This document shows, one piece after another, positions 1-64,000 of a stretch of 64,000 nt of DNA. This DNA is from Haematobia irritans. Its lineage: Eukaryota; Arthropoda; Insecta; Diptera; Muscidae. The stretch's first letter is position 1. Every line of letters starts with the position of its first letter. Where the stretch lies: NCBI RefSeq assembly GCF_050003625.1, contig NC_134400.1, forward strand, positions 197,793,918-197,857,917, in the 5' to 3' direction. The position numbers were made by a program, and so were the translations under genes. The notes beneath the pieces are model-generated. The model was not told the origin of the DNA. It saw only the letters and a list, made by a program, of their open reading frames with translations, and did not search any database.

Positions 1-124
1 ACCTTTATATATAGCCCCCAACACATTTAACGGATGTGATATGGTATCGAAAATTTAGATGTACAAAGTGGTGCAGGGTATAATATAGTCGGCGCCGCCC
101 GACTTTAGACTTTCCTTACTTGTT
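1..124 (-). mobile_element. DINE family C, 5' end fragment (cut by window edge)
   Basis: Read on the minus strand this is the 5' end of a DINE/Helentron family C element. It starts CAAGTAAGGAAAG at 124, then a GC-rich hairpin (GTCGGGCGG..GCCGAC), then a TATACCCTGCACCAC block. It matches the heads of the complete C copies at 7309 (minus) and 13029 (plus). The rest of the element lies outside the window. It is non-coding and no host gene is implied. Confidence 0.8.
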
Positions 125-405
125 TTTTACTAACATTGTGTTCCTTCCTAGTGCATTAGCCGACTTAAATATTGAGTCTATAGATTTTGTAGAAGTCTTT
201 CAAATTCTGTCCAGATCGAATGATATTTAAATGTATGTATGACAGCCAGACAGACAGACGGACATGGTTATATCGTCTTAGAATTTCTCCCTGATCAAGA
301 ATATATATATATACTTTATATAGTCGGAAATCGATATTTCGATGTGTTACAAACGGAATGACAAACTTATTATACCCCCGTCACCATTCTATGATGGTGG
401 GTATA
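125..405. mobile_element. Chimeric join: DINE C internal piece (minus) + DINE A tail (plus)
   Basis: Bases 125-240 match, in minus orientation, the stretch that lies just inside the 5' end of family C (compare 7060-7180). At 241 the sequence switches to the plus-strand tail of family A: a GACA run, GGACATGG, the ATATACTTTATATAGTCGG block, and a TATACCC...GGGTATA hairpin ending near 405. Neither piece is complete. The plus-strand C sequence that would normally follow the 125-240 piece resumes at 406, so an inversion and an A fragment separate two neighbouring parts of C. Confidence 0.7.
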
Positions 406-1210
406 AATGTGGGAAACATTTAAATCTGAAGCAATTTTAAGGAAACTTCGCAAAAGTTTATTTATGATTTTTCGCTCGATATATATGTATTAGAAGTTTA
501 GGAAAATTATAGTCATTTCTACAACTTTTGGACTGAGCAGTTGCGATTTTACAAGGAAAATGTTGGTATTTTAACCATTTTTGTCGAAATCAGAAAAACA
601 TATATATGGGAGCTATATCTAAATCTGAACCGATTTCAACCAAATTTGGCACGCATAGCTACAATGCTAATTCTACTCCCTGTGCAAAATTTCAACTAAA
701 TCGGAGCCAAAAATTGGTCTCTGTTTTCATATAAGTCCATATCGGGCGAAAGATATATATGGGAGCTATAACTAAATCTGAACCGATTTCAATAAAATTT
801 GGCACACTTGTCTACACGATCAAGTGTTATATTTGTGCAAAATTTCAAGCAAATCAGGGTAAAACTCTAGCTTCTGGGTCCATATGAGTGGATATCGGGC
901 GAAAGATATATATGGGAGCTATATGTCAATCTTAACTGATTTCTTCAAAAATCAATAGGGTTATATTCTGACCCAAAACATGCACTTGTGTCAAATTAGA
1001 AGACGATTGGACTTCAACTGCGACCTAGACTGTGATCACAAAAATGTGTTCACAGACAGATGGACGGACGGACATGGCTAGATCGACTCAGGGACCCACC
1101 CTGAGCATTATTGCCAAAGACACCATGTGTCTATTTCGTCTCCTTCTGGGTGTTGCAAACATATGCACTAACTTGTAATACCCTGTTCCACAGTGTGGTG
1201 CAGGGTATAA
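406..1210 (+). mobile_element. DINE family C, 3' part (C1)
   Basis: Plus-strand family C element lacking its 5' end. It holds central repeats built on ATATGGGAGCTATATCTAAA (near 603, 755 and 908), then the GGACGGACATGG and GGGTGTTGCAAACATATGCA tail blocks. The terminal hairpin is ATACCCTGTTCCACAGTGTG followed by GTGCAGGGTATA. The tail resembles Drosophila INE-1/DINE-1 (an 'agaaggagac' block, and 'gagtcgatatagccatgtccg' on the other strand), which places it with non-autonomous Helentrons. It was probably one element with the inverted piece at 125-240. Confidence 0.8.
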
Positions 1211-1330
1211 AAATGGCTTGTGGCACGTTTCAAGCCGAAAGCTTATTTCATTTGAAAGTTTGGGTGATTTCCACAGACGGACGCACTGACGGGCATTGCT
1301 AGATCAACTCAAAATTTATCCGCAACCTAA
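1211..1330 (+). mobile_element. DINE B-like tail fragment
   Basis: Sequence around 1213-1320 (GGCACGTTTCAAGCCGAAAG, then GTGATTTCCACAGACGGACG, then AGATCAACTCA) is a diverged version of the block before the family B tail (compare 8480-8570). It has no terminal hairpin and no head, so it is a 5'- and 3'-truncated relic. Confidence 0.55.
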
Positions 1331-1588
1331 TGGCAGAGCAATTTAAAAATACGGGAGTATTTCAAATGTTTTTCAATTTATTGAGGAGAAATATCCTTGA
1401 GAAATGGCTTGCCTTGTAACGGAAAAGCTTCGGAGAGTAAGGGATGTGTTTCAGCTGCACATTTCTCCAACTTAAGGAAGAAAATCCCATTCCCATAAAA
1501 GCTATTTTGTGGGTACGAAACGAATATGACGACAAAAAAACCGTTGTTGTTTACACTCCGAGCAAATGACACATACTGGAAATGAAAA
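1331..1588. other. No recognised feature
   Basis: Roughly 260 bp of AT-rich, non-repetitive sequence between two DINE relics. The 80-codon minus-strand open frame here has no recognisable domain. I see nothing else. Confidence 0.5.
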
Positions 1589-3173
1589 CAAGTATATACA
1601 GCAGTAAGTATCTTAAACACCCACCACCATGAATCAAATATTAGGGTTTCCTTTAGATTCAGAGGGTTTGAGGACAGATCAAGCAGAGCAGTTCAACCAG
1701 TATACTTCACGAAGATAAATTTAAAGATTTTACCTATGAAGACTATATCAGATTCTGGATTTATAAGAACCATTTTTGTTTGAGTTTTAGAGGAATCATT
1801 AACATCTCTTGTAAGTGTGCAAGAAAATTATAAAATAACGTCTTGATTTGAAATCTTAAATCTGTAGATTTTCACCCGAGAAATAAAATCTGGAAATTTT
1901 ACATAGAGTTTCAAGCAATTTTCATGATCAGTGCGCCTTCTATACTCTCAAGAAGTGAAATCGGTCTATATGGAGGCATTACCAAATGGACCGATAAAAA
2001 CTTAATCCGATACATATTTTTGTGAGCCTTAAATACCAGAATATTTACAATTTCAGGCAAATCGGAAAAAACTACGGTTTCTACAAACCTAAGGAGGTAA
2101 ATTGGGAGATCGTTCTTATGGGGGCTATACTAAAATACGGACCCATACTCACCATTTTTGGCACACCTCTTTATGGTCCTAAAATACCTCTAGATTTCGA
2201 ATCTCAGGCAAATTGGATAAAAACTACGGTTTCTACAAACCTAAGGAGGTAAATTGGGAGATCGTTCTTATGGGGGCTATACTAAAATACGGACCCATAC
2301 TCACCATTTTTGGCACACCTCTTTATGGTCCTAAAATACCTCTAGATTTCGAATCTCAGGCAAATTGGATAAAAACTACGATTTCTATAAGCCCATGAAG
2401 TAAAATCGTGAGATCGGTCTATATGGGGGCTATACCAAAACATGGACCGATACTCACCATTTTTGGTACACCTCTTTATGGTCCCAAAATACCTCTAGAT
2501 TTCCGATTTCAGGCAAATTGGATAAAAACTACGATCTCTATAAGCCCAAGAAGTAAAATCGGGAGATCGGTCTATATGGGGGCTATACCAAAACATGAAC
2601 CGATACTCACCATTTTTGGTACACCTCTTTGTGGTCCCAAAATACCTCTAGATTTCCAATTTCAGGCAAATTGGATAAAAACTACGATCTCTATAAGCCC
2701 AAGAAGTAAAATCGGGAGATCGGTCTATATGGGGGCTATACCAAAACATGGACCGATACTCACCATTTTTGGCACACCTCTTTATGGTCACAAAATACCT
2801 TTAGATTTAAAATTTCAGGCAAATTGGATAAAAACTACGATTTCTATAAGCCCAAGGCCCCTAATCGGGAGATCGGTCTATAAGGGGGCTATACCAAAAC
2901 ATGGACCGATACTCACCATTTTTGGCACACCTCTTTATGGTCACAAAATACCTTTAGATTTAAAATTTCAGGCAAATTGGATAAAAACTACGATTTCTAT
3001 AAGCCCAAGACCCCTAATCGGGAGGTCGGTTTATATGGGGACTATATCAAAACCTTGACTGATATAGCCCATCTTCGAACTTGACCTGCCTGCAGACAAA
3101 AGCACGATTGCTTCATTATTGAAGACTATAGCGTGATTACAACAGACAGCCAGACAGACAGACAGACAGACGA

Positions 3174-3229
<56 letters not shown>

Positions 3230-3401
3230 CCAGACAGACAGACAGACAACCAGACAGACGGACATTGTCATATCGTCTTAGAATTTCTCCCTGATCAAGA
3301 ATATATATACTTTATATAGTCGAAAATCAATATTTCGATGTGTTACAAACGGAATGACAAATTTATTATACCCCCGTCACCATTCTATGGTGGTGGGTAT
3401 A
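1589..3401 (+). mobile_element. DINE family A element (A1), near full length
   Basis: The element starts CAAGTATATACAGCAGTAAG at 1589 and then has CCCACCACCATGAATC. Its GC-rich 5' hairpin has been lost (compare the intact hairpin at 32345). From about 2110 to 3010 it carries about six tandem units of about 153 bp, reading GPILTIFGTPLYGPKIPLDF then QANWIKTTISISPRSKIGRS then VYMGAIPKH in one frame. A GACA microsatellite follows, then the shared tail block (TTTCGATGTGTTACAAACGG) and a TATACCC...GGGTATA hairpin ending at 3401. There is no transposase, so it is non-autonomous and would depend on a Helentron RepHel protein from elsewhere. The 216-codon open frame across the units is a by-product of unit length divisible by three. 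Confidence 0.85.
3143..3262. repeat. GACA tetranucleotide microsatellite
   Basis: About 120 bp of nearly pure (GACA)n with a few AACC/GAAC interruptions, sitting in the position where other DINE copies have two to six GACGGACA units. It is an expansion of the short GACA/GACGGACA run that is part of the DINE tail (compare 36645-36680 and the minus-strand run at 33668-33695). Confidence 0.95.
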
Positions 3402-4954
3402 AATATGCAATGAGGTTATGACATAAATACACAAAAAAATAGCATATGAATTTGTACATAAATTTGTATATTTTTAAAAATATACGTAATTCTTCATAAC
3501 ATAGAAGTACGCCTACACAATATTTTTTTCGTAAATACTTGTTATTAAATTATACATTATTTAATAATGTCCACTCTTTCATGAAATACATGCAATTCTA
3601 CACTAATATATCCAAAAATACTGTTTTTTTATCGTGAGAAAGCCACACCATAGGTATCAATATAAGCATTCAACACGAGACACAAATAAAATCAAAACAT
3701 AAAGTTTTCAGTGTCGTAATAAATGTAATATAATATAAAAATATTAATTAATTATTAATTAATTAATATTATGTATGAATTCGCAATTATTTAAAACCTG
3801 TTCGATTGTTGATCACAGTCTTTAGTAGAACTTTGTACGCAATACATGGTGGACTGTACATGAGATTCGACCTGGCCGAGTTTTTGTCTCGTTGTTATAA
3901 TTTAAAAATCCGGTTTGACATCCCTAATAAAAAATCTAACACCAACATCCTCTTCTCTATCACTCACAAACTAGCTAAAACACACACAACTCACACAGCT
4001 TTATATATATGTCAACTTGATGCCACTTTATGGGAGAGTACTTAAACTTACCATACCTTCTTCGTATTCACCATAAATACTTCTCACCCATATCATCGAC
4101 ACTATTCAACTCACACCATACCAACTACACACATGGCAACTAGCCAGTGCACACAACATTGACCATGTTGATATGTTAGTGTTGAGATGCTGTTAATGTC
4201 ATGTTGCCCAAAATGACGTAGTGACTGACATGATGTTGGCTGTCACTGAGTGATGTTTTTATTTGCCGCGCTTGGGTGGAAGATCCTTGTGCAGCTTTTG
4301 AGCAACTCCAATTGGCATTTTGTATTATAAAAAACAAAAAAAAAAAAACACCTTTAACTTCCCGTTTTAGGCGATTTTCATGCTTTATTATGATGACTTT
4401 ATATACTCTGGGGGCTTCTTGACGCTTCAATGTTGGATTTCTCCCTCTCTCTCTCATTCGGGCTTCATGCGGTGGTCAGTGTTAGCCTATAGTTTCGATA
4501 TTCTTAAGTAAGAATATAGAGAAATACTCGCCTGTCAGCATATCCAAAATACAGATGTATTCGTCCTCTACCTCTAGGGGGCGAAGGGGGCCTGTGGCTT
4601 TGAGGTGTGTTTTTGGTGTGTGCTGGTGATGGGCGATATGTCTGCCTTGTCTAAACATTTGCATCTTTCGGTCAATTCCATCATGACTTTGAGGTGTGAG
4701 CTATTTTAATGTTCATGATTGCCCATGATAAAATTGTTCCTTGAATGTTGTGGGACAACTGACAACGCCACTACTACCACCACCGTCACCTCTATCACCA
4801 TCACCGCCTTAATATCGCATTGAGCAAAAACTATTCGGGGTTTGTAAATCCAGAGAATGATGTTCAATCCAATTCATTATGGGTTGTGAAGTTCAAACGT
4901 CAACTGTAGCAATAAAGAAAATCTTTAAGGGGCCTGAGGGGAATTAAAGTGCCT
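3402..4954. other. AT-rich unique DNA, no gene seen
   Basis: About 1.5 kb of low-complexity AT-rich DNA with TTAATTAATTAATTA runs near 3745, CACACA/ACTCAC stretches at 3960-4140 and a CAC/ATC trinucleotide-rich stretch at 4765-4810. Open frames are short and have no recognisable motifs. The only identifiable item is the DINE head relic at 3803-3885. Confidence 0.5.
3803..3885 (-). mobile_element. Decayed DINE family B head
   Basis: Read on the minus strand, 3885-3803 is a diverged family B 5' region: GGCCAGGTCGAA (half of the GC hairpin), then TACAGTCCACCATG, GCGTACAAAG and GACTGTGATCAAC. It aligns with 5715-5800. No central repeats or tail are attached, so it is an old fragment. Confidence 0.65.
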
Positions 4955-5299
4955 TAAACTGTGAGAAAAATCTTTGTCTTATTAACGAACTGTGACATCG
5001 GCCATCAAAGAATATTCGTAAATATAACGAAAATTTTCTTATTGGAATGCAAATGCATGATTAACGTAAATGAAATTAAATTACACCGGGAGAAAAAACT
5101 TCGTTGTGTTAAGGAAATTTCAAAACAAATTCGTAGATACAATGAATATTGTCTTTACTATAACGGATTTCGTATTATGAAATGTTTCTTACAATTAACA
5201 ATTTTCAATCAAATAGTGAACGTTTTCCGTTTTATCAATGACAATATTTCATTATATTAACGAAAAATTTTCATTGGTTCAATTTTAATTATAATTATA
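4955..5299 (+). mobile_element. AACGAA-rich MITE, one or two decayed copies
   Basis: Two stretches (about 4958-5080 and 5084-5299) are rich in ATTAACGAA and share blocks with the precisely bounded MITE at 23429-23656: an AGAAAAA start followed by CTTCGTT, then TATTAACGAA, TTTTCATTG and a TTCAATTTTAATTA end. A TA precedes CACCGGGAGAAAAAACTTCG at 5084, as expected for a Tc1/mariner-type MITE. The right end is not well defined. The family match is direct; the transposon class is inferred from the TA site. Confidence 0.5.
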
Positions 5300-5566
5300 A
5301 CATGACATTTTCGTGCGATTATTTTTTAAGTTTTTTAAGTTTTATTATTATTTTTTAACTCAACAACAGTGCCTCGATGAACTTAATTAAACTTTTGGCG
5401 ATGAATCTCCGACAAGCTTCTCACTTTGTGCAGCTTGTCCAAAATCAGTTCACCTGTTCAGGAAACCATTGATGCTGTGCGGAAACTGATATAACAAGAT
5501 CGTCATGTGCTCTAAGTAGTAGTGTGAACAGCATACATCAATATTGCATGAACATTTGAGCGTCGA
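5300..5566 (+). pseudogene. mariner transposase fragment (N-terminal part, internally deleted)
   Basis: In one plus frame the sequence reads FYYYFLTQQQCLDELN, a stop, TFGDESP, then (after a deletion) CPKSV. With frameshifts it continues as an ETIDAVRKLI-like stretch and a final LHEHLSV-like stretch. These are the helix-turn-helix part of a mariner transposase and match, segment by segment, the minus-strand relic at 49540-50330. The catalytic domain is absent. The fragment is joined at about 5560 to GAGCCACTCGAGCCAAAACT, the terminus that also caps the minisatellite blocks, so it looks like a deletion derivative whose 3' part has been replaced by minisatellite-type sequence. Confidence 0.75.
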
Positions 5567-5701
5567 GCCACTCGAGCCAAAACTAACAAAATTTCGAGAA
5601 AATTTTACTAAAAAAAACTACCAAACAAAAAATTTTATTTCAATAGTAATTTTATTTCCATAGAAAAGTTTGATGTTGTGGAAGTTTCAATCTATAGAAA
5701 A
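5560..5701 (-). repeat. Minisatellite-element terminus and short decayed minisatellite
   Basis: The block GCCACTCGAGCC, AAAATTTCGAGAAAATTTTAC and CTACCAAAC is followed by about three degenerate minisatellite units in reverse orientation (TTTTATTTCAATAGTAATTT and similar). It is the same terminal sequence seen at 7715-7750, 18255-18300, 26765-26800 and 49500-49545. DINE B1 interrupts or follows it at 5702. Confidence 0.65.
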
Positions 5702-5929
5702 TGAAGCATATACGGCCGTAAGTTCGGCCAGGCCGAAGCTTATGCACCCTCCACCATGGATTGCATAGAAATTCTACTGAAGACTGTCATCCACAATCGA
5801 ATTACTTGGGTTGCGGTAACACTTGCCGATGGCAAGGTATCTTAAAACTTCCTAATACCGTAATATATACCACATAGTCCATACGTGGTATATATTAAAC
5901 TAGAAAAGGCCGATTAAAAACGCATATAA

Positions 5930-7309
5930 TTATACCCTGCGCCACACTGTGGAACAGGGTATTATAAGTTAGTGCAAATGTTTGTAACACCCAGAAGGAG
6001 ACGAGATAGACACATGGTATCTTTGGCAATAATGCTCGGGGTGGTTTCCTGAGTCGATATAACCATGTCCGTCTGTCCGTCTGTCCGTCCGTCCGTCCGT
6101 CTGTCTGTGAACACATTTTTGTGATCAAAGTCTAAGTCGTAGTTTACGTCTAATCCACTTCAAATTTGGCACATGTTTCTGTTTTAGGTCAGAATAGAAC
6201 CCTATTGATTTTGGAAGAAATTGGTTCAGATTTAGATATAGCTCCCATATATATCTTTCGTCCGATATGCACTTATATGGATCCAGAAGCCAGAGTTTTA
6301 TCCCGATTTGCTTGAAATTTTGCACATGGAGTGCGATTAGTAGTGTAGTCAAGTGTGATAAATTTTATTGAAATCGGTTCAGATTTAGATATAGCTCCCA
6401 TATATATCTTTCGCCCGATATTGACTAATATGGTCCTAGAAGCCCGAGTTTTGGCCCAATTTGGCTGAAATTTTGCACTAGAAGTACAATTAGTAGTGTA
6501 GTCATATGTGCCAAATTTGGTTGAAATCGGTTCAGATTTAGATATAGCACCCATATATATCTTTCGCCCGATATTGACTAATATGGTCCTAGAAGCCAGA
6601 GTTTTGGCCCAATTTGGTTGAAATTTTGCACTAGGAGTACAACTAGTAGTGTAGTCATGTGTGCCAAATTTGGTTGAAATCGGTTCAGATTTAGATATAG
6701 CTCTCATATATAGCTTTCGCCCGATTTACACTTATATGACCACATAGGCCAATTTTTTACTGCGATTTAGTTGAAATTTTGCACAGGGAGTATAATAAGC
6801 ATTGATGCTATGCGTGCCAAATTTGGTTGAAATCGGTTCAGATTTAGGTATAGCTCCCATATATATGTTTTTCTTATTTCAACAAAAATGGTCAAAATAC
6901 GATCATTTCCCTTTTAAAATCGCCTCTGCTTACTCGAAAAGTTGTAAAAATTACTTTAATTTTCCTCTACTTCTAATACGTATATATCGACCGATAAACC
7001 ATAAATAAAAGTTTGTGAAGTTTCCCTAAAATTGCTTAATATTTAAATCTTTCCTATATTTTTTACTATCATTGTGTTTCACCCTAGTGCATTAGCCGAC
7101 TTAAATTTTGAGTCTATAGAATTTGTAGAAATCTATCAAATTCTGTCCAGATCGAGTGATATTTAAATGCATGTATTTGGGACAAACCTTTATATATAGC
7201 CCCCAACACATTTGACGGATGTGATATGGTATCGAAAATTTAGATCTACAAAGTGGTGCAGGGTATAATATAGTCGGCCCCGCCCGACTTTAGACTTTCC
7301 TTACTTGTT
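5930..7309 (-). mobile_element. DINE family C element C2, complete
   Basis: Complete minus-strand family C element. The terminal hairpin (TATACCCTGCGCCACACTGT..GGAACAGGGTAT) is at 5930. About four 153-bp central repeats lie at 6180-6870 (frame reads YMGAISKSEPISTKFGTHDY then TTNCTSSAKFQPNWAKT). The 5' end CAAGTAAGG is at about 7309. It interrupts family B: the B2 copy reads CGTATATAATTAAGTTTAAAG straight through at about 17990-18012, whereas here the two halves flank C2. No target-site duplication is visible, as expected for Helentron insertion. Confidence 0.9.
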
Positions 7310-7750
7310 AAGTTTAAAGTTTCTATACAAATAAAATTTTGACAATATAAAATTTTGACAACATTTTCTATAGAAGTAAAATTTGGAAAAAAATTCTATA
7401 GAAATAAATTTTCTATAGAAATAAAATTTTGATAAAATTTTCTATAGAAATAAAATTTTGATAAAATTTTCTATAGAAATAAAATTTTGGCAAAATTTTC
7501 TATAGAAATAAAATTTTGACAAAATTTTCTATACAAATAAAATTTTGACAACATTTCCTATAGAAGTAAATTTTGACAAAATTTTCTATAGAAATAAAAT
7601 TTGGAAAAAAAATTTCTATAGAAATAAAATTTTGACAAAATTTTCTATAGAAATAAAATTTTGACAAAATTTTCTATAGAAATAACATTTTACAATGTTT
7701 TCTATAAAAATAAAATTTTGGTAGATTATTTTTGACTCGAGTGGCAACCA
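7310..7750 (+). repeat. 30-bp minisatellite block inside DINE B1, with terminus
   Basis: About 14 units of the 30-bp minisatellite (core TTTTGACAAAATTTTC followed by TATAGAAATAAAA) in forward orientation. The block ends at TTTTGGTAGATTATTTTTGA then CTCGAGTGGCAACCATGATT at 7715-7755, after which family B central repeats begin. The left join AAGTTTAAAGTTTCTATA is the same in B2 (18005), so the block belonged to a B ancestor rather than inserting independently here. Confidence 0.9.
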
Positions 7751-9020
7751 TGATTATGAACCGATATGGACCAATTTTTGTGTGATTGGGGATCGGCTAT
7801 ATATAACTATAGACCGATATGGACCAATTTTGGCATGGTTATTAGCGGCCTTATACTAACACCACGTTGCAAATTTCAGCCGGATCGGATGAAATTTGCT
7901 TCTCTTAGAGGCTCCGCAAGCCAAATCGGGGGATCGATTTATATGGGGGCTATATATAATTATGGACCGACGTGGACCAATTTTTGCATGGTTGTTAGAG
8001 ACCACATACTAACACCATGTACCAAATTTCAGCCGGATCTGATGAAATTTGCTTCTCTTAGAGGCCTCGCAAACCAAATTTGGGGGTCCGTTTATATGGG
8101 GGCTATATATAATTATGAACCGATGTGGACCAATTTTTGCATGGTTGTTAGAGACCATATACCAACATCATGTACCAAATTTCAGCCGGATCGGATGCAA
8201 TTTGCTTCTCTTAGAGCAATCGCAAGCCAAATTTGGGGGTCCGTTTATATGGGGGCTATTCGTTAAGTGGACCAATATGGACCAATTTTTGCATGGTTGT
8301 TAGAGACCATATACTAACACCATGTACCAAATTTCAGCCGGATCGGATGCAATTTGCTTCTCTTAGAGCAATCGCAAGCCAAATTTGGGGGTCCGTTTAT
8401 AAGGGGGCTATACGTAAAAGTGGACCGATATGGCCCATTTGCAATACCATCCGACCTACATCAATAACAACTACTTGTGCCAAGTTTCAAGTCGATAGCT
8501 TGTTTCGTTCGGAAGTTAGCGTGATTTCAACAGACGGACGGACGGACATGCTCAGATCGACTCAGAATATCACCACGACCCAGAATATATATATACTTTA
8601 TGGGGTCTTAGAGCAATATTTCGATGTGTTACAAACGGAATGACAAAGTTAATATTAGAGGTCTGCACAATTCCATTTGTAAATGCAGAGTACACATGTA
8701 CTTGCTACATGAGTACATCTATTTGAGAGAGTCGCAAAACTATTGGTACACATTTTGATGAACACCAAAAGCCACGAGTAACTTCTTGTTGCTACTCTGA
8801 TGTCTTCACTACCAACAAACACATATTCCTCTTTCTCTCTTATTGGGGTGTACTCAGAGTGATCACGTCGAGTATGTTGCGAGAACAAAACTTCATAGAG
8901 TACTCCATGTACCACGTGCAGTTTCAGAAATACAAAAAAACAGTTACTCTCCATAATATATGTTTTGGTTTGTTATAAAGAACGGCAAACGTTAAGGTAA
9001 GTGTGTGACATACATAAATA

Positions 9021-10426
9021 CAGTCGAAGCTCTGTTTAACGAATATCCCATTTAGCGAAAATCCAATTTAACGAACGTCCAAATTCCTAACACTGATTAT
9101 TCTAAATAACGAACAGTTGAACAAAATTTACGTTCGATTTAACGAACAGGCTTCTAATCTTAAGAAAATAAATAACAAAAAATCATCAATATTTGACGAT
9201 TGTGAGAATGGCTTAAGTCCTTAGGAAATGTCCACAAAATGCGGCATTCGCAAGATATTTTGAATCCATTAAAATGTTCGGAAACACATATTCAATGGCC
9301 GGGTAACTAGGTAAAGTTAGGTTAGATAGAGTGGCAGCTTCGCTACGGGAAATGGATCTACACCAGAACCGGTACAGGACTACTCCCTGGTATGAATAGA
9401 CCAGTCCCAATTCTGGCCGAAACGTATGGAAGGGACTGGTCACTTCAACACTGGTTTGTCATTGACGGCGATAAATTTACACTGCAGGCCACGGCTTGAA
9501 CTCATTCCAAACTACATGACCTGGGAGAACTTAGTAGGACTAGACAGGTCCTCATGAACCAGTTTGAGACAAACCCTTAGGTACCGATATTATTTTGATC
9601 ATCCAAATTGCACCAGAAAGAAAAACTTTTGGACTATGTTGGACCATAGGTAAATGTTTAGATCAAATAAAATTTTAAAATAAAGAGAGTATAAAAATCA
9701 ATCAATTATATGAACATTTAAAAACTACGATAAACTCGAGTACTAGTACTAGTCCTGTGATAGGTCAGTTAGTGGCAATATTTCGTAGAATTGCCAGTTG
9801 GACAGGTGGTGAATTAATGAGTGCTAGCCGATTCTATATTTAGCTCAATAACAAGGAACCTCCGTCTTATAACTGAAGAGAAACTATGAAATACACAGGA
9901 ATGTCAACATCATTATTGAGAGGGATAAACTACCGCTGAAAAACTTTTTTGGTGCTCGGTCGAAACGGCAATGTAGCGTTGAGAGCACATCTATGCCGAC
10001 AGAAGCAGCAGGGTAATGCTGTATGTAGGACGTTTTAGGAAGATGTTACTATGAACACTACCTATGCCTGGCCCATCTTGAAACCGGGGACTGAAAACAA
10101 ATTAGGCAATTCGTCTAAGAAGTTAGGCATACAAATTGTGGGTGTATATAGGCCCCCATAAGACAGCGAATCTTGGATCCTCTTTTCAATCTAACCTAAC
10201 CTAGATATATCAAGTTCATCAGTTTTTAAGGATTATTTAAAGTAATATTTTTGTAAGTGTCTCTGTGGTTTAATTTTGTCAAATGATTATGAATTTTTAC
10301 TCATCTGGTTAAAAAGTAAGATTTTTATTAAAAATTAACATTTAATATTCCCGTTCGATTTAACGAATTTTTCTAAATAACGAAAGGGCCTGACAATATA
10401 TCGTTCGTTAAACCGAGCTTCGACTG
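9021..10426. mobile_element. pogo/Tigger-like non-autonomous DNA element
   Basis: The left end CAGTCGAAGCTCTGTTTAAC and the right end read in reverse (CAGTCGAAGCTCGGTTTAAC) form long terminal inverted repeats differing at about one of the first 20 bases. Both are flanked by TA (9019-9020, 10427-10428). Inner sequence continues the theme with AACGAA motifs at both ends. This design (CAGTcgaa..ct.., TA duplication) is typical of the pogo/Tigger branch of Tc1/mariner. The interior has no DDE motif that I can see. It appears to hold a foreign insert bounded by GTTAGGTTAG (about 9315) and CTAACCTAACCT (about 10190), including a SINE relic. Confidence 0.82.
9826..9966 (-). mobile_element. Decayed SINE fragment
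   Basis: Diverged minus-strand copy of the SINE described at 44959-45315. Matching blocks are AGCTCAATAACAAGGAACCT, CAGGAATGTCAACATCATTA, then ATAAACTACCGCTGAAAAAC and GGTGCTCGGTCGAA. The tRNA-like head is lost. It is clearly older than the other SINE copies in the window. Confidence 0.7.
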
Positions 10427-10776
10427 TATATGAAATATGTGATATACATACATATCTATGATTAATAATAATGGAAAGTTTTGCTTCGCACATAACTGAG
10501 AAATACTTGTGGTACCACGTGAAGTGAAGAGAATCCATGTTGTACTTTTCCTCAAGTACTTACATTTTTATTGTTCCTTTTTTTCGGAACACATATTGTT
10601 TCGGATAAGTACTTGGTGGTATTTGACGAGCAAGTGTTCTCTTCACTTCACTACTTGCGCTCTGAGAGAAAGACAGTGTATGTACTATATTCGACAGCGA
10701 ATTGCATACATGTAGTGAAAAGTTATTCGATGCAGACCTCTAGTTAATATACCCCCATCCTATGGTGGAGGGTATA

Positions 10777-11008
10777 AAAATGACTAGGGAATTACTGGAG
10801 AAAGTAGGAGTAGAGAGATCATTGTGCGTGCTCTATATTTGAGGGCCGTTTCCAAATTTTCGGTATTGGTTTATCTCCCCTCACTTGCTAGTATCGGTTG
10901 ATCTTCTCTCACTAAGCTTGCCTAAGTAGTTTCACCGTACTATGGAATGCTGTTCTCTCATTGATAAGAGAGAAGTTTATCACTGTTATTTTTAGACCGT
11001 GAACAAGT
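10777..11008 (+). mobile_element. Short DNA with SINE body relic (about 10916-10990)
   Basis: Most of this stretch is unassigned. Bases about 10916-10990 (CCTAAGTAGTTTCACCGTAC, then ATGGAATGCTGTTC, then TTGATAAGAGAGAAGTTTA) match two separated parts of the SINE body on the plus strand, with the region between them deleted. No promoter boxes remain. Confidence 0.5.
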
Positions 11009-11020
11009 AACATGTTTGTC

Positions 11021-11344
11021 GGGAGCCACCGTGGTGCTTGCATACACAAGGTCGTGGGTTCGATTCGTGCTTCGACCGAACACCAAAAAGTTTTTCAGCG
11101 GTGGATTATCCCACCTCAGTAATGCTGGTGACATTTCTGAGGGTTTCAAAACTTCTCTAAGTGGTTTCATTGCAATGTGGAACGCCGTTCGGACTCGGCT
11201 ATAAAAAGGAGGTCCCTTGTCATTGAGCACAACATGGAATCGGGCAGCACTCAGTGATAACAGAGAAGTTCAGCAATTTGGTATCACAATGGACTGAATA
11301 GTCTAAGTGAGCCTGATACATCGGGCTGCCACCTAACCTAACCA
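11021..11344 (+). mobile_element. tRNA-derived SINE, A box deleted, with 12-bp TSD
   Basis: The insertion is bounded by a perfect 12-bp target-site duplication, AACATGTTTGTC, at 11009-11020 and 11345-11356. It begins GGGAGCCACCGTGGTG and lacks about 20 bp containing the rest of the pol III A box, but keeps the B-box region (GGTTCGATTCG). The body ends in CCACCTAACCTAACCA. The long TSD shows target-primed retrotransposition, presumably by a LINE in trans. With the A-box region gone, this copy should be a poor pol III template. Confidence 0.92.
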
Positions 11345-11356
11345 AACATGTTTGTC

Positions 11357-12170
11357 ATAACCATGTTATTTTCCCGGAAATTATATATCTGATTTCGACA
11401 ACCATTTTTTTTGTTTGGCGAGAAAACAATATTTTTGAGGTAAAAATGTGGTTTTCTTCCCATCCAAATATAACATTTTTCTCTGGGAGAAAATCCAAAT
11501 ACAAAATTTTCTCTGGTTACTCAGTTTATGGTGGGTTATTATTCTCAGTGTTCTTAATGGTGCCGCTCCAATGAGCCAAAGGTGTTGGAATTCTATCAAA
11601 TTGTTGGCCAATATGTTGTAGTTGTTACTGGAAATGTTGTAAATGTAGTTTTTAGTTGTTGCGATTCTTTATGGTATTGTCGCCTGTATCATCTGTATGA
11701 TCATCGCCATCATCATCATCATCATCACCATGATCAACAACATCTCTGATGGGTTTCTTGGGGGCTGGTGTTGTAGTTTCTTTATTGTACATCAACATAA
11801 CACCAGAGAATTTTGTTTTGGCATTTGATTCTGGGTTGTTAACGGTGACGTTTGGTTGTCGGTGTCGGTGATGCTGGAGGCCTTCGTTGTTGGACTTTTG
11901 GTTGGTAGTTGATTAAAAAAAAAACTATTTGCCCTCTGGTTATGTTGTTGTAATAACAAGATAATTGCTTAATTTGATTGGCTTACATTGATCAGGCGTA
12001 AAATGCAGTCATTCTCATACATTCAGTCATCCTTCCACTCCATAACCTCGCATTGACTGACTAGGATAAAAGAACATGTCCACTTCTATGCTATGCGAAA
12101 TTTATATTCACGTATAATGAAGATTAAGTTTGATTGTATACACATTTATAGTGGAACCTATCAGAAGTGT
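11357..12170. other. Unique DNA with trinucleotide runs
   Basis: Non-repetitive AT-rich DNA with a CATCATCATCATCATCATCA run at about 11710 and TTG/GTT-rich stretches at 11600-11920. Open frames are under 80 codons and show no domain. It resembles intergenic or intronic fly DNA, and I cannot assign a gene. Confidence 0.5.
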
Positions 12171-13028
12171 TAAATTTTATTTTTATAGAAAATTTTATGA
12201 ACATTTTATTTCTATAGAAAATTTTGTCAAAGTTTTATTTCGATAGAAAATTTTGTCAAAAGATTCTGTCGATAGAAAATTTTGTCAACATTTCTATAGA
12301 CCATTTTGTTAAAATTTTATTTCTATAAGAAATTTTATCAAAATTTTATTTCTATTCAAATTTTTATGAAATTTTTGTTTCCATAGAAAAATTTATCAAA
12401 GTTTTATTTCGATAGAAAATTTCGTCAAAAATTTATTTCGATAGAAAATTTTGTCAACATTTTATTTCTATAGAAAATTTTATAAAATTTTTATTTCTAT
12501 AGGAAATTTTATCCAAATTTTATTTCCATAGAAAATTTTGTCAAAATTTTATTTATATAAAAAAAAAATATTGTCAAAATTTTATATCTATAGAAAATAT
12601 TATCAAATTTTTATTTCTATAGAAAATTTTATCCACATTTTATTTCTATAGAAAATGTTTTCCAAATTTTATTTCTATAGACAATTTTGTCAAAATTTTA
12701 TTTCCATAGAACATTTTATCCAAACTTTATTTCTATAGAAAATTTTGTCAACATTTTATTTATATAAAAAATATTGTCAAAATTTTTTGTCTTTAGAAAA
12801 TTTTATCAAATTTTTATTTCTATAGAAAATTTTATCAAAGTTTTATTTCTATAAAGAATTTTATCAAATTTTTGTTTCTATAGAAAATTTTATCAAAGTT
12901 TTATTTCGATAGAAAATTTTGTCAAAACTTTATTTCTATAGAAAATTTTGTTAAAATTTAATTTCGATAGAAAATTTTGTCAACATTTTATTTCTATAGA
13001 AGATTTTGTCAACATTTTATTTATATAA
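12171..13028 (-). repeat. 30-bp minisatellite, reverse orientation (left half)
   Basis: About 28 units of the 30-bp minisatellite in reverse orientation (TTTTGTCAAAATTTTATTTC then TATAGAAAA). Units vary by point changes and a common TATATAAAAAA variant. The block is continuous with 14556-16385 except for the inserted C3 element. Confidence 0.95.
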
Positions 13029-14555
13029 ACAAGTAAGGAAAGTCTAAAGTCGGGCGGGGCCGACTATTATACCCTGTACCACTTTGTAGATCTAAATTTT
13101 CGATACCATATCACATCCGTCAAATGTGTTGGGGGATATATATAAAGGTTTGTCCAAAATACATGCATTTAAATATCACTCGATCTGGACAGAATTTGAT
13201 AGATTTCTACAAATTCTATAGACTCAAAATTTAAGTCGGCTAATGCACTAGGGTGAAACACAATGATAGTAAAAAATATAGGAAAGATTTAAATATGAAG
13301 CAATTTTAGGGAAACTTCACAAACTTTTATTTATGATTTATCGCTCGATATATACGTATTAGAAGTAGAGGAAAATTAAAGTAATTTTTACAACTTTTCG
13401 AGTAAGCAGAGGCGATTTTAAAAGGGAAATGTTCGTATTTTGACCATTTTTGTTGAAATCAGAAAAACATATATATGGGAGCTATACCTAAATCTGAACC
13501 GATTTCAACCAAATTTGGCACGCATAGCATCAATGCTTATTATACTCCCTGTGCAAAATTTCAACTAAATCGCAGTAAAAAATTGGCCTCTGTGGTCATA
13601 TGAGTGTAAATCGGGCGAAAGCTATATATGGGAGCTATATCTAAATCTGAACCGATTTCAATCAAATTTGGCTCACTTGATTACACTACTAGTTGTACTC
13701 CTAGTGCAAAATTTCAATCAAATTGGGCCAAACCTCTGGTTTCTAGGACCATATTAGTCAATATCGGGCGAAAGATATATATGGGAGCTATATCTAAATC
13801 TGAACCGATTTCAACCAAATTTGGCACACATGACTACACTACTAATTGTACTTCTAGTGCAAAATTTCAACCAAATTGGGCCAAAACTCTGGCTTCTAGG
13901 ACCATATTAGTCAATATCGTGCGAAAGATATATATGGGAGCTATATCTAAATCTGAACCGATTTCAATAAAATTTATCACACTTGACTACACTACTAATT
14001 GTACTTCTAGTGCAAAATTTCAACCAAATTGGGCTAAAACTCTGGCTTCTAGGACCATATTAGTCAATATCGGGCGAAAGATATATATGGGAGCTATATC
14101 TAAATCTGAACCGATTTCAACCAAATTTGGCACACATGACTACACTACTAGTTGTACTTCTAGTGCAAAATTTCAAGCAAATCGGGATAAAACTCTGGCT
14201 TCTGGATCCATATAAGTGCATATCGGGCGAAAGATATATATGGGAGCTATATCTAAATCTGAACCGATTTCTTCCAAAATCAATAGGGTTCTATTCTGAC
14301 CTAAAACAGGAACATGTGCCATGTGCCATGACATTTGAAGTGGATTAGACGTAAACTACGACCTAGACTTTGATCACAAAAATGTGTTCACAGACAGACG
14401 GACGGACGGACAGACGGACATGGTTATATCGACTCAGGGAACCACCCCGAGCATTATTGACAAAGATACCATGTGTCTACCTCGTCTCCTTCTGGGTGTT
14501 ACAAACATATGCACTAACTTATAATACCCTGTTCCACAGTGTGGCGCAGGGTATA
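13029..14555 (+). mobile_element. DINE family C element C3, complete
   Basis: Complete family C element, about 1.53 kb, inserted in the minisatellite. The 5' end is CAAGTAAGGAAAGTCTAAAG with the hairpin GTCGGGCGGGGCCGAC and TATACCCTGTACCAC. The 3' hairpin (ATACCCTGTTCCACAG with GGCGCAGGGTATA) ends at 14555. The unit start ATGGGAGCTATA occurs at 13475, 13628, 13781, 13934, 14087 and 14240, an exact 153-bp step each time, giving five whole units. The frame from 13628 is open for 195 codons (YMGAISKSEPISTKFGTHDY and following). The tail carries GACGGACGGACAGACGG and a block matching the INE-1 tail. Confidence 0.93.
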
Positions 14556-16385
14556 CAAATATTGTCAAAATTTTATGTCTATAGAAAATTTTATCCAAAT
14601 TTTATTTCTATAGAAAATTTTGTCAACATTTTATTTCGATAGAAAGTTTTGTCAACATTTTATTTCTATAGAAAATTTTGTCAAAATTTTATCCAAATTT
14701 TATTTCTATAGAAAATTTTGTGAACATTTTGTTTATATAAAAAATATTGTCAAAATTTTATGTCTATAGAAAATTTTATCAAAATTTTATTTCTATAAAA
14801 AATTTTATGAAATATTTGTTTCTATAGAAAAGTTTGTCGAAATTTTATTTTTATTGAAAATTTTATCCAAATTTTATTTCTATAGAAAATTTTGTCAAAA
14901 TTTTATTTATATTAAAAATTTTATACAAATTTTATTTCTATAGAAAATGTTGTCAAAATTTTATTTCGATAGAAAAATTTGTCAACATTTTATTTATATA
15001 AAAAAAATTGTCAAAATTTTGTATCTATAGAAATTTTTGTCAAAATTTTATTTCTATAGACAATTTGATTAAATTTTTATTACTGTAGAAAATTGTGTCA
15101 AAATTTTAATTATATAGAAAATTTGATTAAATTTTTATTTCTGTAGAAAATTTTGTCTAAATTTTAATTATATAGAAAATTTTATCAAATTTTTATTTCT
15201 ATAGAAAATTTTGTCAAAATTTTATTTCTATAGAAAATTTGATTAAATTTATATTTCTGTAGAAAATATTATCAAAATTGTATTTCTATAAAAAATTTTA
15301 TCAAATTTGTGTTTCTATAGAAAATTTTATCAAAGTTTTATTTCGATAGAAAATTTTGTCAAAATGTTATTTCTATATAAAATTTGATTATTTGATTTTT
15401 ATTTCTATAGAAAATTTTGTCAACATTTTATTTATATAGATACATTTTATTAAAATTTTATTTATATTAAAAATGTTGTCAAAATGTTTTTTCTATAGAA
15501 AATTTGATTAAATTTTTATATCTATAGAAAATTTTGTCAAAATTGTATTTTTATGGAAAATTTTATCCAAATTTTATTTCTATAGAAAATGTTATCAAAA
15601 TTTTATTTATATTAAAAATTTTATCCAAATTTTATTTCGATAGAAAATTTTGTCAAATTTTTATTTGTATAGAAATTTTTGCCAACATTTTATTTATATA
15701 AAAAATTTTGTCAAAATTTTATGTCTATAGAAAATGTTATCAAATTTTTATTTCTATAGAAAATGTTATCAAAATTTTATTTCTATAAAAAATTTTATTT
15801 ATATTAAAAATTTTGTCAAAATGTTATTTCTATAGAAAATTTGATTAAATTATTAGTTCTATAGAAAATTTGATAAAATTTTTTTGCCAACATTTTATTT
15901 ATATAAAAAATTTTGTCAAAATTGTATTTTAATAGAAAATGTTATCCAAATTTTATTTCTATAGAAAATGTTATCAAAATTTTATTTATATTAAAAAATT
16001 TGTCAAAATTTTAGTTCGATAGAAAATTTTGTAAAATTTTTATTTCTATAGAAAATTTTGCCAAAATTTTATTTATATTGTAAAATTTTTATTTCTATAG
16101 AAAATTTTGCCAACATTTTATTTATATAAAAAATTTTGTCAAAATTTTATTTCTATAGAAAATGTTATCACATTTTTATTTCTATAGAAAATTTTATCAA
16201 AATTTTATTTCTATAAAAAATTTTATCGAATTTTTGTTTCTATAGAAAATTTTGTCAAAATTTTATTTCGATAGAAAATTTTGTCAAAAGTTTATTTCGA
16301 TAGAAAATGTTGTCAAAATTTTATTTCCATAGAACATTTTTTCAAAATTTTATTTCTATAGTTAATTTTTATCAAAATTTTATTT
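14556..16385 (-). repeat. 30-bp minisatellite, reverse orientation (right half)
   Basis: About 60 units of the 30-bp minisatellite continuing the block left of C3, with many variant units (TTTGATTAAATTTTTATTTC and the TATATTAAAAA variant). Several variants recur in the same order (for example at 15400-15660 and 15820-16080), pointing to local block duplication. Confidence 0.95.
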
Positions 16386-16524
16386 TATTATCGAAAATTG
16401 GTGAAGCTATATTTGGCAAAAACCTACCAAAACATCACAAATTCTACCAATCTACCAAACAGTAAAAAGATCTACCATTTTCGTTAGAATTCGACCAACA
16501 TCCGTGGCTTCGACGCGTGTGTAC
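16386..16524 (-). repeat. Second conserved end of the minisatellite element
   Basis: The sequence CTACCAATCTACCAAACAGT, AAAAAGATCTACCATTTTCG and nearby CTACCAAAACATCACAAATT matches in reverse complement the stretch at 24862-24960 that begins the compact minisatellite element there. Minisatellite blocks therefore end in this sequence on one side and in the CTCGAGTGGCAA terminus on the other. After it, GGCTTCGACGCGTGTGTACT leads into unique DNA. Confidence 0.6.
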
Positions 16525-16828
16525 TCATCACCAGTATTACTGGTAAGTATTTGGGCTCATTTATCCTCTTGATACAATGCAATGTCATATCTGTATACAT
16601 CCATATATGATATATCATTCATAAGTGCATTGTTGACATGGCTTACATCACAGTGGACATTGTATTCGTGCCTGGGGCGTCTGATTTCTTGGGGTTTCCT
16701 TTGCTATTGAGGTGATTTGTTGATGGTGTGATTTGAGAAAATGCTAATTAAGATGAACATTTCAGTATAGAAGAGATATTTACGAAATTCTTGTTAACTA
16801 ATATCGCAAAATTGCAGAAGTATTGGCA
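16525..16828. other. No recognised feature
   Basis: About 300 bp of unique AT-rich DNA between the minisatellite block and a mariner relic. No repeat family or open frame is recognised. Confidence 0.5.
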
Positions 16829-17100
16829 TACAGGGTGGTTGATATGTATTGACACCAACTTCTGGTTGTTATCACATCTAAATCGCTGATCTTACAGCAA
16901 ACATCGATACTGGAATAAATAGTTTTGTTATGTATTTTAGTGTTTACTGGAATTCAAGATTGCTTTATAATTAGCTCACATCAGATGCACCAAAAGTGGC
17001 TATCGTTAGAGATACCAAATTCGACCCGAATTGAAAAATGGGATTGCACAATAAAATTACACTGATTGGAGCCAAGGAGTTACTTCGCTTGCACAAAAAA

Positions 17101-17283
17101 GTAGTCAATTTGAATTTCTGTGATGAGAAACCATTTAAAATTGAGCACTTTGCGATTCGTTGCGATGATCGTTTTTAGTTGCCAAAAGTGTCAGATACAA
17201 ATGTACACCTTCGATTGGACACCAGAACTCAAGCGAAGATCAAAATAAATGCCGAATATTATCGTAAAATATCCTAAAGACAG
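17101..17283 (+). pseudogene. mariner-like transposase fragment
   Basis: One frame starting at 17101 reads VNLNFCDEKPFKIEHF, a stop, LPKVSDTNVHLRLDTRTQAK, then IKINAEYYRK and a stop. The (F)xDEKxF motif around the first catalytic Asp and the KINAEYYRK motif are typical of the DDE domain of mariner-superfamily transposases, which separate them by about 60-70 residues; here part of that interval is deleted. The following 230 bp (to about 17510) are too decayed to place with confidence. It lies inside the TIR-bounded relic 16831-19155, which supports the call. Confidence 0.55.
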
Positions 17284-17530
17284 TACAGTACAGGTTGCCT
17301 TTTATAGTTCAGGATTAATCATTGAAAATCGCTTGCATGCGTTTGAACCAATTGTCGACTCACTTTTGCCACACCGATCATTCAGGATACCAAGTCAGAA
17401 CTATATGCTGTGTATCCAGCTGGCTCTGCTCCCGAAATTAAGACGTTTTTGTCCACAAAAACTCCAATTTTTAATCAAAATTCCTCACAAAAATCCCCAA
17501 TAAATTTTTGACAATTTTTTATGGTAAAAA

Positions 17531-17773
17531 CAAGTGAGTAAAGTAGAACGTCGGGCGGCGCCGACTATATCATACCCTAAACCACCCCTACTGAATTAGT
17601 AAACATAAGCATTTGTGGGGTATCATTGGTATAGGTTTTGGAGAACATAAAGGGGGGTACATGTTTATGGGTGTCTTGTCACAATCTGAGCAGATATGTC
17701 TAATATTAGGAGCTATAGTTTAGTTTGCACCAAAAGAATTAGTATGCCACTAATATTGAGTCCATTATTAAAA
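17531..17773 (+). mobile_element. DINE 5' fragment of a fourth family (D)
   Basis: It starts CAAGTGAGTAAAGTAGAACG, then a hairpin GTCGGGCGGCGCCGAC and CATACCCTAAACCACC. This is the family C head plan with different sequence after about 55 bp (CATTTGTGGGGTATCATTGG and following). It is cut at 17773 where B2 begins. No central repeats remain, so the family is defined only by this head. Confidence 0.65.
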
Positions 17774-19091
17774 CAAGTATATACCGCCTTAAGTTCGGCC
17801 AGGCCGAAGCTTATCTACCCTCAACCATGGATTGCGTAGAAACTTCTACTGAAGACTGTCATCCACAATCGAATTACTTGGGTTGCGGTAACACTTGCCG
17901 ATGGCAAGGTATCTTAAAACTTCCTAACATCGTAATATATACCATACCATATAGTCCATACGTCGTATATATTAAACTAAAAAAGGCCGATTACATACGT
18001 ATATAATTAAGTTTAAAGTTTCTATAGAAATAAAATTTTGACAACATTTTCTATAAAAGTAAAATTTGAAAAAAATTTTCTATAGAAATAAAATTTGGAT
18101 AAAATTTTCTATAGAAATAAAATTCTGACAAAATTTTCTATAGAAATAAAAGTTTGACAAAATTTTCTATAGAAATAAAATTTTGACAAAATGTTCTATA
18201 GAAATAAAATTTGGACAAAATTTTCTATAGAAATAACATTTTGACAATGTTTTCTATAAAAATACAATTTTGGTAGATTATTTTTGGCTCGAGTGGCAAC
18301 CATGATTATGAACCGATAAAGACCAATTTTTGTGTGATTGGGGATCGCCTATATATAACTATAGACCGATATGGACCAATTTTGGCATGGTTATTAGCGG
18401 TCTTATACTAACACAACGTTGCAAATTTCAAGCGGATCGGATGAAATTTGGTTCTCTTAGAGGCTCCGCAAGCCAAATCGGGGGATCGGTTTATATGGGG
18501 GCTATATGTAATTATGGACCAATATGGACCAATTCTTGCATGATTGTTAGAGACCATATACTAACACCACGTACCCAATTTCAACCGGATCGGATGAATT
18601 TTGCTCCTCTAAGAGGCTCCGGAGGTCAAATCTGGGGATTGGCTTATATGAGGGCTGTATATAATTATGGACCGATATGGACCAATTTTTGCATGGTTGT
18701 TAGAGACCATATATTAACACTATGTACCAAATTTCAGCCGGATCGGATGAAATTTGCTTCTCTTAGAGCAATCGCAAGCCAAATTTGGGGGTCCGTTTAT
18801 ATGGGGCTATACGTAAAAGTGGACCGATATGGCCCATGTGCAATACCATCCGACCTACATCAATAACAACTACTTGCGCCAAGTTTCAAGTCGATAGCTT
18901 GTTTCGTTCGGAAGTTAGCGTGATTTCAACAGACGGACGGACGGACATGCTCAGATCGACTCAGAATTTCACCACGACCCAGAATATATATACTTTATGG
19001 GGTCTTAGAGCAATATTTCGATGTGTTACAAACGGAATGACATAGTTAATATACCCCCCCCCCCCCCAAATTCCAATGGTGGAGGGTATAA
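17774..19091 (+). mobile_element. DINE family B element B2, complete
   Basis: Head CAAGTATATACCGCCTTAAG with TTCGGCCAGGCCGAAG. A 270-bp minisatellite block (18002-18275) ends in the CTCGAGTGGCAACC junction. About three and a half 153-bp central repeats follow (18330-18830; frame WTNFGMVISGLILTQRCKFQ and similar). The tail has CAGACGGACGGACGGACATG and TTTCGATGTGTTACAAACGG. The terminal hairpin contains a run of 16 C near 19052, possibly an assembly-sensitive homopolymer. About 1.3 kb, no coding capacity, and the reference for reconstructing B1. Confidence 0.9.
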
Positions 19092-19126
19092 ATAGCGCTT
19101 TAGGTTAGGTTATAAATAGCGCTTTA
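19087..19126. repeat. 16-bp direct repeat around GGTTAGGT
   Basis: TATAAATAGCGCTTTA occurs at 19087-19102 and again at 19111-19126, separated only by GGTTAGGT. GGTTAGGT is the 3' tail of the local SINE in minus orientation and the 16-bp repeat is the size of a SINE target-site duplication. The first copy overlaps the final TATA of B2. Confidence 0.7.
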
Positions 19127-19156
19127 CTTTGTTGCATTACATATCAACCACTCTCT

Positions 19157-20865
19157 ACTTAAGGTGGGTTATTTGTCATTGAAATCCTTAAATGCATCAG
19201 GCAATGTGTCCACCTGTCGTCGACATGCCGTACAGTTGTCGTAGGGCTTCTTTATTGAGCCACCTTAAGGGAATGTGGATATGTAAGTCAAGATAATGAC
19301 ATGCCAACAAATGAAGTTGTTATCATTATCGTCGGTAATTATGGTGATGGTTGAAATTTGTGCAAAATTGCAGCTAATTCAGTTGAATTGAAGTAGCAGT
19401 TTCTATAGACAGGGTAGATTACAGGAAGTTTTATAAATTTAATATGGGTGAAAATATTTTCTATTCAAAAAAGTGATCTTCACTTTTTGGATTTTGGCAT
19501 CAATTTCGAATAAATGTCGCGGTTTATTCTTCACTTGGGATATTTTTAGGATGCAGCCTGACACTTTTATATATAATACATATTGACTCCATTTGAACTA
19601 ATTGGTGATTTAGAATTTAACCTTAAGAAATTAACAATTTATAACCTAAAGAAATTTTAATCGAGAATATTTTCTACGAACACAAAAAAAAATTATAATA
19701 AAAATTGATCATTTTCCCCCATTACTGCTTTAGCACTTTGGCATAAATATCGTTTTCCCATAAAAAAATCTCTGCCATAAATTTTTGTTGGCAATTTTCA
19801 TCAAGCCAAGCCAAAGCAAAATCATTTGAATGTTTTATGAATCAACGATCATATTTTTCTTCAGCGATATTCTTTATCAAAATGCCCATCACAATTGAGC
19901 ACCCAAACCTTGTCCACATTGAAATGACAATGTCCTCAACACGATTTGGAGGGAATCTCAACTTGGCTATATTATGTAGCAAAAATCCGTATGGAAATCA
20001 TGAGCAATTGTAATAATTCATTGGAACACACCGCAAAAAAAAGAAGCTTTGGAAGGCTAGGTGAAATGACGGACCATGTTAGCCATGGAGGTATGATCAC
20101 AGATTCACGTTATAGATTCAGAGACCACAATTGCTAAATGCGTAGGCTTTATACTCTCCATCCATTTTTTTTGTTGTTGTTCGAATATAGTAAACTTAGG
20201 ACAAATTTTAAACAAGAAATACAGAAAGCCAAAAAAAGCAAAAAGTATGAGCATCATAATTTCCGATTGCTGTGTAGGGACACTCAAAAAAAAAAAAAAT
20301 AATAAAAAACAATGAAGAGTACTTCATTATGATTTTTTTTCAATAGAAAATTCAAAACGTGAGTATTCCTAGAAAATAGCACAAAAAGAGTCACAAGCCA
20401 TAAAAGGTGGCACATTCGTTTGAAAAAAAGTTTCACAAAAAGGGGCACAGTTTTTCCATAAAGAAAATTCAAAAATTAAAAACTTTTATATCAGGCTATA
20501 ATATAGCATAGTTACATAACTTTTTCTAAATTAGATTTTAACTAGTCTGACATTAATTTTATCTCCATTTGGTAGTAAATAAATATTTGAAATTGAAATA
20601 TTCGGAAAATGTACTTGATTTCTATTCTATAAACAATTTTTAGTGCATAACTTTAGGCGGTAAAAAATATACACTGATAAAATTATGATCAAAAAGAAAA
20701 AAACGCTCACAAAATTTAATATTCGACTCGTGAACTCGGCTTTTTGTTAAGAATCCAAATATATATGCACTCTTAACGCTATTTGCGATTTAAATGTGTA
20801 AAATATTTTACAGTATAAATTAATGTAATTAAAAAGTGGCACATAAAGGTAACACAAACAGCAAA
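19157..20865. other. Unique AT-rich DNA, no gene seen
   Basis: About 1.7 kb of non-repetitive AT-rich sequence with short A/T homopolymers (for example 20288-20310). Open frames of about 60 codons in several registers lack recognisable motifs. It is probably intergenic or intronic. Confidence 0.5.
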
Positions 20866-23195
20866 TAAAATTTTGACAAAATTTTCTATAGAAATAAAAT
20901 TTCGACAAAAATTTCTATAGAAATAAAATGTTGACAAAAATTTTCTATGGAAATTTTGACAAAAAGTTTTTTAGAAATAAATTTTTGACAAAATATTCTA
21001 TTGAAATAAAAATTTTACAAAATTTTCTATAGAAATAAAATGTTGACAAAATTTTCTATAGAAATAAAATTTTGACAAAATTTTCTATAGAAATAAAAAT
21101 TTGACAAAATTTTCTATGGAAATAAAATTTTGACAAAATTTTCTACGGAAATTTTGACAACAAGTTTTTTAGAAATAAAATTTTGACAAATTTTTTTTTC
21201 AGTAAAAAAGTTTTGACAAAAATTTTCTATAGTTTTGAAAAATTTTCTATAGATATAAAATTTTGACAAAATTTCCAATGGAAATAAAATTTTAACAAAA
21301 TTTTCTATAGAAATACAATTTTGACAAAAATTTTTGTAGAAATGAAATTTGGCAACATTTTCTATAGAAATAAAATTACGAGAAAATTTTGTATGGATAT
21401 AAAATTTTGACACAAGTGTAATAAAATATTGACAAAATTTTCTATAGAAATAAAGTTTTTACAAAATGCTCTACAGAAATAAAATATTGACAAAATTTTC
21501 TGTATAAATAAAATTTAGAAAAAAATTTCTACAGATATACAATTTTGACAAAATTTTCTATAGAAATAACATTTTGACAAAACTTTCTATAGAAATAAGA
21601 TTTGTGACAAAAACTTTTATAGAAATAAAATTTTGACAAAATTTTCTATAGAAATAAAATTTTGACAAAACTTTCTATAGAAATAAGACTTGTGACAAAA
21701 ACTTCTATAGAAATAAAATTTTGACAAAATTTTCTATAGAAATAAAATTTTGACAAAATTTTCTATAGAAATAAAATTTTGACAAAAATTTCTATAGAAA
21801 TAAAATTTTTACAAAAATTTTCTATGGAAATTTTGACAAAAAGTTTTTTAGAAATAAAATTTTGACAAAATATTCTATTGAAATAAAAATTTTGACAAAA
21901 TTTTCTATAGAAATACAATTTTGACAAAATTTTCTATGGAAATTAAAATTTTGACAAAATTTTCTATGGAAATAAAAATTTGACAAAATTTTCTATGGAA
22001 ATAACAATTTGACAAAATTTTCTATGGAAATAAAATTTTGACAAAATTTTATATGGAAATTTTGACAAAAAGTTTTTTAGAAATAAAATCTTGACAAAAT
22101 TTTTTTCAGTAAGAAAATTTTGACAAAAATTTTCTATAGTTTTGAAAAATTTTCTGTAGATATAAAATTTTGACAAAATTTCCCATGGAAATAAAATTTT
22201 AACAAAATTTTCTATAGAAATACAATTTTGACAAAAATTTTCTATAGAAATAATATAGAAATATATATAGAATAGAAATAGAAATTATATAGAAATTTTG
22301 ACATAACTTTCTATAGAAATAAGATTTGTGACAAAAACTTCTATAGAAATAAAATTTTGACAAAATTTTCTATAGAAATAAAATTTTGACAAAACTTTCT
22401 ATAGAAATAAGATTTGTGACAAAAACTTCTATAGAAATAAAATTTTGACAAAATTTTCTATAGAAATAAAATTTTGACAAAATTTTCTACAGATATACAA
22501 TTTTGACAAAACTTTCTATAGAAATAAAATTTTGAAAAAATTTTCTATAGAAATAAAATTTTGACAAAATTTTCTATAGAAATAAAATTTTGACAAAAAT
22601 TTCTATAGAAATAAAATTTTTACAAAAATTTTCTATGGAAATTTTGACAAAAAGTTTTTTAGAAATAAAATTGTGACAAAATTTTTTTCAGTAAAAAAAA
22701 ATTGACAAAAATTTTCTATAGATATAAAATTTTGACAAAATTTCCCATGGAAATAAAATTTTAACAAAATTTTCTATAGAAATACAATTTTGACAAAAAT
22801 TTTCATAGAAATGAAATTTGGCAACATTTTCTGTAGAAATAAAATGATGAGAAAATTTTGTATGGAAATAAAATTTTGACACAAGTGTAATAAAATATTG
22901 ACAAAATTTTCTATAGAAATAAAGTTTTTACAAAATTTTTTACAGAAATAAAATATTGACAAAATTTTCTATATAAATAAAATTTAGAAAAAAAATTTCT
23001 ACAGATATACAATTTTGACAAAATTTTCTATAGAAGCAAAATTTTGACAGAACTTTCTATAGAAATAAAATTGTGACAAAATTTCCTATAGAAATAAAAT
23101 TTTGACAAAATTTTCTATAGAAATAAAATTTTGAAAAAATTTTCTATAGAAATAAAACTTTGTCAAAATTTTCTATAGAAATATAATTTTGCTAT
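20866..23195 (+). repeat. 30-bp minisatellite, forward orientation, with higher-order repeats
   Basis: About 75 units in forward orientation. A higher-order segment containing GTTTTTTAGAAATAAAATTT, a run of T with CAGTAA and CCCATGGAAATAAAATTTT-type variants recurs at about 21150, 22065 and 22650. The CACAAGTGTAATAAAATATT variant recurs at 21412 and 22880, which shows duplication of multi-unit blocks. The block ends at about 23215 with TTTTGGTAGATTGTTTGTAT, a variant of the usual terminus. Confidence 0.95.
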
Positions 23196-23308
23196 TGTAA
23201 AATTTTCTCCGAATTTTGGTAGATTGTTTGTATCTGGAGTGGCAACAGTGCTTACCATCGTAGGTTTCGCTTTTCATGCATCCAATTTTCCTGATTAGTA
23301 GCACGAAT

Positions 23309-23884
23309 GGGAGCCACCGTGGTGCAATGGTTAGCTTGACCGCCTTGCATACACAAGGTCGTGGGTTCGATTCCTGCTTCGACTGAACACCAAAAAGTTT
23401 TTCAGCGATGGATTATCCCACCTCAGTACACTAATAGAAAAAGTTTCGTTATATTAACGAAATGTGTTGTTAAAAGTCAACCAATGAAATAAATTCGTTA
23501 ATGCAACGAAATTTTTCGTTATTATAACGAATTTTCTGATAATCAACGTAACGTTTCGTACTATTAACGAATATTTTCATTGTAGTATTGAAAATACTTC
23601 GTTATATCAATGAACATTTTTTGTTAGCTGAATTTTAATTAAATTTTCTTTGTGTGTAATGCTGGTGACTTTTCTGAGGGTTACAAAGCTTCTCTAATTG
23701 GTTTCAATGCAATGTGGAACGCCGTTCGGACTCGGCTATAAAAAGGAGGTCCCTTGTCATTGAGCTTAATATGGAATAGGGCAGAACTTAGTGATTAGAG
23801 AGAAGTTCACCAATGTGGTATCACAATGGACTGAATAGTCTAAGTGAGCCTGATACATTGGGGTGCCACCTAACCTAACCTAAC
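23309..23884 (+). mobile_element. tRNA-derived SINE interrupted by a MITE
   Basis: Begins GGGAGCCACCGTGGTG. The pol III A box is TGGTGCAATGG (23320-23330) and the B box GGTTCGATTCC (23364-23374), the pattern of a tRNA-derived head. The body contains CTATAAAAAGGAGGTCCCTT and the 3' tail is four CCTAA repeats rather than poly-A. The MITE at 23429-23656 splits it. Possible short target duplication CACGAA on both sides. The non-interrupted length is about 350 bp. Confidence 0.9.
23429..23656. mobile_element. 228-bp MITE with TA duplication inside SINE
   Basis: The ends CACTAATAGAAAAAG and (in reverse) CACACAAAGAAAATT form imperfect terminal inverted repeats flanked by TA at 23427-23428 and 23657-23658. 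Other SINE copies read CCTCAGTAATGCTGG here, which is the exact empty site with one TA. The interior is full of ATTAACGAA motifs. The TA duplication suggests mobilisation by a Tc1/mariner-type transposase. Relatives are at 4955-5299. Confidence 0.9.
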
Positions 23885-24583
23885 CTAACACGAAGCAATT
23901 AAATTGTTTTTTATATCTCGTAAAATCATTTTGCTCAGTGCACAAGACTTAGCGAATGAATGAATGTCGAACAAGCATCGATTTAACCATGATTTCAAAT
24001 GTGTGTTTTTTTTTGGAGAGGACAATGTGGTTTGATGAAAATAATTTTTTTCAAATTGGTACTAATGTCATCGTTTAGATTGTATGCGACGGCGACAACG
24101 GTGAATTTTACCACACTTCCTCGAAACTTATTTAAGCCGTTTCCAAGGAAATTCCATTTTTTTATTTTACATGGTCGTCGTCTACATGGTCTGTCTGTGG
24201 TGACAAACGTAGGATATAAAAGCAGCTATGGAAAAACTATGTCTCTGACTCAAAGATTATGATGACAAAGACACCAAAGAAAGACGGTTATGGTTATGAT
24301 CTTAACGAAATATTGGTCACCACAATCAAATGCCATAACTAACGGGCTTTGTGTGCGGTGTGAGCTGTGTGGTTACTCTTGAAAGCCAGATAAATGCTGA
24401 AATATCGATGCATTTGCTCTATAAATTTCAATATTTCAATTAAAAAAAAAAAACTTTGATTTACTTAATCGAATAGATGCCATGAATGGGATGTGTCATT
24501 GCTTACAGGGTGATGCTATACTCACCAAAGGTGTACGACTCTAACGGAGGGACGCAAAAGTTGTGTCCTTAATCTAATAAAAA
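23885..24583. other. Unique DNA, no gene seen
   Basis: About 700 bp without a recognised repeat. The 87-codon plus-strand frame at 23999-24262 has a hydrophobic stretch but no recognisable domain, and I do not call it a gene. Confidence 0.5.
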
Positions 24584-24861
24584 TAAGTATATACGGCCAT
24601 AAGTTCGGCCAGGCCGAATCTTATGTGCCCTCCACCATGGATTGCGTAGAAATTTCTACTAAAGACGGTCATGCACACTTGAACTACTTGGGTTGCGGCC
24701 GATGGCAAGGCATCTTAAAACTTCTGAACATCATCTTCATATATAGTAGACAAAAGAAAGGTCGATTAAATACGTATATATTCAATTCTTGAACGGTATG
24801 TATAGGAGTCAGAATTGAAATATGGGGGTCGCTTTATATGGGGGCTATATACAATTATGAG

Positions 24862-25110
24862 CACGAGTCTACCAAAAGTGGCAGATTTTTTACTGTTTGG
24901 TAGATTGGTTGAATTCTTGATGTTTTGGAAGATTTTGCAAAATATTCCTCTCGAACTAAGAGGTGCTTCATAAATTTTCTATAGAAATAACATTCTGACA
25001 AAATTTTCTACAGAAATGAAACTTTCAAAATTTTCTATAGAAATATAATTTTTCTATTGTAAAATTTTCTCCGAATTTTGGTAGATTATTTGTATCTGGA
25101 GTGGCAACAG
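24862..25110 (+). mobile_element. Compact minisatellite element with both ends
   Basis: A short version of the minisatellite-bearing element. The left end has CTACCAAAAGTGGCAGATTT and TTTACTGTTTGGTAGATTGG. Only about three 30-bp units follow (24970-25045). The right end is TTTTGGTAGATTATTTGTAT then CTGGAGTGGCAACAGTG. Because both ends appear around a few units, this is the best view of the element without expansion. It is inserted in B3. Boundaries are approximate. Confidence 0.55.
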
Positions 25111-25161
25111 TGCTTACCATCGCTTTTCATGCATCCAATTTTCCTGATTAGTAGCACGAAT

Positions 25162-25512
25162 GAGAGTCACCGTTGTGCAATGGTTAGCTTGACCGCCTTG
25201 CATACACAAGGTCGTGGGTTCGATTCCTGCTTCGACCGAACACCAAAAGTTTTTCATCGGTGGATTATCCCACCTCAGTAATGCTGGTGACATTTCTGAG
25301 GGTTACAAAGCTTCTCTAATTGGTTTCACTGCAATGTGGAACGCCGTTTGGACTCGGCTATAAAAAGGAGGTCCCTTGTCATTGAGCTCAACATAGAATC
25401 GGCCAGCACTCAGTGATAAGAGAGAAGTTCACCAATGTGGTATCACAATGGACTGAATAGTCTAAGTGAGCCTGATACATCGGGCTGCCACCTAATGTAA
25501 CCTAATCTAACC
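25162..25512 (+). mobile_element. tRNA-derived SINE (duplicate of the 23309 copy)
   Basis: Begins GAGAGTCACCGTTGTGCAAT, with B box GGTTCGATTCC and a degenerate tail CTAATGTAACCTAATCTAACC ending at 25512. Its 5' flank (GATTAGTAGCACGAAT) is identical to that of the SINE at 23309, so this is a copied locus, not an independent insertion. Head changes (GAGAGTCACCGTT) suggest it is decaying. It lacks the MITE. Confidence 0.9.
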
Positions 25513-26116
25513 ATGGGGGCTATATATAATTATGGAGCGATATGGACAAATATTGCATGGTTATTAGAGACTATATATGTACGTACACCACGTACAAAAT
25601 TTCAACCGTATCGGATGAATTTTGCTTCTCCAAAAGACACCGGAGGTCAAATCTGGGGATCGGTTTATATGGGAGCTGTATATAATTATGGACCGATATG
25701 TATCAATTTTGGCATAGTTATTAGAGACCATATACTTACATCACGTACCATATTTCAACCGTATCGGATGAATTTTGCTCCTCAAAGAGGCTCCGGAGGT
25801 CAAATCTGGGGATCGGTTTATATGGGGGCTATATATAATTATTGGCCGATGTGGACCAATTTTTGCATGGTCATTAGAGAACATATACCAACACCATGTA
25901 CTAAATTTCAGCCGGATCGGATGAATTCTGCTCCTCCAAGAGGCTCCGGAGGTCAAATCTGGTGATCAGTTTATATGGGGGCTATATATAATTATTGACC
26001 GATATGGACCAATTTTTGCATGGTTGTTAGAGACCATATACTAACATCACGTACCAAATTTCAACCGGATCGGATGAAATGTGCTTCTCTACGACGATCC
26101 TCAAGCCAAATCTGGG

Positions 26117-26303
26117 GGTCCGTTGTAGAGCTCGACCGAAGCATTGGCTTCAGCTTCGGCATTAGGCCAAAAATCGTTAATCGGCCTTCGGTGTCAAGAG
26201 GCCGATTAACCGAAGCCGAAGCTTTTTGAATAATTTGTTTGATATTGATTTGCCCAAGTGTTGAATTTGTCTCGGTCAAAACTCCCAGTAAAAAAAAAAG
26301 TAA
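26117..26303. repeat. Inverted-repeat (fold-back) segment between DINE copies
   Basis: Bases about 26125-26225 can fold. GAAGCATTGGCTTCAGCTTC and GGCATTAGGCC pair loosely with GGCCGATTAACCGAAGCCGA and AGCTTT, and an inner TTAATCGGCC pairs with GGCCGATTAA around a short loop (TTCGGTGTCAAGA). It separates the broken end of B3 from the head of B3b. The family is unknown to me and it could be a fold-back element fragment. Confidence 0.6.
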
Positions 26304-28204
26304 AAGTATATACGGCCGTAAGTTCGGCCAGGCCGAAGCTTACGTACCCTCCATCATGGATTGCGTAGAAACTTCTTCTAAACACTGCCATCCACAATCG
26401 AATTACTTAAGTTGCGGTAACGCTTGCCGATGGCAAGGTATCTTAAATCCTCCTAGCACCATCTTCTAAATTGTATGTAAGTCCATACGTGGCATATATT
26501 AAATCAAAAAAATCAATCCAATACGTATATAATTCAGTTTGACAAAGTAGACATAAAATTTTGACAAAATTTTCTACAGAAATAAAATTTTAACAAAATT
26601 TTCTATAGAAATAAAATTTTCACAAAATTTTCTATAGAAATAAAAATTTTGACAAAATTGACTATAGAAAGACAATTTTGACAAAAATTTCTACAGAAAT
26701 AAAATTTTAACAAAATTTTCTATAGAAATAAACTTTTGACAAAATTTTCTATAGAAATAAAATATTGGTAGATTATTTTTGGCTCGAGTGGCAACCATGA
26801 TTATGAACCGAATAAAATTTGAACAAAATTTTCTATAGAAATAAAATTTTGACAATGATGAAAATTTTATTATGAACCGAATAAAATTATAACAAAATTT
26901 TCTCTAGAAATAAAATTTTGAAAAAATTTCTATAGAAATAAAATGTTGACAAAATTTTCTATATAAATAAAATTTTGGTAGATTATTTTTGGCTCTAGTG
27001 GCAACCATGATTATGAACCGATATGGACCAATTTTTGTGTGATTGGACCAATTTTGGTATGGTTGTTAGCGACCATATACTAACACCACGTTCCTAATTT
27101 GAACCGGATCGGATGAATTTTGCTCCTCCAAGAGGCTCCGGAGGTCAAATCTGGAGAACGTTTTATATGGGGGCTATATAATTATGGACCGATATGGACC
27201 AATTCTGGCACGTTTTTTAAAGATTATATACTAACACCATGTTCAAAATTACAACCGGATTGGATGAAATTTGCTTCTCTTGGAGACTTCGCAAGCCAAA
27301 TCTGGAGGTCGATTTACATGGGGTCTATATATAATTATGGGCCGATGTGGACCAATTTTTGCATGGTTGTTAGATACCATATACCAACATCATGTAGCAA
27401 ATTTCAGCCGGATCGGATGAAAGTTGCTTCTCTTTGAGGCTCCGCAAACCAAATCTGGGGATCGGTTTATATGGGGGCTATATATAATTATGGACCGATG
27501 TGGACCACTTTTTGCATGATTGTTAGAGACCATATACCAACACCATGTACCAAATTTCAGCCGGATCGGATGAAATATGCTTCTCTTAGAGGCTCCACAA
27601 GCCAAATCTGGGGATCGGTTTATATGGGGGCTATATATAATTAAGGACCGATATGGACCAATTTTTGCATGGTTGTTAGAGACCATATACTAACATCATG
27701 TTCCAAATTTCAGCCGGATCGGATGAAATTTGCTTCTCTTTGAGGCTCCGCAAGCCAAATCTGGGGATCGGTTTATATGGGGGCTATATATAATTATGGA
27801 CCGATGTGGACCAATTTTTGCATGGTTATTAGAGACCATATAACAACACCATACACCAAATTTCAGCCGGATCGGATGAAATATGCTACTCTTATAAGCT
27901 CCGCAATCCAAATCTGGGGGTCGGTTTATATGGGGGCTATACGTAAAAGTGGACCGATAGGGCCCATTTGCACTACCATCCGACCTACATCAATAGCAAC
28001 TACTTGTGCCAAGTTTCAAGTCGATAGCTTGTTTCGTTCGGAAGTTAGCGTGATTTCAACAGACGGACGGACATGCTCAGATCGACTCAGAATTTCACCA
28101 CGACCCAGAATATATATACTTTATGGGGTCTTAGAGCAATATTTCGATGTGTTACAAACGGAATGACAAAGTTAATATACCCCCATCCAATGATGGAGGG
28201 TATA
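26304..28204 (+). mobile_element. DINE family B element B3b, complete
   Basis: Head AAGTATATACGGCCGTAAG with TTCGGCCAGGCCGAAG. The minisatellite block (26540-26985) is duplicated: the junction TTTTTGGCTCGAGTGGCAAC appears at 26777 and again (CTCTAGTGG) at 26990. About six 153-bp central repeats follow (27020-27945; frames read WTNFCMVVRYHIPTSCSKFQ and similar), then the tail with CAGACGGACGGACATG and a TATACCCCCATCC..GGAGGGTATA hairpin ending at 28204. About 1.9 kb, without coding function. Confidence 0.92.
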
Positions 28205-28266
28205 AAAAAATTATGAAGTTTATATTAAATAAAATTTTATTATTTTAAAGAAATTTGTCTTTAATA

Positions 28267-29166
28267 AAGAGTGGTTAAATTGTAAGGGCCGATGTTGAAT
28301 GTGAACCACACCTAAACGCCAAGTTTTTTTTCCGAATTTTATTTGACATTTATCTATTTCAGACTTACTCAATTTGAACCATGGAGAGATACACAATCCA
28401 ACAACGTGTTAAATAGTTCCAAGAAATAGCAACAGTGGATGATCAATTTTCGAAGAAAATCATCTTCAGTGATGAGACACATTTTCACCTCAGTGGATTC
28501 GTCAATAAACAGAATTGCCGCATTTGGACGAATGAGAATCCAAAAGTGATTGTCGAAAAACCAATGCACCCACAAAGAGTGACTGTTTGGTGCGGTTTAT
28601 GGGCTGGCGGCATCATCGGGCCGTATTTTTTCCAAAATGAGGCCGGTCAGGCAGTTACTGTGAATGGTGTTCGCTATCGTGAGATGATAAGGAACTTTTT
28701 ATGGCCCGAATTGGAAGATATGGATGTGGACGATATGTGGTTTCAGCAGGACGGTGCCACTTGCCACACAGCTAACGAAACAATGGCTCTTTTGCGCAAC
28801 AAATTCAATGGCCGTGTTATCTAACGTAATGGCGATGTCAATTGGCCGCCAAGATCATGAGATTTGACACCGTTGGACTTTTTTCTTTGGGGTTATATGA
28901 AAGAAAAGGTGTACGTCGATAAGCCAGCAACAATTGAAGACCTAAAGGATGAGATAATTCGGCACATTAACGTCATAGAACCTCCATTATGCCTCAGCGT
29001 CATCGAAAATTTGGACCGTCGGATGAAGGTGTGCCACCGAGGTCGCGGTGCCCATTTGGTCGATATTTTGCTCCATACATAATTGAGTAATACCAATATG
29101 TCATAATAAAGTAAAATTACAATAATTTCAAAATCAACATCGGTCCTTGAAATTTTAACCACCCTT
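28267..29166 (+). mobile_element. mariner element (DD41D type), internally deleted
   Basis: Left end AAGAGTGGTTAAATTGTAAG and, read in reverse, right end AAGGGTGGTTAAAATTTCAA are terminal inverted repeats of about 32 bp that continue to GGxCCGATGTTGA. They are flanked by TA at 28265-28266 and 29167-29168. At 900 bp it is shorter than a typical 1.3-kb mariner because the N-terminal half of the transposase gene is deleted. It sits about 60 bp beyond the 3' hairpin of B3b. Confidence 0.95.
28381..29082 (+). pseudogene. mariner DD41D transposase pseudogene
   Basis: The start ATG at 28381 gives MERYTIQQRVK, then a TAG stop (28414) and an in-frame jump that removes most of the DNA-binding domain. 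The DDE domain is nearly whole: FSDETHF holds the first Asp, WFQQDGATCHT the second, and LTPLDFFLWGY the third, with 41 residues between the second and third. The frame is kept throughout but has further stops at 28822 (TAA) and 28858 (TGA, where Cys is usual before DLTPLD). The C-terminus HRGRGAHLVDILLHT is intact to 29082. It encodes no active enzyme. DD41D is the spacing of the rosa-like mariner lineage; that assignment is from memory of the family. Confidence 0.93.
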
Positions 29167-29300
29167 TATTTTGTAAGTTGCCCAAATTTAGGTGGGTAAT
29201 CTTTATTATCACGTAAATATTTTTTTCAATGTATACTAACTTAGTTTTTGCTGGGATGAAATAATTGCATAGATAGACGGACTGCGATATTTGGTTTAAG

Positions 29301-29651
29301 GTTAGGTTAGGTTAGGTTAGGTGGCAGCCCGATGTATCAGGCTCACTTAGACTATTCAGTCCATTGTGATACCACATTGGTGAACTTCTCTCATATCACT
29401 GAGTGCTGCCCGATTCTATGTTAGGATCAATGACAAGGGACCTCCTTTTTATAGCCGAGTCCGAGCGGCGTTCCACATTGCAGTGAAACCAATTAGAGAA
29501 GCGTTGAAACCCTCAGAAATGTCACCAGCATTACTGAGGTGGGATAATCCACCGCTGAAAAACTTTTTGGTGTTCGGTCGAAGCAGGAATCGAACCCACG
29601 ACCTTGTGTATGCAAGGCGGGCATGCTAACCATTGCACTACTGTGGCTCCC
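29301..29651 (-). mobile_element. tRNA-derived SINE with 15-bp TSD
   Basis: Minus-strand SINE. The tail (GGTTAGGTTAGGTTAGG) is at the left and the tRNA-like head (GGGAGCCACAGTAGTGCAAT read on the minus strand) ends at 29651. It is flanked by GATATTTGGTTTAAG (29286-29300) and GATATTTGCTTTAAA (29652-29666), a 15-bp target-site duplication with two mismatches. A and B boxes are both present. It is the best-preserved independent insertion besides 44959-45315. Confidence 0.95.
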
Positions 29652-29667
29652 GATATTTGCTTTAAAG

Positions 29668-31792
29668 TCTAGTAATTATTTTGAGACCTTTTCTCTAATT
29701 CTTAAAATTTGCACTTAATTACTGTTTACCTTTATGTTCCTCCTCCTCCATTACATTCTATTCTTATTCCTTTCTAAGGAAATCCAATCAATTTGCCATA
29801 TGGCATATCCGAATCATATGTGATCTCAGTGATATTTCTGACTGTTTTCCAGCCTCCCATCAAAAAAAAAAAAAAAAAAACTCCAATAAAAATTAAATAG
29901 AACACATTTACCATCAATGCCTCTGGAGAAGGGGAAGCTAAGCCAATTTACCTACGCTTGCTTTAGCAATTTTAAGGCAAAAATTAAAAAAAAAAAAAAA
30001 GAATTCTTCTTTCGAAGAATGCTTTCAAAAGGTTCATCTCATTCGTATGGGGCTAGAGCAATAACTAACTGACAACGTAAGCGTTTGGCGTTATTAAAAT
30101 CTCAACCCACACACCTGTGCAATTACCCAAAACAGTCAAACAAAATGAAAAAAAAAACAAACAAAAATCCAAACACATGATAATGCTGCTGAGACCGGAT
30201 GATGATGATGATGACGATGACAACAAGGAAGACCATGTTCTTGATGACGAGCTATGGTGGATGTAAATGGGGATCAGTATCAACACTGTTCAAGCAAATA
30301 TGTTGGATCAAAAGTAGCATTATCATCATCATTACACTACATGGAGGTGTAGTATATGCCGAGAGAGAGAGAGGGATCTGAGTATGGCATACACAACCAC
30401 CACTACTAATATAACCAACATCTCGACATATATCATCAACATGGCTATTGTTGTAGAGATGAGATAATGTTGCCATAATCATGTTGTTGCCAAAAGATAA
30501 GGATGAGGTTTTTGGACAAGCAAACTAGCTAGATAGCTAGCATATTGAACGTTGTTGTAGACCCTCTCTCTCTCTCTGTCTCTCTTTCTCTCACTGTATG
30601 ACGTAGTTATTATTATTCCTCATCAGAGGATCATTCACTCAAAAGAAAAAGGAAAACAAAAATAGGAGTGTTGCCGTACTAATGGCTTATCAACAGGAGA
30701 TTTGCAAACAAGCTAGTTGCTACAGCCACTCATGGCATGGCATGTTCATATTTATTTGTGGTCCATGGTTATAGATTGTGCATCTATTCTTGCTGTTGTT
30801 GTTGTTATTATTATTGTTGTCGTTATTGTTACTGCTATAGTAATTCGTTGTTATTACCTTTCTGCCAGATAGCTTTTAAGAATGTTGTATGATGTGGTTA
30901 GTAGTCGGGATGTTGTTGTTGTTGTTGTTGTTATTGTTGTACCCCCTGTCAATGTTGTTGATTACATTTGAGCTTTGAGAACATTTCATTTGGCATTGTA
31001 CTCAAACTAATGAAAAATTTTATAATTGCATTGCTGGCTGGCTGGCATCTTTTACTTCATGCTGATGGTATGAGATTTTGTGTGTTAGTTTGATATGAAA
31101 GAGTATACATTTAGTGAAATCTTGATGAACAGTGTTGCCATCTTAATTGTGAACATTTTGAGAAAATTATTTGTCATGTGTCATGTTATTTTCATTAGAA
31201 GTTAGCATATAAGACAAAAATTAGTCATCTCTTACAGCCACATTTTTTATGAAGGCTATGGAAATTCGGTCTAGTCGGTGATGAAACATGTATAGCTAGG
31301 CTTGTGTAGATTGGTATCTGGTATTTTCTTTTCAGTAGCTTAATAAAAAAAATCCCCTCTTCCATCTTCTCTGTCCTAGAATGCCCGTATATAATTGGAT
31401 TAATATGAATAAATGTTGTTTTTCAAAAAAATATCAAAGCTGAAATTAAAAAGGATTGTGGTTGTATTTAGTTTCGCCGTCTGAGAAACTTTATTTAGAA
31501 TGTACTACACTTTCTTCTAAAACGACTTTTATAGAAATATTGGTAAAATCGAACCCGTATTGTTGTTTTTGCGGCAGTGTCAATGAACTCTAGATAATGG
31601 TGAACAGCTTTATAGGTTGGGGCATTGATTCTTGGTTTTGGAAAATAAATCATGCAGCGAAATCAAAGAGCATTTTAATGCTACTGAGGAGAATCGTTAA
31701 AAATTGGTTAAAATTGACCGTAGTTCATTGCACTTTGTGATGAGCCGAAAAAGATCTATCGCTGAGGATAAACTAACTCTGAACAACCATGG
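29668..31792. other. Unique DNA rich in microsatellites, no gene seen
   Basis: About 2.1 kb of the least repetitive DNA in the window. It holds A runs at 29862 and 29986, GATGATGATGATGATGACGA at 30197, GAGAGAGAGAGAG at 30362, a CT run at 30565-30600 and TTG/TTA trinucleotide runs at 30795-30850 and 30913-30945. These are typical of fly introns or intergenic DNA. The frames at 30065-30482 are translated microsatellites, not genes. No splice or domain evidence was found. Confidence 0.55.
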
Positions 31793-32137
31793 CAATCGCG
31801 AGATCATTCCACAGTAAAATTCGGTAGATTTTCGGTGGTGCTTAGTGACGTTGAAGGAATCATGGATCCGCTTCTACCTCGAACTTCGACAAGTTCGAGG
31901 ATTGCATTTGATAAATAAGCTTAAAAACAGACCTCGAGATACTTGGAAGAGTAGCAATTTTACAAATTCACCTGTGCCGAAACTGAGCATCAAGTGCAAC
32001 CGAGGATCATTCCACAGTAAAATTCGGTAGATTTTCGGTGTCACTTAGTGACGTTGAAGGAATCATGGATCCTCTTCTACACACTGAACACTTCGGAATT
32101 GTCGCAACTAGATTGCATTTGAAAAACAAGCTTAAAA
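31793..32137 (+). repeat. About 203-bp tandem repeat, left part
   Basis: ATCATTCCACAGTAAAATTC starts at 31803 and again at 32006, a 203-bp step. Each unit contains GATTTTCGGTG, GTGACGTTGAAGGAATCATG and CTTGGAAGAGTAGCAATTTT. The same repeat continues after DINE B4 at 38778. It may come from the repeated end of some gene or transposon, but I cannot identify it. Confidence 0.85.
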
Positions 32138-33154
32138 CAAGTATATACGGCCGTAAGTTCGGCCAGGCCGAATCTTATGTACCCTCCACCATGGATTGCG
32201 TAGGAACTTCTACTAAAGGCTGTCATCCACAATCGAATTACTTGGGTTGCGATAACACTTGCCGATGGCAAGGTATCGTAAAACTTTTTAACACTGTCTT
32301 CTAAATTGTAAGTTAGTCCATAAGGGGTATATATTAAACAAAACAAGTATATACAGTAGTAAATTCGGCCGGGCCGAATTTTAAATACCCACCACCATGA
32401 ATCAAATATGATAGTTTACTTTGAAAACTCTTCGTCGTAGTGGGTTACTTGATAATATATAGAATTGTAGGGGGTTTGATGACAAATCTTCTCCCAAGGC
32501 AGTCAGCTCCCGAAGACAAACTTTAAAGATTCTACCTATGAAGACCAGATAAGATTCTAGATTTATGAGAACCAATTTTGTTTGAGTATTAGAGAAATTA
32601 TAAACATATCGTGTATATGATTAAATTACGCCTTGATTTGAAATCTTAAATTTGTAGAGTAAAATCTGGAAATTTTACTTTCAGTTTGAAGCAATTTTCA
32701 TGATCAGTGCGCCTGCTATTTTAGAGAATTTTAGAATTGAATAAACGATAATACTTTATAAGAAAAGGAAATTTCGTTTGTCTAAAATTTCATTATCAAT
32801 TACTAATTTCCAGCAAATTGGATAAAAACTATGGATTCTAGAAGCCCAAGAAATAAAGCCGGGAGATCGGTGTATATGGGGGCTATACCAAAACATGGAC
32901 CGATAGGTACCATTTGCTACTCACATATTTCAAACAAATCGGCTAGAAAACATAGTCTCTAGACGCCCAAGAAGTAAAAATCGAGATATCAGTCTATATG
33001 GGGGTTATACCAAAAAATGGACCGATATACCTCAATTTCGGCACACTTATTTGTGGTCTAAAAATACCTCTAGATTTCGAATTTCAGGCAAATCGAGTAA
33101 TAAATACAGTTTATAGAAGCTCAAGAATTTCAGGCAAAGCGGATGGTAAATATA

Positions 33155-35246
33155 CACTGAAAAAACAGTGAACCCACCAGGAAGAAAACTTTTGATTAAT
33201 TTTAGAAAATTTTGAATGGTTTTAGAAATTTTTAACTAAACAGTATTACAAGCGCTGGCATCACGCCGATATCACAAAAATAAGTAAATATTTTTCGACA
33301 AATTCAAGAAAATTTATTAGACATAAATAATTTTTTTCACTTTTTAAAGAAAATTTTGTAGTATGAAGGAAAAAATTGGAGTTCAAAATTGCAAGAATGT
33401 CTTTAGTGACATACGAAGTTCATGATGGACGCTGTTGTAGTAAAATTTACAAATTTTAAGAAATAATGAACTATTTTGTGAGAAGTACCAATTTAGTAAA
33501 ACTTTTTACTTCATTTGCGTATAATTTTTATACCCACCACCATAGAATGGTGACGGGGGTACAATAAGTTTGCCATTCCGTTTGTAACGCATCGAAATAT
33601 CGATTTCCGACTATATAAAGTATATATATTCTTGATCAGGGAGAAATTCTAAGACGATATAACGATGTCCGTCTGTCTGTCTGTCTGTCTGTCTGTTGTA
33701 ATCACGCTACAGTCTTCAATAATGAAGCAATCGTGCTGAAATTTTGCACAAACTCGTCTTTTGTCTGCAGGCAGGTCAAGTTCGAAGATGGGCTGTATCG
33801 GTCCAGGTTTTGATATAGTCCCCATATAAACCGACCTCCCGATTTGGGGTCTTGGGCTTATAGAAACCGTAGTTTTTATCCAATTTGCCTGAAATTTGAA
33901 ATCTGGAGGTATTTTGTGACCATAAAGAGGTGTGCCAAAAATGGTGAGTATCGGTCCACGTTTTGGCATAGCCCCCATATAGACCGATCTCCCGATTTTA
34001 CTTCTTGGGCTTATAGAAACCGCAGTTTTTATTCAATTTACCTGAAATTGGAAATCTAGAGGTATTGTAGGACCACAAATACGTGTGCCAAAAATTGTGA
34101 GTATCGGTCCATATTTTGGTATAGCCCCCATATAAACCGATCTCCCGATTTTACTTCTTTGGCTTATAGAAATCGCAGTTTTTATTCAATTTACCGGAAA
34201 TTGGAAATCTAGAGGTATTGTAGGACCACAAATACGTGTGCCAAAAATTGTGAGTATCGGTCCATGTTTTGGTATGTTCCCCATATAAAACGACCTCCCG
34301 ATTTGGGGTCTTGGGCTTCTAGAAACCTTATTTTTTATCCAATTTGTCTGAAATTGGAAATCTGGAGGTATTTTAGGACCATAAAGAAGTGTGCCGAAAA
34401 TGGTGAGGATCGGTCCATATTTTGGTATAGCCCCCATATAGACCGATTTCCCGATTTTACTTCTTGGGCTTCTAGAATCCGAAGTTTTTATCCTATTTGC
34501 CTGAAATTGGAAATCTAGAGGTATTTTCGGGTCATAAAGAGGTGTGCCGAAAACGGTGAGTATCGGTCAATATTTTAGTATAGCCCCCATAAGAACGATC
34601 TCCCGATTTAACTCCTTGGGTTTCTAGAAACCGTAGTTTTTATCTGATTTGCCTGAAATTGTAAATATTCTGGTATTTTAGGCTCACAAAAACGTGTATC
34701 GGATTAGGTTTTTATAGGTCCATTTGGTAATGCCTCCATATAGACCGACCTCACTTCTTGAGGGTGTAGAAGGCGCACTGATGATGAAAATTGCTTGAAA
34801 CTCAATGTAAAATTTCCAGATTTTACTTCTACAGATTTAAGATTTCAAATCAAGACGTTATTTTATAATTTTCTTGCACACTTACAAGAGATGTTAATGA
34901 TTCCTCTAAAACTCAAACAAAAATGGTTCTTATAAATCCAGAATCTGATATAGTCCTCATGGATGAAATCTTTAAATTTATCTTCGGGAAGTGTCCTCAA
35001 GGCCTCAAGCCCTCCTGAAATTTCAAAGGAAACCCTAATATTTGGTTCATGGTGGTGGGTATTTAAGATTCGGCCCGGCCGAACTTACTGCTGTATATAC
35101 TTGTTTCCTGTCTTTTAGTTCATTTAACTAACGTACGCAAAAAATTATTAGAGTAAATGAAACTTTCTCCAAATATAATAATTTCATGAACTAAAATATA
35201 GTTAAATTGGCTTTAGTGAAATAGTGAGTTCACTTTTTTTTGAGTG
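33155..35246. mobile_element. TA-flanked MITE in A2, holding A3
   Basis: The left end CACTGAAAAAACAGTGAACC and right end in reverse (CACTCAAAAAAAAGTGAACT) match at about 17 of 20 bases. TA flanks both (33153-33154, 35247-35248). Restoring one TA gives GGTAAATATAGTTTCTAG, exactly the sequence of neighbouring A units (for example 35847). Without A3 the MITE is about 0.5 kb. The interior has no gene. The design suggests a Tc1/mariner-type non-autonomous element. Confidence 0.92.
33529..35103 (-). mobile_element. DINE family A element A3, complete
   Basis: Complete minus-strand family A element. The terminal hairpin (TATACCCACCACCATAGAAT..GTGACGGGGGTA) is at the left. A GTCTGTCTGTCTGTCTGTCT run follows at 33668. 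Central repeats occupy 33760-34740, about six units. The head (GGTGGTGGGTATTTAAGATT, CGGCCCGGCCGAAC, then CTGTATATACTTG) is at the right, ending at 35103. It lies wholly inside the MITE 33155-35246, so it is the youngest insertion of the stack. About 1.58 kb; no coding capacity. Confidence 0.92.
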
Positions 35247-36844
35247 TAGTTTCTAGAAGCCCAAGAAGTAAAATCGGGAGATCGGTCTATATGGGGGCTA
35301 TACCAAAAAATGGACCGATGGGCACAATTTTCGGCACACATTTTTATGGTCCCAAAAGAACTCTAGATTTTCAATTTCAGGAATATCGGATAGAAAATAT
35401 AGTTTCTAGAAGCGCAAGAAGCAAAATCGGGAGATCAGTCTCTATGGGGCTTATATACAAAATATGGACCGATGAGCACCATTTTCGGCACACCTTTTTA
35501 TGGTCCTCAAATACCTCTAGATTTCCAATTTCAGGCAAATCATATTGTAAATATAGTTTCTAGAAGCAAAATCGGGATATCGGTCTATATGGGGGCTATA
35601 CCAAAACATGGACCGATGGGCACCATATTCGGCACACCTTTTTATGGTCCTCAAATACCTCTATATTTCTCTATATAATTTCAGGCAAATTGGATAAAAA
35701 CTACGGTTTTTATAGGCCCAAGACTCCAAATCGGGAGATCGGTCTATATGGGGGCTATACCAAAATATTGACCGATAAGGACCATTTTCAATACACTTCT
35801 TTATAGTCCCACAATATCTCTAGATTTCCAATTTCAGGCAAATCGGATGGTAAATATAGTTTCTAGGCGCCCAAGAAGCAAAATCGGGAGATCGGTCTAT
35901 ATGGGGGCTATATCAAAACATGGACCGATACGGACCATTTTCGACTCACCTCTTTATGGTCCCAAAATACCTCTAGATTTTCAATTTCAGGCAAATCGGA
36001 TGGTAAATATAGTTTCTAGACGCCCAAGAAGCAAAATCGGGAGATCGGTCTATATGGGGGCTATATCAAAACATTGACCGATACGGACCATTTTCGACTC
36101 ACCTCTTTATGGTCCCAAAATACCTCTAGATTTTCAATTTCATACAAATCGGATAGAAAATACTGTTTCTAGACGCGCAAGAAGCAAAATCGGGAGATCG
36201 GTCTATATGGGGGCTATATCAAAACATGGACCGATACGGACTATTTTCGACACACCTCTTCATGGTCCCAAAACACCTCTAGATTTTCAATTTCACACAA
36301 ATCGGATAGAAAATACTGTTTCTAGACGCCTAAGAAGCAAAATCGGGAGATCGGTCTATATGGGGGCTATACCAAACCATGGACCGATACGGACCATTTT
36401 CGACACACCTCTTCATGGTCCCAAAATACCTCCGGATTTCCAATTTCAGGCAAATCTGATAAAAACTACGGTTTTTATAGGCCCAAGACCCCAAATCGGG
36501 AGGTCGGTTTATATGGGGACTATATCAAAACTTGGACCGATATAGCCCATCTTCGAACTTGACCTGCCTGCAAACAAAAAACTAATCTGTGCCAAATTTG
36601 GGGACGATAGCGCCATTATTGAAGGCTGTAGCGTGATTACAACAGACAGACAGACAGACAGACAGACAGACGGACAGACGGACATGCTTATATCGTCTTA
36701 GAATTTCTCCCTGATCAAGAATATATATACTTTATATAGTCGGAAATCGATGTTTCGATGTGTTACAAACGGAATGACAAACTTATTATACCCCCGTCAC
36801 CATTTTATGGTGGTGGGTATAAAAAAGGCCGATTAAATACGTAT

Positions 36845-37290
36845 ATAATTCTGTTTGACAAAATTTTCTATAGAAATAAAATTTTGACAAAATTTTCTAT
36901 AGAAATAAATACTTGACAAAATTTTCTATAGAAATAAAATGTTGACAAAATTTTCTATGGAAGTAAAATGTTGACAAAATTTTCTATAGCAATAAAATTT
37001 TGACAAAATTTTCTATAGAAATAAAATGTTGACAAAATTTTCTATAGAAATAAAATGTTGACAAAATGTTCTATAGAAATAAAATGTTGACAAAATTGTC
37101 TATAGAAATAAAATGTTGACAAAATTTTCTACAGAAATAAATTTTTTACAAAATTTTCTATAGAAATAAAATTTTGACAAATTTTTCTATGGAAATAAAA
37201 TGTTGACAAACATTGCTATAGAAATAAACTTTTTACAAAACTTTCTATAGAAATTAAATTTTGACAAAACTTTCTATAGTAATAAAATTT
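36845..37290 (+). repeat. 30-bp minisatellite block inside DINE B4
   Basis: About 15 forward units. Many carry the AATGTTGACAAAATTTTC variant, giving this block its own signature. It lies between the B head region and the first central repeat, as in B1, B2 and B3b. Here the usual CTCGAGTGGCAA junction is missing and units run straight into TTTTTACATGGCTGTTAGAG. Confidence 0.93.
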
Positions 37291-38590
37291 GACAATTTTT
37301 ACATGGCTGTTAGAGGCCATATACTAACGAAATGTACCAAATTTCAACCGCATCGGATGACTTTTGCTCCTCCAAGAGGCTCCGGAGGTCAAATCTGGGG
37401 ATCGGTTTATATGGGAGCTATATATAATTATGGACCGATATGGACCAATTTTTGCATGGTTGTTAGAGATCATATACTAACACCACGTACCAAATTTCAA
37501 TCGGGTAGGATGAAGTTTGCTCCTCCAAGAGGCTCCGGAAGTCAAATCTGGGGATCGGTTTATATGGGAGCTATATATATTTATGGACCGATATGGACCA
37601 ATTTTTGCATGGTTGTTAGAGACCATATACTAACACCATGTACCAAATTTCAGCCGAATCGGATGAAATTTGCTTTTCTTAGAGCGATCGCAAGCCAAAT
37701 CTGCGGATCGGTTTATATGGGAGCTATATATAATTATGGACCGATATGGACCAATTTTTGCATGGTTGTTAGAGACCATATACTAACACCACGCACTAAA
37801 TTTCAATTGGATCGGATGCATTTTGCTCATCCTAGAGGCTCCAGAGTTCAAATCTGGGGATCGGTTTATATGGGAGCTATATATAATTATGGACCGATAT
37901 GGACCAATTTTTGCGTGCTTGTTAGAGACCGTATACTAACATCAGGTACCCAATTTCAAACGGATCGGATGAATTTTGCCCCTCCAAGAGGCTCCGGAGG
38001 TCAAATCTGGGGATCGGTTTATATGGGAGCTATATATAATTATGGACCGATATGGACCAGTTTTTGCATGGTTGTTAGAGACCATATACTAACACCACGT
38101 ACCAAATTTCAATCGGGTAGGATGAAGTTTGCTCCGCCAAGAGGCTCCGGAGGTCAAATTTGGGGATCGGTTTATATGGGAGCTATATATATTTATGGAC
38201 CGATATGGACCAATTTTTGCATGGTTGTTAGAGACCGTATACTAACATCAGGTACCAAATTTCAACCGGATCGGATGAATTTTGCCCCTCCAAGAGGCTC
38301 CGGAGGTCAAATCTGGGGATCGGTTTATATGGGGGCTATATATAATTATGGACCGATATGGACCAATTTTTGCATGGTTGTTAGAGACCGTATACTTAGA
38401 CCACGTACCAAATTTCAACCGGATCGGATGAATTTTGCTGCTCCGGAAGGCTCCGCAAGCCAAATTTGGGGATCGGTTTATATGGGGGCTATACGTAAAC
38501 TTGGGCCGATATGGCCCATTTTCAGTACCATCCGACCTACATCAATAACAACTACTTGTGCCAAGTTTCAAGTCGATAGCTAGTTTCGTT
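37291..38590 (+). repeat. Eight 153-bp central repeats of DINE B4 (440-codon open frame)
   Basis: The unit start TGGACCGATATGGACCAATT recurs at 37431 and 37584 and then every 153 bp to about 38350. One frame is open from 37261 to 38583, reading WTNFCMVVRDHILTPRTKFQ, PDRMNFAPPRGSGGQIWGSV and YMGAIYNYGPI per unit. This looks like a coding tandem repeat, but no signal, start context or domain is evident and the frame ends in the ordinary DINE tail. I treat it as non-coding repeat. It is the longest stop-free stretch in the window. Confidence 0.9.
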
Positions 38591-38776
38591 CGGAAGTTAG
38601 CGTGATTTCCACAGACGGACGGACAGCCGGACAGACGGACGGACATGCTTAGATCGACTCAGAATTGCACCACGACCCAGACCATATATACCTTATGGGG
38701 TCTTAGAGCAATATTTCGATGTGTTACAAACGGAATGACAAAGTTAATATACCCCCATCCTATGGTGGAGGGTATA

Positions 38777-39150
38777 AAAAGACCTCGAGATACTTGGAAG
38801 AGTAGCAATTTTACAAATTCACCTGTGCCGAAACTGACCATCAAGTGCAACCGAGGATCATTCCACAGTAAAATTCGGTAGATTTTCGGTGTCGTTTAGT
38901 GACGTTGAAGGAATCATGGATCCGCTTCTACACACTGGACACTTGGGAATTGTCGCAACTAGATTGCATTTGAAAGACCTTGAGATACATGAAAGAGTAG
39001 CAATTTTGCAAATTCACCTGTTCCTAAACTGACCATCAAGTGCAAACAAGGGTCCATTCCAGAGTGTCGTTTCACCACGTCCAAGTCTAATTCGAAGGAA
39101 TTTCTGGTTGGTTTAGGAGCCGGAATAATCAAATCGCATCCGGTGGACAT
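38777..39150 (+). repeat. About 203-bp tandem repeat, right part
   Basis: GACCTCGAGATACTTGGAAG at 38780 and ATCATTCCACAGTAAAATTC at 38857 continue the tandem repeat left of B4. A further decayed unit starts at about 38977 (GACCTTGAGATACATGAAAG). It extends to about 39100 with CATCAAGTGCAAACAAGGGT, after which the similarity stops. Confidence 0.8.
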
Positions 39151-39237
39151 TCTACGAAGAAGATGTTTACGATAGCTAAATAGTAGGCATTTAAAAAATT
39201 GCTCTTGAAAAAAACTTTACATGTTCCATTCCAGTTA

Positions 39238-39459
39238 CACAGAAAAAAATTTCATGAAAAATTTTCCAATTAAAATTTTAATTGAGTTTTAAAAAATTTT
39301 AATTTTTTAATTGAAACAAAAATCAATCACAAAAATTAATAGTATCAATTAATTTTTAATTGGATCTATTAATTTTTTAATTGATACTACCATTTCTGTG
39401 ATTGAAAACATTTCAATTGGATCAATTAATTTCGTGATTGAATCATAATTTTTTTTGTG
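39238..39459. mobile_element. 222-bp MITE, CACAGAAAAAAATTT type
   Basis: The left end CACAGAAAAAAATTTCATG and right end in reverse (CACAAAAAAAATTATG) are terminal inverted repeats flanked by TA (39236-39237, 39460-39461). The interior is rich in TTAATTTTTAATTGG and AATTGATAC-like inverted motifs, so the whole element could fold. No coding sequence. TA target suggests the Tc1/mariner class. Confidence 0.85.
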
Positions 39460-39754
39460 TAACTATCGCAAATTTGAGATAATTTCAGAGCGTTATATCA
39501 CCCTGGGTCGTTTAGTGACTGTCTATGGGACATGGGCCCACTGACATATACCGGAGGCCACGAAATAGTTAAATTAGTGATTTGCACATGGCGAACTTGC
39601 ACCAAAATGGGTAAAACGTGTCCCACCTGCGGGAAACAGATGAAAAACAAACATTGATTTGTTACTCGCGGACGGGAACATCAATTGCATGTGCAAGTTG
39701 GTGCTGATGCAAATCTTGAAACGGTCCTAACAAGTTGGAACAATGCTGAGTAAG
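39460..39754. other. No recognised feature
   Basis: About 300 bp between the MITE and the LINE remnant. It could include the decayed 3' end of the LINE, but I see no clear motif. Confidence 0.4.
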
Positions 39755-41080
39755 TGACTATGGACTGACTACCTTTCCTAAAATCAAAACTGAATGGGCT
39801 TGCCTCTTTCGGCTTTTAACCCCCCCCCCCCCCCCCTGGATGTGGCATGTTGTGCTGTTGGGTGATGAGAGTGCAGTGTTGCCGATAGCATTTGGACTCA
39901 TGGTGCAGATGCTGCTCTGGTATCTTGGAGTGACATCCAGTGGCAGTAACGCAGTATTTTGCCCCGTTTGAAGATTTCTCCAATGGGTGTCCAAACGGAG
40001 GCCACGTTATCGATAGGGGGACGACCAATATACTCATAGGTCTTTTTTGTATCGTCTCTTTAGCTTCCTCCAGGTGCTACCAGCCAATGCCTTCAGAATC
40101 TTGTTTCTATTCCCAACGTTTTTAGCTACCATTTCCGCATGTTTCCAAAGAGGAACAGACTATCAAAGGTCACACCAAGAACCTTCGCGTTCTTGCATGT
40201 GGGAATACTGTGGCCACGAATGTGGATATCGATTTCCAAGTTCACTTCCTAGGTTCACGATGTAAAAATGGTCGCCTTGGATTTAGGGGAAGAAAATCGA
40301 AAGTTTCTGTCGATAAAGAAGTTCCAAAGAAGTGCAGGGATGTAGTCATTACTCCTCACCTCAAGCTCCCTGATGTCACTATGGTACAGTCATCCGAATA
40401 GGTGATCAGGTGAACATCTGATGGCGGAAGGGGCCTCCAGCCAAGTAAGAGATAAAAGGGAGGGGGACAGTACAACGCATTAAGGTACGCCTTGTTTCTT
40501 CCTCTAGGGAAGATCTTTTTTCTCTGAATTCCACATAGGACTGTCTGACAGCCATATAGTTCGCCAATCATCTCTTAAGATTATCAGGAATGGAAGTTCC
40601 CATCATATCTTCTAAGAGGGTGGTATGGTTCACTGTATCGAATGCCTTAGACAAGTCCAATGTTACGAGAATCGATCGTTTATGTGACCTATTACTTGTC
40701 AATCCCTCAGCAATGTTGGTCGTACTCCTGCCGTTCTGCCAACATTAGATTTTCTATGAAGTAGTTAATTAAAATAGCTTCCCGAATCTTCGTACCGGGG
40801 GAAAGAAGAGCAATTGGTCGATACGAGTCTCCAAGACTTGCTGTTTCCCTGGTTTCATAACTGAATAAAACTTCCCCATTTTCCAAGTGTCTGGTATTAC
40901 GAGAGTAATGAGGCAAACATTGAAGGTATGAGCCAGGAATTTAACGTTTCGGCTCAGTTGATGATCTTCGGTGTATTCGGCAGGTGTATGTTATGGCATA
41001 TCGTTGACTCGTAAACTACAAACAGAATGAATGTACTGCCAGGTAAACATATCTTCGTCATATGTTCGGACTCTTCACCA
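39755..41080 (-). pseudogene. LINE (non-LTR retrotransposon) reverse transcriptase remnant
   Basis: Read on the minus strand with several frameshifts, RT motifs appear in the right order. SYRPIALLSPGTKI (about 40780-40825) is a finger motif. VTLDLSKAFDTVNH (about 40625-40668) is motif A with the first catalytic Asp. YSDDCTIVTSG (about 40368-40400) is motif C, with S in place of the usual A. Then NAKVLGVTFDS (about 40145-40190) and IGRPPIDNVASVWTP (about 39990-40035) follow. This order and the DDCTIVTSG and VLGVTFDS motifs resemble the Jockey/LOA side of insect LINEs. Stops and frameshifts make it inactive. A C run at 39822-39839 lies in it. Confidence 0.9.
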
Positions 41081-41084
41081 TTAC

Positions 41085-41876
41085 GTCATCCAAAAAGACC
41101 GATATTCCATCATCCCTGCTGTAGGGGTTCGAAAGTACTCAACAACTTTCCGATACATGACCCTCGGTAACATTGTTTCAGGTGCTCCAACCATGAGTTA
41201 GGCTTTTATCCGCTAGCTATCTTACTATCAGTCTCTTGATTTTAGAATGCGAGAGGTTTATACGACGAGGCTCCCTTTTGCATCCATCTGCGAGTATCGG
41301 TAGAAAGTTAAGCCTTATATGAGCTCTACCTGCGGGTATGAATGGAGTGGAGAACTTAACCTCGATGGAGGGAGCTATCTCCATCTCTCCCATGCTGTTC
41401 CAAATGGTTTCCTTATAATTGATAAACTTTCGGCATTCAGAGGTTATGAAATCAGAAACTTGCGGTCAACTAAGACAGTTACGTCATTCAAAAGGACCGA
41501 TATTCCATCATCCCTGCTGTAGGGGTTCGAGAGTACTCAACAACTTTCCGATACATGACTCTCGGTAACATTGTTTCAGGTGCTCCAACCATGAGTTAGG
41601 CTTTTATCCGCTAGCTATCTTACTATCAGTCTCTTGATTTTAGAATGCGAGAGGTTTATACGACGAGGCTCCCTTTACATCCATCTCCGAGTACCGGTAG
41701 AAAGTTAAGCCTTATATGAGCTCTACCTGCGGGTATGAATGGAGTGGTGAACTTAACCTCGGTGGAGGGAGCTATCTCCATCTCTCCCACGCTGTTCCAA
41801 TTGGTTTCCTTATAATTGATAAACTTTCGGCATTCAGAGGTTATGAAATCAGAAACTTCAACTAAGACAGTTGGGG
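41085..41876 (-). repeat. Tandem duplication of about 398 bp (probably LINE sequence)
   Basis: GATATTCCATCATCCCTGCT occurs at 41101 and 41499 and the following about 370 bp are nearly identical, so a 398-bp segment is present twice in tandem. On the minus strand a long frame reads FLPILADGCKREPRRINLSH then SKIKRLIVR and ADKSLTHGWST. I cannot place this in a known domain. Being just upstream of the RT on the same strand, it may be LINE sequence N-terminal to the RT. High identity shows the duplication is recent relative to RT decay. Confidence 0.85.
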
Positions 41877-43099
41877 TGAATCCCGTCTACGATGCTAACG
41901 AACTATTGCAATGAGTGAAATTTTGGTCATAATCAAGGAAAGAATATCAAGGCTCTGTCAGTAATATTGGTAATATCTTGTAGCTCTAATCGGTTATGCT
42001 CACAAAACAGCCCATCAATGGAGTGGAAGTACGATTTCCCACCAGAGGAATGTACACATTTTACATATTTAACTCGGCTGATACAGTCTTAACACCTATA
42101 GTGTTCATTAGAATTGAGTCAACAAAATTTTTCATTGAAATAACCAAAATTTTTAGTAAGAAAAAGAAAACGTTCATATATATAGCATGAAATATATCCG
42201 GCTCGAAGGACCAAATTGGTTTCAAAAAGAATTTCAACACGTACGCACCAACTTTTTTCTTCTGCTTATGAACTACTTACAAATCTATATATTAACTTAC
42301 TTAGACCATTGCGTTAGAGAGAGAGAGAGAGATAAAGCATAAGCCCATGCTTTCTCAACTCAACAAAAAAATATTCGCCATTGCCAATTTTGACTCACTG
42401 TTCATTACTCACAAATGTGCCATGGGTTATTTGTTTGTGAGAACTATTTTCCATAAGAAAAAATATGTCAAATGGTTTCCTGGAATTTCATCTAACATTG
42501 AATTGAACAAAATTCGATGTTAGTATTCGATTATAATGTGGCATTTTTTCCAACATGTTTGCCTACTTCCATGTCCAGGGATTTTTTTTTGTCGTCTCTG
42601 TGTGTTTATTATGTTCCCTACTGGCAGCTAAGAGATCTTTGTCAATGCCAAGACTCTCTATTCAGTCATCAGCATTTCGCAGTGTAATCTCTAGCATAAC
42701 CATGACCAACGATCATAGTTTAACTCATCATGAATGGCGGGACATTGTATGTTGTGGTTATGATCTCATATTACCCAAAATATGCAACATGTGTGAGACA
42801 CTAAGCCAGTTACAAGGTACATGGACTTGGACCATGGCAAAATCAAGTTTCAGCTCTCGGTGAACCATGTCCGTCTATCTTCTAGCAAAGGTTTTTGACA
42901 ATCTCATTCTGACTGTTACGCATTTCAAAAACTGGTCAATGGTGGTTTTATGCCACTGGCCAACAAAGAAACTGAAACTGATTATCACTGATCTTAGTGG
43001 TAGGTAGAGAGGTTGGATAGGACGACTTACTCATGGCCTAGTAGGCCTAGGCAAATAATGGACAAGAGAATGGGATAAATGAAGCTTTTGTGGGGAATG
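41877..43099. other. Unique DNA, no confident gene
   Basis: About 1.2 kb without a recognised repeat apart from a GAGAGAGAGAGAGA run at 42315. A 102-codon plus frame at 42555-42863 begins with a hydrophobic stretch (FFFVVSVCLLCSLLAAKRSL) that could pass for a signal peptide. Nothing else supports it as a gene. Confidence 0.45.
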
Positions 43100-44183
43100 T
43101 GGTTGGCAGTAACGTAGACGTTGCAAAATATCAGCAAAATCGGTTCAGATTTAGATATAGCTCCCATATATAGCTATTGCCCGATTAACACTCATATGAC
43201 CACAGAGGCCAATTTTTTACTCCGATTTAGTTGAAATTTTGCACAGGGAGTAGAATTGGCATTGTAGCTATGCGTGCCGAGTTTGGTTGAAATCGGTTCA
43301 GATTTAGATATAGCTCCCATATATAGCTTTCGCCCGATTTACACTCATATGACCATAGAGGCCAATCTTTTACTCCGATTTAATTGAAATTTTGCACAGA
43401 GAGTAGAATTAGCATAGTAGCTATGCGTGCCAAATTTGGTTGAAATCGGTTCAGATTTAGATATATCTTCCATATATAGCTTTCGCCCGATTTACACTCA
43501 TATGACCATAGAGGCCAATCTTTTACTCCGATTTAATTGAAATTTTGCACAGAGAGTAGAATTAGCATTGTAGCTATGCGTGCCAAATTTGGTTGAAATC
43601 GGCTCAGATTTAGATATAGCTCCCATATATAGCTTTCGCCCGATTTACACTCATATGACCACAGAGGCCAATTTTTAACTTCGATTTAGTTGAAATTTTG
43701 CACAGGGAGTAGAATTAGCATTGTAGATATGCGTGCCAAATTTGGTTGAAATCGGTTCAGATTTAGATATAGCTCCCATATATATGTTTTTCTGATTTCG
43801 ACAAAAATGGTCAAAATACCAACATTTTCCTTGTTAAATCGCCACTGCTTAGTCGAAAAGTTGTAAGAATGACTCTAATTTTCCTAAACTTCTAATACAT
43901 ATATATCGAGCGGTAAATCATAAATAAACTTTTGCGAAGTTTCCTTAAAATTGCTTCAGATTGAAATGTTTCCCATATTTATTTTTTACTAACATTGTGT
44001 TCCACCCTAGTGCATTAGCCGACTTAAATTTTGAGTCTATAGATTTTGTAGAAGTCTATCAAATTCTGTCCAAATCGAGTGATATTTAAATGTATGTATT
44101 TGGGACAAACCTTTATATATAGCACCCAACACATTTGACATAATATAGTCAGCCCCGCCCGACTTTAGACTTTCCTTACTTGT
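43100..44183 (-). mobile_element. DINE family C element C4, 3'-truncated
   Basis: Minus-strand family C. Four central repeats lie at about 43130-43800 (TTCAGATTTAGATATAGCTC and ATATAGCTTTCGCCCGATTT each). The conserved inner 5' region (TTTTTGTCGAAATCAGAAA on minus) follows, and the head CAAGTAAGGAAAGTCTAAAG ends at 44183. The 3' tail and hairpin are missing. About 50 bp of the head (the TATACCCTGCACCAC block and following) is deleted near 44138. Confidence 0.85.
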
Positions 44184-44344
44184 TTAAGCTTGTAGTTATT
44201 TTTTTTCTAAATATTGAAATGACCTATTCAAAAGTTGGCAAAAGGACACAAACAACTTCCAATGGTCTAAAGGCGGGCTTGGCCATTAGGGGGTTAAGCA
44301 TTGGCGGCATTGGTATCGAACAAACCCCACAATAACAAAATAAA
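44184..44344. other. No clear feature; ends in AACAATAA-type repeat leader
   Basis: The last bases (CCACAATAACAAAATAAAACGA) resemble the leader CAACAATAACAAACAAAACGA that precedes minisatellite blocks at 48320, 61970 and 63785. It may be a remnant of the same leader. Confidence 0.4.
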
Positions 44345-45700
44345 ACGAAATAAAATTTTGACAAAATTTTCTATAGAAATAAAATATTGGCAAAATTTTG
44401 TACAGTAATAAAATTTTGACAAAATTTTGGATAGAAAGTAAATTTTGACAAAATTTTCTATAAAAATAAAATATTGACAAAATTTAAAAAATATAGAAAT
44501 GAAATTTCGAAAAACTTTTCTATTGAAATAAAATTTTTACAAAATTTTCTATAGAAATAAAATTTTGGTAACATTTTACATAGAAACAAAATGTTGGCAA
44601 AATGTTCTATAGAAATAAAATTTTGATAAAATTTTATATCAAAGTAAAATTTTGACAAAAGTTACTATAGAAATGAAATTTTGACAAAATTTTCTATTGA
44701 AATAAAATGTTGACAAAATTTTCTATAAAAATAAAATTTTGACGAAATTGTTTATAGAAATAAAATTTTGACAAAATTTTCTATAGCAATAAAATTTTGA
44801 CAAAATTTTCTATAGAAATAAAATTTTGACGAAATTGTTTATAGAAATAAAATTTTGACAAAATTTTTTATAGATTTACAATGTTGACAAAATTTTCTAT
44901 AGAAATAAAATTTTGACAAAATTTTCTATAGAAATAAAATTTTGACAAAATTTTCTATGGGAGCCACCGTGGTGCAATGGTTAGCATGCCCGCCTTGCAT
45001 ACACAAGGTCGTGGGTTCGATTCCTGCTTCGACCGAACACCAAAAAGTTTTTCAGCGGTGGATTAACCCACCTCAGTAATGCTGGTGACATTTCTGAGGG
45101 TTTCAAAACTTCTCAAAGTGGTTTCACTGCAATGTGGAACGCCGTTCGGACTCGGCTATAAAAAGGAGGTCCCTTGTCATTGAGCTTAACATGGAATCGG
45201 GCAGCACTCAGTGATAAGAGAGAAGTTCAACAATGTGGTATCACAATGGACTGAATAGTCTAAGTGAGCCTGATACATCGGGCTGCCACCTAACCTAACC
45301 TAACCTAACCTAACCTTCTATGGAAATAAAATTTTGATAAATTTTTCTATAGAAGTACAATTTTGACAAAATTTTCGACAGGAATAAAATTTTGACAAAA
45401 TTTTGCATAGAAATAAAATTTTGACAAAATTTTCTATAAAAATAAAATTTTGATAAAATTTTCCATAGAAATAAAATTTTGACACATTTTCTATATATAA
45501 TTAAAATTTTACAAAATTTTATTTCTAAAGAAATATAATTTTGACAAAATTTTCTCGAGAAATAAAATTTGAACAAAATTTCCTATAGAAATAGAATTTT
45601 GACAAAATTTTCTATTGAAATAGAATTTTGGTAAAATTTTCTATAGAAATAATATTTTGAAAAAAATTTCAATAGAAAAGGAGATTTTGACAAAATCTAT
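44345..45700 (+). repeat. 30-bp minisatellite, forward orientation, split by a SINE
   Basis: About 32 forward units (44345-44958 and 45316-45700), interrupted by the SINE at 44959-45315. The right part includes variants ACATTTTCTATACAATTAAA-like and TCTCGAGAAATAAAATTTGA that recur in the same order at 48540-48790, so the two blocks share a higher-order segment. Confidence 0.95.
44959..45315 (+). mobile_element. Intact tRNA-derived SINE in the minisatellite
   Basis: Full copy. Head GGGAGCCACCGTGGTGCAAT with A box TGGTGCAATGG (44970-44980) and B box GGTTCGATTCC (45014-45024). The body includes CTATAAAAAGGAGGTCCCTT and GACTGAATAGTCTAAGTGAG, and the tail is five CCTAA repeats. An 8-bp target duplication, TTCTATGG, flanks it (44952-44959, overlapping by one G, and 45316-45323). 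This is the best reference copy. Pol III transcription is inferred from the boxes. Confidence 0.95.
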
Positions 45701-47490
45701 ATATATAAAATTCAATCTATGTTTGTTTATTTGTTTGTTTGTTTGTATGTTCCGAGTTGGCTCCGAAACGGCTGAACCGATTTACTTGGAACTTTCAGAG
45801 ATCGTAGGGGGCATTCATGTGGTGAAAATAGGGTACCTCATTTTTTGACACCTGGTGGACCAAAGTTGACCGATTTGCTTGAAATTTTTATTGAAGGTTG
45901 GGGTTGGCATGTAGACAAAGATCCGCTACTTTATATTTCGATATTTGGTGGCGGAGGGGAACCTCCCCTTTGTTCGACTTTTTTAAAGTACAGTGAAAAA
46001 ACTAAAATTCTCTAAATTATCTGACATTTACAGAGAACATGCTGTGAGGTTATGGAATTAATATGGGGTGCCTGATGATTATATATGTGGTCGGGGAGGG
46101 GGACCTCCCCCTTGCCCTACTTTTTGAAACTTGGAACAAAATTATGCGATTTGCTTGAAATTTTCATTGAAAGTTGCGGTTGGCATCTAGACAAAAATCC
46201 GTTACATTATTTTTCGATATTTTTTCGATGAGGGGGACCACCCCTTTGCCCTACTTTTTTTAAAAGTACAGTGAAAACAAAACTAAACTCCCCCGACTGA
46301 AATTTTACGGAAAAATGGGTGAGGTTATGAAATTTATATTAGGTTCCTGATTTTTTAATAAAAATAAAAGGGCGTAGGGAGACATCCGCTTCTCTTAAAT
46401 ACATACAGAGAAACAATTAAACTTTACCGAGTTACTTGAAATTTCCAGAGGACTGAGGAGAGGTTACGATATTAATAGTTGATACCTGATTTTGTGATAT
46501 TTGAACGGAAGAGAGGCCGCCTCTTTAGGCTTATAAGTTGCTTGACATTTTCTGGAACGTTTACAAAACATACGCTACATCACTTTTCGATATTTGGTCG
46601 GGGAGGAGGTTCTCCTCTAAAACTGCAAAAAAAAAAAATTCTTGTTTTCTTGAAATTTACAAAGGCAGTGTGGGAAGGTTATGAACGAAGAGGCAACCCT
46701 CCTTGCCCTACACTTGAAGGAAAGTTTCAAGAATTTTCAGGGAAGGTTAGGGGTGCTATTCACTACGGTGTTTGTCGATATTGTATCGGGGAAAATGACG
46801 TCCCTTTAAAACAATAGAACAAAATTTAAACATCTCCGATCTACTTGAAATTTACAGGGACGTGGCAGGAGGTGATTAAATTTATACATGATTTTTAAAT
46901 TAGTATATGATTTTTCGATATCTGGTTGGGGAAGGGGAAAATTGAAATAAACTTTGTCGATTTACTTCGATAGAATTTATAGGGACCATTGAGTAGTTGT
47001 GAAATGAATATAGGGTACGTGATACTCCGATATCAGGTCGGAGTGGAGCGAAGGTGGGGAGAGGGTTCCCTTTTGTCGTTTTTTTTTTGTCTTAGATTGA
47101 AAGTAGAGGGTTGTCCGTAAATGCGAACTCGGTACATAATTTTATGATTTTTGCACAGGCTTCTGCCAGACTTCGTTTTAGTAAAGAACTTAAATTTACA
47201 TGAAATTGGCAGCCAACGTAGAGGGTGCATCTTTTTCCAACATTTTAGCAAATGTTAATATGGTAAAATTTTTTACTACTTTAGAAATTTCCGACTTTTT
47301 TGGATGGGAAACAGTAATTCTTTGTATGTTATTATAATATAGTGCTTAATTTTCAGATATGTTGAGGAGAAGGATACCTTTCCTTGACAAACCCCACTTA
47401 AAATTCACAAGAAATATAGAAGATTGTCCAACTACTTGAATACAAAGCATTATTTAACAAAATTTGGAGGAAAGGGTACACCCACTCCAA
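45690..47490 (+). repeat. Degenerate repeat of unknown family (CGGCTGAACCGATTTACTTG)
   Basis: The segment opens TCTATATATATAAAATTCAA, TCTATGTTTGTTTATTTGTT, then CGAAACGGCTGAACCGATTT. A loosely repeated module follows at about 45870, 46147, 46430, 46840 and 46955: a (C/G)CGATTTGCTTGAAATTTT-like motif, GGTTxGGG, TTCGATATTTGGT and a G-rich GGGGAACCTCCCC stretch. Units vary from about 130 to 290 bp. Similar 'tctatgtttgtttgttt..cggctgaaccgattt' sequences occur in Helitrons of many arthropods, so this may be a Helitron piece; that link is from memory and uncertain. No gene is recognised in it. Confidence 0.55.
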
Positions 47491-47852
47491 ATTGACAAAA
47501 TTCTCTATAAAAATAAAATTTTGACAAAATTTTCTATAAAAATAAAAATTTGACAAAATTTTCTATAAAAATAAAATTTTGACAAACTTTTCTATAGAAA
47601 TAAAATTTTGACAAAATTTTGTATAGAAATACAATTTTGACAAAATTTTCTATAGAAATAAAATGTTGATAAGATATTCGATAGAAATAAAATGTGGACA
47701 AAATTTTGTATTGAAATAAAATTTTGACAAAATTTTCTATAGAAATAAAATTTTGAAAAAATTTTCTATAGAAATAAAATTTTGACAAAATTTTCTATAG
47801 AAATAAAATTTTGACAAAATTGTTTATAGAAATAAAATGTTGACAAAATTTT
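47490..47852 (+). repeat. 30-bp minisatellite, forward orientation
   Basis: About 12 forward units between the degenerate repeat and the leader/module at 47853. The block ends TTGACAAAATTTTCTGAGAT, running directly into the AAAAAAAAACAACAATAACG leader. Confidence 0.93.
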
Positions 47853-48350
47853 CTGAGATAAAAAAAAACAACAATAACGATTGAAGAGAAGCCAACAATA
47901 ACAAACAAAACGAATGAAGATAGAGGAATCACGCTCAAAAACAAACCCAGCCAAATACATTCAAATCGATGATTTGAGTTTGGCAAAGGAAAAGAGATAT
48001 GCTGGCAAATTTGTTTAGGCAGTAGCCGACTATCAAACCCTTTTTCGGGAGGTTCAAGTGTAGTTCACGTTGGGTTGAGTGAATTACCCGAATTTATTCT
48101 GATAATTGGTTGATAGTTTTGCTGCAAGTAGAGGATGCTGATGAGGAATGTGGTAATTCCGAAACAGCTGTACATCCAACCATCTTCCAGTCTATAGGGC
48201 TTTGCCCAAATAAATTTGACAAGCATACTTTTCCTCTGTTGGTTAAGCTACACTTGTAGTTTAGTCAATGCATGGCTTTAAGCTGAGATAAAAAAAAACA
48301 ACAATAACGATTGAAGAGAAGCCAACAATAACAAACAAAACGAAAGAAAT
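47853..48350 (+). repeat. Non-satellite module with flanking direct repeats (module copy 1)
   Basis: A leader of about 60 bp (GAGATAAAAAAAAACAACAA, TAACGATTGAAGAGAAGCCA, ACAATAACAAACAAAACGA) occurs at 47855 and again at 48295, a 440-bp step. Between them is a module with GGATGCTGATGAGGAATGTG and CCGAAACAGCTGTACATCC (48127-48190). It could encode LQVEDADEECGNSETAVHPT and a further 25 residues ending VKLHL. Two relatives lie at 61745 and 63554. Each module stands next to a minisatellite block. Origin unknown; an LTR- or MITE-type element is possible. Confidence 0.75.
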
Positions 48351-49545
48351 AAAATTTTGACAAAATTTTCTATGGAAATAAAATTTTGACAAAATTTTCT
48401 ATGGAAATAAAATTTTGACAAAATTGTCTATGGAAATAAAATTTTGATAAAATTTTCTATAGAAGTACAATTTTGACAAAATTTTGCATAGAAATAAAAT
48501 TTTGACAAAATTTTCTATAAAAATAAAATTTTGATAACATTTTCCATAGAAATAAAATTTTGACAACATTTTCTATACAATTAAAATTTTACAAAATTTT
48601 ATTTCTATAGAAATAGAATTTTGACAAAATTTGTTGCAGAAATAAATTTTGACAAAATTTTCTCGAGAAATAAAATTTGAACAAAATTTCCTAAAGAAAT
48701 AGAATTTTGACAAAATTTCCTAAAGAAATAGAATTTTGGCAAAATTTTCTATAGAAATAATATTTTGAAAAAAATTTCAATAGAAAAGGAGATTTTGACA
48801 AAATTTTCTATAAAAATAAAATTTTGACAAAATTTTCTATAAAAATAAAATTTTGACAAAATTTTCTATAAAAAAAAATTTTGACAAAATTTTCTATAAA
48901 AATAAAATTTTGACAAAATTTTCTATAAAAATAAAATTTTGACAAAATTTTCTATAAAAATAAAAATTTGACAAAATTTTCTATAGAAATAAAATTTTGA
49001 CAAAATTTTCTATAAAAATAAAATTTTGACAAAATTTTCTAAAGAAATAAAATTTTTACAAAATTTTCTATAAAAATAAAATTTTGACAAAATTTTCTAT
49101 AAAAATAAAAATTTGACAAAATTTTCTATAAAAATAAAATGTTGACGAAATTTTCTATAAATCTAAAATTTTGACAAAATTTTCTAAAAAAATAAAAATT
49201 TGACAAAATTTTCTATAGAAATAAAATTTTGACAAAATTTTCTATAAAAATAAAATTTTGACAAAATTTTGTAAAGAAATAAAATTTTTACAAAATTTTC
49301 TATAAAAATAAAATTTTGACAAAATTTTCTATAAAAATAAAATTTTGACAAAATTTTCTATAAAAATAAAATTTTGACAAAATTTTCTAAAAAAATAAAA
49401 TTTTGACAAAATTTTTCTATGGAAATGAAATTTTAACAAAATTTACAGTAGATATAAAATTTTATAAAATAAGTTATTTTGCTTGGCAGTGTTTTGGTAA
49501 AATTTTCTCTAAATTTTGGTAGATTATTTTTGGCTCGAGTGGCAA
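48345..49545 (+). repeat. 30-bp minisatellite with CTCGAGTGGCAA terminus
   Basis: About 38 forward units. From 48800 many are the TATAAAAATAAAATTTTGAC variant, showing local amplification of one variant. The block ends with TTTTCTCTAAATTTTGGTAG then ATTATTTTTGGCTCGAGTGG CAAG at 49500-49545, the standard terminus, immediately next to a mariner relic. Confidence 0.95.
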
Positions 49546-50335
49546 GCATGATCGATTGCCACTTTGTTGCCCTTTGTATTTCGGGATTAGAGAATAAATA
49601 TTAATAATCTCTTCATTGTTTTTCAAACTATTCCCAATTTTTGCATACGTTTGTCGAAGCAGTGGCAAAAGTGCTGATTGAGGTATTTCTAAAACATACA
49701 TTCTGAACGCCACAACCGTTTCTTCAGCTATTTACTTTCGGGCTCAAATCCGTAAATCCACGATTCACAGCCTGTCGCGATGTCATAGACGTGTTTCGAA
49801 TCATCGCGATCGTATTTTTGGATCATTTTTTTCGGTCATCGGCCTAAGCCTTTTTTGAGCAATTTACCAACGCGAACATTTTTTTGACTGTTAAATGCTC
49901 ATGCATTATTGAATATATGCTGGTCCCACTAATGCCTTGGGATGTGTCAATATCACAATAGGCCACATGATGATTTTGACAATATCAGTTGGCGCATAAC
50001 ATCAATGGTTTCCGGAACAACAACTTATTTTGGACGACATTCACGAAATTCGTCTTGGAGTGACGACGACCTCGGTTGAATTCACCCATAAACACTGGTC
50101 TTTGACGAAGCTTTATTTCGAAAACTTTAATTAATTTCATCGAGTCAATGTTCTTGTGTTAATCCACGTCGAAAATTGTAAAAACTAAACGCACGAAAAT
50201 GTTCACGATTGAATTCGATTTTTAGGCGAGATGAATGTTTGTTTAATTGCCGCAACCAAAACCTCGTATATCTCGTATGTCAAAATTTTCTCAAATTTTT
50301 ACAATAGATTGACAGCTCAGGTGGCAGCACCAGGG
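49546..50335 (-). pseudogene. mariner transposase pseudogene, catalytic core deleted
   Basis: On the minus strand, starting near 50230, broken frames give EHFRAFSFYNFRRGLTQE (HTH domain), EFNRGRRHSKTNFVNV and ETIDVMRQL-like. SGTSIYSIMHEHLTVKKMFA, then VYDIATGCESWIYGFEPESK follow (49735-49795), with the first catalytic Asp replaced by Cys. A deletion then joins directly to the C-terminal AFRMYVLEIPQSALLPLLRQ (49640-49715), so the second and third catalytic positions are gone. The right end (about 50280-50335) is the probable terminus: GTGCTGCCACCTGAGC then GAGAAAATTTTGACA on the minus strand. The pattern fits a DD34D mariner of the cecropia/mauritiana type; the subfamily is inferred. Confidence 0.85.
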
Positions 50336-51177
50336 TTCCTCAATATCGCCAAATAAAAGGCAATTTTAGTACTTTTCAAATATCTTTTTTAGAAATTTAA
50401 ATTATTCCATTTCCCTTTACTGTGTTTTTAATTTATTGCGAAAACTGTATAAAACAAAGGATTTTTATATATCACATCAAATGAACTTGTTGCGAAGTCC
50501 ATCTCTAAAATATCTTCCATTTTTTTGCAGATGGGTCAAAAAGTTAGATCACCTCAAGGGCTGGTGAACTCCATGATTCAGCTTAAGTACGTCGAATTGC
50601 AATCAATTGAACTATATCTCAAGAGAGAGAAAAATAATCGCCGTCGTAAGAAATCTTTTGGATACTTGTAATGCTAGTATTGACTTCTGTTACCTATAAA
50701 AACGACATTGGAGACAATATTGCATTCGCATTGAATCCCAAGGATATTTCGCGTTTTTCTCGGTATTCATAATTGCAATATGTTTGTTTAAAAAACCCGA
50801 AACCTTGTCCGAAATTTAACGCCCAACAGAAGGTAAGCAAGAGCGTACTTCGGGCTGCGGCAAAAAATTCCAACTGACACTAAAACATGCAGTATGTGCA
50901 ATTTCCATAATTTAAACATAGACAACAGTGACCAAAAACAATGCCCGTTGTTGCAGTAGTCACTCTGCAAACAGTCACCCAGCATCATCATAGCCAACAA
51001 AAACGCTGTGGATGGCAGACGTCAACCGTACTCATAGCCAACTCATAGAATTGCGCTATCGGCCATGACAACATCTTCCTTGTGCATCAAGTAGCTCAAT
51101 CCATTTGGGCCAACAGTAAACCAAACCGAGTGGAATGAGTTACAAACAGCAGCGGTTGTCCGTTGCCACAGTACGTC
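50336..51177. other. Unique DNA; 50373-50515 is duplicated at 53047-53195
   Basis: Mostly unassigned sequence. One 140-bp part (TTTAGAAATTTAAATTATTC through GAAGTCCATCTCTAAAATA) recurs almost unchanged inside the minisatellite at 53047-53195. The remaining 660 bp show no convincing domain in any frame. Confidence 0.6.
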
Positions 51178-54100
51178 TATATAGAAATAAAATTTTGACA
51201 AAATTTTCTTACAATAAAATTTTGACAAAATTTTCTATAGAAATAAAATTTTGACAAAATTTTCTATAGAAATAACATTTTGACAAAATTTTCTATAGAA
51301 ATAACATTTTGACAAAATTTTCTATAGAATAAAATTTTGACAAAATTTTCTATATAAATAAAATTTTGACAAAGTTTTCTATAGAAATAACATTTTGACA
51401 AAATATTCTATAGAAATAACATTTTGACAAAATTTTCTATAAAAATAAAATTTTGACAAAATTTTCTATAGAAATAAAATTTTGACAAAATTTTCTATAG
51501 AAATAAAATTTTGACAAAATTTTCTATAGAAATAACATTTTGATAAATCTTTCTATAGAAATAAAATTTGGACAAACTTTTCTATAGAAATAAAATTTTG
51601 ACACAATCTTCTATAGAAATAAAATTTTGACACAATCTTTTATAGAAATAACATTTTGAAAAAATTGTCTATAGAAATAAAATTTTGACACATTCTTCTA
51701 TAGAAATAAAATTTTGACACAATCTTTTATAAAAATAACATTTTGAAAAAATTTTCTATAGAAATAAAATTTTGACAAAATTTTCAATATAAATAAAATT
51801 TTGACAAAATTTGCTATTGAAATAAAATTTTGAGAAATTTTAGTACAGAAATAAAATTTTGACACAATCTTCTATAGAAATAAAATTTTGAGAAAATTTT
51901 CTATAGAAATAAAATTTTGAGAAAATTTTCTTTAGAAATAAAATTTTTACAAAATTTTCTATAGAAATAAAATTTTGACAAAATTGTCTATAGAAATAAA
52001 ATTTTTACAAAATTTTCTATAGAAATAAAATTTTAACAAAACTTTCTATAAAAATAAAATGTTGACAAAATTTTCGATAGAAATAAAATTTTGAGAAAAT
52101 TTTCTATAGAAATAATAATTTGACAAAATTTTCTATAAAAATAAAAATTTGACAAAATTTTCTATAAAAAAAATTTTTGACACAATCTTCTATAGAAATA
52201 AAATTTTGACAAAATTTTCTATAGAAATAAAATTTTGACAAATTTTTGTATAGAAATAACATTTTGACAAATTTTCTATAGAAATAAAATTTTGACAAAA
52301 TGTTCTATATAAATAAAATTTTGACAAAGTTTTCTATACAAATAAAATTTTGACAACATTTTCTATAGAAATAAAATTTTGACAAAATTTTCTATAGAAA
52401 TAACATTTTGAGAAAAATTTCTATAGAAATAAAATTTTGACACAATCTTCTATAGAAATAACAATTTGACACAATTTTCAATATAAATAAAATTTTAACA
52501 AAATTTTCTATAGAAATAAAATTTTGACAAAATTTTCTATAGAAATAAAATTTTAACAAAATTTTGTATAGAAATAAAATTTTGACACAATATTCTATAG
52601 AAATAACATTTTGACAACATTTTCTATATAAATAAAATTTTGACAAAATTTTCTATAGAAATAAAATTTTAACAAAATTTTCTATAGAAATAAAATTTTG
52701 ACAAAATTTTCTATAGAAATAAAATTTTGACAAAATTGTTTATAGAAATAAAATTTTAACAAAATTTTCTATAGAAATAAAATTTTAACAAAATTTTCTA
52801 TAGAAATAAAATTTTAACAAAATTTTCTATAGAAATAAAAATTTTGACAATATTTTCAATAGAAATAAAATATTGACAAAATTTTCTATAGAAATAACAT
52901 TTTGACAACATTTTCTATAGAAATAAAATTTTGACAAAATTGTTTATAGAAATAAAATTTTGACAAAATTTTCTATAGAAATAAAATTTTGACAAATTTT
53001 TGTATAGAAATAACATTTTGACAAAATTTTCTATAGAAATAAAATTTTGAACTTTTCAACTATATCTTTTTTAGAAATTTAAATTATTCCATTTGCCTTT
53101 ACTGTGTTTTTAATTTATTGCAAAAACTGAATAAAACAAAGGATTTTTATATATCACTTCAAATGAACTTGTTGCGAAGTCCATCTCTAAAATACAATTT
53201 TGACAAAATTTTCTATAGAAATGAAATTTTGTCAAAATTTTCTATCGAAATAAAGGTTTGAAAAAATTTTCTACAGAAATAAAATTTTGACACAATCTTC
53301 TATAGAAATAACATTTTGACAAAATTTTTTATAGGAAGAAAATTTTCTATACAAATAAAATTTTGACAACATTTTCTATAGACATAAAATTTTGACAAAA
53401 TTTTCGATAGAAATAAAATTTTGACAAAATTTTCTATAGAAATAAAATTTTGACAAAATTTTCTATACAATTAAAATTTTGACAAAATTTTCTATAGAAA
53501 TAAAATTTTGACAATTTCTTCTATAGAAATAAAATTTGGAAAAAATTTTCTATAGAAATAAAATTTTCAGAAAATTTTCTATAGAAATAAAATTTTGACA
53601 CAATCTTCTATAGAAATAACATTTTGACAAAATTTTCAATATAAATAAAATTTTGGCAAAATTTGCTATTGAAGTAAATTTTTGAGAAAATTTTGTACAG
53701 AAATAAAATTTTGAGAAAATTTTCTATTGATATAAAATTTGACAAAAATCTCTATAGAAATACAATTTGTACACAATCTTCTTTAAAAATAAAATTTTCA
53801 CAAAATTTTCTATAGAAATAAAATATTAACAAAATTTTCTATAGAAATCGAATTATGACAAAATTTTCTATGGAAATAAAATTTTGGCTATATTTTTTTA
53901 TAGAAAAAAAAACTTTGACAAAATTTTCTATAGAAATAAAATTTTAACAAAATTTTCTATAGACATAAAATTTTGACAAAATTTTCGATAGAAATAAAAT
54001 TTTGACAAAATTTTCTATAGAAATAAAATTTTGACAAAATTTTCGATAGAAATAAAGTTTTGATAAAATTTTCTATAGAAATAAAATTTTGACAAAATTT

Positions 54101-54250
54101 TCTATAGAAATAAAATTTTGATAAAATTTTCTATAGAAATAAAATTTTGACAAAATTTTCTATAGAAATAAAATTTTGATAAAATTTTCTATAGAAATAA
54201 AATTTTGACAATTTCTTCTATAGAAATAAAATTTGGACACAATTTTCTAT
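51178..54250 (+). repeat. Large 30-bp minisatellite block, forward orientation
   Basis: About 100 units in forward orientation, interrupted at 53047-53195 by a copy of unique sequence from 50373-50515. The common variants AATAACATTTTGACAAAATT and GACACAATCTTCTATAGAAA recur in ordered groups, evidence of multi-unit duplication. Each forward unit contains the hexamer AATAAA, the canonical animal polyadenylation signal, so a transcript from the left would meet about a hundred of them. Confidence 0.96.
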
Positions 54251-54636
54251 TCTGTCAAAATTTTATTTCTATAGAAAATTTTCTCAAAATTTTATTTCTA
54301 TAGAAAATTTTGTCCAAATTTTATTTCTATTGAAGAAATTGTCAAAATTTTATTTCTATAGAATATTTTATCAAAATTTTATTTCTATAGAAAATTTTGT
54401 CAAAATTTTATTTCTATAGAAAATTTTGTCAAAATTTTATTTCTATAGAAAATTTTGTCAGAATTTTATTTCTATAGAAAATTTGTCAAAATATTTTCAC
54501 AGAAAATTTTGTCAAAATTTTATTTCTATCGAAAATTTTGTCAGAATTTTATTTCTATAGAAAATTTGTCAAAATATTTTCACAGAAAATTTTGTCAAAA
54601 TTTTATTTCTATAGAAAATTTGTCATAATTTTATTA
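54250..54636 (-). repeat. 30-bp minisatellite, reverse orientation after an inversion point
   Basis: At about 54250 (ACACAATTTTCTATTCTGTC AAAATTTTATTTC) the units switch from forward to reverse, with no spacer. About 13 reverse units follow, including a duplicated pair with CAAAATATTTTCACAGAAAA (54487 and 54567). The block is cut by DINE C5. Confidence 0.93.
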
Positions 54637-56221
54637 CTCCCTGCGCCACACTGTGGAACAGGGTTAGTGCATATGTTTGCAACACCCAGAAGGAGACGAG
54701 ATAGACACATGGTGTCTTTGGCAAAAATGCTCAGGTGGGCTCCTGAGTCGATATAGCCATGTCCGTCTGTCCGTGAACACATCAAAGTCTAGGTCGCAGT
54801 TTTAGTCCGATCGACTTCAAATTTAGCACAAGTACGTGTTTTGGCTCTGAATAGAACCCTATTAATTTTGGAAGAAATCGGTTCAGATTTAGATATAGCT
54901 CCCATATATATCTTTCTCCCGATATGAACTAATACGATCCCAGAAAACAGAGTTTAACCCCAATTTGTTTAAAATTTTGCACTAGGAGTACAATTAGTAG
55001 TGTAGTCAAGTGTGTTGAAATTGAAATCGGTTCAAATTTAGATATAGCTCCCATATATAGCTTTCACCCGATATGGACTAATATGGTCCTAAAAGCCAGA
55101 CTATTGGCCAAATTTGGTTGAAATTTTGCACAGGGAGTAGAATTAGCATTGTAGCTATGCGTGCCAAATTTGGTTGAAATCGGTTCAGATTTAGATATAG
55201 CTCCCATATATATGTTTTTCTGATTTCGACAAAAATGGTCAAAATAGCAACATTTTCCTTGTAAAATCGCCACTGCTTAGTCTAATAGTTGAAAAAATGA
55301 CTATAATTTTCTTAAACTTCTAATACATATATATCGAGCGATAAATCATAAATAAACTTTTGCGAAGTTTCCTTAAAATTATAAGTTAATGCATATGTTT
55401 GCAACACCCAGAAGGAGACGAGATAGACACATGGTGTCTTTGGCAAAAATGCTCAGGGTGGGCCCCTGAGTCGATATAGCCATGTCCGTCTGTCCGTGAA
55501 CACATTTTTGTAATCAAAGTCTAGGCACAAGTATGTGTTTTGGCTCAGAATAGAACCCTATTGATTTTGGAAGAAATCGGTTCAGATTTAGATATAGCTC
55601 CCATATATATCTTTCGGCCGATATGGACGAATACGGTCCCAGAAGCCAGAGTTTTACCCCAATTTGGATGAAATTTTGCACAAGGAGTACAATTAGTAGT
55701 GTAGTAACGTGTGCCAAATTTTATTGAAATCGCTTCAGATTTAGATATAGCTCCCATATATATGTTATTCTGATTTCGACAAAAATGGTCAAAATACCAA
55801 CATTTGCCTTGTAAAATCGCCTCTGCTTAATCGAAAAGTTGTAAAACAGACTCTAATTTTCCTAAACTTCTAACACATATATATCGAGCGATAAATCATA
55901 AATAAACTTTTGCGAAGTTTCCTTAAAATTGCTTCAGATTTAAATGTTTCCCATATTTATACCCTGCGCCACACTGTGGAACAGGTGTGTTCCACCCTAG
56001 TGCATTAGCCGACTTAAATTTTGAGTCTATAGATTTTGTAGAAGCCTATCAAATTCTGTCCAGATCGAGTGATATTTAAATGTATGTATTTGGGACAAAC
56101 CTTTATATATAGCCCTCAACACATTTGACGGATGTGATATGGTATCGAAAATTTAGATCTACAAAGTGGTGCAGGGTATAATATAGTCGGCCCGCCCGAC
56201 TTTAGACTTTCCTTACTTGTT
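54637..56221 (-). mobile_element. DINE family C, composite of two partial copies (C5)
   Basis: Minus-strand family C. A first copy runs 54637-55378 (tail ACTCCCTGCGCCACACTGTG at the left, central repeats, inner 5' region). A second begins at about 55379 with AAGTTAATGCATATGTTTGC and runs to the head CAAGTAAGG ending at 56221. Each has only two or three central repeats. The terminal hairpin of the second copy is not at its end but at 55957-55987 (ATACCCTGCGCCACACTGTG GAACAG), inside the 5' half. The duplication probably arose within one insertion. Confidence 0.85.
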
Positions 56222-56790
56222 TTCATAGAAAATTTTGTTAAAATTTTATTTCTATGGAAATTTGGTCAAAATTTTATTTTAATAGAAAATTTTGTTAAAA
56301 TTTTATTTCTATAGAACAGTTTGTCAAAATTTTATTTTCATAGAAAATTTTGTCAAACTTTTATTTTTGCAGCAAATTTTGTCAATATTTTAGTTCTATA
56401 GAAAATTTTGTTAAAATATTATTTCTATAGAAATTTGGTCAAAATTTTATTTTGGTAGAACATTTTGTTAAAATTTTATTTCTATAGAACAGTTTGTCAA
56501 AATTTTATTTTCATAGAAGATTTTGTCAAACTTTTATTTTCACAGCAAATTTTGTCAATATTTTTGTTCTATAGAAAATTTTGTCAAAATTTTATTTCTA
56601 TAAAAAATTTTATTTCTATAAAAAAATTTAGTTCTATAGAAAATTGTTTCAAAATTTTATTTCTATAGAAAATTTTGTCAAATTTCATTTCAATAGAGAA
56701 TTTTGTCAAAATTTTTATTCTAAAGGAAATGTTGTAAAATTTTTATTTCTACAAAAAATTTTGTCAAAATTTTATTTCTTATACAAAAGG
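56222..56790 (-). repeat. 30-bp minisatellite, reverse orientation
   Basis: About 19 reverse units continuing the orientation of 54250-54636 after DINE C5. A variant group (GAACAGTTTGTCAAAATTTT, then TTTTCATAGAA, then GCAGCAAATTTTGTCAATAT) occurs twice (56312 and 56487) about 175 bp apart, a local higher-order repeat. Confidence 0.93.
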
Positions 56791-58092
56791 GTGGGTCGGA
56801 CCCGACCGACTTTTGTATGGTACCCGATTGTTTTTGTTTTTTTTTTTATCTGGAACGAAACACTGTTTCCAGTTTATCCGATCAACCAAAGAAGGCCACC
56901 TTAACTGAGTGGATTATGCCAACTCCCCAATAGCATCAACATCAGAAGTAACAACATTTGTTGCTGCTGCTACGCCAAATCATGATTAAAATCGTCGTCA
57001 TCATTGGTGGCAGGCTGGGAGGCAAAATCATCCTTGTCAAGTACCAGCGCCAAACCACCATTGGCAATGAATGGGTGGTAATGGTGGTGATGATGATGAT
57101 GCGGAGGGTCTATGGTATTCGAATTCACGGATTTTGGCTTTGTGGCAATTTATGAAAATATCATGTTTGCTTACACCAAAAACCATTTAATATGATTTCG
57201 ATAAGATTGGCTGAGTGGGTAAGTGAGTGAGTGAATGAGTGCTACAACCCAGCCACAGATATGGGCAGAAGCCCCCTAATAGAAATGGTCACACATGCTT
57301 TTCCGTCTGTTTTGCCAGCTTTCTGACTGACCTTATTGGCTTAGCGGATTGGGGAGGGAGAGAAGGGAATATCATACATCCATAGTCAAATAACGAATGT
57401 TTATTTTGGGACAAATGCATGTAAGGAGTACGTACTTACACCAAGTACGTACATAAATCTGGACATCTAGCAACCTCGACAACAAGCAAAGAAATGTTTC
57501 GGAGGAGATTCATAAACCGATATGGATGTGACTGAATATCTGGCGATACAGAAGATACAGTCGTACACCACCACCACCACCACCACCACCATCGCCAGCA
57601 ACAAGATAGTCGCCAGTCCCCATAAGGAGGGATTATGATTTCATTATGGAATCTCTTGATTATGGGAAATTTCAATATGGAGTTAGAGTTTGCCAGGATG
57701 TTTGTGGGATGTTAAGAATGTAAATGCTGTTGTCAAACCATGAGCTGGAAATTTTGAAATATTGCCTAACAACTATTTAAAGTAGTTTTCAAGTAGGTGT
57801 TAAAAATTGTAGTTGTTCCTAAAAAAAAAAGACATAAACAGAAAATGAAGCGGGACCAAATGGTTATGCACTTTTTAATGGCAAAATTTTAATGAATTTT
57901 ACTCACAACCGATTTTTACATCCTTTTTTTTTACCTCATCGTAGATAATTATCTATCAATTTCATCAAGGTCGTAGGAAAATACCTTCATGTTCATTATC
58001 ACAAGTCACAGGAAAACACTTTCAATCGCAAGTGATCCACTTTCTAATGCCAGCCACCAATCGCTATAGAAATGGGTCGATTGCGATGCGTA
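56791..58092. other. Unique DNA, no gene seen
   Basis: About 1.3 kb. It includes a GGTCGGACCCGACCGAC palindrome at about 56799, a GATGATGATGATG run at 57087 and a CCACCACCACCACCACCACC run at 57568 with CATCGCCAGCAACAA following. Frames here are short and follow the trinucleotide runs. I see no host exon with convincing splice sites. Confidence 0.5.
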
Positions 58093-59010
58093 AAGGGTGA
58101 TACGGTCAAAATTTGGTCAATATAAACTTGACGTATTTCTTTAAATTTTGCATTTAAAAAATCTGAACACCCCTCATTTTGAAGGTGTGTGTGTGTGTAG
58201 AATGTTGCTCCTATTTTGATTTTGGAATTCTCTCTTCAGTTGTCAAAATGCCGTCCAAACAACAAGAGCAGCGTATCAAAATTTTGCTCGCGCATCGCGA
58301 AAATCCGAGCTACTCGCACGCAAAGCTGGCAAAATCGCTAAAAGTTGCTAAATGAACCGTTACAAATGTAATTAAAGTGTTGGGAAATCGAAAACCGGAA
58401 GCCGCTGAGACGACAAAGAGAGTTGCCGGTAGTTTCAAGCGAAACCCTAACCTCTCTCTCCGAGATGCAAATAAGCTGGGTGTATCGTCTACAACCGTGC
58501 ATCGAGCCGGACTATCGACTTACAAGAAGGTAGTGACTCCAAATCGCGATGATAAACAAAATACGACGGCCAAAGCGCGATCCCGGAGGCTGTACACGAC
58601 GATGCTGACGAAGTTTGACTGCGTGGTATTTGATGGACGACGAAACCTACGTCAAAGCCGACTACAAGCAGCTTCAGGGACAGGAGTTTTATACGGCAAA
58701 AGGAAGGGGAAAGGTAGCAGATATTTTCAAGCACATAAAACTGTCAAAGTTCGCAAAGAAATATCTGGTTTGGCAAGCCATCTGTACCTGTAGCTTGAAA
58801 AGCAGCATTTTCATAGCTTCCGGGACTGTCAACCAAGAAATTTACGTGAAAGAGTGTTTGAATAAACGTCTGCTGCCTTTCCTGAAGAAACACGGTTGTT
58901 CCGTACTGTTTTGGCCGGATTTGGCATCTTGCCATTACGCTAAAAAGGCCATGGAGTGGTACGCCGCCAGCAACGTGGAGGTGGTTTGAGACAAAAATAC
59001 TCCACCAACA
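58093..59010 (+). mobile_element. mariner-superfamily element (DD37E type), 3'-truncated
   Basis: The left end AAGGGTGATACGGTCAAAAT follows TA at 58091-58092, which fits a Tc1/mariner terminus. After a 155-bp leader comes a broken transposase frame (58248-58989). Similarity stops at about 59010, before the third catalytic residue. No matching right TIR is present. The sequence passes directly into CTTACCAAAAACTACCAAC repeats and then minisatellite. Confidence 0.8.
58248..58989 (+). pseudogene. DD37E-like mariner transposase pseudogene
   Basis: ATG at 58248 gives MPSKQQEQRIKILLAHREN, a helix-turn-helix start, with a TGA stop at 58353 (VAK-stop-TVTNVIKV). After two small in-frame deletions come GSFKRNPNLSLRD and LGVSSTTVHRA (second HTH). 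A one-base insertion near 58630 shifts the frame just before MDDETYVKADY, which holds the first catalytic Asp. FWPDLASCHY (about 58910) holds the second. A stop at 58987 follows EVV, where the family has a short linker to the third acidic residue; that residue is lost. The D37E class is inferred from the family pattern, because the defining spacing cannot be measured here. Confidence 0.88.
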
Positions 59011-59090
59011 TTTGGAGAAAATCTTACCAAAAACTACCAACAAATTGTACCAAAAACTAACAAAATCTTACCAAAAACTAACAAATTTCT
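59005..59090. repeat. CTACCAAA/CTTACCAAAAACTA short repeats
   Basis: ATCTTACCAAAAACTACCAA occurs and recurs as ATCTTACCAAAAACTAACAA, leading into the reverse minisatellite. CTACCAA-type motifs are also the hallmark of the minisatellite-element ends at 5615, 16430 and 24870, so this is probably a degenerate end of the same element. Confidence 0.5.
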
Positions 59091-61745
59091 ATTTCTATAG
59101 AAAATTTTGTCAAAATTTTATTTCTATTGAAAATTTTGTTCAAAATTGTATTTCTATAGCAAATTTTGTCAACATTTTATTTCTATAGAAAATTTTGTTC
59201 AAAATTGTATTTTTGTAGAAAATTTTGTCAAAATTGTATTTTTGTACAAAATTTTGTCAAAATTGTATTTTTATAGAAAATTTTGTCAAAATTTTATTTT
59301 TATAGAAAATTTTGTCAAAAATTGATTTTCTATAAAATTCAATTTTGTCAACATTATATTCTTTTAGAGAATTTTGTGAAAATTTTATTTCTATAGAAGA
59401 TTTTGTCAACATTTTTTTTTTTGATTGGAAATTTTGTTAAAATTGTATTTTTATAGAAAATTTTGTCAAAGTTTTATATCAATAGAAAATTTCCTCAAAA
59501 TTTTATTTCTAAAGAAATTTTGTCAAAATTTGTTTTTTTTTTAGAAAATTTTGTCAAAATTGTATTATTGTAGAAAATTTTATTTCTATAGAAGATTTGT
59601 CAAAATTTTATTTTGATAGAAAATTTTGTTAAAATTGTATTTTTATAGAAAATTTTGTCAAAATTTTATATCAATAGAAAATTTCCTCAAAATTTTATTT
59701 CTAAAGAAAATTTTGTCAACATTTTATTTCCATTGAAAATTTAGTCAAAATTTTATTTTTATAGAAAATTTTGTCAAAATTTTATTTTTATAGAAAATTT
59801 TGTCAAAATTTTATTTTTATAGAAAATTTTGTCAAAATTTTATTTTAAATTTTGTCAAAAATTGATTTTCTATAAAATTCAATTTAGTCAAAATTATATT
59901 CTTGTAGAGAATTTTGTGAAAATTTTATTTCTATAGAAGATTTTGTCAACATTTTTTTTGATTGGAAATTTTGTTAAAATTGTATTTTTATAGAAAATTT
60001 TGTCAAAGTTTTATATCAATAGAAAATTTCCTCAAAATTTTATTTCTAAAGAAAATTTTGTCAAAATTTGTTTTTTTAGAAAATTTTGTCAAAATTGTAT
60101 TCTTTTAGAAAATTTTATTTCTATAGAAGATTTTGTCAACATTTTATTTTGATAGAAAATTTTGTTAAAATTGTATTTTTATAGAAAAGTTTGTCAAAAT
60201 TTTATATTAATAGAAAATTTTCTCAAAATTTTATTTCTAAAGAAAATTTTGTCAAAATTTTATTTCCATTGAAAATTTTGTCAAAATGTTATTTTTGTAG
60301 AAAATTTTGTCAAAATTTTATTTTTATAGAAAATTTTGTCAAAATTTTATATCAATAGAAAATTTCCTCAAAATTTTATTTCTAAAGAAAATTTTGTCAA
60401 CATTTTATTTCCATTGAAAATTTAGTCAAAATTTTATTTTTATAGAAAATTTTGTCAAAATTTTATTTTTATAGAAGATTTTGTCAAAATTTTATTTTTA
60501 TAGAAAATTTTGTCAAAATTTTATTTTAAATTTTGTCAAAAATTGATTTTCTATAAAATTCAATTTAGTCAAAATTATATTCTTGTAGAGAATTTTGTGA
60601 AAATTTTATTTCTATAGAAGATTTTGTCAACATTTTTTTTGATTGGAAATTTTGTTAAAATTGTATTTTTATAGAAAATTTTGTCAAAGTTTTATATCAA
60701 TAGAAAATTTCCTCAAAATTTTATTTCTAAAGAAAATTTTGTCAAAATTTGTTTTTTTAGAAAATTTTGTCAAAATTGTATTCTTTTAGAAAATTTTATT
60801 TCTATAGAAGATTTTGTCAACATTTTATTTTGATAGAAAATTTTGTTAAAATTGTATTTTTATAGAAAAGTTTGTCAAAATTTTATATTAATAGAAAATT
60901 TTCTCAAAATTTTATTTCTAAAGAAAATTTTGTCAAAATTTTATTTCCATTGAAAATTTTGTCAAAATGTTATTTTTGTAGAAAATTTTGTCAAAATTTT
61001 ATTTTTATAGAAAATTTTGTCAAAATTCTATTTTTATAGAAAATTTTGTCAAAATTTTATTTTTATAGAAAATTTTGTCAAAATTTTATTTTTATAGAAA
61101 ATTTTGTCAAAATTTTATTTCTGTAGAAAATTTTGTCAAAATTTTATTTCTGTAGAAAATTTTGTCAAAATTTTATTTCTATAAAAACTTTTGTCAAAAA
61201 GTTATTATATAAAAATACAATTTTGACAAAATCGTCTATATTTTGTCAAAATTGTATTTTTATAGAAAATTTTGTAAAAATTTTATATCATTAGAAAATT
61301 TTCTCAAAATTTTATTTCTAAAGAAAATTTTGTCAAAATTTTATTTCTGTAGAAAATTTTGTAAAAATATTATTTCTGTAGAAAATTTTGTCAAAATTTT
61401 ATTTTGATAGAAAATTTTGTAAAAATTTTATATCAATAGAAAATTTTCTCAAAATTGTATTTTTGTAGAAAATTTTGTAAAAATTGTATTTCTATAGTAA
61501 ATTTTGTCAAAATTTTATTTTGATAGAAAAATTTGTCAACATTTTATTTTGATAGAAAATTTTGCCAAAGTTTTATTTTGATAAAAAATTTTGTCAAAGT
61601 TTTATTTTGATAGAAAATTTTGTTAAAATTGTATTTTTATAGAACATTTTGTCAAACTTTTATATCAATAGCAAATTTTCTCAAAACTTTATTTCTGTAG
61701 AAAATTTTGTCAAAACTTTATTTCTATAGAAACTTTTGTCAAAAT
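59085..61745 (-). repeat. 30-bp minisatellite, reverse orientation, with higher-order repeats
   Basis: About 88 reverse units. The marker ATTGATTTTCTATAAAATTC occurs at 59321, 59861 and 60542 (steps of 540 and 681 bp) and again at 62347. It is followed each time by the same series (GATTGGAAATTTTGTTAAAA, TATATCAATAGAAAATTTCC, TTTAGAAAATTTTGTC). This shows amplification of blocks of about 20 units. The block stops at the module at 61745. Confidence 0.95.
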
Positions 61746-61985
61746 TTGATAGTTTTGATGCAAGTAGAGGATGCTGATGAGGAATGTGGTAATTCCGAAA
61801 CGTGCGTCCATCCAACCATCTTGCAGTCTATAGGGCTTTGCAAACAAATTTGACAAACATTCTTTTTCTCTGTTGGTAAAGCTACACTTGTTTAGTTTAG
61901 TCAATGCATGGTTTTAAGCTGAAATAAAATAAAAATAAAAAACAACAACAATGCTTAAAGAACAAAACCAACAATAACAAAACAA
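61745..61985 (+). repeat. Module copy 2 (GATGCAAGTAGAGGATGCTG)
   Basis: Same module as 48110-48350: GAGGATGCTGATGAGGAATG, CCGAAACGTGCGTCCATCC, TAGTTTAGTCAATGCATGG, then the leader AACAACAACAATGCTTAAAG and CAACAATAACAAAACAAAACGA. The small frame MQVEDADEECGNSETCVHPT is cut short by a 1-bp difference (GCAAACAAATT in place of GCCCAAACAAATT). It separates a reverse block (left) from a short forward block (right). Confidence 0.8.
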
Positions 61986-63553
61986 AACGAAATAAAATTT
62001 TGACAAAATTTTTTATAGAAATATAATTTTGACAATATTTTCTATAGAGATACAATTTTGACAAATTTTTTTATAGGGATAAAATTTTGACAAAATTTTC
62101 TGTAGAAATAAAAATTTTCTATAGAAATAAAATTTTGGCAAAATTTTCTATAGAAGTAAACTTTTGACAAAATTTTATTTCCATTGAAAATTTTGTTAAA
62201 ATGTTATTTTTATAGAAAATTTTGTTAAAATTTTATTTTTATAGAAAATTTTGTCAAAATTTTATTTTTATAGAAAATTTTGTCAAAATTTTATTTTTAT
62301 AGAAAATTTTGTCAAAAGTTTATTTTTATAGAAAATTTTGTCAAAAATTGATTTTCTATAAAATTCAATTTTGTCAAAATTATATTCTTGTAGAGAATTT
62401 TGTGAAAATTTTATTTCTATAGAAGATTTTGTCAACATTTTTTTTGATTGGAAATTTTGTTAAAATTGTATTTTTATAGAAAATTTTGTCAAAGTTTTAT
62501 ATCAATAGAAAATTTCCTCAAAATTTTATTTCTAAAGAAAATTTTGTCCAAATTTGTTTTTTTAGAAAATTTTGTCAAAATTGTATTCTTGTAGAAAATT
62601 TTATTTCTATAGAAGATTTTGTCAACATTTTATTTTGATAGAAAATTTTGTTAAAATTGTATTTTTATAGAAAATTTTGTCAAAATTTTATATCAATAGA
62701 AAATTTCCTCAAAATTTTATTTCTAAAGAAAATTTTGTCAAAATTTTATTTCCATTGAATATTTTTTCAAAATGTTATTTTTGTAGAAAATTTTGTCCAA
62801 ATTTTATTTTTATAGAAAATTTTGTCAAAATTTTAATTTTATAGAAAATTTTGTCAAAATTTTATTTTTATAGAAAATTTTGTCAAAATTTTATTTTTTA
62901 TAGAAAATTTTGTCAAAATTTTATTTCTGTAGAAAATTTTGTCAAAATTTTATTTCTATAAAAAGTTTTGTCAAAATTTTATTTTGATAGACAATTTTGT
63001 CAAAATTTTATTTCTATAAAAACTTTTGTCAAAATTTTATTTTGATAGACAATTTTGTAAAAATTTTATTTTTATAGAAAATTTTGTAAAAATTTTATAT
63101 CAATAGAAAATTTTCTCAAAATTTTATTTCTTAAGAAAATTTTGTCAAAATTTTATTTCTGTAGAAAATTTTGTCAAAATATTATTTCTGTAGAAAATTT
63201 TGTCAAAATTTTATTTTGATAGAACATTTTGTCAAAATTTTATATCAATAGAAAATTTTCTCAAAATTGTATTTTTGTAGAAAATTTTGTAAAAATTGTA
63301 TTTCTATAGTAAATTTTGTCAAAATTTTATTTTGATAGAAAAATTTGTCAACATTTTATTTTGATAGAAAATTTTGCCAAAATTTTATTTTGATAAAAAA
63401 TTTTGTCAAAGTTTTATTTTGATAGAAAATTTTGTTAAAATTGTATTTTTATAGAACATTTTGTCAAACTTTTATATCAATAGCAAATTTTCTCAAAACT
63501 TTATTTCTGTAGAAAATTTTGTCAAAACTTTATTTCTATAGATACTTTTGTCA
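61986..63553. repeat. 30-bp minisatellite: short forward block then reverse block
   Basis: Forward units at 61990-62170, then a switch to reverse at about 62172 (TTTTGACAAAATTTTATTTC CATTGAAAA), with about 46 reverse units to 63553. The reverse part repeats the order of variants at 60540-61740 with a step of about 1.81 kb, so this is one half of a large tandem duplication. Confidence 0.93.
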
Positions 63554-63795
63554 AAATTTGATAGTTTTGATGCAAGTAGAGAATGCTGATGAGGAATGTG
63601 GTAATTCCGAAACGTGCGTCCATCCAACCATCTTGCAGTCTATAGGGCTTTGCCCAAACAAATTTGACAAACATTCTTTTTCTCTGTTGGTAAAGCTACA
63701 CTTGTTTAGTTTAGTCAATGCATGGTTTTAAGCTGAAATAAAATAAAAATAAAAAAACAACAACAGTGCTTAAAGAACAAAACCAACAATAACAA
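63554..63795 (+). repeat. Module copy 3
   Basis: Nearly identical to module copy 2 (offset 1812 bp), with GAGAATGCTG in place of GAGGATGCTG and an intact GCCCAAACAAATT. The frame MQVENADEECGNSETCVHPT therefore stays open for about 53 codons to VNAWF. The leader AACAACAACAGTGCTTAAAG follows and then a forward minisatellite block. Confidence 0.8.
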
Positions 63796-64000
63796 AGCAA
63801 AACAAAATAAAATTTTGACAAAATTTTTTATAGAAATATAATTTTTACAATATTTTCTATAGAGATACAATTTTGACAAATTTTTTTATAGGGATAAAAT
63901 TTTGACAAAATTTTCTGTAGAAATAAAAATTTTCTATAGAAATAAAATTTTGGCAAAATTTTCTATAGAAATAAAATTTTGGCAAAATTTTCTATAGAAA
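63796..64000 (+). repeat. 30-bp minisatellite, forward block cut by window end
   Basis: About seven forward units that repeat 61990-62170 at an offset of about 1.81 kb (same TTTTTTTATAGGGATAAAAT variant). They continue beyond the window. Confidence 0.93.

Follow-up and report, generated by a model that had tools for sequence, protein, structure and literature searches.

DINE-1/HINE elements have been described to carry (T)ATACCC subterminal inverted repeats (subTIRs), an inverted repeat next to the 5' subTIR, a 3' stem-loop, a GTCY microsatellite, and T|T insertion (PMC2374699, PMC4067079). The DINE-1 central repeats from 12 Drosophila range from about 50 to 500 bp and are, in the published account, species-specific and non-homologous among species (PMC2374699). 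DINE-TR1 is a non-autonomous Helentron from Drosophila and Bactrocera tryoni with central tandem repeats of ~150 bp, whereby high identity among the repeats is described as limited to the first 30 bp (PMC9957191). The same report gives ~540 copies in ~82.6 kb for dmgsat-7, which by division of these figures yields a unit of ~153 bp (PMC9957191). In D. virilis, the DINE-TR1 repeat (154TR) is reported to measure 154 bp, which is not divisible by three (PMC6922343). For Cg_HINE group 1 of the Pacific oyster it is described that the flanks and the central repeats of 140–180 bp diverge together (PMC7492417).

Here, a stretch of 64,000 nucleotides from Haematobia irritans (in the following "the window") was analyzed, in which three families of repeat-bearing elements, A, B, and C, occur. 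These are non-autonomous Helentrons of the HINE/DINE type and resemble DINE-TR1. Judged by its description, DINE-TR1 has in common with them the Helentron structure, central repeats of ~150 bp across divergent elements, and one conserved segment of ~30 bp (PMC9957191), whereas the commonest period here is 153 bp and that of TR1 in D. virilis is 154 bp (PMC6922343). All of the above DINE-1/HINE hallmarks (PMC2374699, PMC4067079) are present in the A/B/C families; unlike DINE-1, however, the three families retain one homologous 153-bp repeat. Like Cg_HINE group 1, as far as described, they are related families with diverging flanks and repeat, and some elements harbor double arrays, as in family B (PMC7492417). 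According to that description, the oyster HINEs could not be related to autonomous elements by their authors (PMC7492417), whereas here a C-ended Helentron carries the repeat.

Structure of the Elements

Six elements in the window are complete, and they served, along with one empty site, to deduce the anatomy (Table 1). SubTIRs of 12–15 bp are present, whereby, by eye, TATACCCTGCGCCAC of C2 corresponds to GTGGTGCAGGGTATA at the 3' side and TATACCCACCACCAT of A2 to ATGGTGGTGGGTATT. The inverted repeat adjoining the 5' subTIR was likewise assigned by eye (TATACCCTG...CAGGGTATTATA in C; ATACCC...GGGGGTATAATAA in A). A palindrome near the 3' end (GTCGGCCCCGCCCGAC in C, TTCGGCCCGGCCGAA in A, TTCGGCCTGGCCGAA in B) occurs in five of the six complete elements (for the exception see Table 1). 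In block A, a (CCGT)n(CTGT)n microsatellite forms runs of at least four units beside A1, A2, A3, B1, B2, B5, C2, and C3 and thus in five of the six complete elements, B4 being without a run that long. T|T insertion without target-site duplication is seen at one site with an empty paralogue, namely C2 in B1 compared to B2. Coding capacity is absent, as frame 0 of the arrays is without a coding signature (see the section "The Open Reading Frame").

Table 1. HINE-type elements and central arrays identified in the window (numbered from its first nucleotide).
Feature	Position	Strand	Evidence and remarks
A1, complete family A HINE	1587..3400	-	array 2043-3064; 3' palindrome lost; TRF, spacings, nhmmer, boundaries
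A2, complete family A HINE	33529..35105	+	array 33795-34697; TRF, spacings, nhmmer, boundaries
A3	35248..36820	-	array 35248-36556; 5' end 36762-36820; 3' end looked for, not found
A4, degenerate array (122-bp spacing)	32342..33130	-	A-type 3' end 32342-32399
B1 central array, disrupted B element	7795..8437		TRF, spacings, nhmmer
B2, complete family B HINE	17772..19089	-	29-bp array 18015-18272 + 153-bp array 18349-18836
B3 central array fragment	25513..26124		TRF, unit spacings
B4, complete family B HINE	26304..28203	-	29-bp array 26548-26977 + 153-bp array 27044-27941
B5 central array	37293..38522		element 5' end 38723-38775; TRF, spacings, nhmmer
C1 central array	596..950		TRF, unit spacings
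C2, complete family C HINE	5931..7308	+	inside B element, T|T, no target-site duplication; flanks, when joined, correspond to uninterrupted B2
C2 central array, 153-bp units	6210..6870		TRF, unit spacings
C3, complete family C HINE	13029..14555	-	canonical 5' end TATACCC at 14555, 3' end 13029; nhmmer, boundary sequences
C3 central array, 153-bp units	13465..14278		TRF, unit spacings
C4 central array	43137..43784		TRF, unit spacings; 2-3 frame-0 stops in each of four 153-bp units
C5/C6 central arrays, 153 + 149 bp units	54874..55770		TRF, spacings; C-type 3' end 56168-56220

Relationship of the Three Families

The consensus units of A, B, and C match each other best without gaps at offset 0, where 97, 94, and 88 of 153 positions are identical, compared to 51–59 at the next-best of the listed offsets. 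The residues that had been put forward as shared (YMGAI at 1–5, PI at 10–11, T13, F15, FQ at 30–31, and K36) occur in all three frame-0 translations. A gapless alignment, as originally described for all three families, is clear for A and B; B and C score better when gapped, though not beyond chance (P 0.08–0.19). The 5' blocks of the families are homologous as well and show the same rank order of similarity as the repeat units (A-B > A-C > B-C), and for the 3' blocks the score exceeds that of the shuffles in no more than four of the six comparisons. The homologous 5' blocks, together with the presence of the array in C-ended Helentrons (see below), support the suggested common descent of A, B, and C from a single Helentron lineage that bore the repeat; common ancestry accounts for the end structure, the 5' block, and the repeat that they share.

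The length of the arrays was compared to that of the flanks on the basis of indels. In contrasts taken as independent, for which the pairs were picked by us, the array consensuses yielded 0 indels at 68 substitutions and the flanks 11 at 77 (P = 0.0025), whereas all pairs, which are not independent of each other, gave 13 indels at 488 substitutions for the arrays and 56 at 420 for the flanks. Compensating gaps improve the alignment in 5 of the 28 pairs of array consensuses, all of them in C. Since this is the case and since units of 153 bp went into the consensuses, the contrast supports, but does not prove, that the period is better preserved than the flank length. For eight C elements we counted 28 indels and 259 substitutions in the flanks versus 5 and 277 in the repeats, a biased contrast, as the repeat score served to rank seven of the elements, reference-specific events were counted repeatedly, and two of the repeat "indels" represent one whole lost unit.

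An Autonomous Helentron With the Same Repeat Unit

The search for an autonomous Helentron containing the same unit, which had been proposed along with the prediction, led to copies with C-type ends in the same genome. One of them (L065) harbors an open frame of 2169 aa with matches to Helitron_like_N (2.4e-22), PIF1 (3.6e-26), and Exo_endo_phos (4.3e-4, which is below the curated cut-off; copy L066 reaches 7.8e-6, above it). Rep, PIF1 helicase, and a C-terminal endonuclease are thus encoded in one frame, as in autonomous Helentrons, from which the copies differ in that they bear a central tandem array. This array of the 153-bp type is oriented antisense and located in the 5' leader, between the Helentron 5' end and the Rep-helicase-endonuclease gene. 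The 5' end of the C-type Helentron matches C (1.3e-20), A (7.5e-15), and B (5.8e-10), and its 3' end matches C (1.3e-13), whereas the 3' end of a second Helentron, on contig C107, matches B2 (7.1e-9), B4 (1.3e-8), and A2 (9e-8), but not C. Five copies of the C-type Helentron with 31 array units were sampled, whereby two of the copies are 99.3–99.7% identical over matching blocks. Only 14 of the 31 units measure 153 bp; lengths of 141, 142, 151, 152, 155, and 156 bp also occur.

Periodicity of the Arrays

In the TRF analysis of the window, 12 places have a period of 153 and a thirteenth (54874–55217) one of 149. Measured from anchor to anchor, with array-end partial units left out and the anchor at 18797 placed from another analysis step than the others, 49 of 60 units in the window are exactly 153 bp long, and the remaining 11 comprise 122, 145, 148, 149 (two), 151, 152 (three), 156, and 159 bp. 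Genome-wide, exactly 153 bp separate 164,197 of the 196,595 anchor pairs (83.5%) within 138–168 bp, a number that refers to pairs of perfect anchors and is a lower bound; the reversed-pattern control gave 0 matches genome-wide. Even when only exact 153-bp units are considered, they make up ~25 Mb of the genome (164,197 × 153). The conservation of 153 bp, which had been called strict, thus applies to these fractions but not to the remainder. Array L016, outside the window, shows spacings of 143, 180, 143, 184, and 143 bp, and taken together with the low share of 153-bp units in the Helentron copies this means that the period is not absolute. Non-153 units account for 8 of 28 units at array edges and 3 of 32 internal ones (P = 0.09, a trend only).

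A Conserved Box and Its Possible Role

As judged from sequence comparison, conservation resides in the DNA and chiefly in one box of ~60 bp per unit (unit positions 139–153 and 1–45). Between the C consensus and the majority unit of the Helentron copies, 1 of the 60 positions in the box and 24 of the 93 outside it are different (P 2e-5); the corresponding numbers of differences are 18 and 45 for A (P 0.018) and 15 and 48 for B (P 9e-4). A DNA hairpin at the box was not supported in four folds (z 0.22 to -1.40).

We suggest, with a probability of roughly 0.8, that three related non-autonomous Helentron families have the 153-bp units as their central tandem repeats, which are old and non-coding and contain one conserved ~60-bp box per unit. 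Within the 5' leader of the element, this box would be a putative site for protein binding or for replication/regulation. The period may have been kept by copying and homogenizing the arrays as units, through rolling-circle transposition and unequal exchange, so that out-of-register units would rarely spread, and some selection on box spacing perhaps contributes. The open frame would have been inherited by descent, aided by chance and by a box that is stop-free in frame 0, and is presumably untranslated. Two observations speak against the homogenization view, namely that the edge signature is only a trend and that length variants were able to spread, as in L016. The missing support for a hairpin at the box and the low number of frame-0 stops in family B (see below) count against the suggested reading as a whole. 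The central repeats here constitute a shared box-bearing part of the Helentron 5' leader, which has persisted while at least three families diverged, and the role of central tandem repeats in Helentrons thereby becomes directly testable.

It might also be that the spacing itself is selected, whereby the box would be phased every 153 bp, at nucleosome scale or so that Rep or a host factor can bind in an iteron-like manner, and length changes would lower transposition or expression. The high proportion of exact spacings, the equal length of family consensuses that are 55–68 substitutions apart, and the position of the array with its conserved box in the Helentron 5' leader are consistent with this, but the Helentron copies hold units of six other lengths, the D. 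virilis unit is reported as 154 bp (PMC6922343), and plain homogenization yields an equal bias without selection, which makes such an explanation rather unlikely. Somewhat more doubtful is a reading in which the array is a functional iteron-like Helentron module, with the ~60-bp box at a selected 153-bp spacing being bound by Rep or a host chromatin factor and kept by the non-autonomous families because it would make them good substrates. If true, such a module would have been seeded across the genome at regular spacing, at no fewer than 164,000 sites.

The Open Reading Frame

The frame had been described as stop-free and, possibly, once coding. Frame 0 is open in the A, B, and C consensus units alike and extends, at its longest, over 441 aa from stop to stop (37258–38583, B5); over the 49 window units of 153 bp it has the fewest stops of all six frames (28 compared to 84–198). 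In individual units, however, it is not stop-free, since frame-0 stops occur in 20 of these 49 units and in 45 of 87 units sampled outside the window (C 30/47, B 11/27, A 4/13). Dinucleotide shuffles gave a probability of 0.17–0.28 per family that any of the six frames is open. If the ancestor is taken to be open and the invariant columns are fixed, the probability that none of the three families loses its open frame is 0.03, and family B has 4 frame-0 stops compared to 9.8 expected under random substitution (P = 0.03).

The open consensuses, the low number of stops, and their joint retention would fit a frame that encodes, or once encoded, 51-residue repeats, but such coding is highly improbable in view of the following data. 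Variation is about even over the codon positions, without third-position excess, in both window and outside units. Synonymous frame-0 codon changes between families (1/35, 5/34, and 6/38 versus null means of 5.9, 5.3, and 4.3) are not in significant excess, whereby these are counts short of a full dN/dS analysis. In C, stops recur across arrays, with a stop at codon 44 in 10 of 17 window units and 28 of 47 units of the outside sample. Of the 31 units in the Helentron arrays, which are antisense to the real gene, 22 contain stops in frame 0. Just 2 of 11 length variants in the window and 3 of 23 outside are divisible by three, and genome-wide a spacing of 151 bp (3,048) is commoner than the in-frame 150 bp (1,163). 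In frame 0, A-C (P 0.022) and B-C (P 0.006) exceed the null in amino acid identity; since the same is true for frame +1 (A-B and A-C, P 0.006 each), clustered DNA conservation explains the excess. A protein search with a stretch of five units from the B frame found no homologue at E 0.001, and the Pfam matches obtained with the repeat frames, among them ADAMTS_C and DAGAT, were rejected, as they look like summed weak partial matches over the repeats. The tempting coding reading of the repeat is thereby removed, and a testable one takes its place.

An independent origin of A, B, and C with convergence on a nucleosome-like period would be in line with the clustering of oyster HINE repeats at 140–180 bp (PMC7492417), but the match of the units at offset 0 and the homologous 5' blocks with the same rank order leave practically no room for it. 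Beyond this genome, the repeat pattern had no match in viral contigs and in phages, and it matched six loci in bacterial genomes.

Conservation and Length of the Repeat Unit

A, B and C are three families of HINE/DINE-type non-autonomous Helentrons with a central tandem repeat. Their consensus units align best without gaps at offset 0, where 97, 94 and 88 of 153 positions are identical, compared with 51–59 identities at the next-best listed offsets. The consensuses differ by 55–68 substitutions at identical length, and all residues listed in the original prediction are present in frame 0, the reading frame proposed for the 51-codon unit. In the window, TRF detected a period of 153 bp at 12 places and one of 149 bp at another. 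Unit length was measured from anchor to anchor, using the conserved word TATATGGGRGCTATA and excluding partial end units; the position of one anchor came from a separate result. By this measure, 49 of the 60 window units are exactly 153 bp long; the others tend to lie at array edges (8/28 versus 3/32 elsewhere, P = 0.09).

In the 1.17-Gb assembly to which the window belongs, the pattern anchor-N(123..153)-anchor gave 98,125 + 98,470 = 196,595 matches, whereas the reversed control pattern gave none. A spacing of exactly 153 accounted for 81,932 + 82,265 = 164,197 matches (83.5%), while spacings of 151 and 150 occurred 1,483 + 1,565 = 3,048 and 581 + 582 = 1,163 times, respectively; all of these counts are lower bounds, because perfect anchors were required. 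The claim of a strict 153-bp length holds for most units in the window and most anchor pairs spaced 138–168 bp apart in the genome, but not for the 11 deviating window units. Outside the window, 37 loci (L008–L044) were taken; they combine the strongest C hits with the first places where the pattern matched on one contig and are not a random sample. Of these, 12 overlapping loci were removed and 25 scanned. They contained 110 different units: 87 measured 153 bp, and of the 23 others, 3 had a length divisible by three. One outside array (L016) has spacings of 143, 180, 143, 184, and 143, which suggests amplification of a length variant.

Anatomy of the Non-autonomous Elements

End matches delimited six complete elements (A1, A2, B2, B4, C2, and C3). 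All six start with (T)ATACCC at the 5′ end and carry a subterminal repeat that recurs inverted near the opposite end. The 3′ terminus is ACTTGT, except for ACTT in B4, and a 3′ palindrome is kept in five of the six, being lost from A1. A CCGT/CTGT microsatellite of at least four units adjoins eight arrays. A B element is broken by C2 at ..TATAAT|TAAG..; since B2 has this stretch unbroken, C2 was inserted between T and T without duplication. The (T)ATACCC subterminal repeats, the 3′ palindrome, the microsatellite, and the T|T insertion are features described for HINE/DINE elements in PMC4067079 and PMC2374699. Homology among the three families extends to their 5′ blocks, with a rank order identical to that of the repeats. 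Among the 3′ blocks, four of six comparisons (A–B twice, A–C once, B–C once) scored above all shuffles and two did not.

The conserved box of the unit (about 60 bp; positions 139–153 and 1–45) agrees, by description, with the published picture of the central repeats of DINE-TR1, which are ~150 bp long and highly identical only over the first 30 bp (PMC9957191). In the oyster HINE families of PMC7492417, the repeats diverge in step with the flanks, and double arrays occur; family B resembles them in having double arrays in one element. In the open library, no paper was found linking “153 bp” with Helitron, tandem repeat, and Drosophila, and the papers found there for house fly, stable fly, or Calyptratae are mostly genome papers.

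Much of the window is taken up by a tandem repeat with 29-bp units (AAATTTTCTATAGAAATAAAATTTTGACA and its variants), which lies next to the 153-bp array inside complete B elements, so that these carry two array types, and forms arrays of 3–4.5 kb outside them.

Locations of individual features in the window and at loci outside it
Sequence	Position	Feature
Window	54874–55217	149-bp period
Window	18015–18272	29-bp repeat
Window	26548–26977	29-bp repeat
Window	51180–54250	29-bp repeat
Window	59083–63559	29-bp repeat
Window	5703–10776	Nested insertion, C2 within B1
Window	10741–10776	36 bp of the B1 5′ end, apparently split off by ~2.1 kb of other sequence
Window	32136–38775	A4, A2, and A3 apparently nested between the B5 3′ and 5′ parts (end matches and flank text)
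Window	28417–28824	Open frame resembling a mariner-type transposase fragment by eye; Pfam: none, or weak unrelated matches
Window	58356–58989	As preceding row
L072	2340–2440 (oriented)	ACTTGT 3′ end of one element directly meeting the TATACCC 5′ end of the next, head-to-tail
Contig C4	~47.654–47.680 Mb	Several clustered Helentron-protein matches, two 5′ ends ~10.35 kb apart
L066	1132–1923	63/189-bp tandem repeat in the Helentron gene region
L068	4187–5922	A- and B-type HINE ends and units beside or within a Helitron gene region
L067	883–2057	As preceding row

Coding Potential of Frame 0

The original prediction had described frame 0 as stop-free. This is true of all three consensuses (the 16-unit A consensus has a second open frame) but not of the individual units: 28 frame-0 stops are spread over 20 of 49 window units, compared with 84–198 stops in each of the five remaining frames. 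Of the 17 C units in the window, 10 share a stop at codon 44, across the C1, C2, C3, and C4 arrays. Of 47 C units outside the window, 28 have a frame-0 stop at codon 44, 17 at codon 46, and 9 at codon 36, and frame 0 has more stops than frame +1 (61 versus 45); in outside A and B units it has the fewest stops (4 and 13). If the ancestor was open and the invariant columns are fixed, all three families stay open with P = 0.03, which is mildly unusual but not compelling.

An excess of changes at third codon positions was looked for as a sign of coding and did not appear. Within families, extra alleles at positions 1/2/3 numbered 35/37/31 (A), 33/32/30 (B), and 37/34/28 (C) in the window and 34/33/30, 50/41/47, and 61/71/58 outside it. 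Consensus differences between families were 25/17/13 (A–B), 23/20/18 (A–C), and 24/21/23 (B–C), with no departure from evenness (P ≥ 0.13) and the third position never the most variable. Within families, synonymous codon changes are near or under expectation (A, 45 versus 45.2; B, 44 versus 41.0; C, 45 versus 58.4). Between families, 1/35 (A–B), 5/34 (A–C), and 6/38 (B–C) changed codons are synonymous in frame 0, against null means of 5.9, 5.3, and 4.3, and the B–C excess is not significant (P = 0.23). When five translated units of the B frame were searched for similar proteins, none of 6,971 candidates proved to be a homologue at E 0.001.

Autonomous Helentrons Related to the Families

Helitron_like_N matched at 69 places in the genome. 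Two copies, L065/L070 and L066/L069, have in common an element of about 10.4 kb, with 99.3–99.7% identity over matching blocks. Its 5′ end matches C best (1.3e-20; A, 7.5e-15; B, 5.8e-10) and is followed by a microsatellite and then by C-like units arrayed antisense to the gene; its 3′ end likewise matches family C (1.3e-13). The L065 copy has an open frame of 2169 aa with Helitron_like_N, PIF1, and Exo_endo_phos, whereas in the L066 copy the gene is split into several frames. Three more copies (L071/L072, L073, and L074) were recognized by the shared 5′ end and antisense array; L071 also shares the 3′ end, the open frame of the L071/L072 copy spans 2221 aa, and stops lie within the Rep match in the two copies on contig C4.

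The five copies contain 31 units of 141–156 bp, 14 of them of 153 bp and 22 with a frame-0 stop; some of these counts repeat one ancestor, as L065 and L066 are nearly identical. The majority sequence of the 10 distinct 153-bp Helentron units carries a stop at codon 44. Compared with the C consensus, it is changed at 1 of 60 box positions and at 24 of 93 positions elsewhere.

The clustered matches on C4 are arranged as if in tandem. The L066 repeat lies close to where the long open frame begins, and its period is divisible by three. The A- and B-type HINE pieces at L068 and L067 were apparently inserted there.

Searched against the whole genome, the L065 protein gave 34 matches, 22 of 229 candidates being scored. 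A second Helentron, on contig C107, is 49–51% identical to this protein and has an open frame of 2145 aa. The 1,050 bases on its 3′ side hold an A/B-type terminus (B2, 7.1e-9; B4, 1.3e-8; A2, 9e-8) and no C match.

Constancy of the 153-bp Length

We take array homogenization as the main cause of the constant length, with selection on spacing as a possible added cause. In pairs picked by the analyst as independent, within-family array consensuses showed 0 indels per 68 substitutions, compared with 11 per 77 in the element flanks (Fisher P = 0.0025); array consensuses cannot differ in net length, because they were built from 153-bp units only. With every pair counted, at the cost of independence, the numbers were 13 per 488 (28 array pairs) versus 56 per 420 (37 flank pairs), and gaps occurred in 5 of the 28 array pairs, all five in C. 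The L016 spacings, the range of Helentron unit lengths, and the repeat of D. virilis, reported as 154 bp long (PMC6922343), speak against an absolute length constraint.
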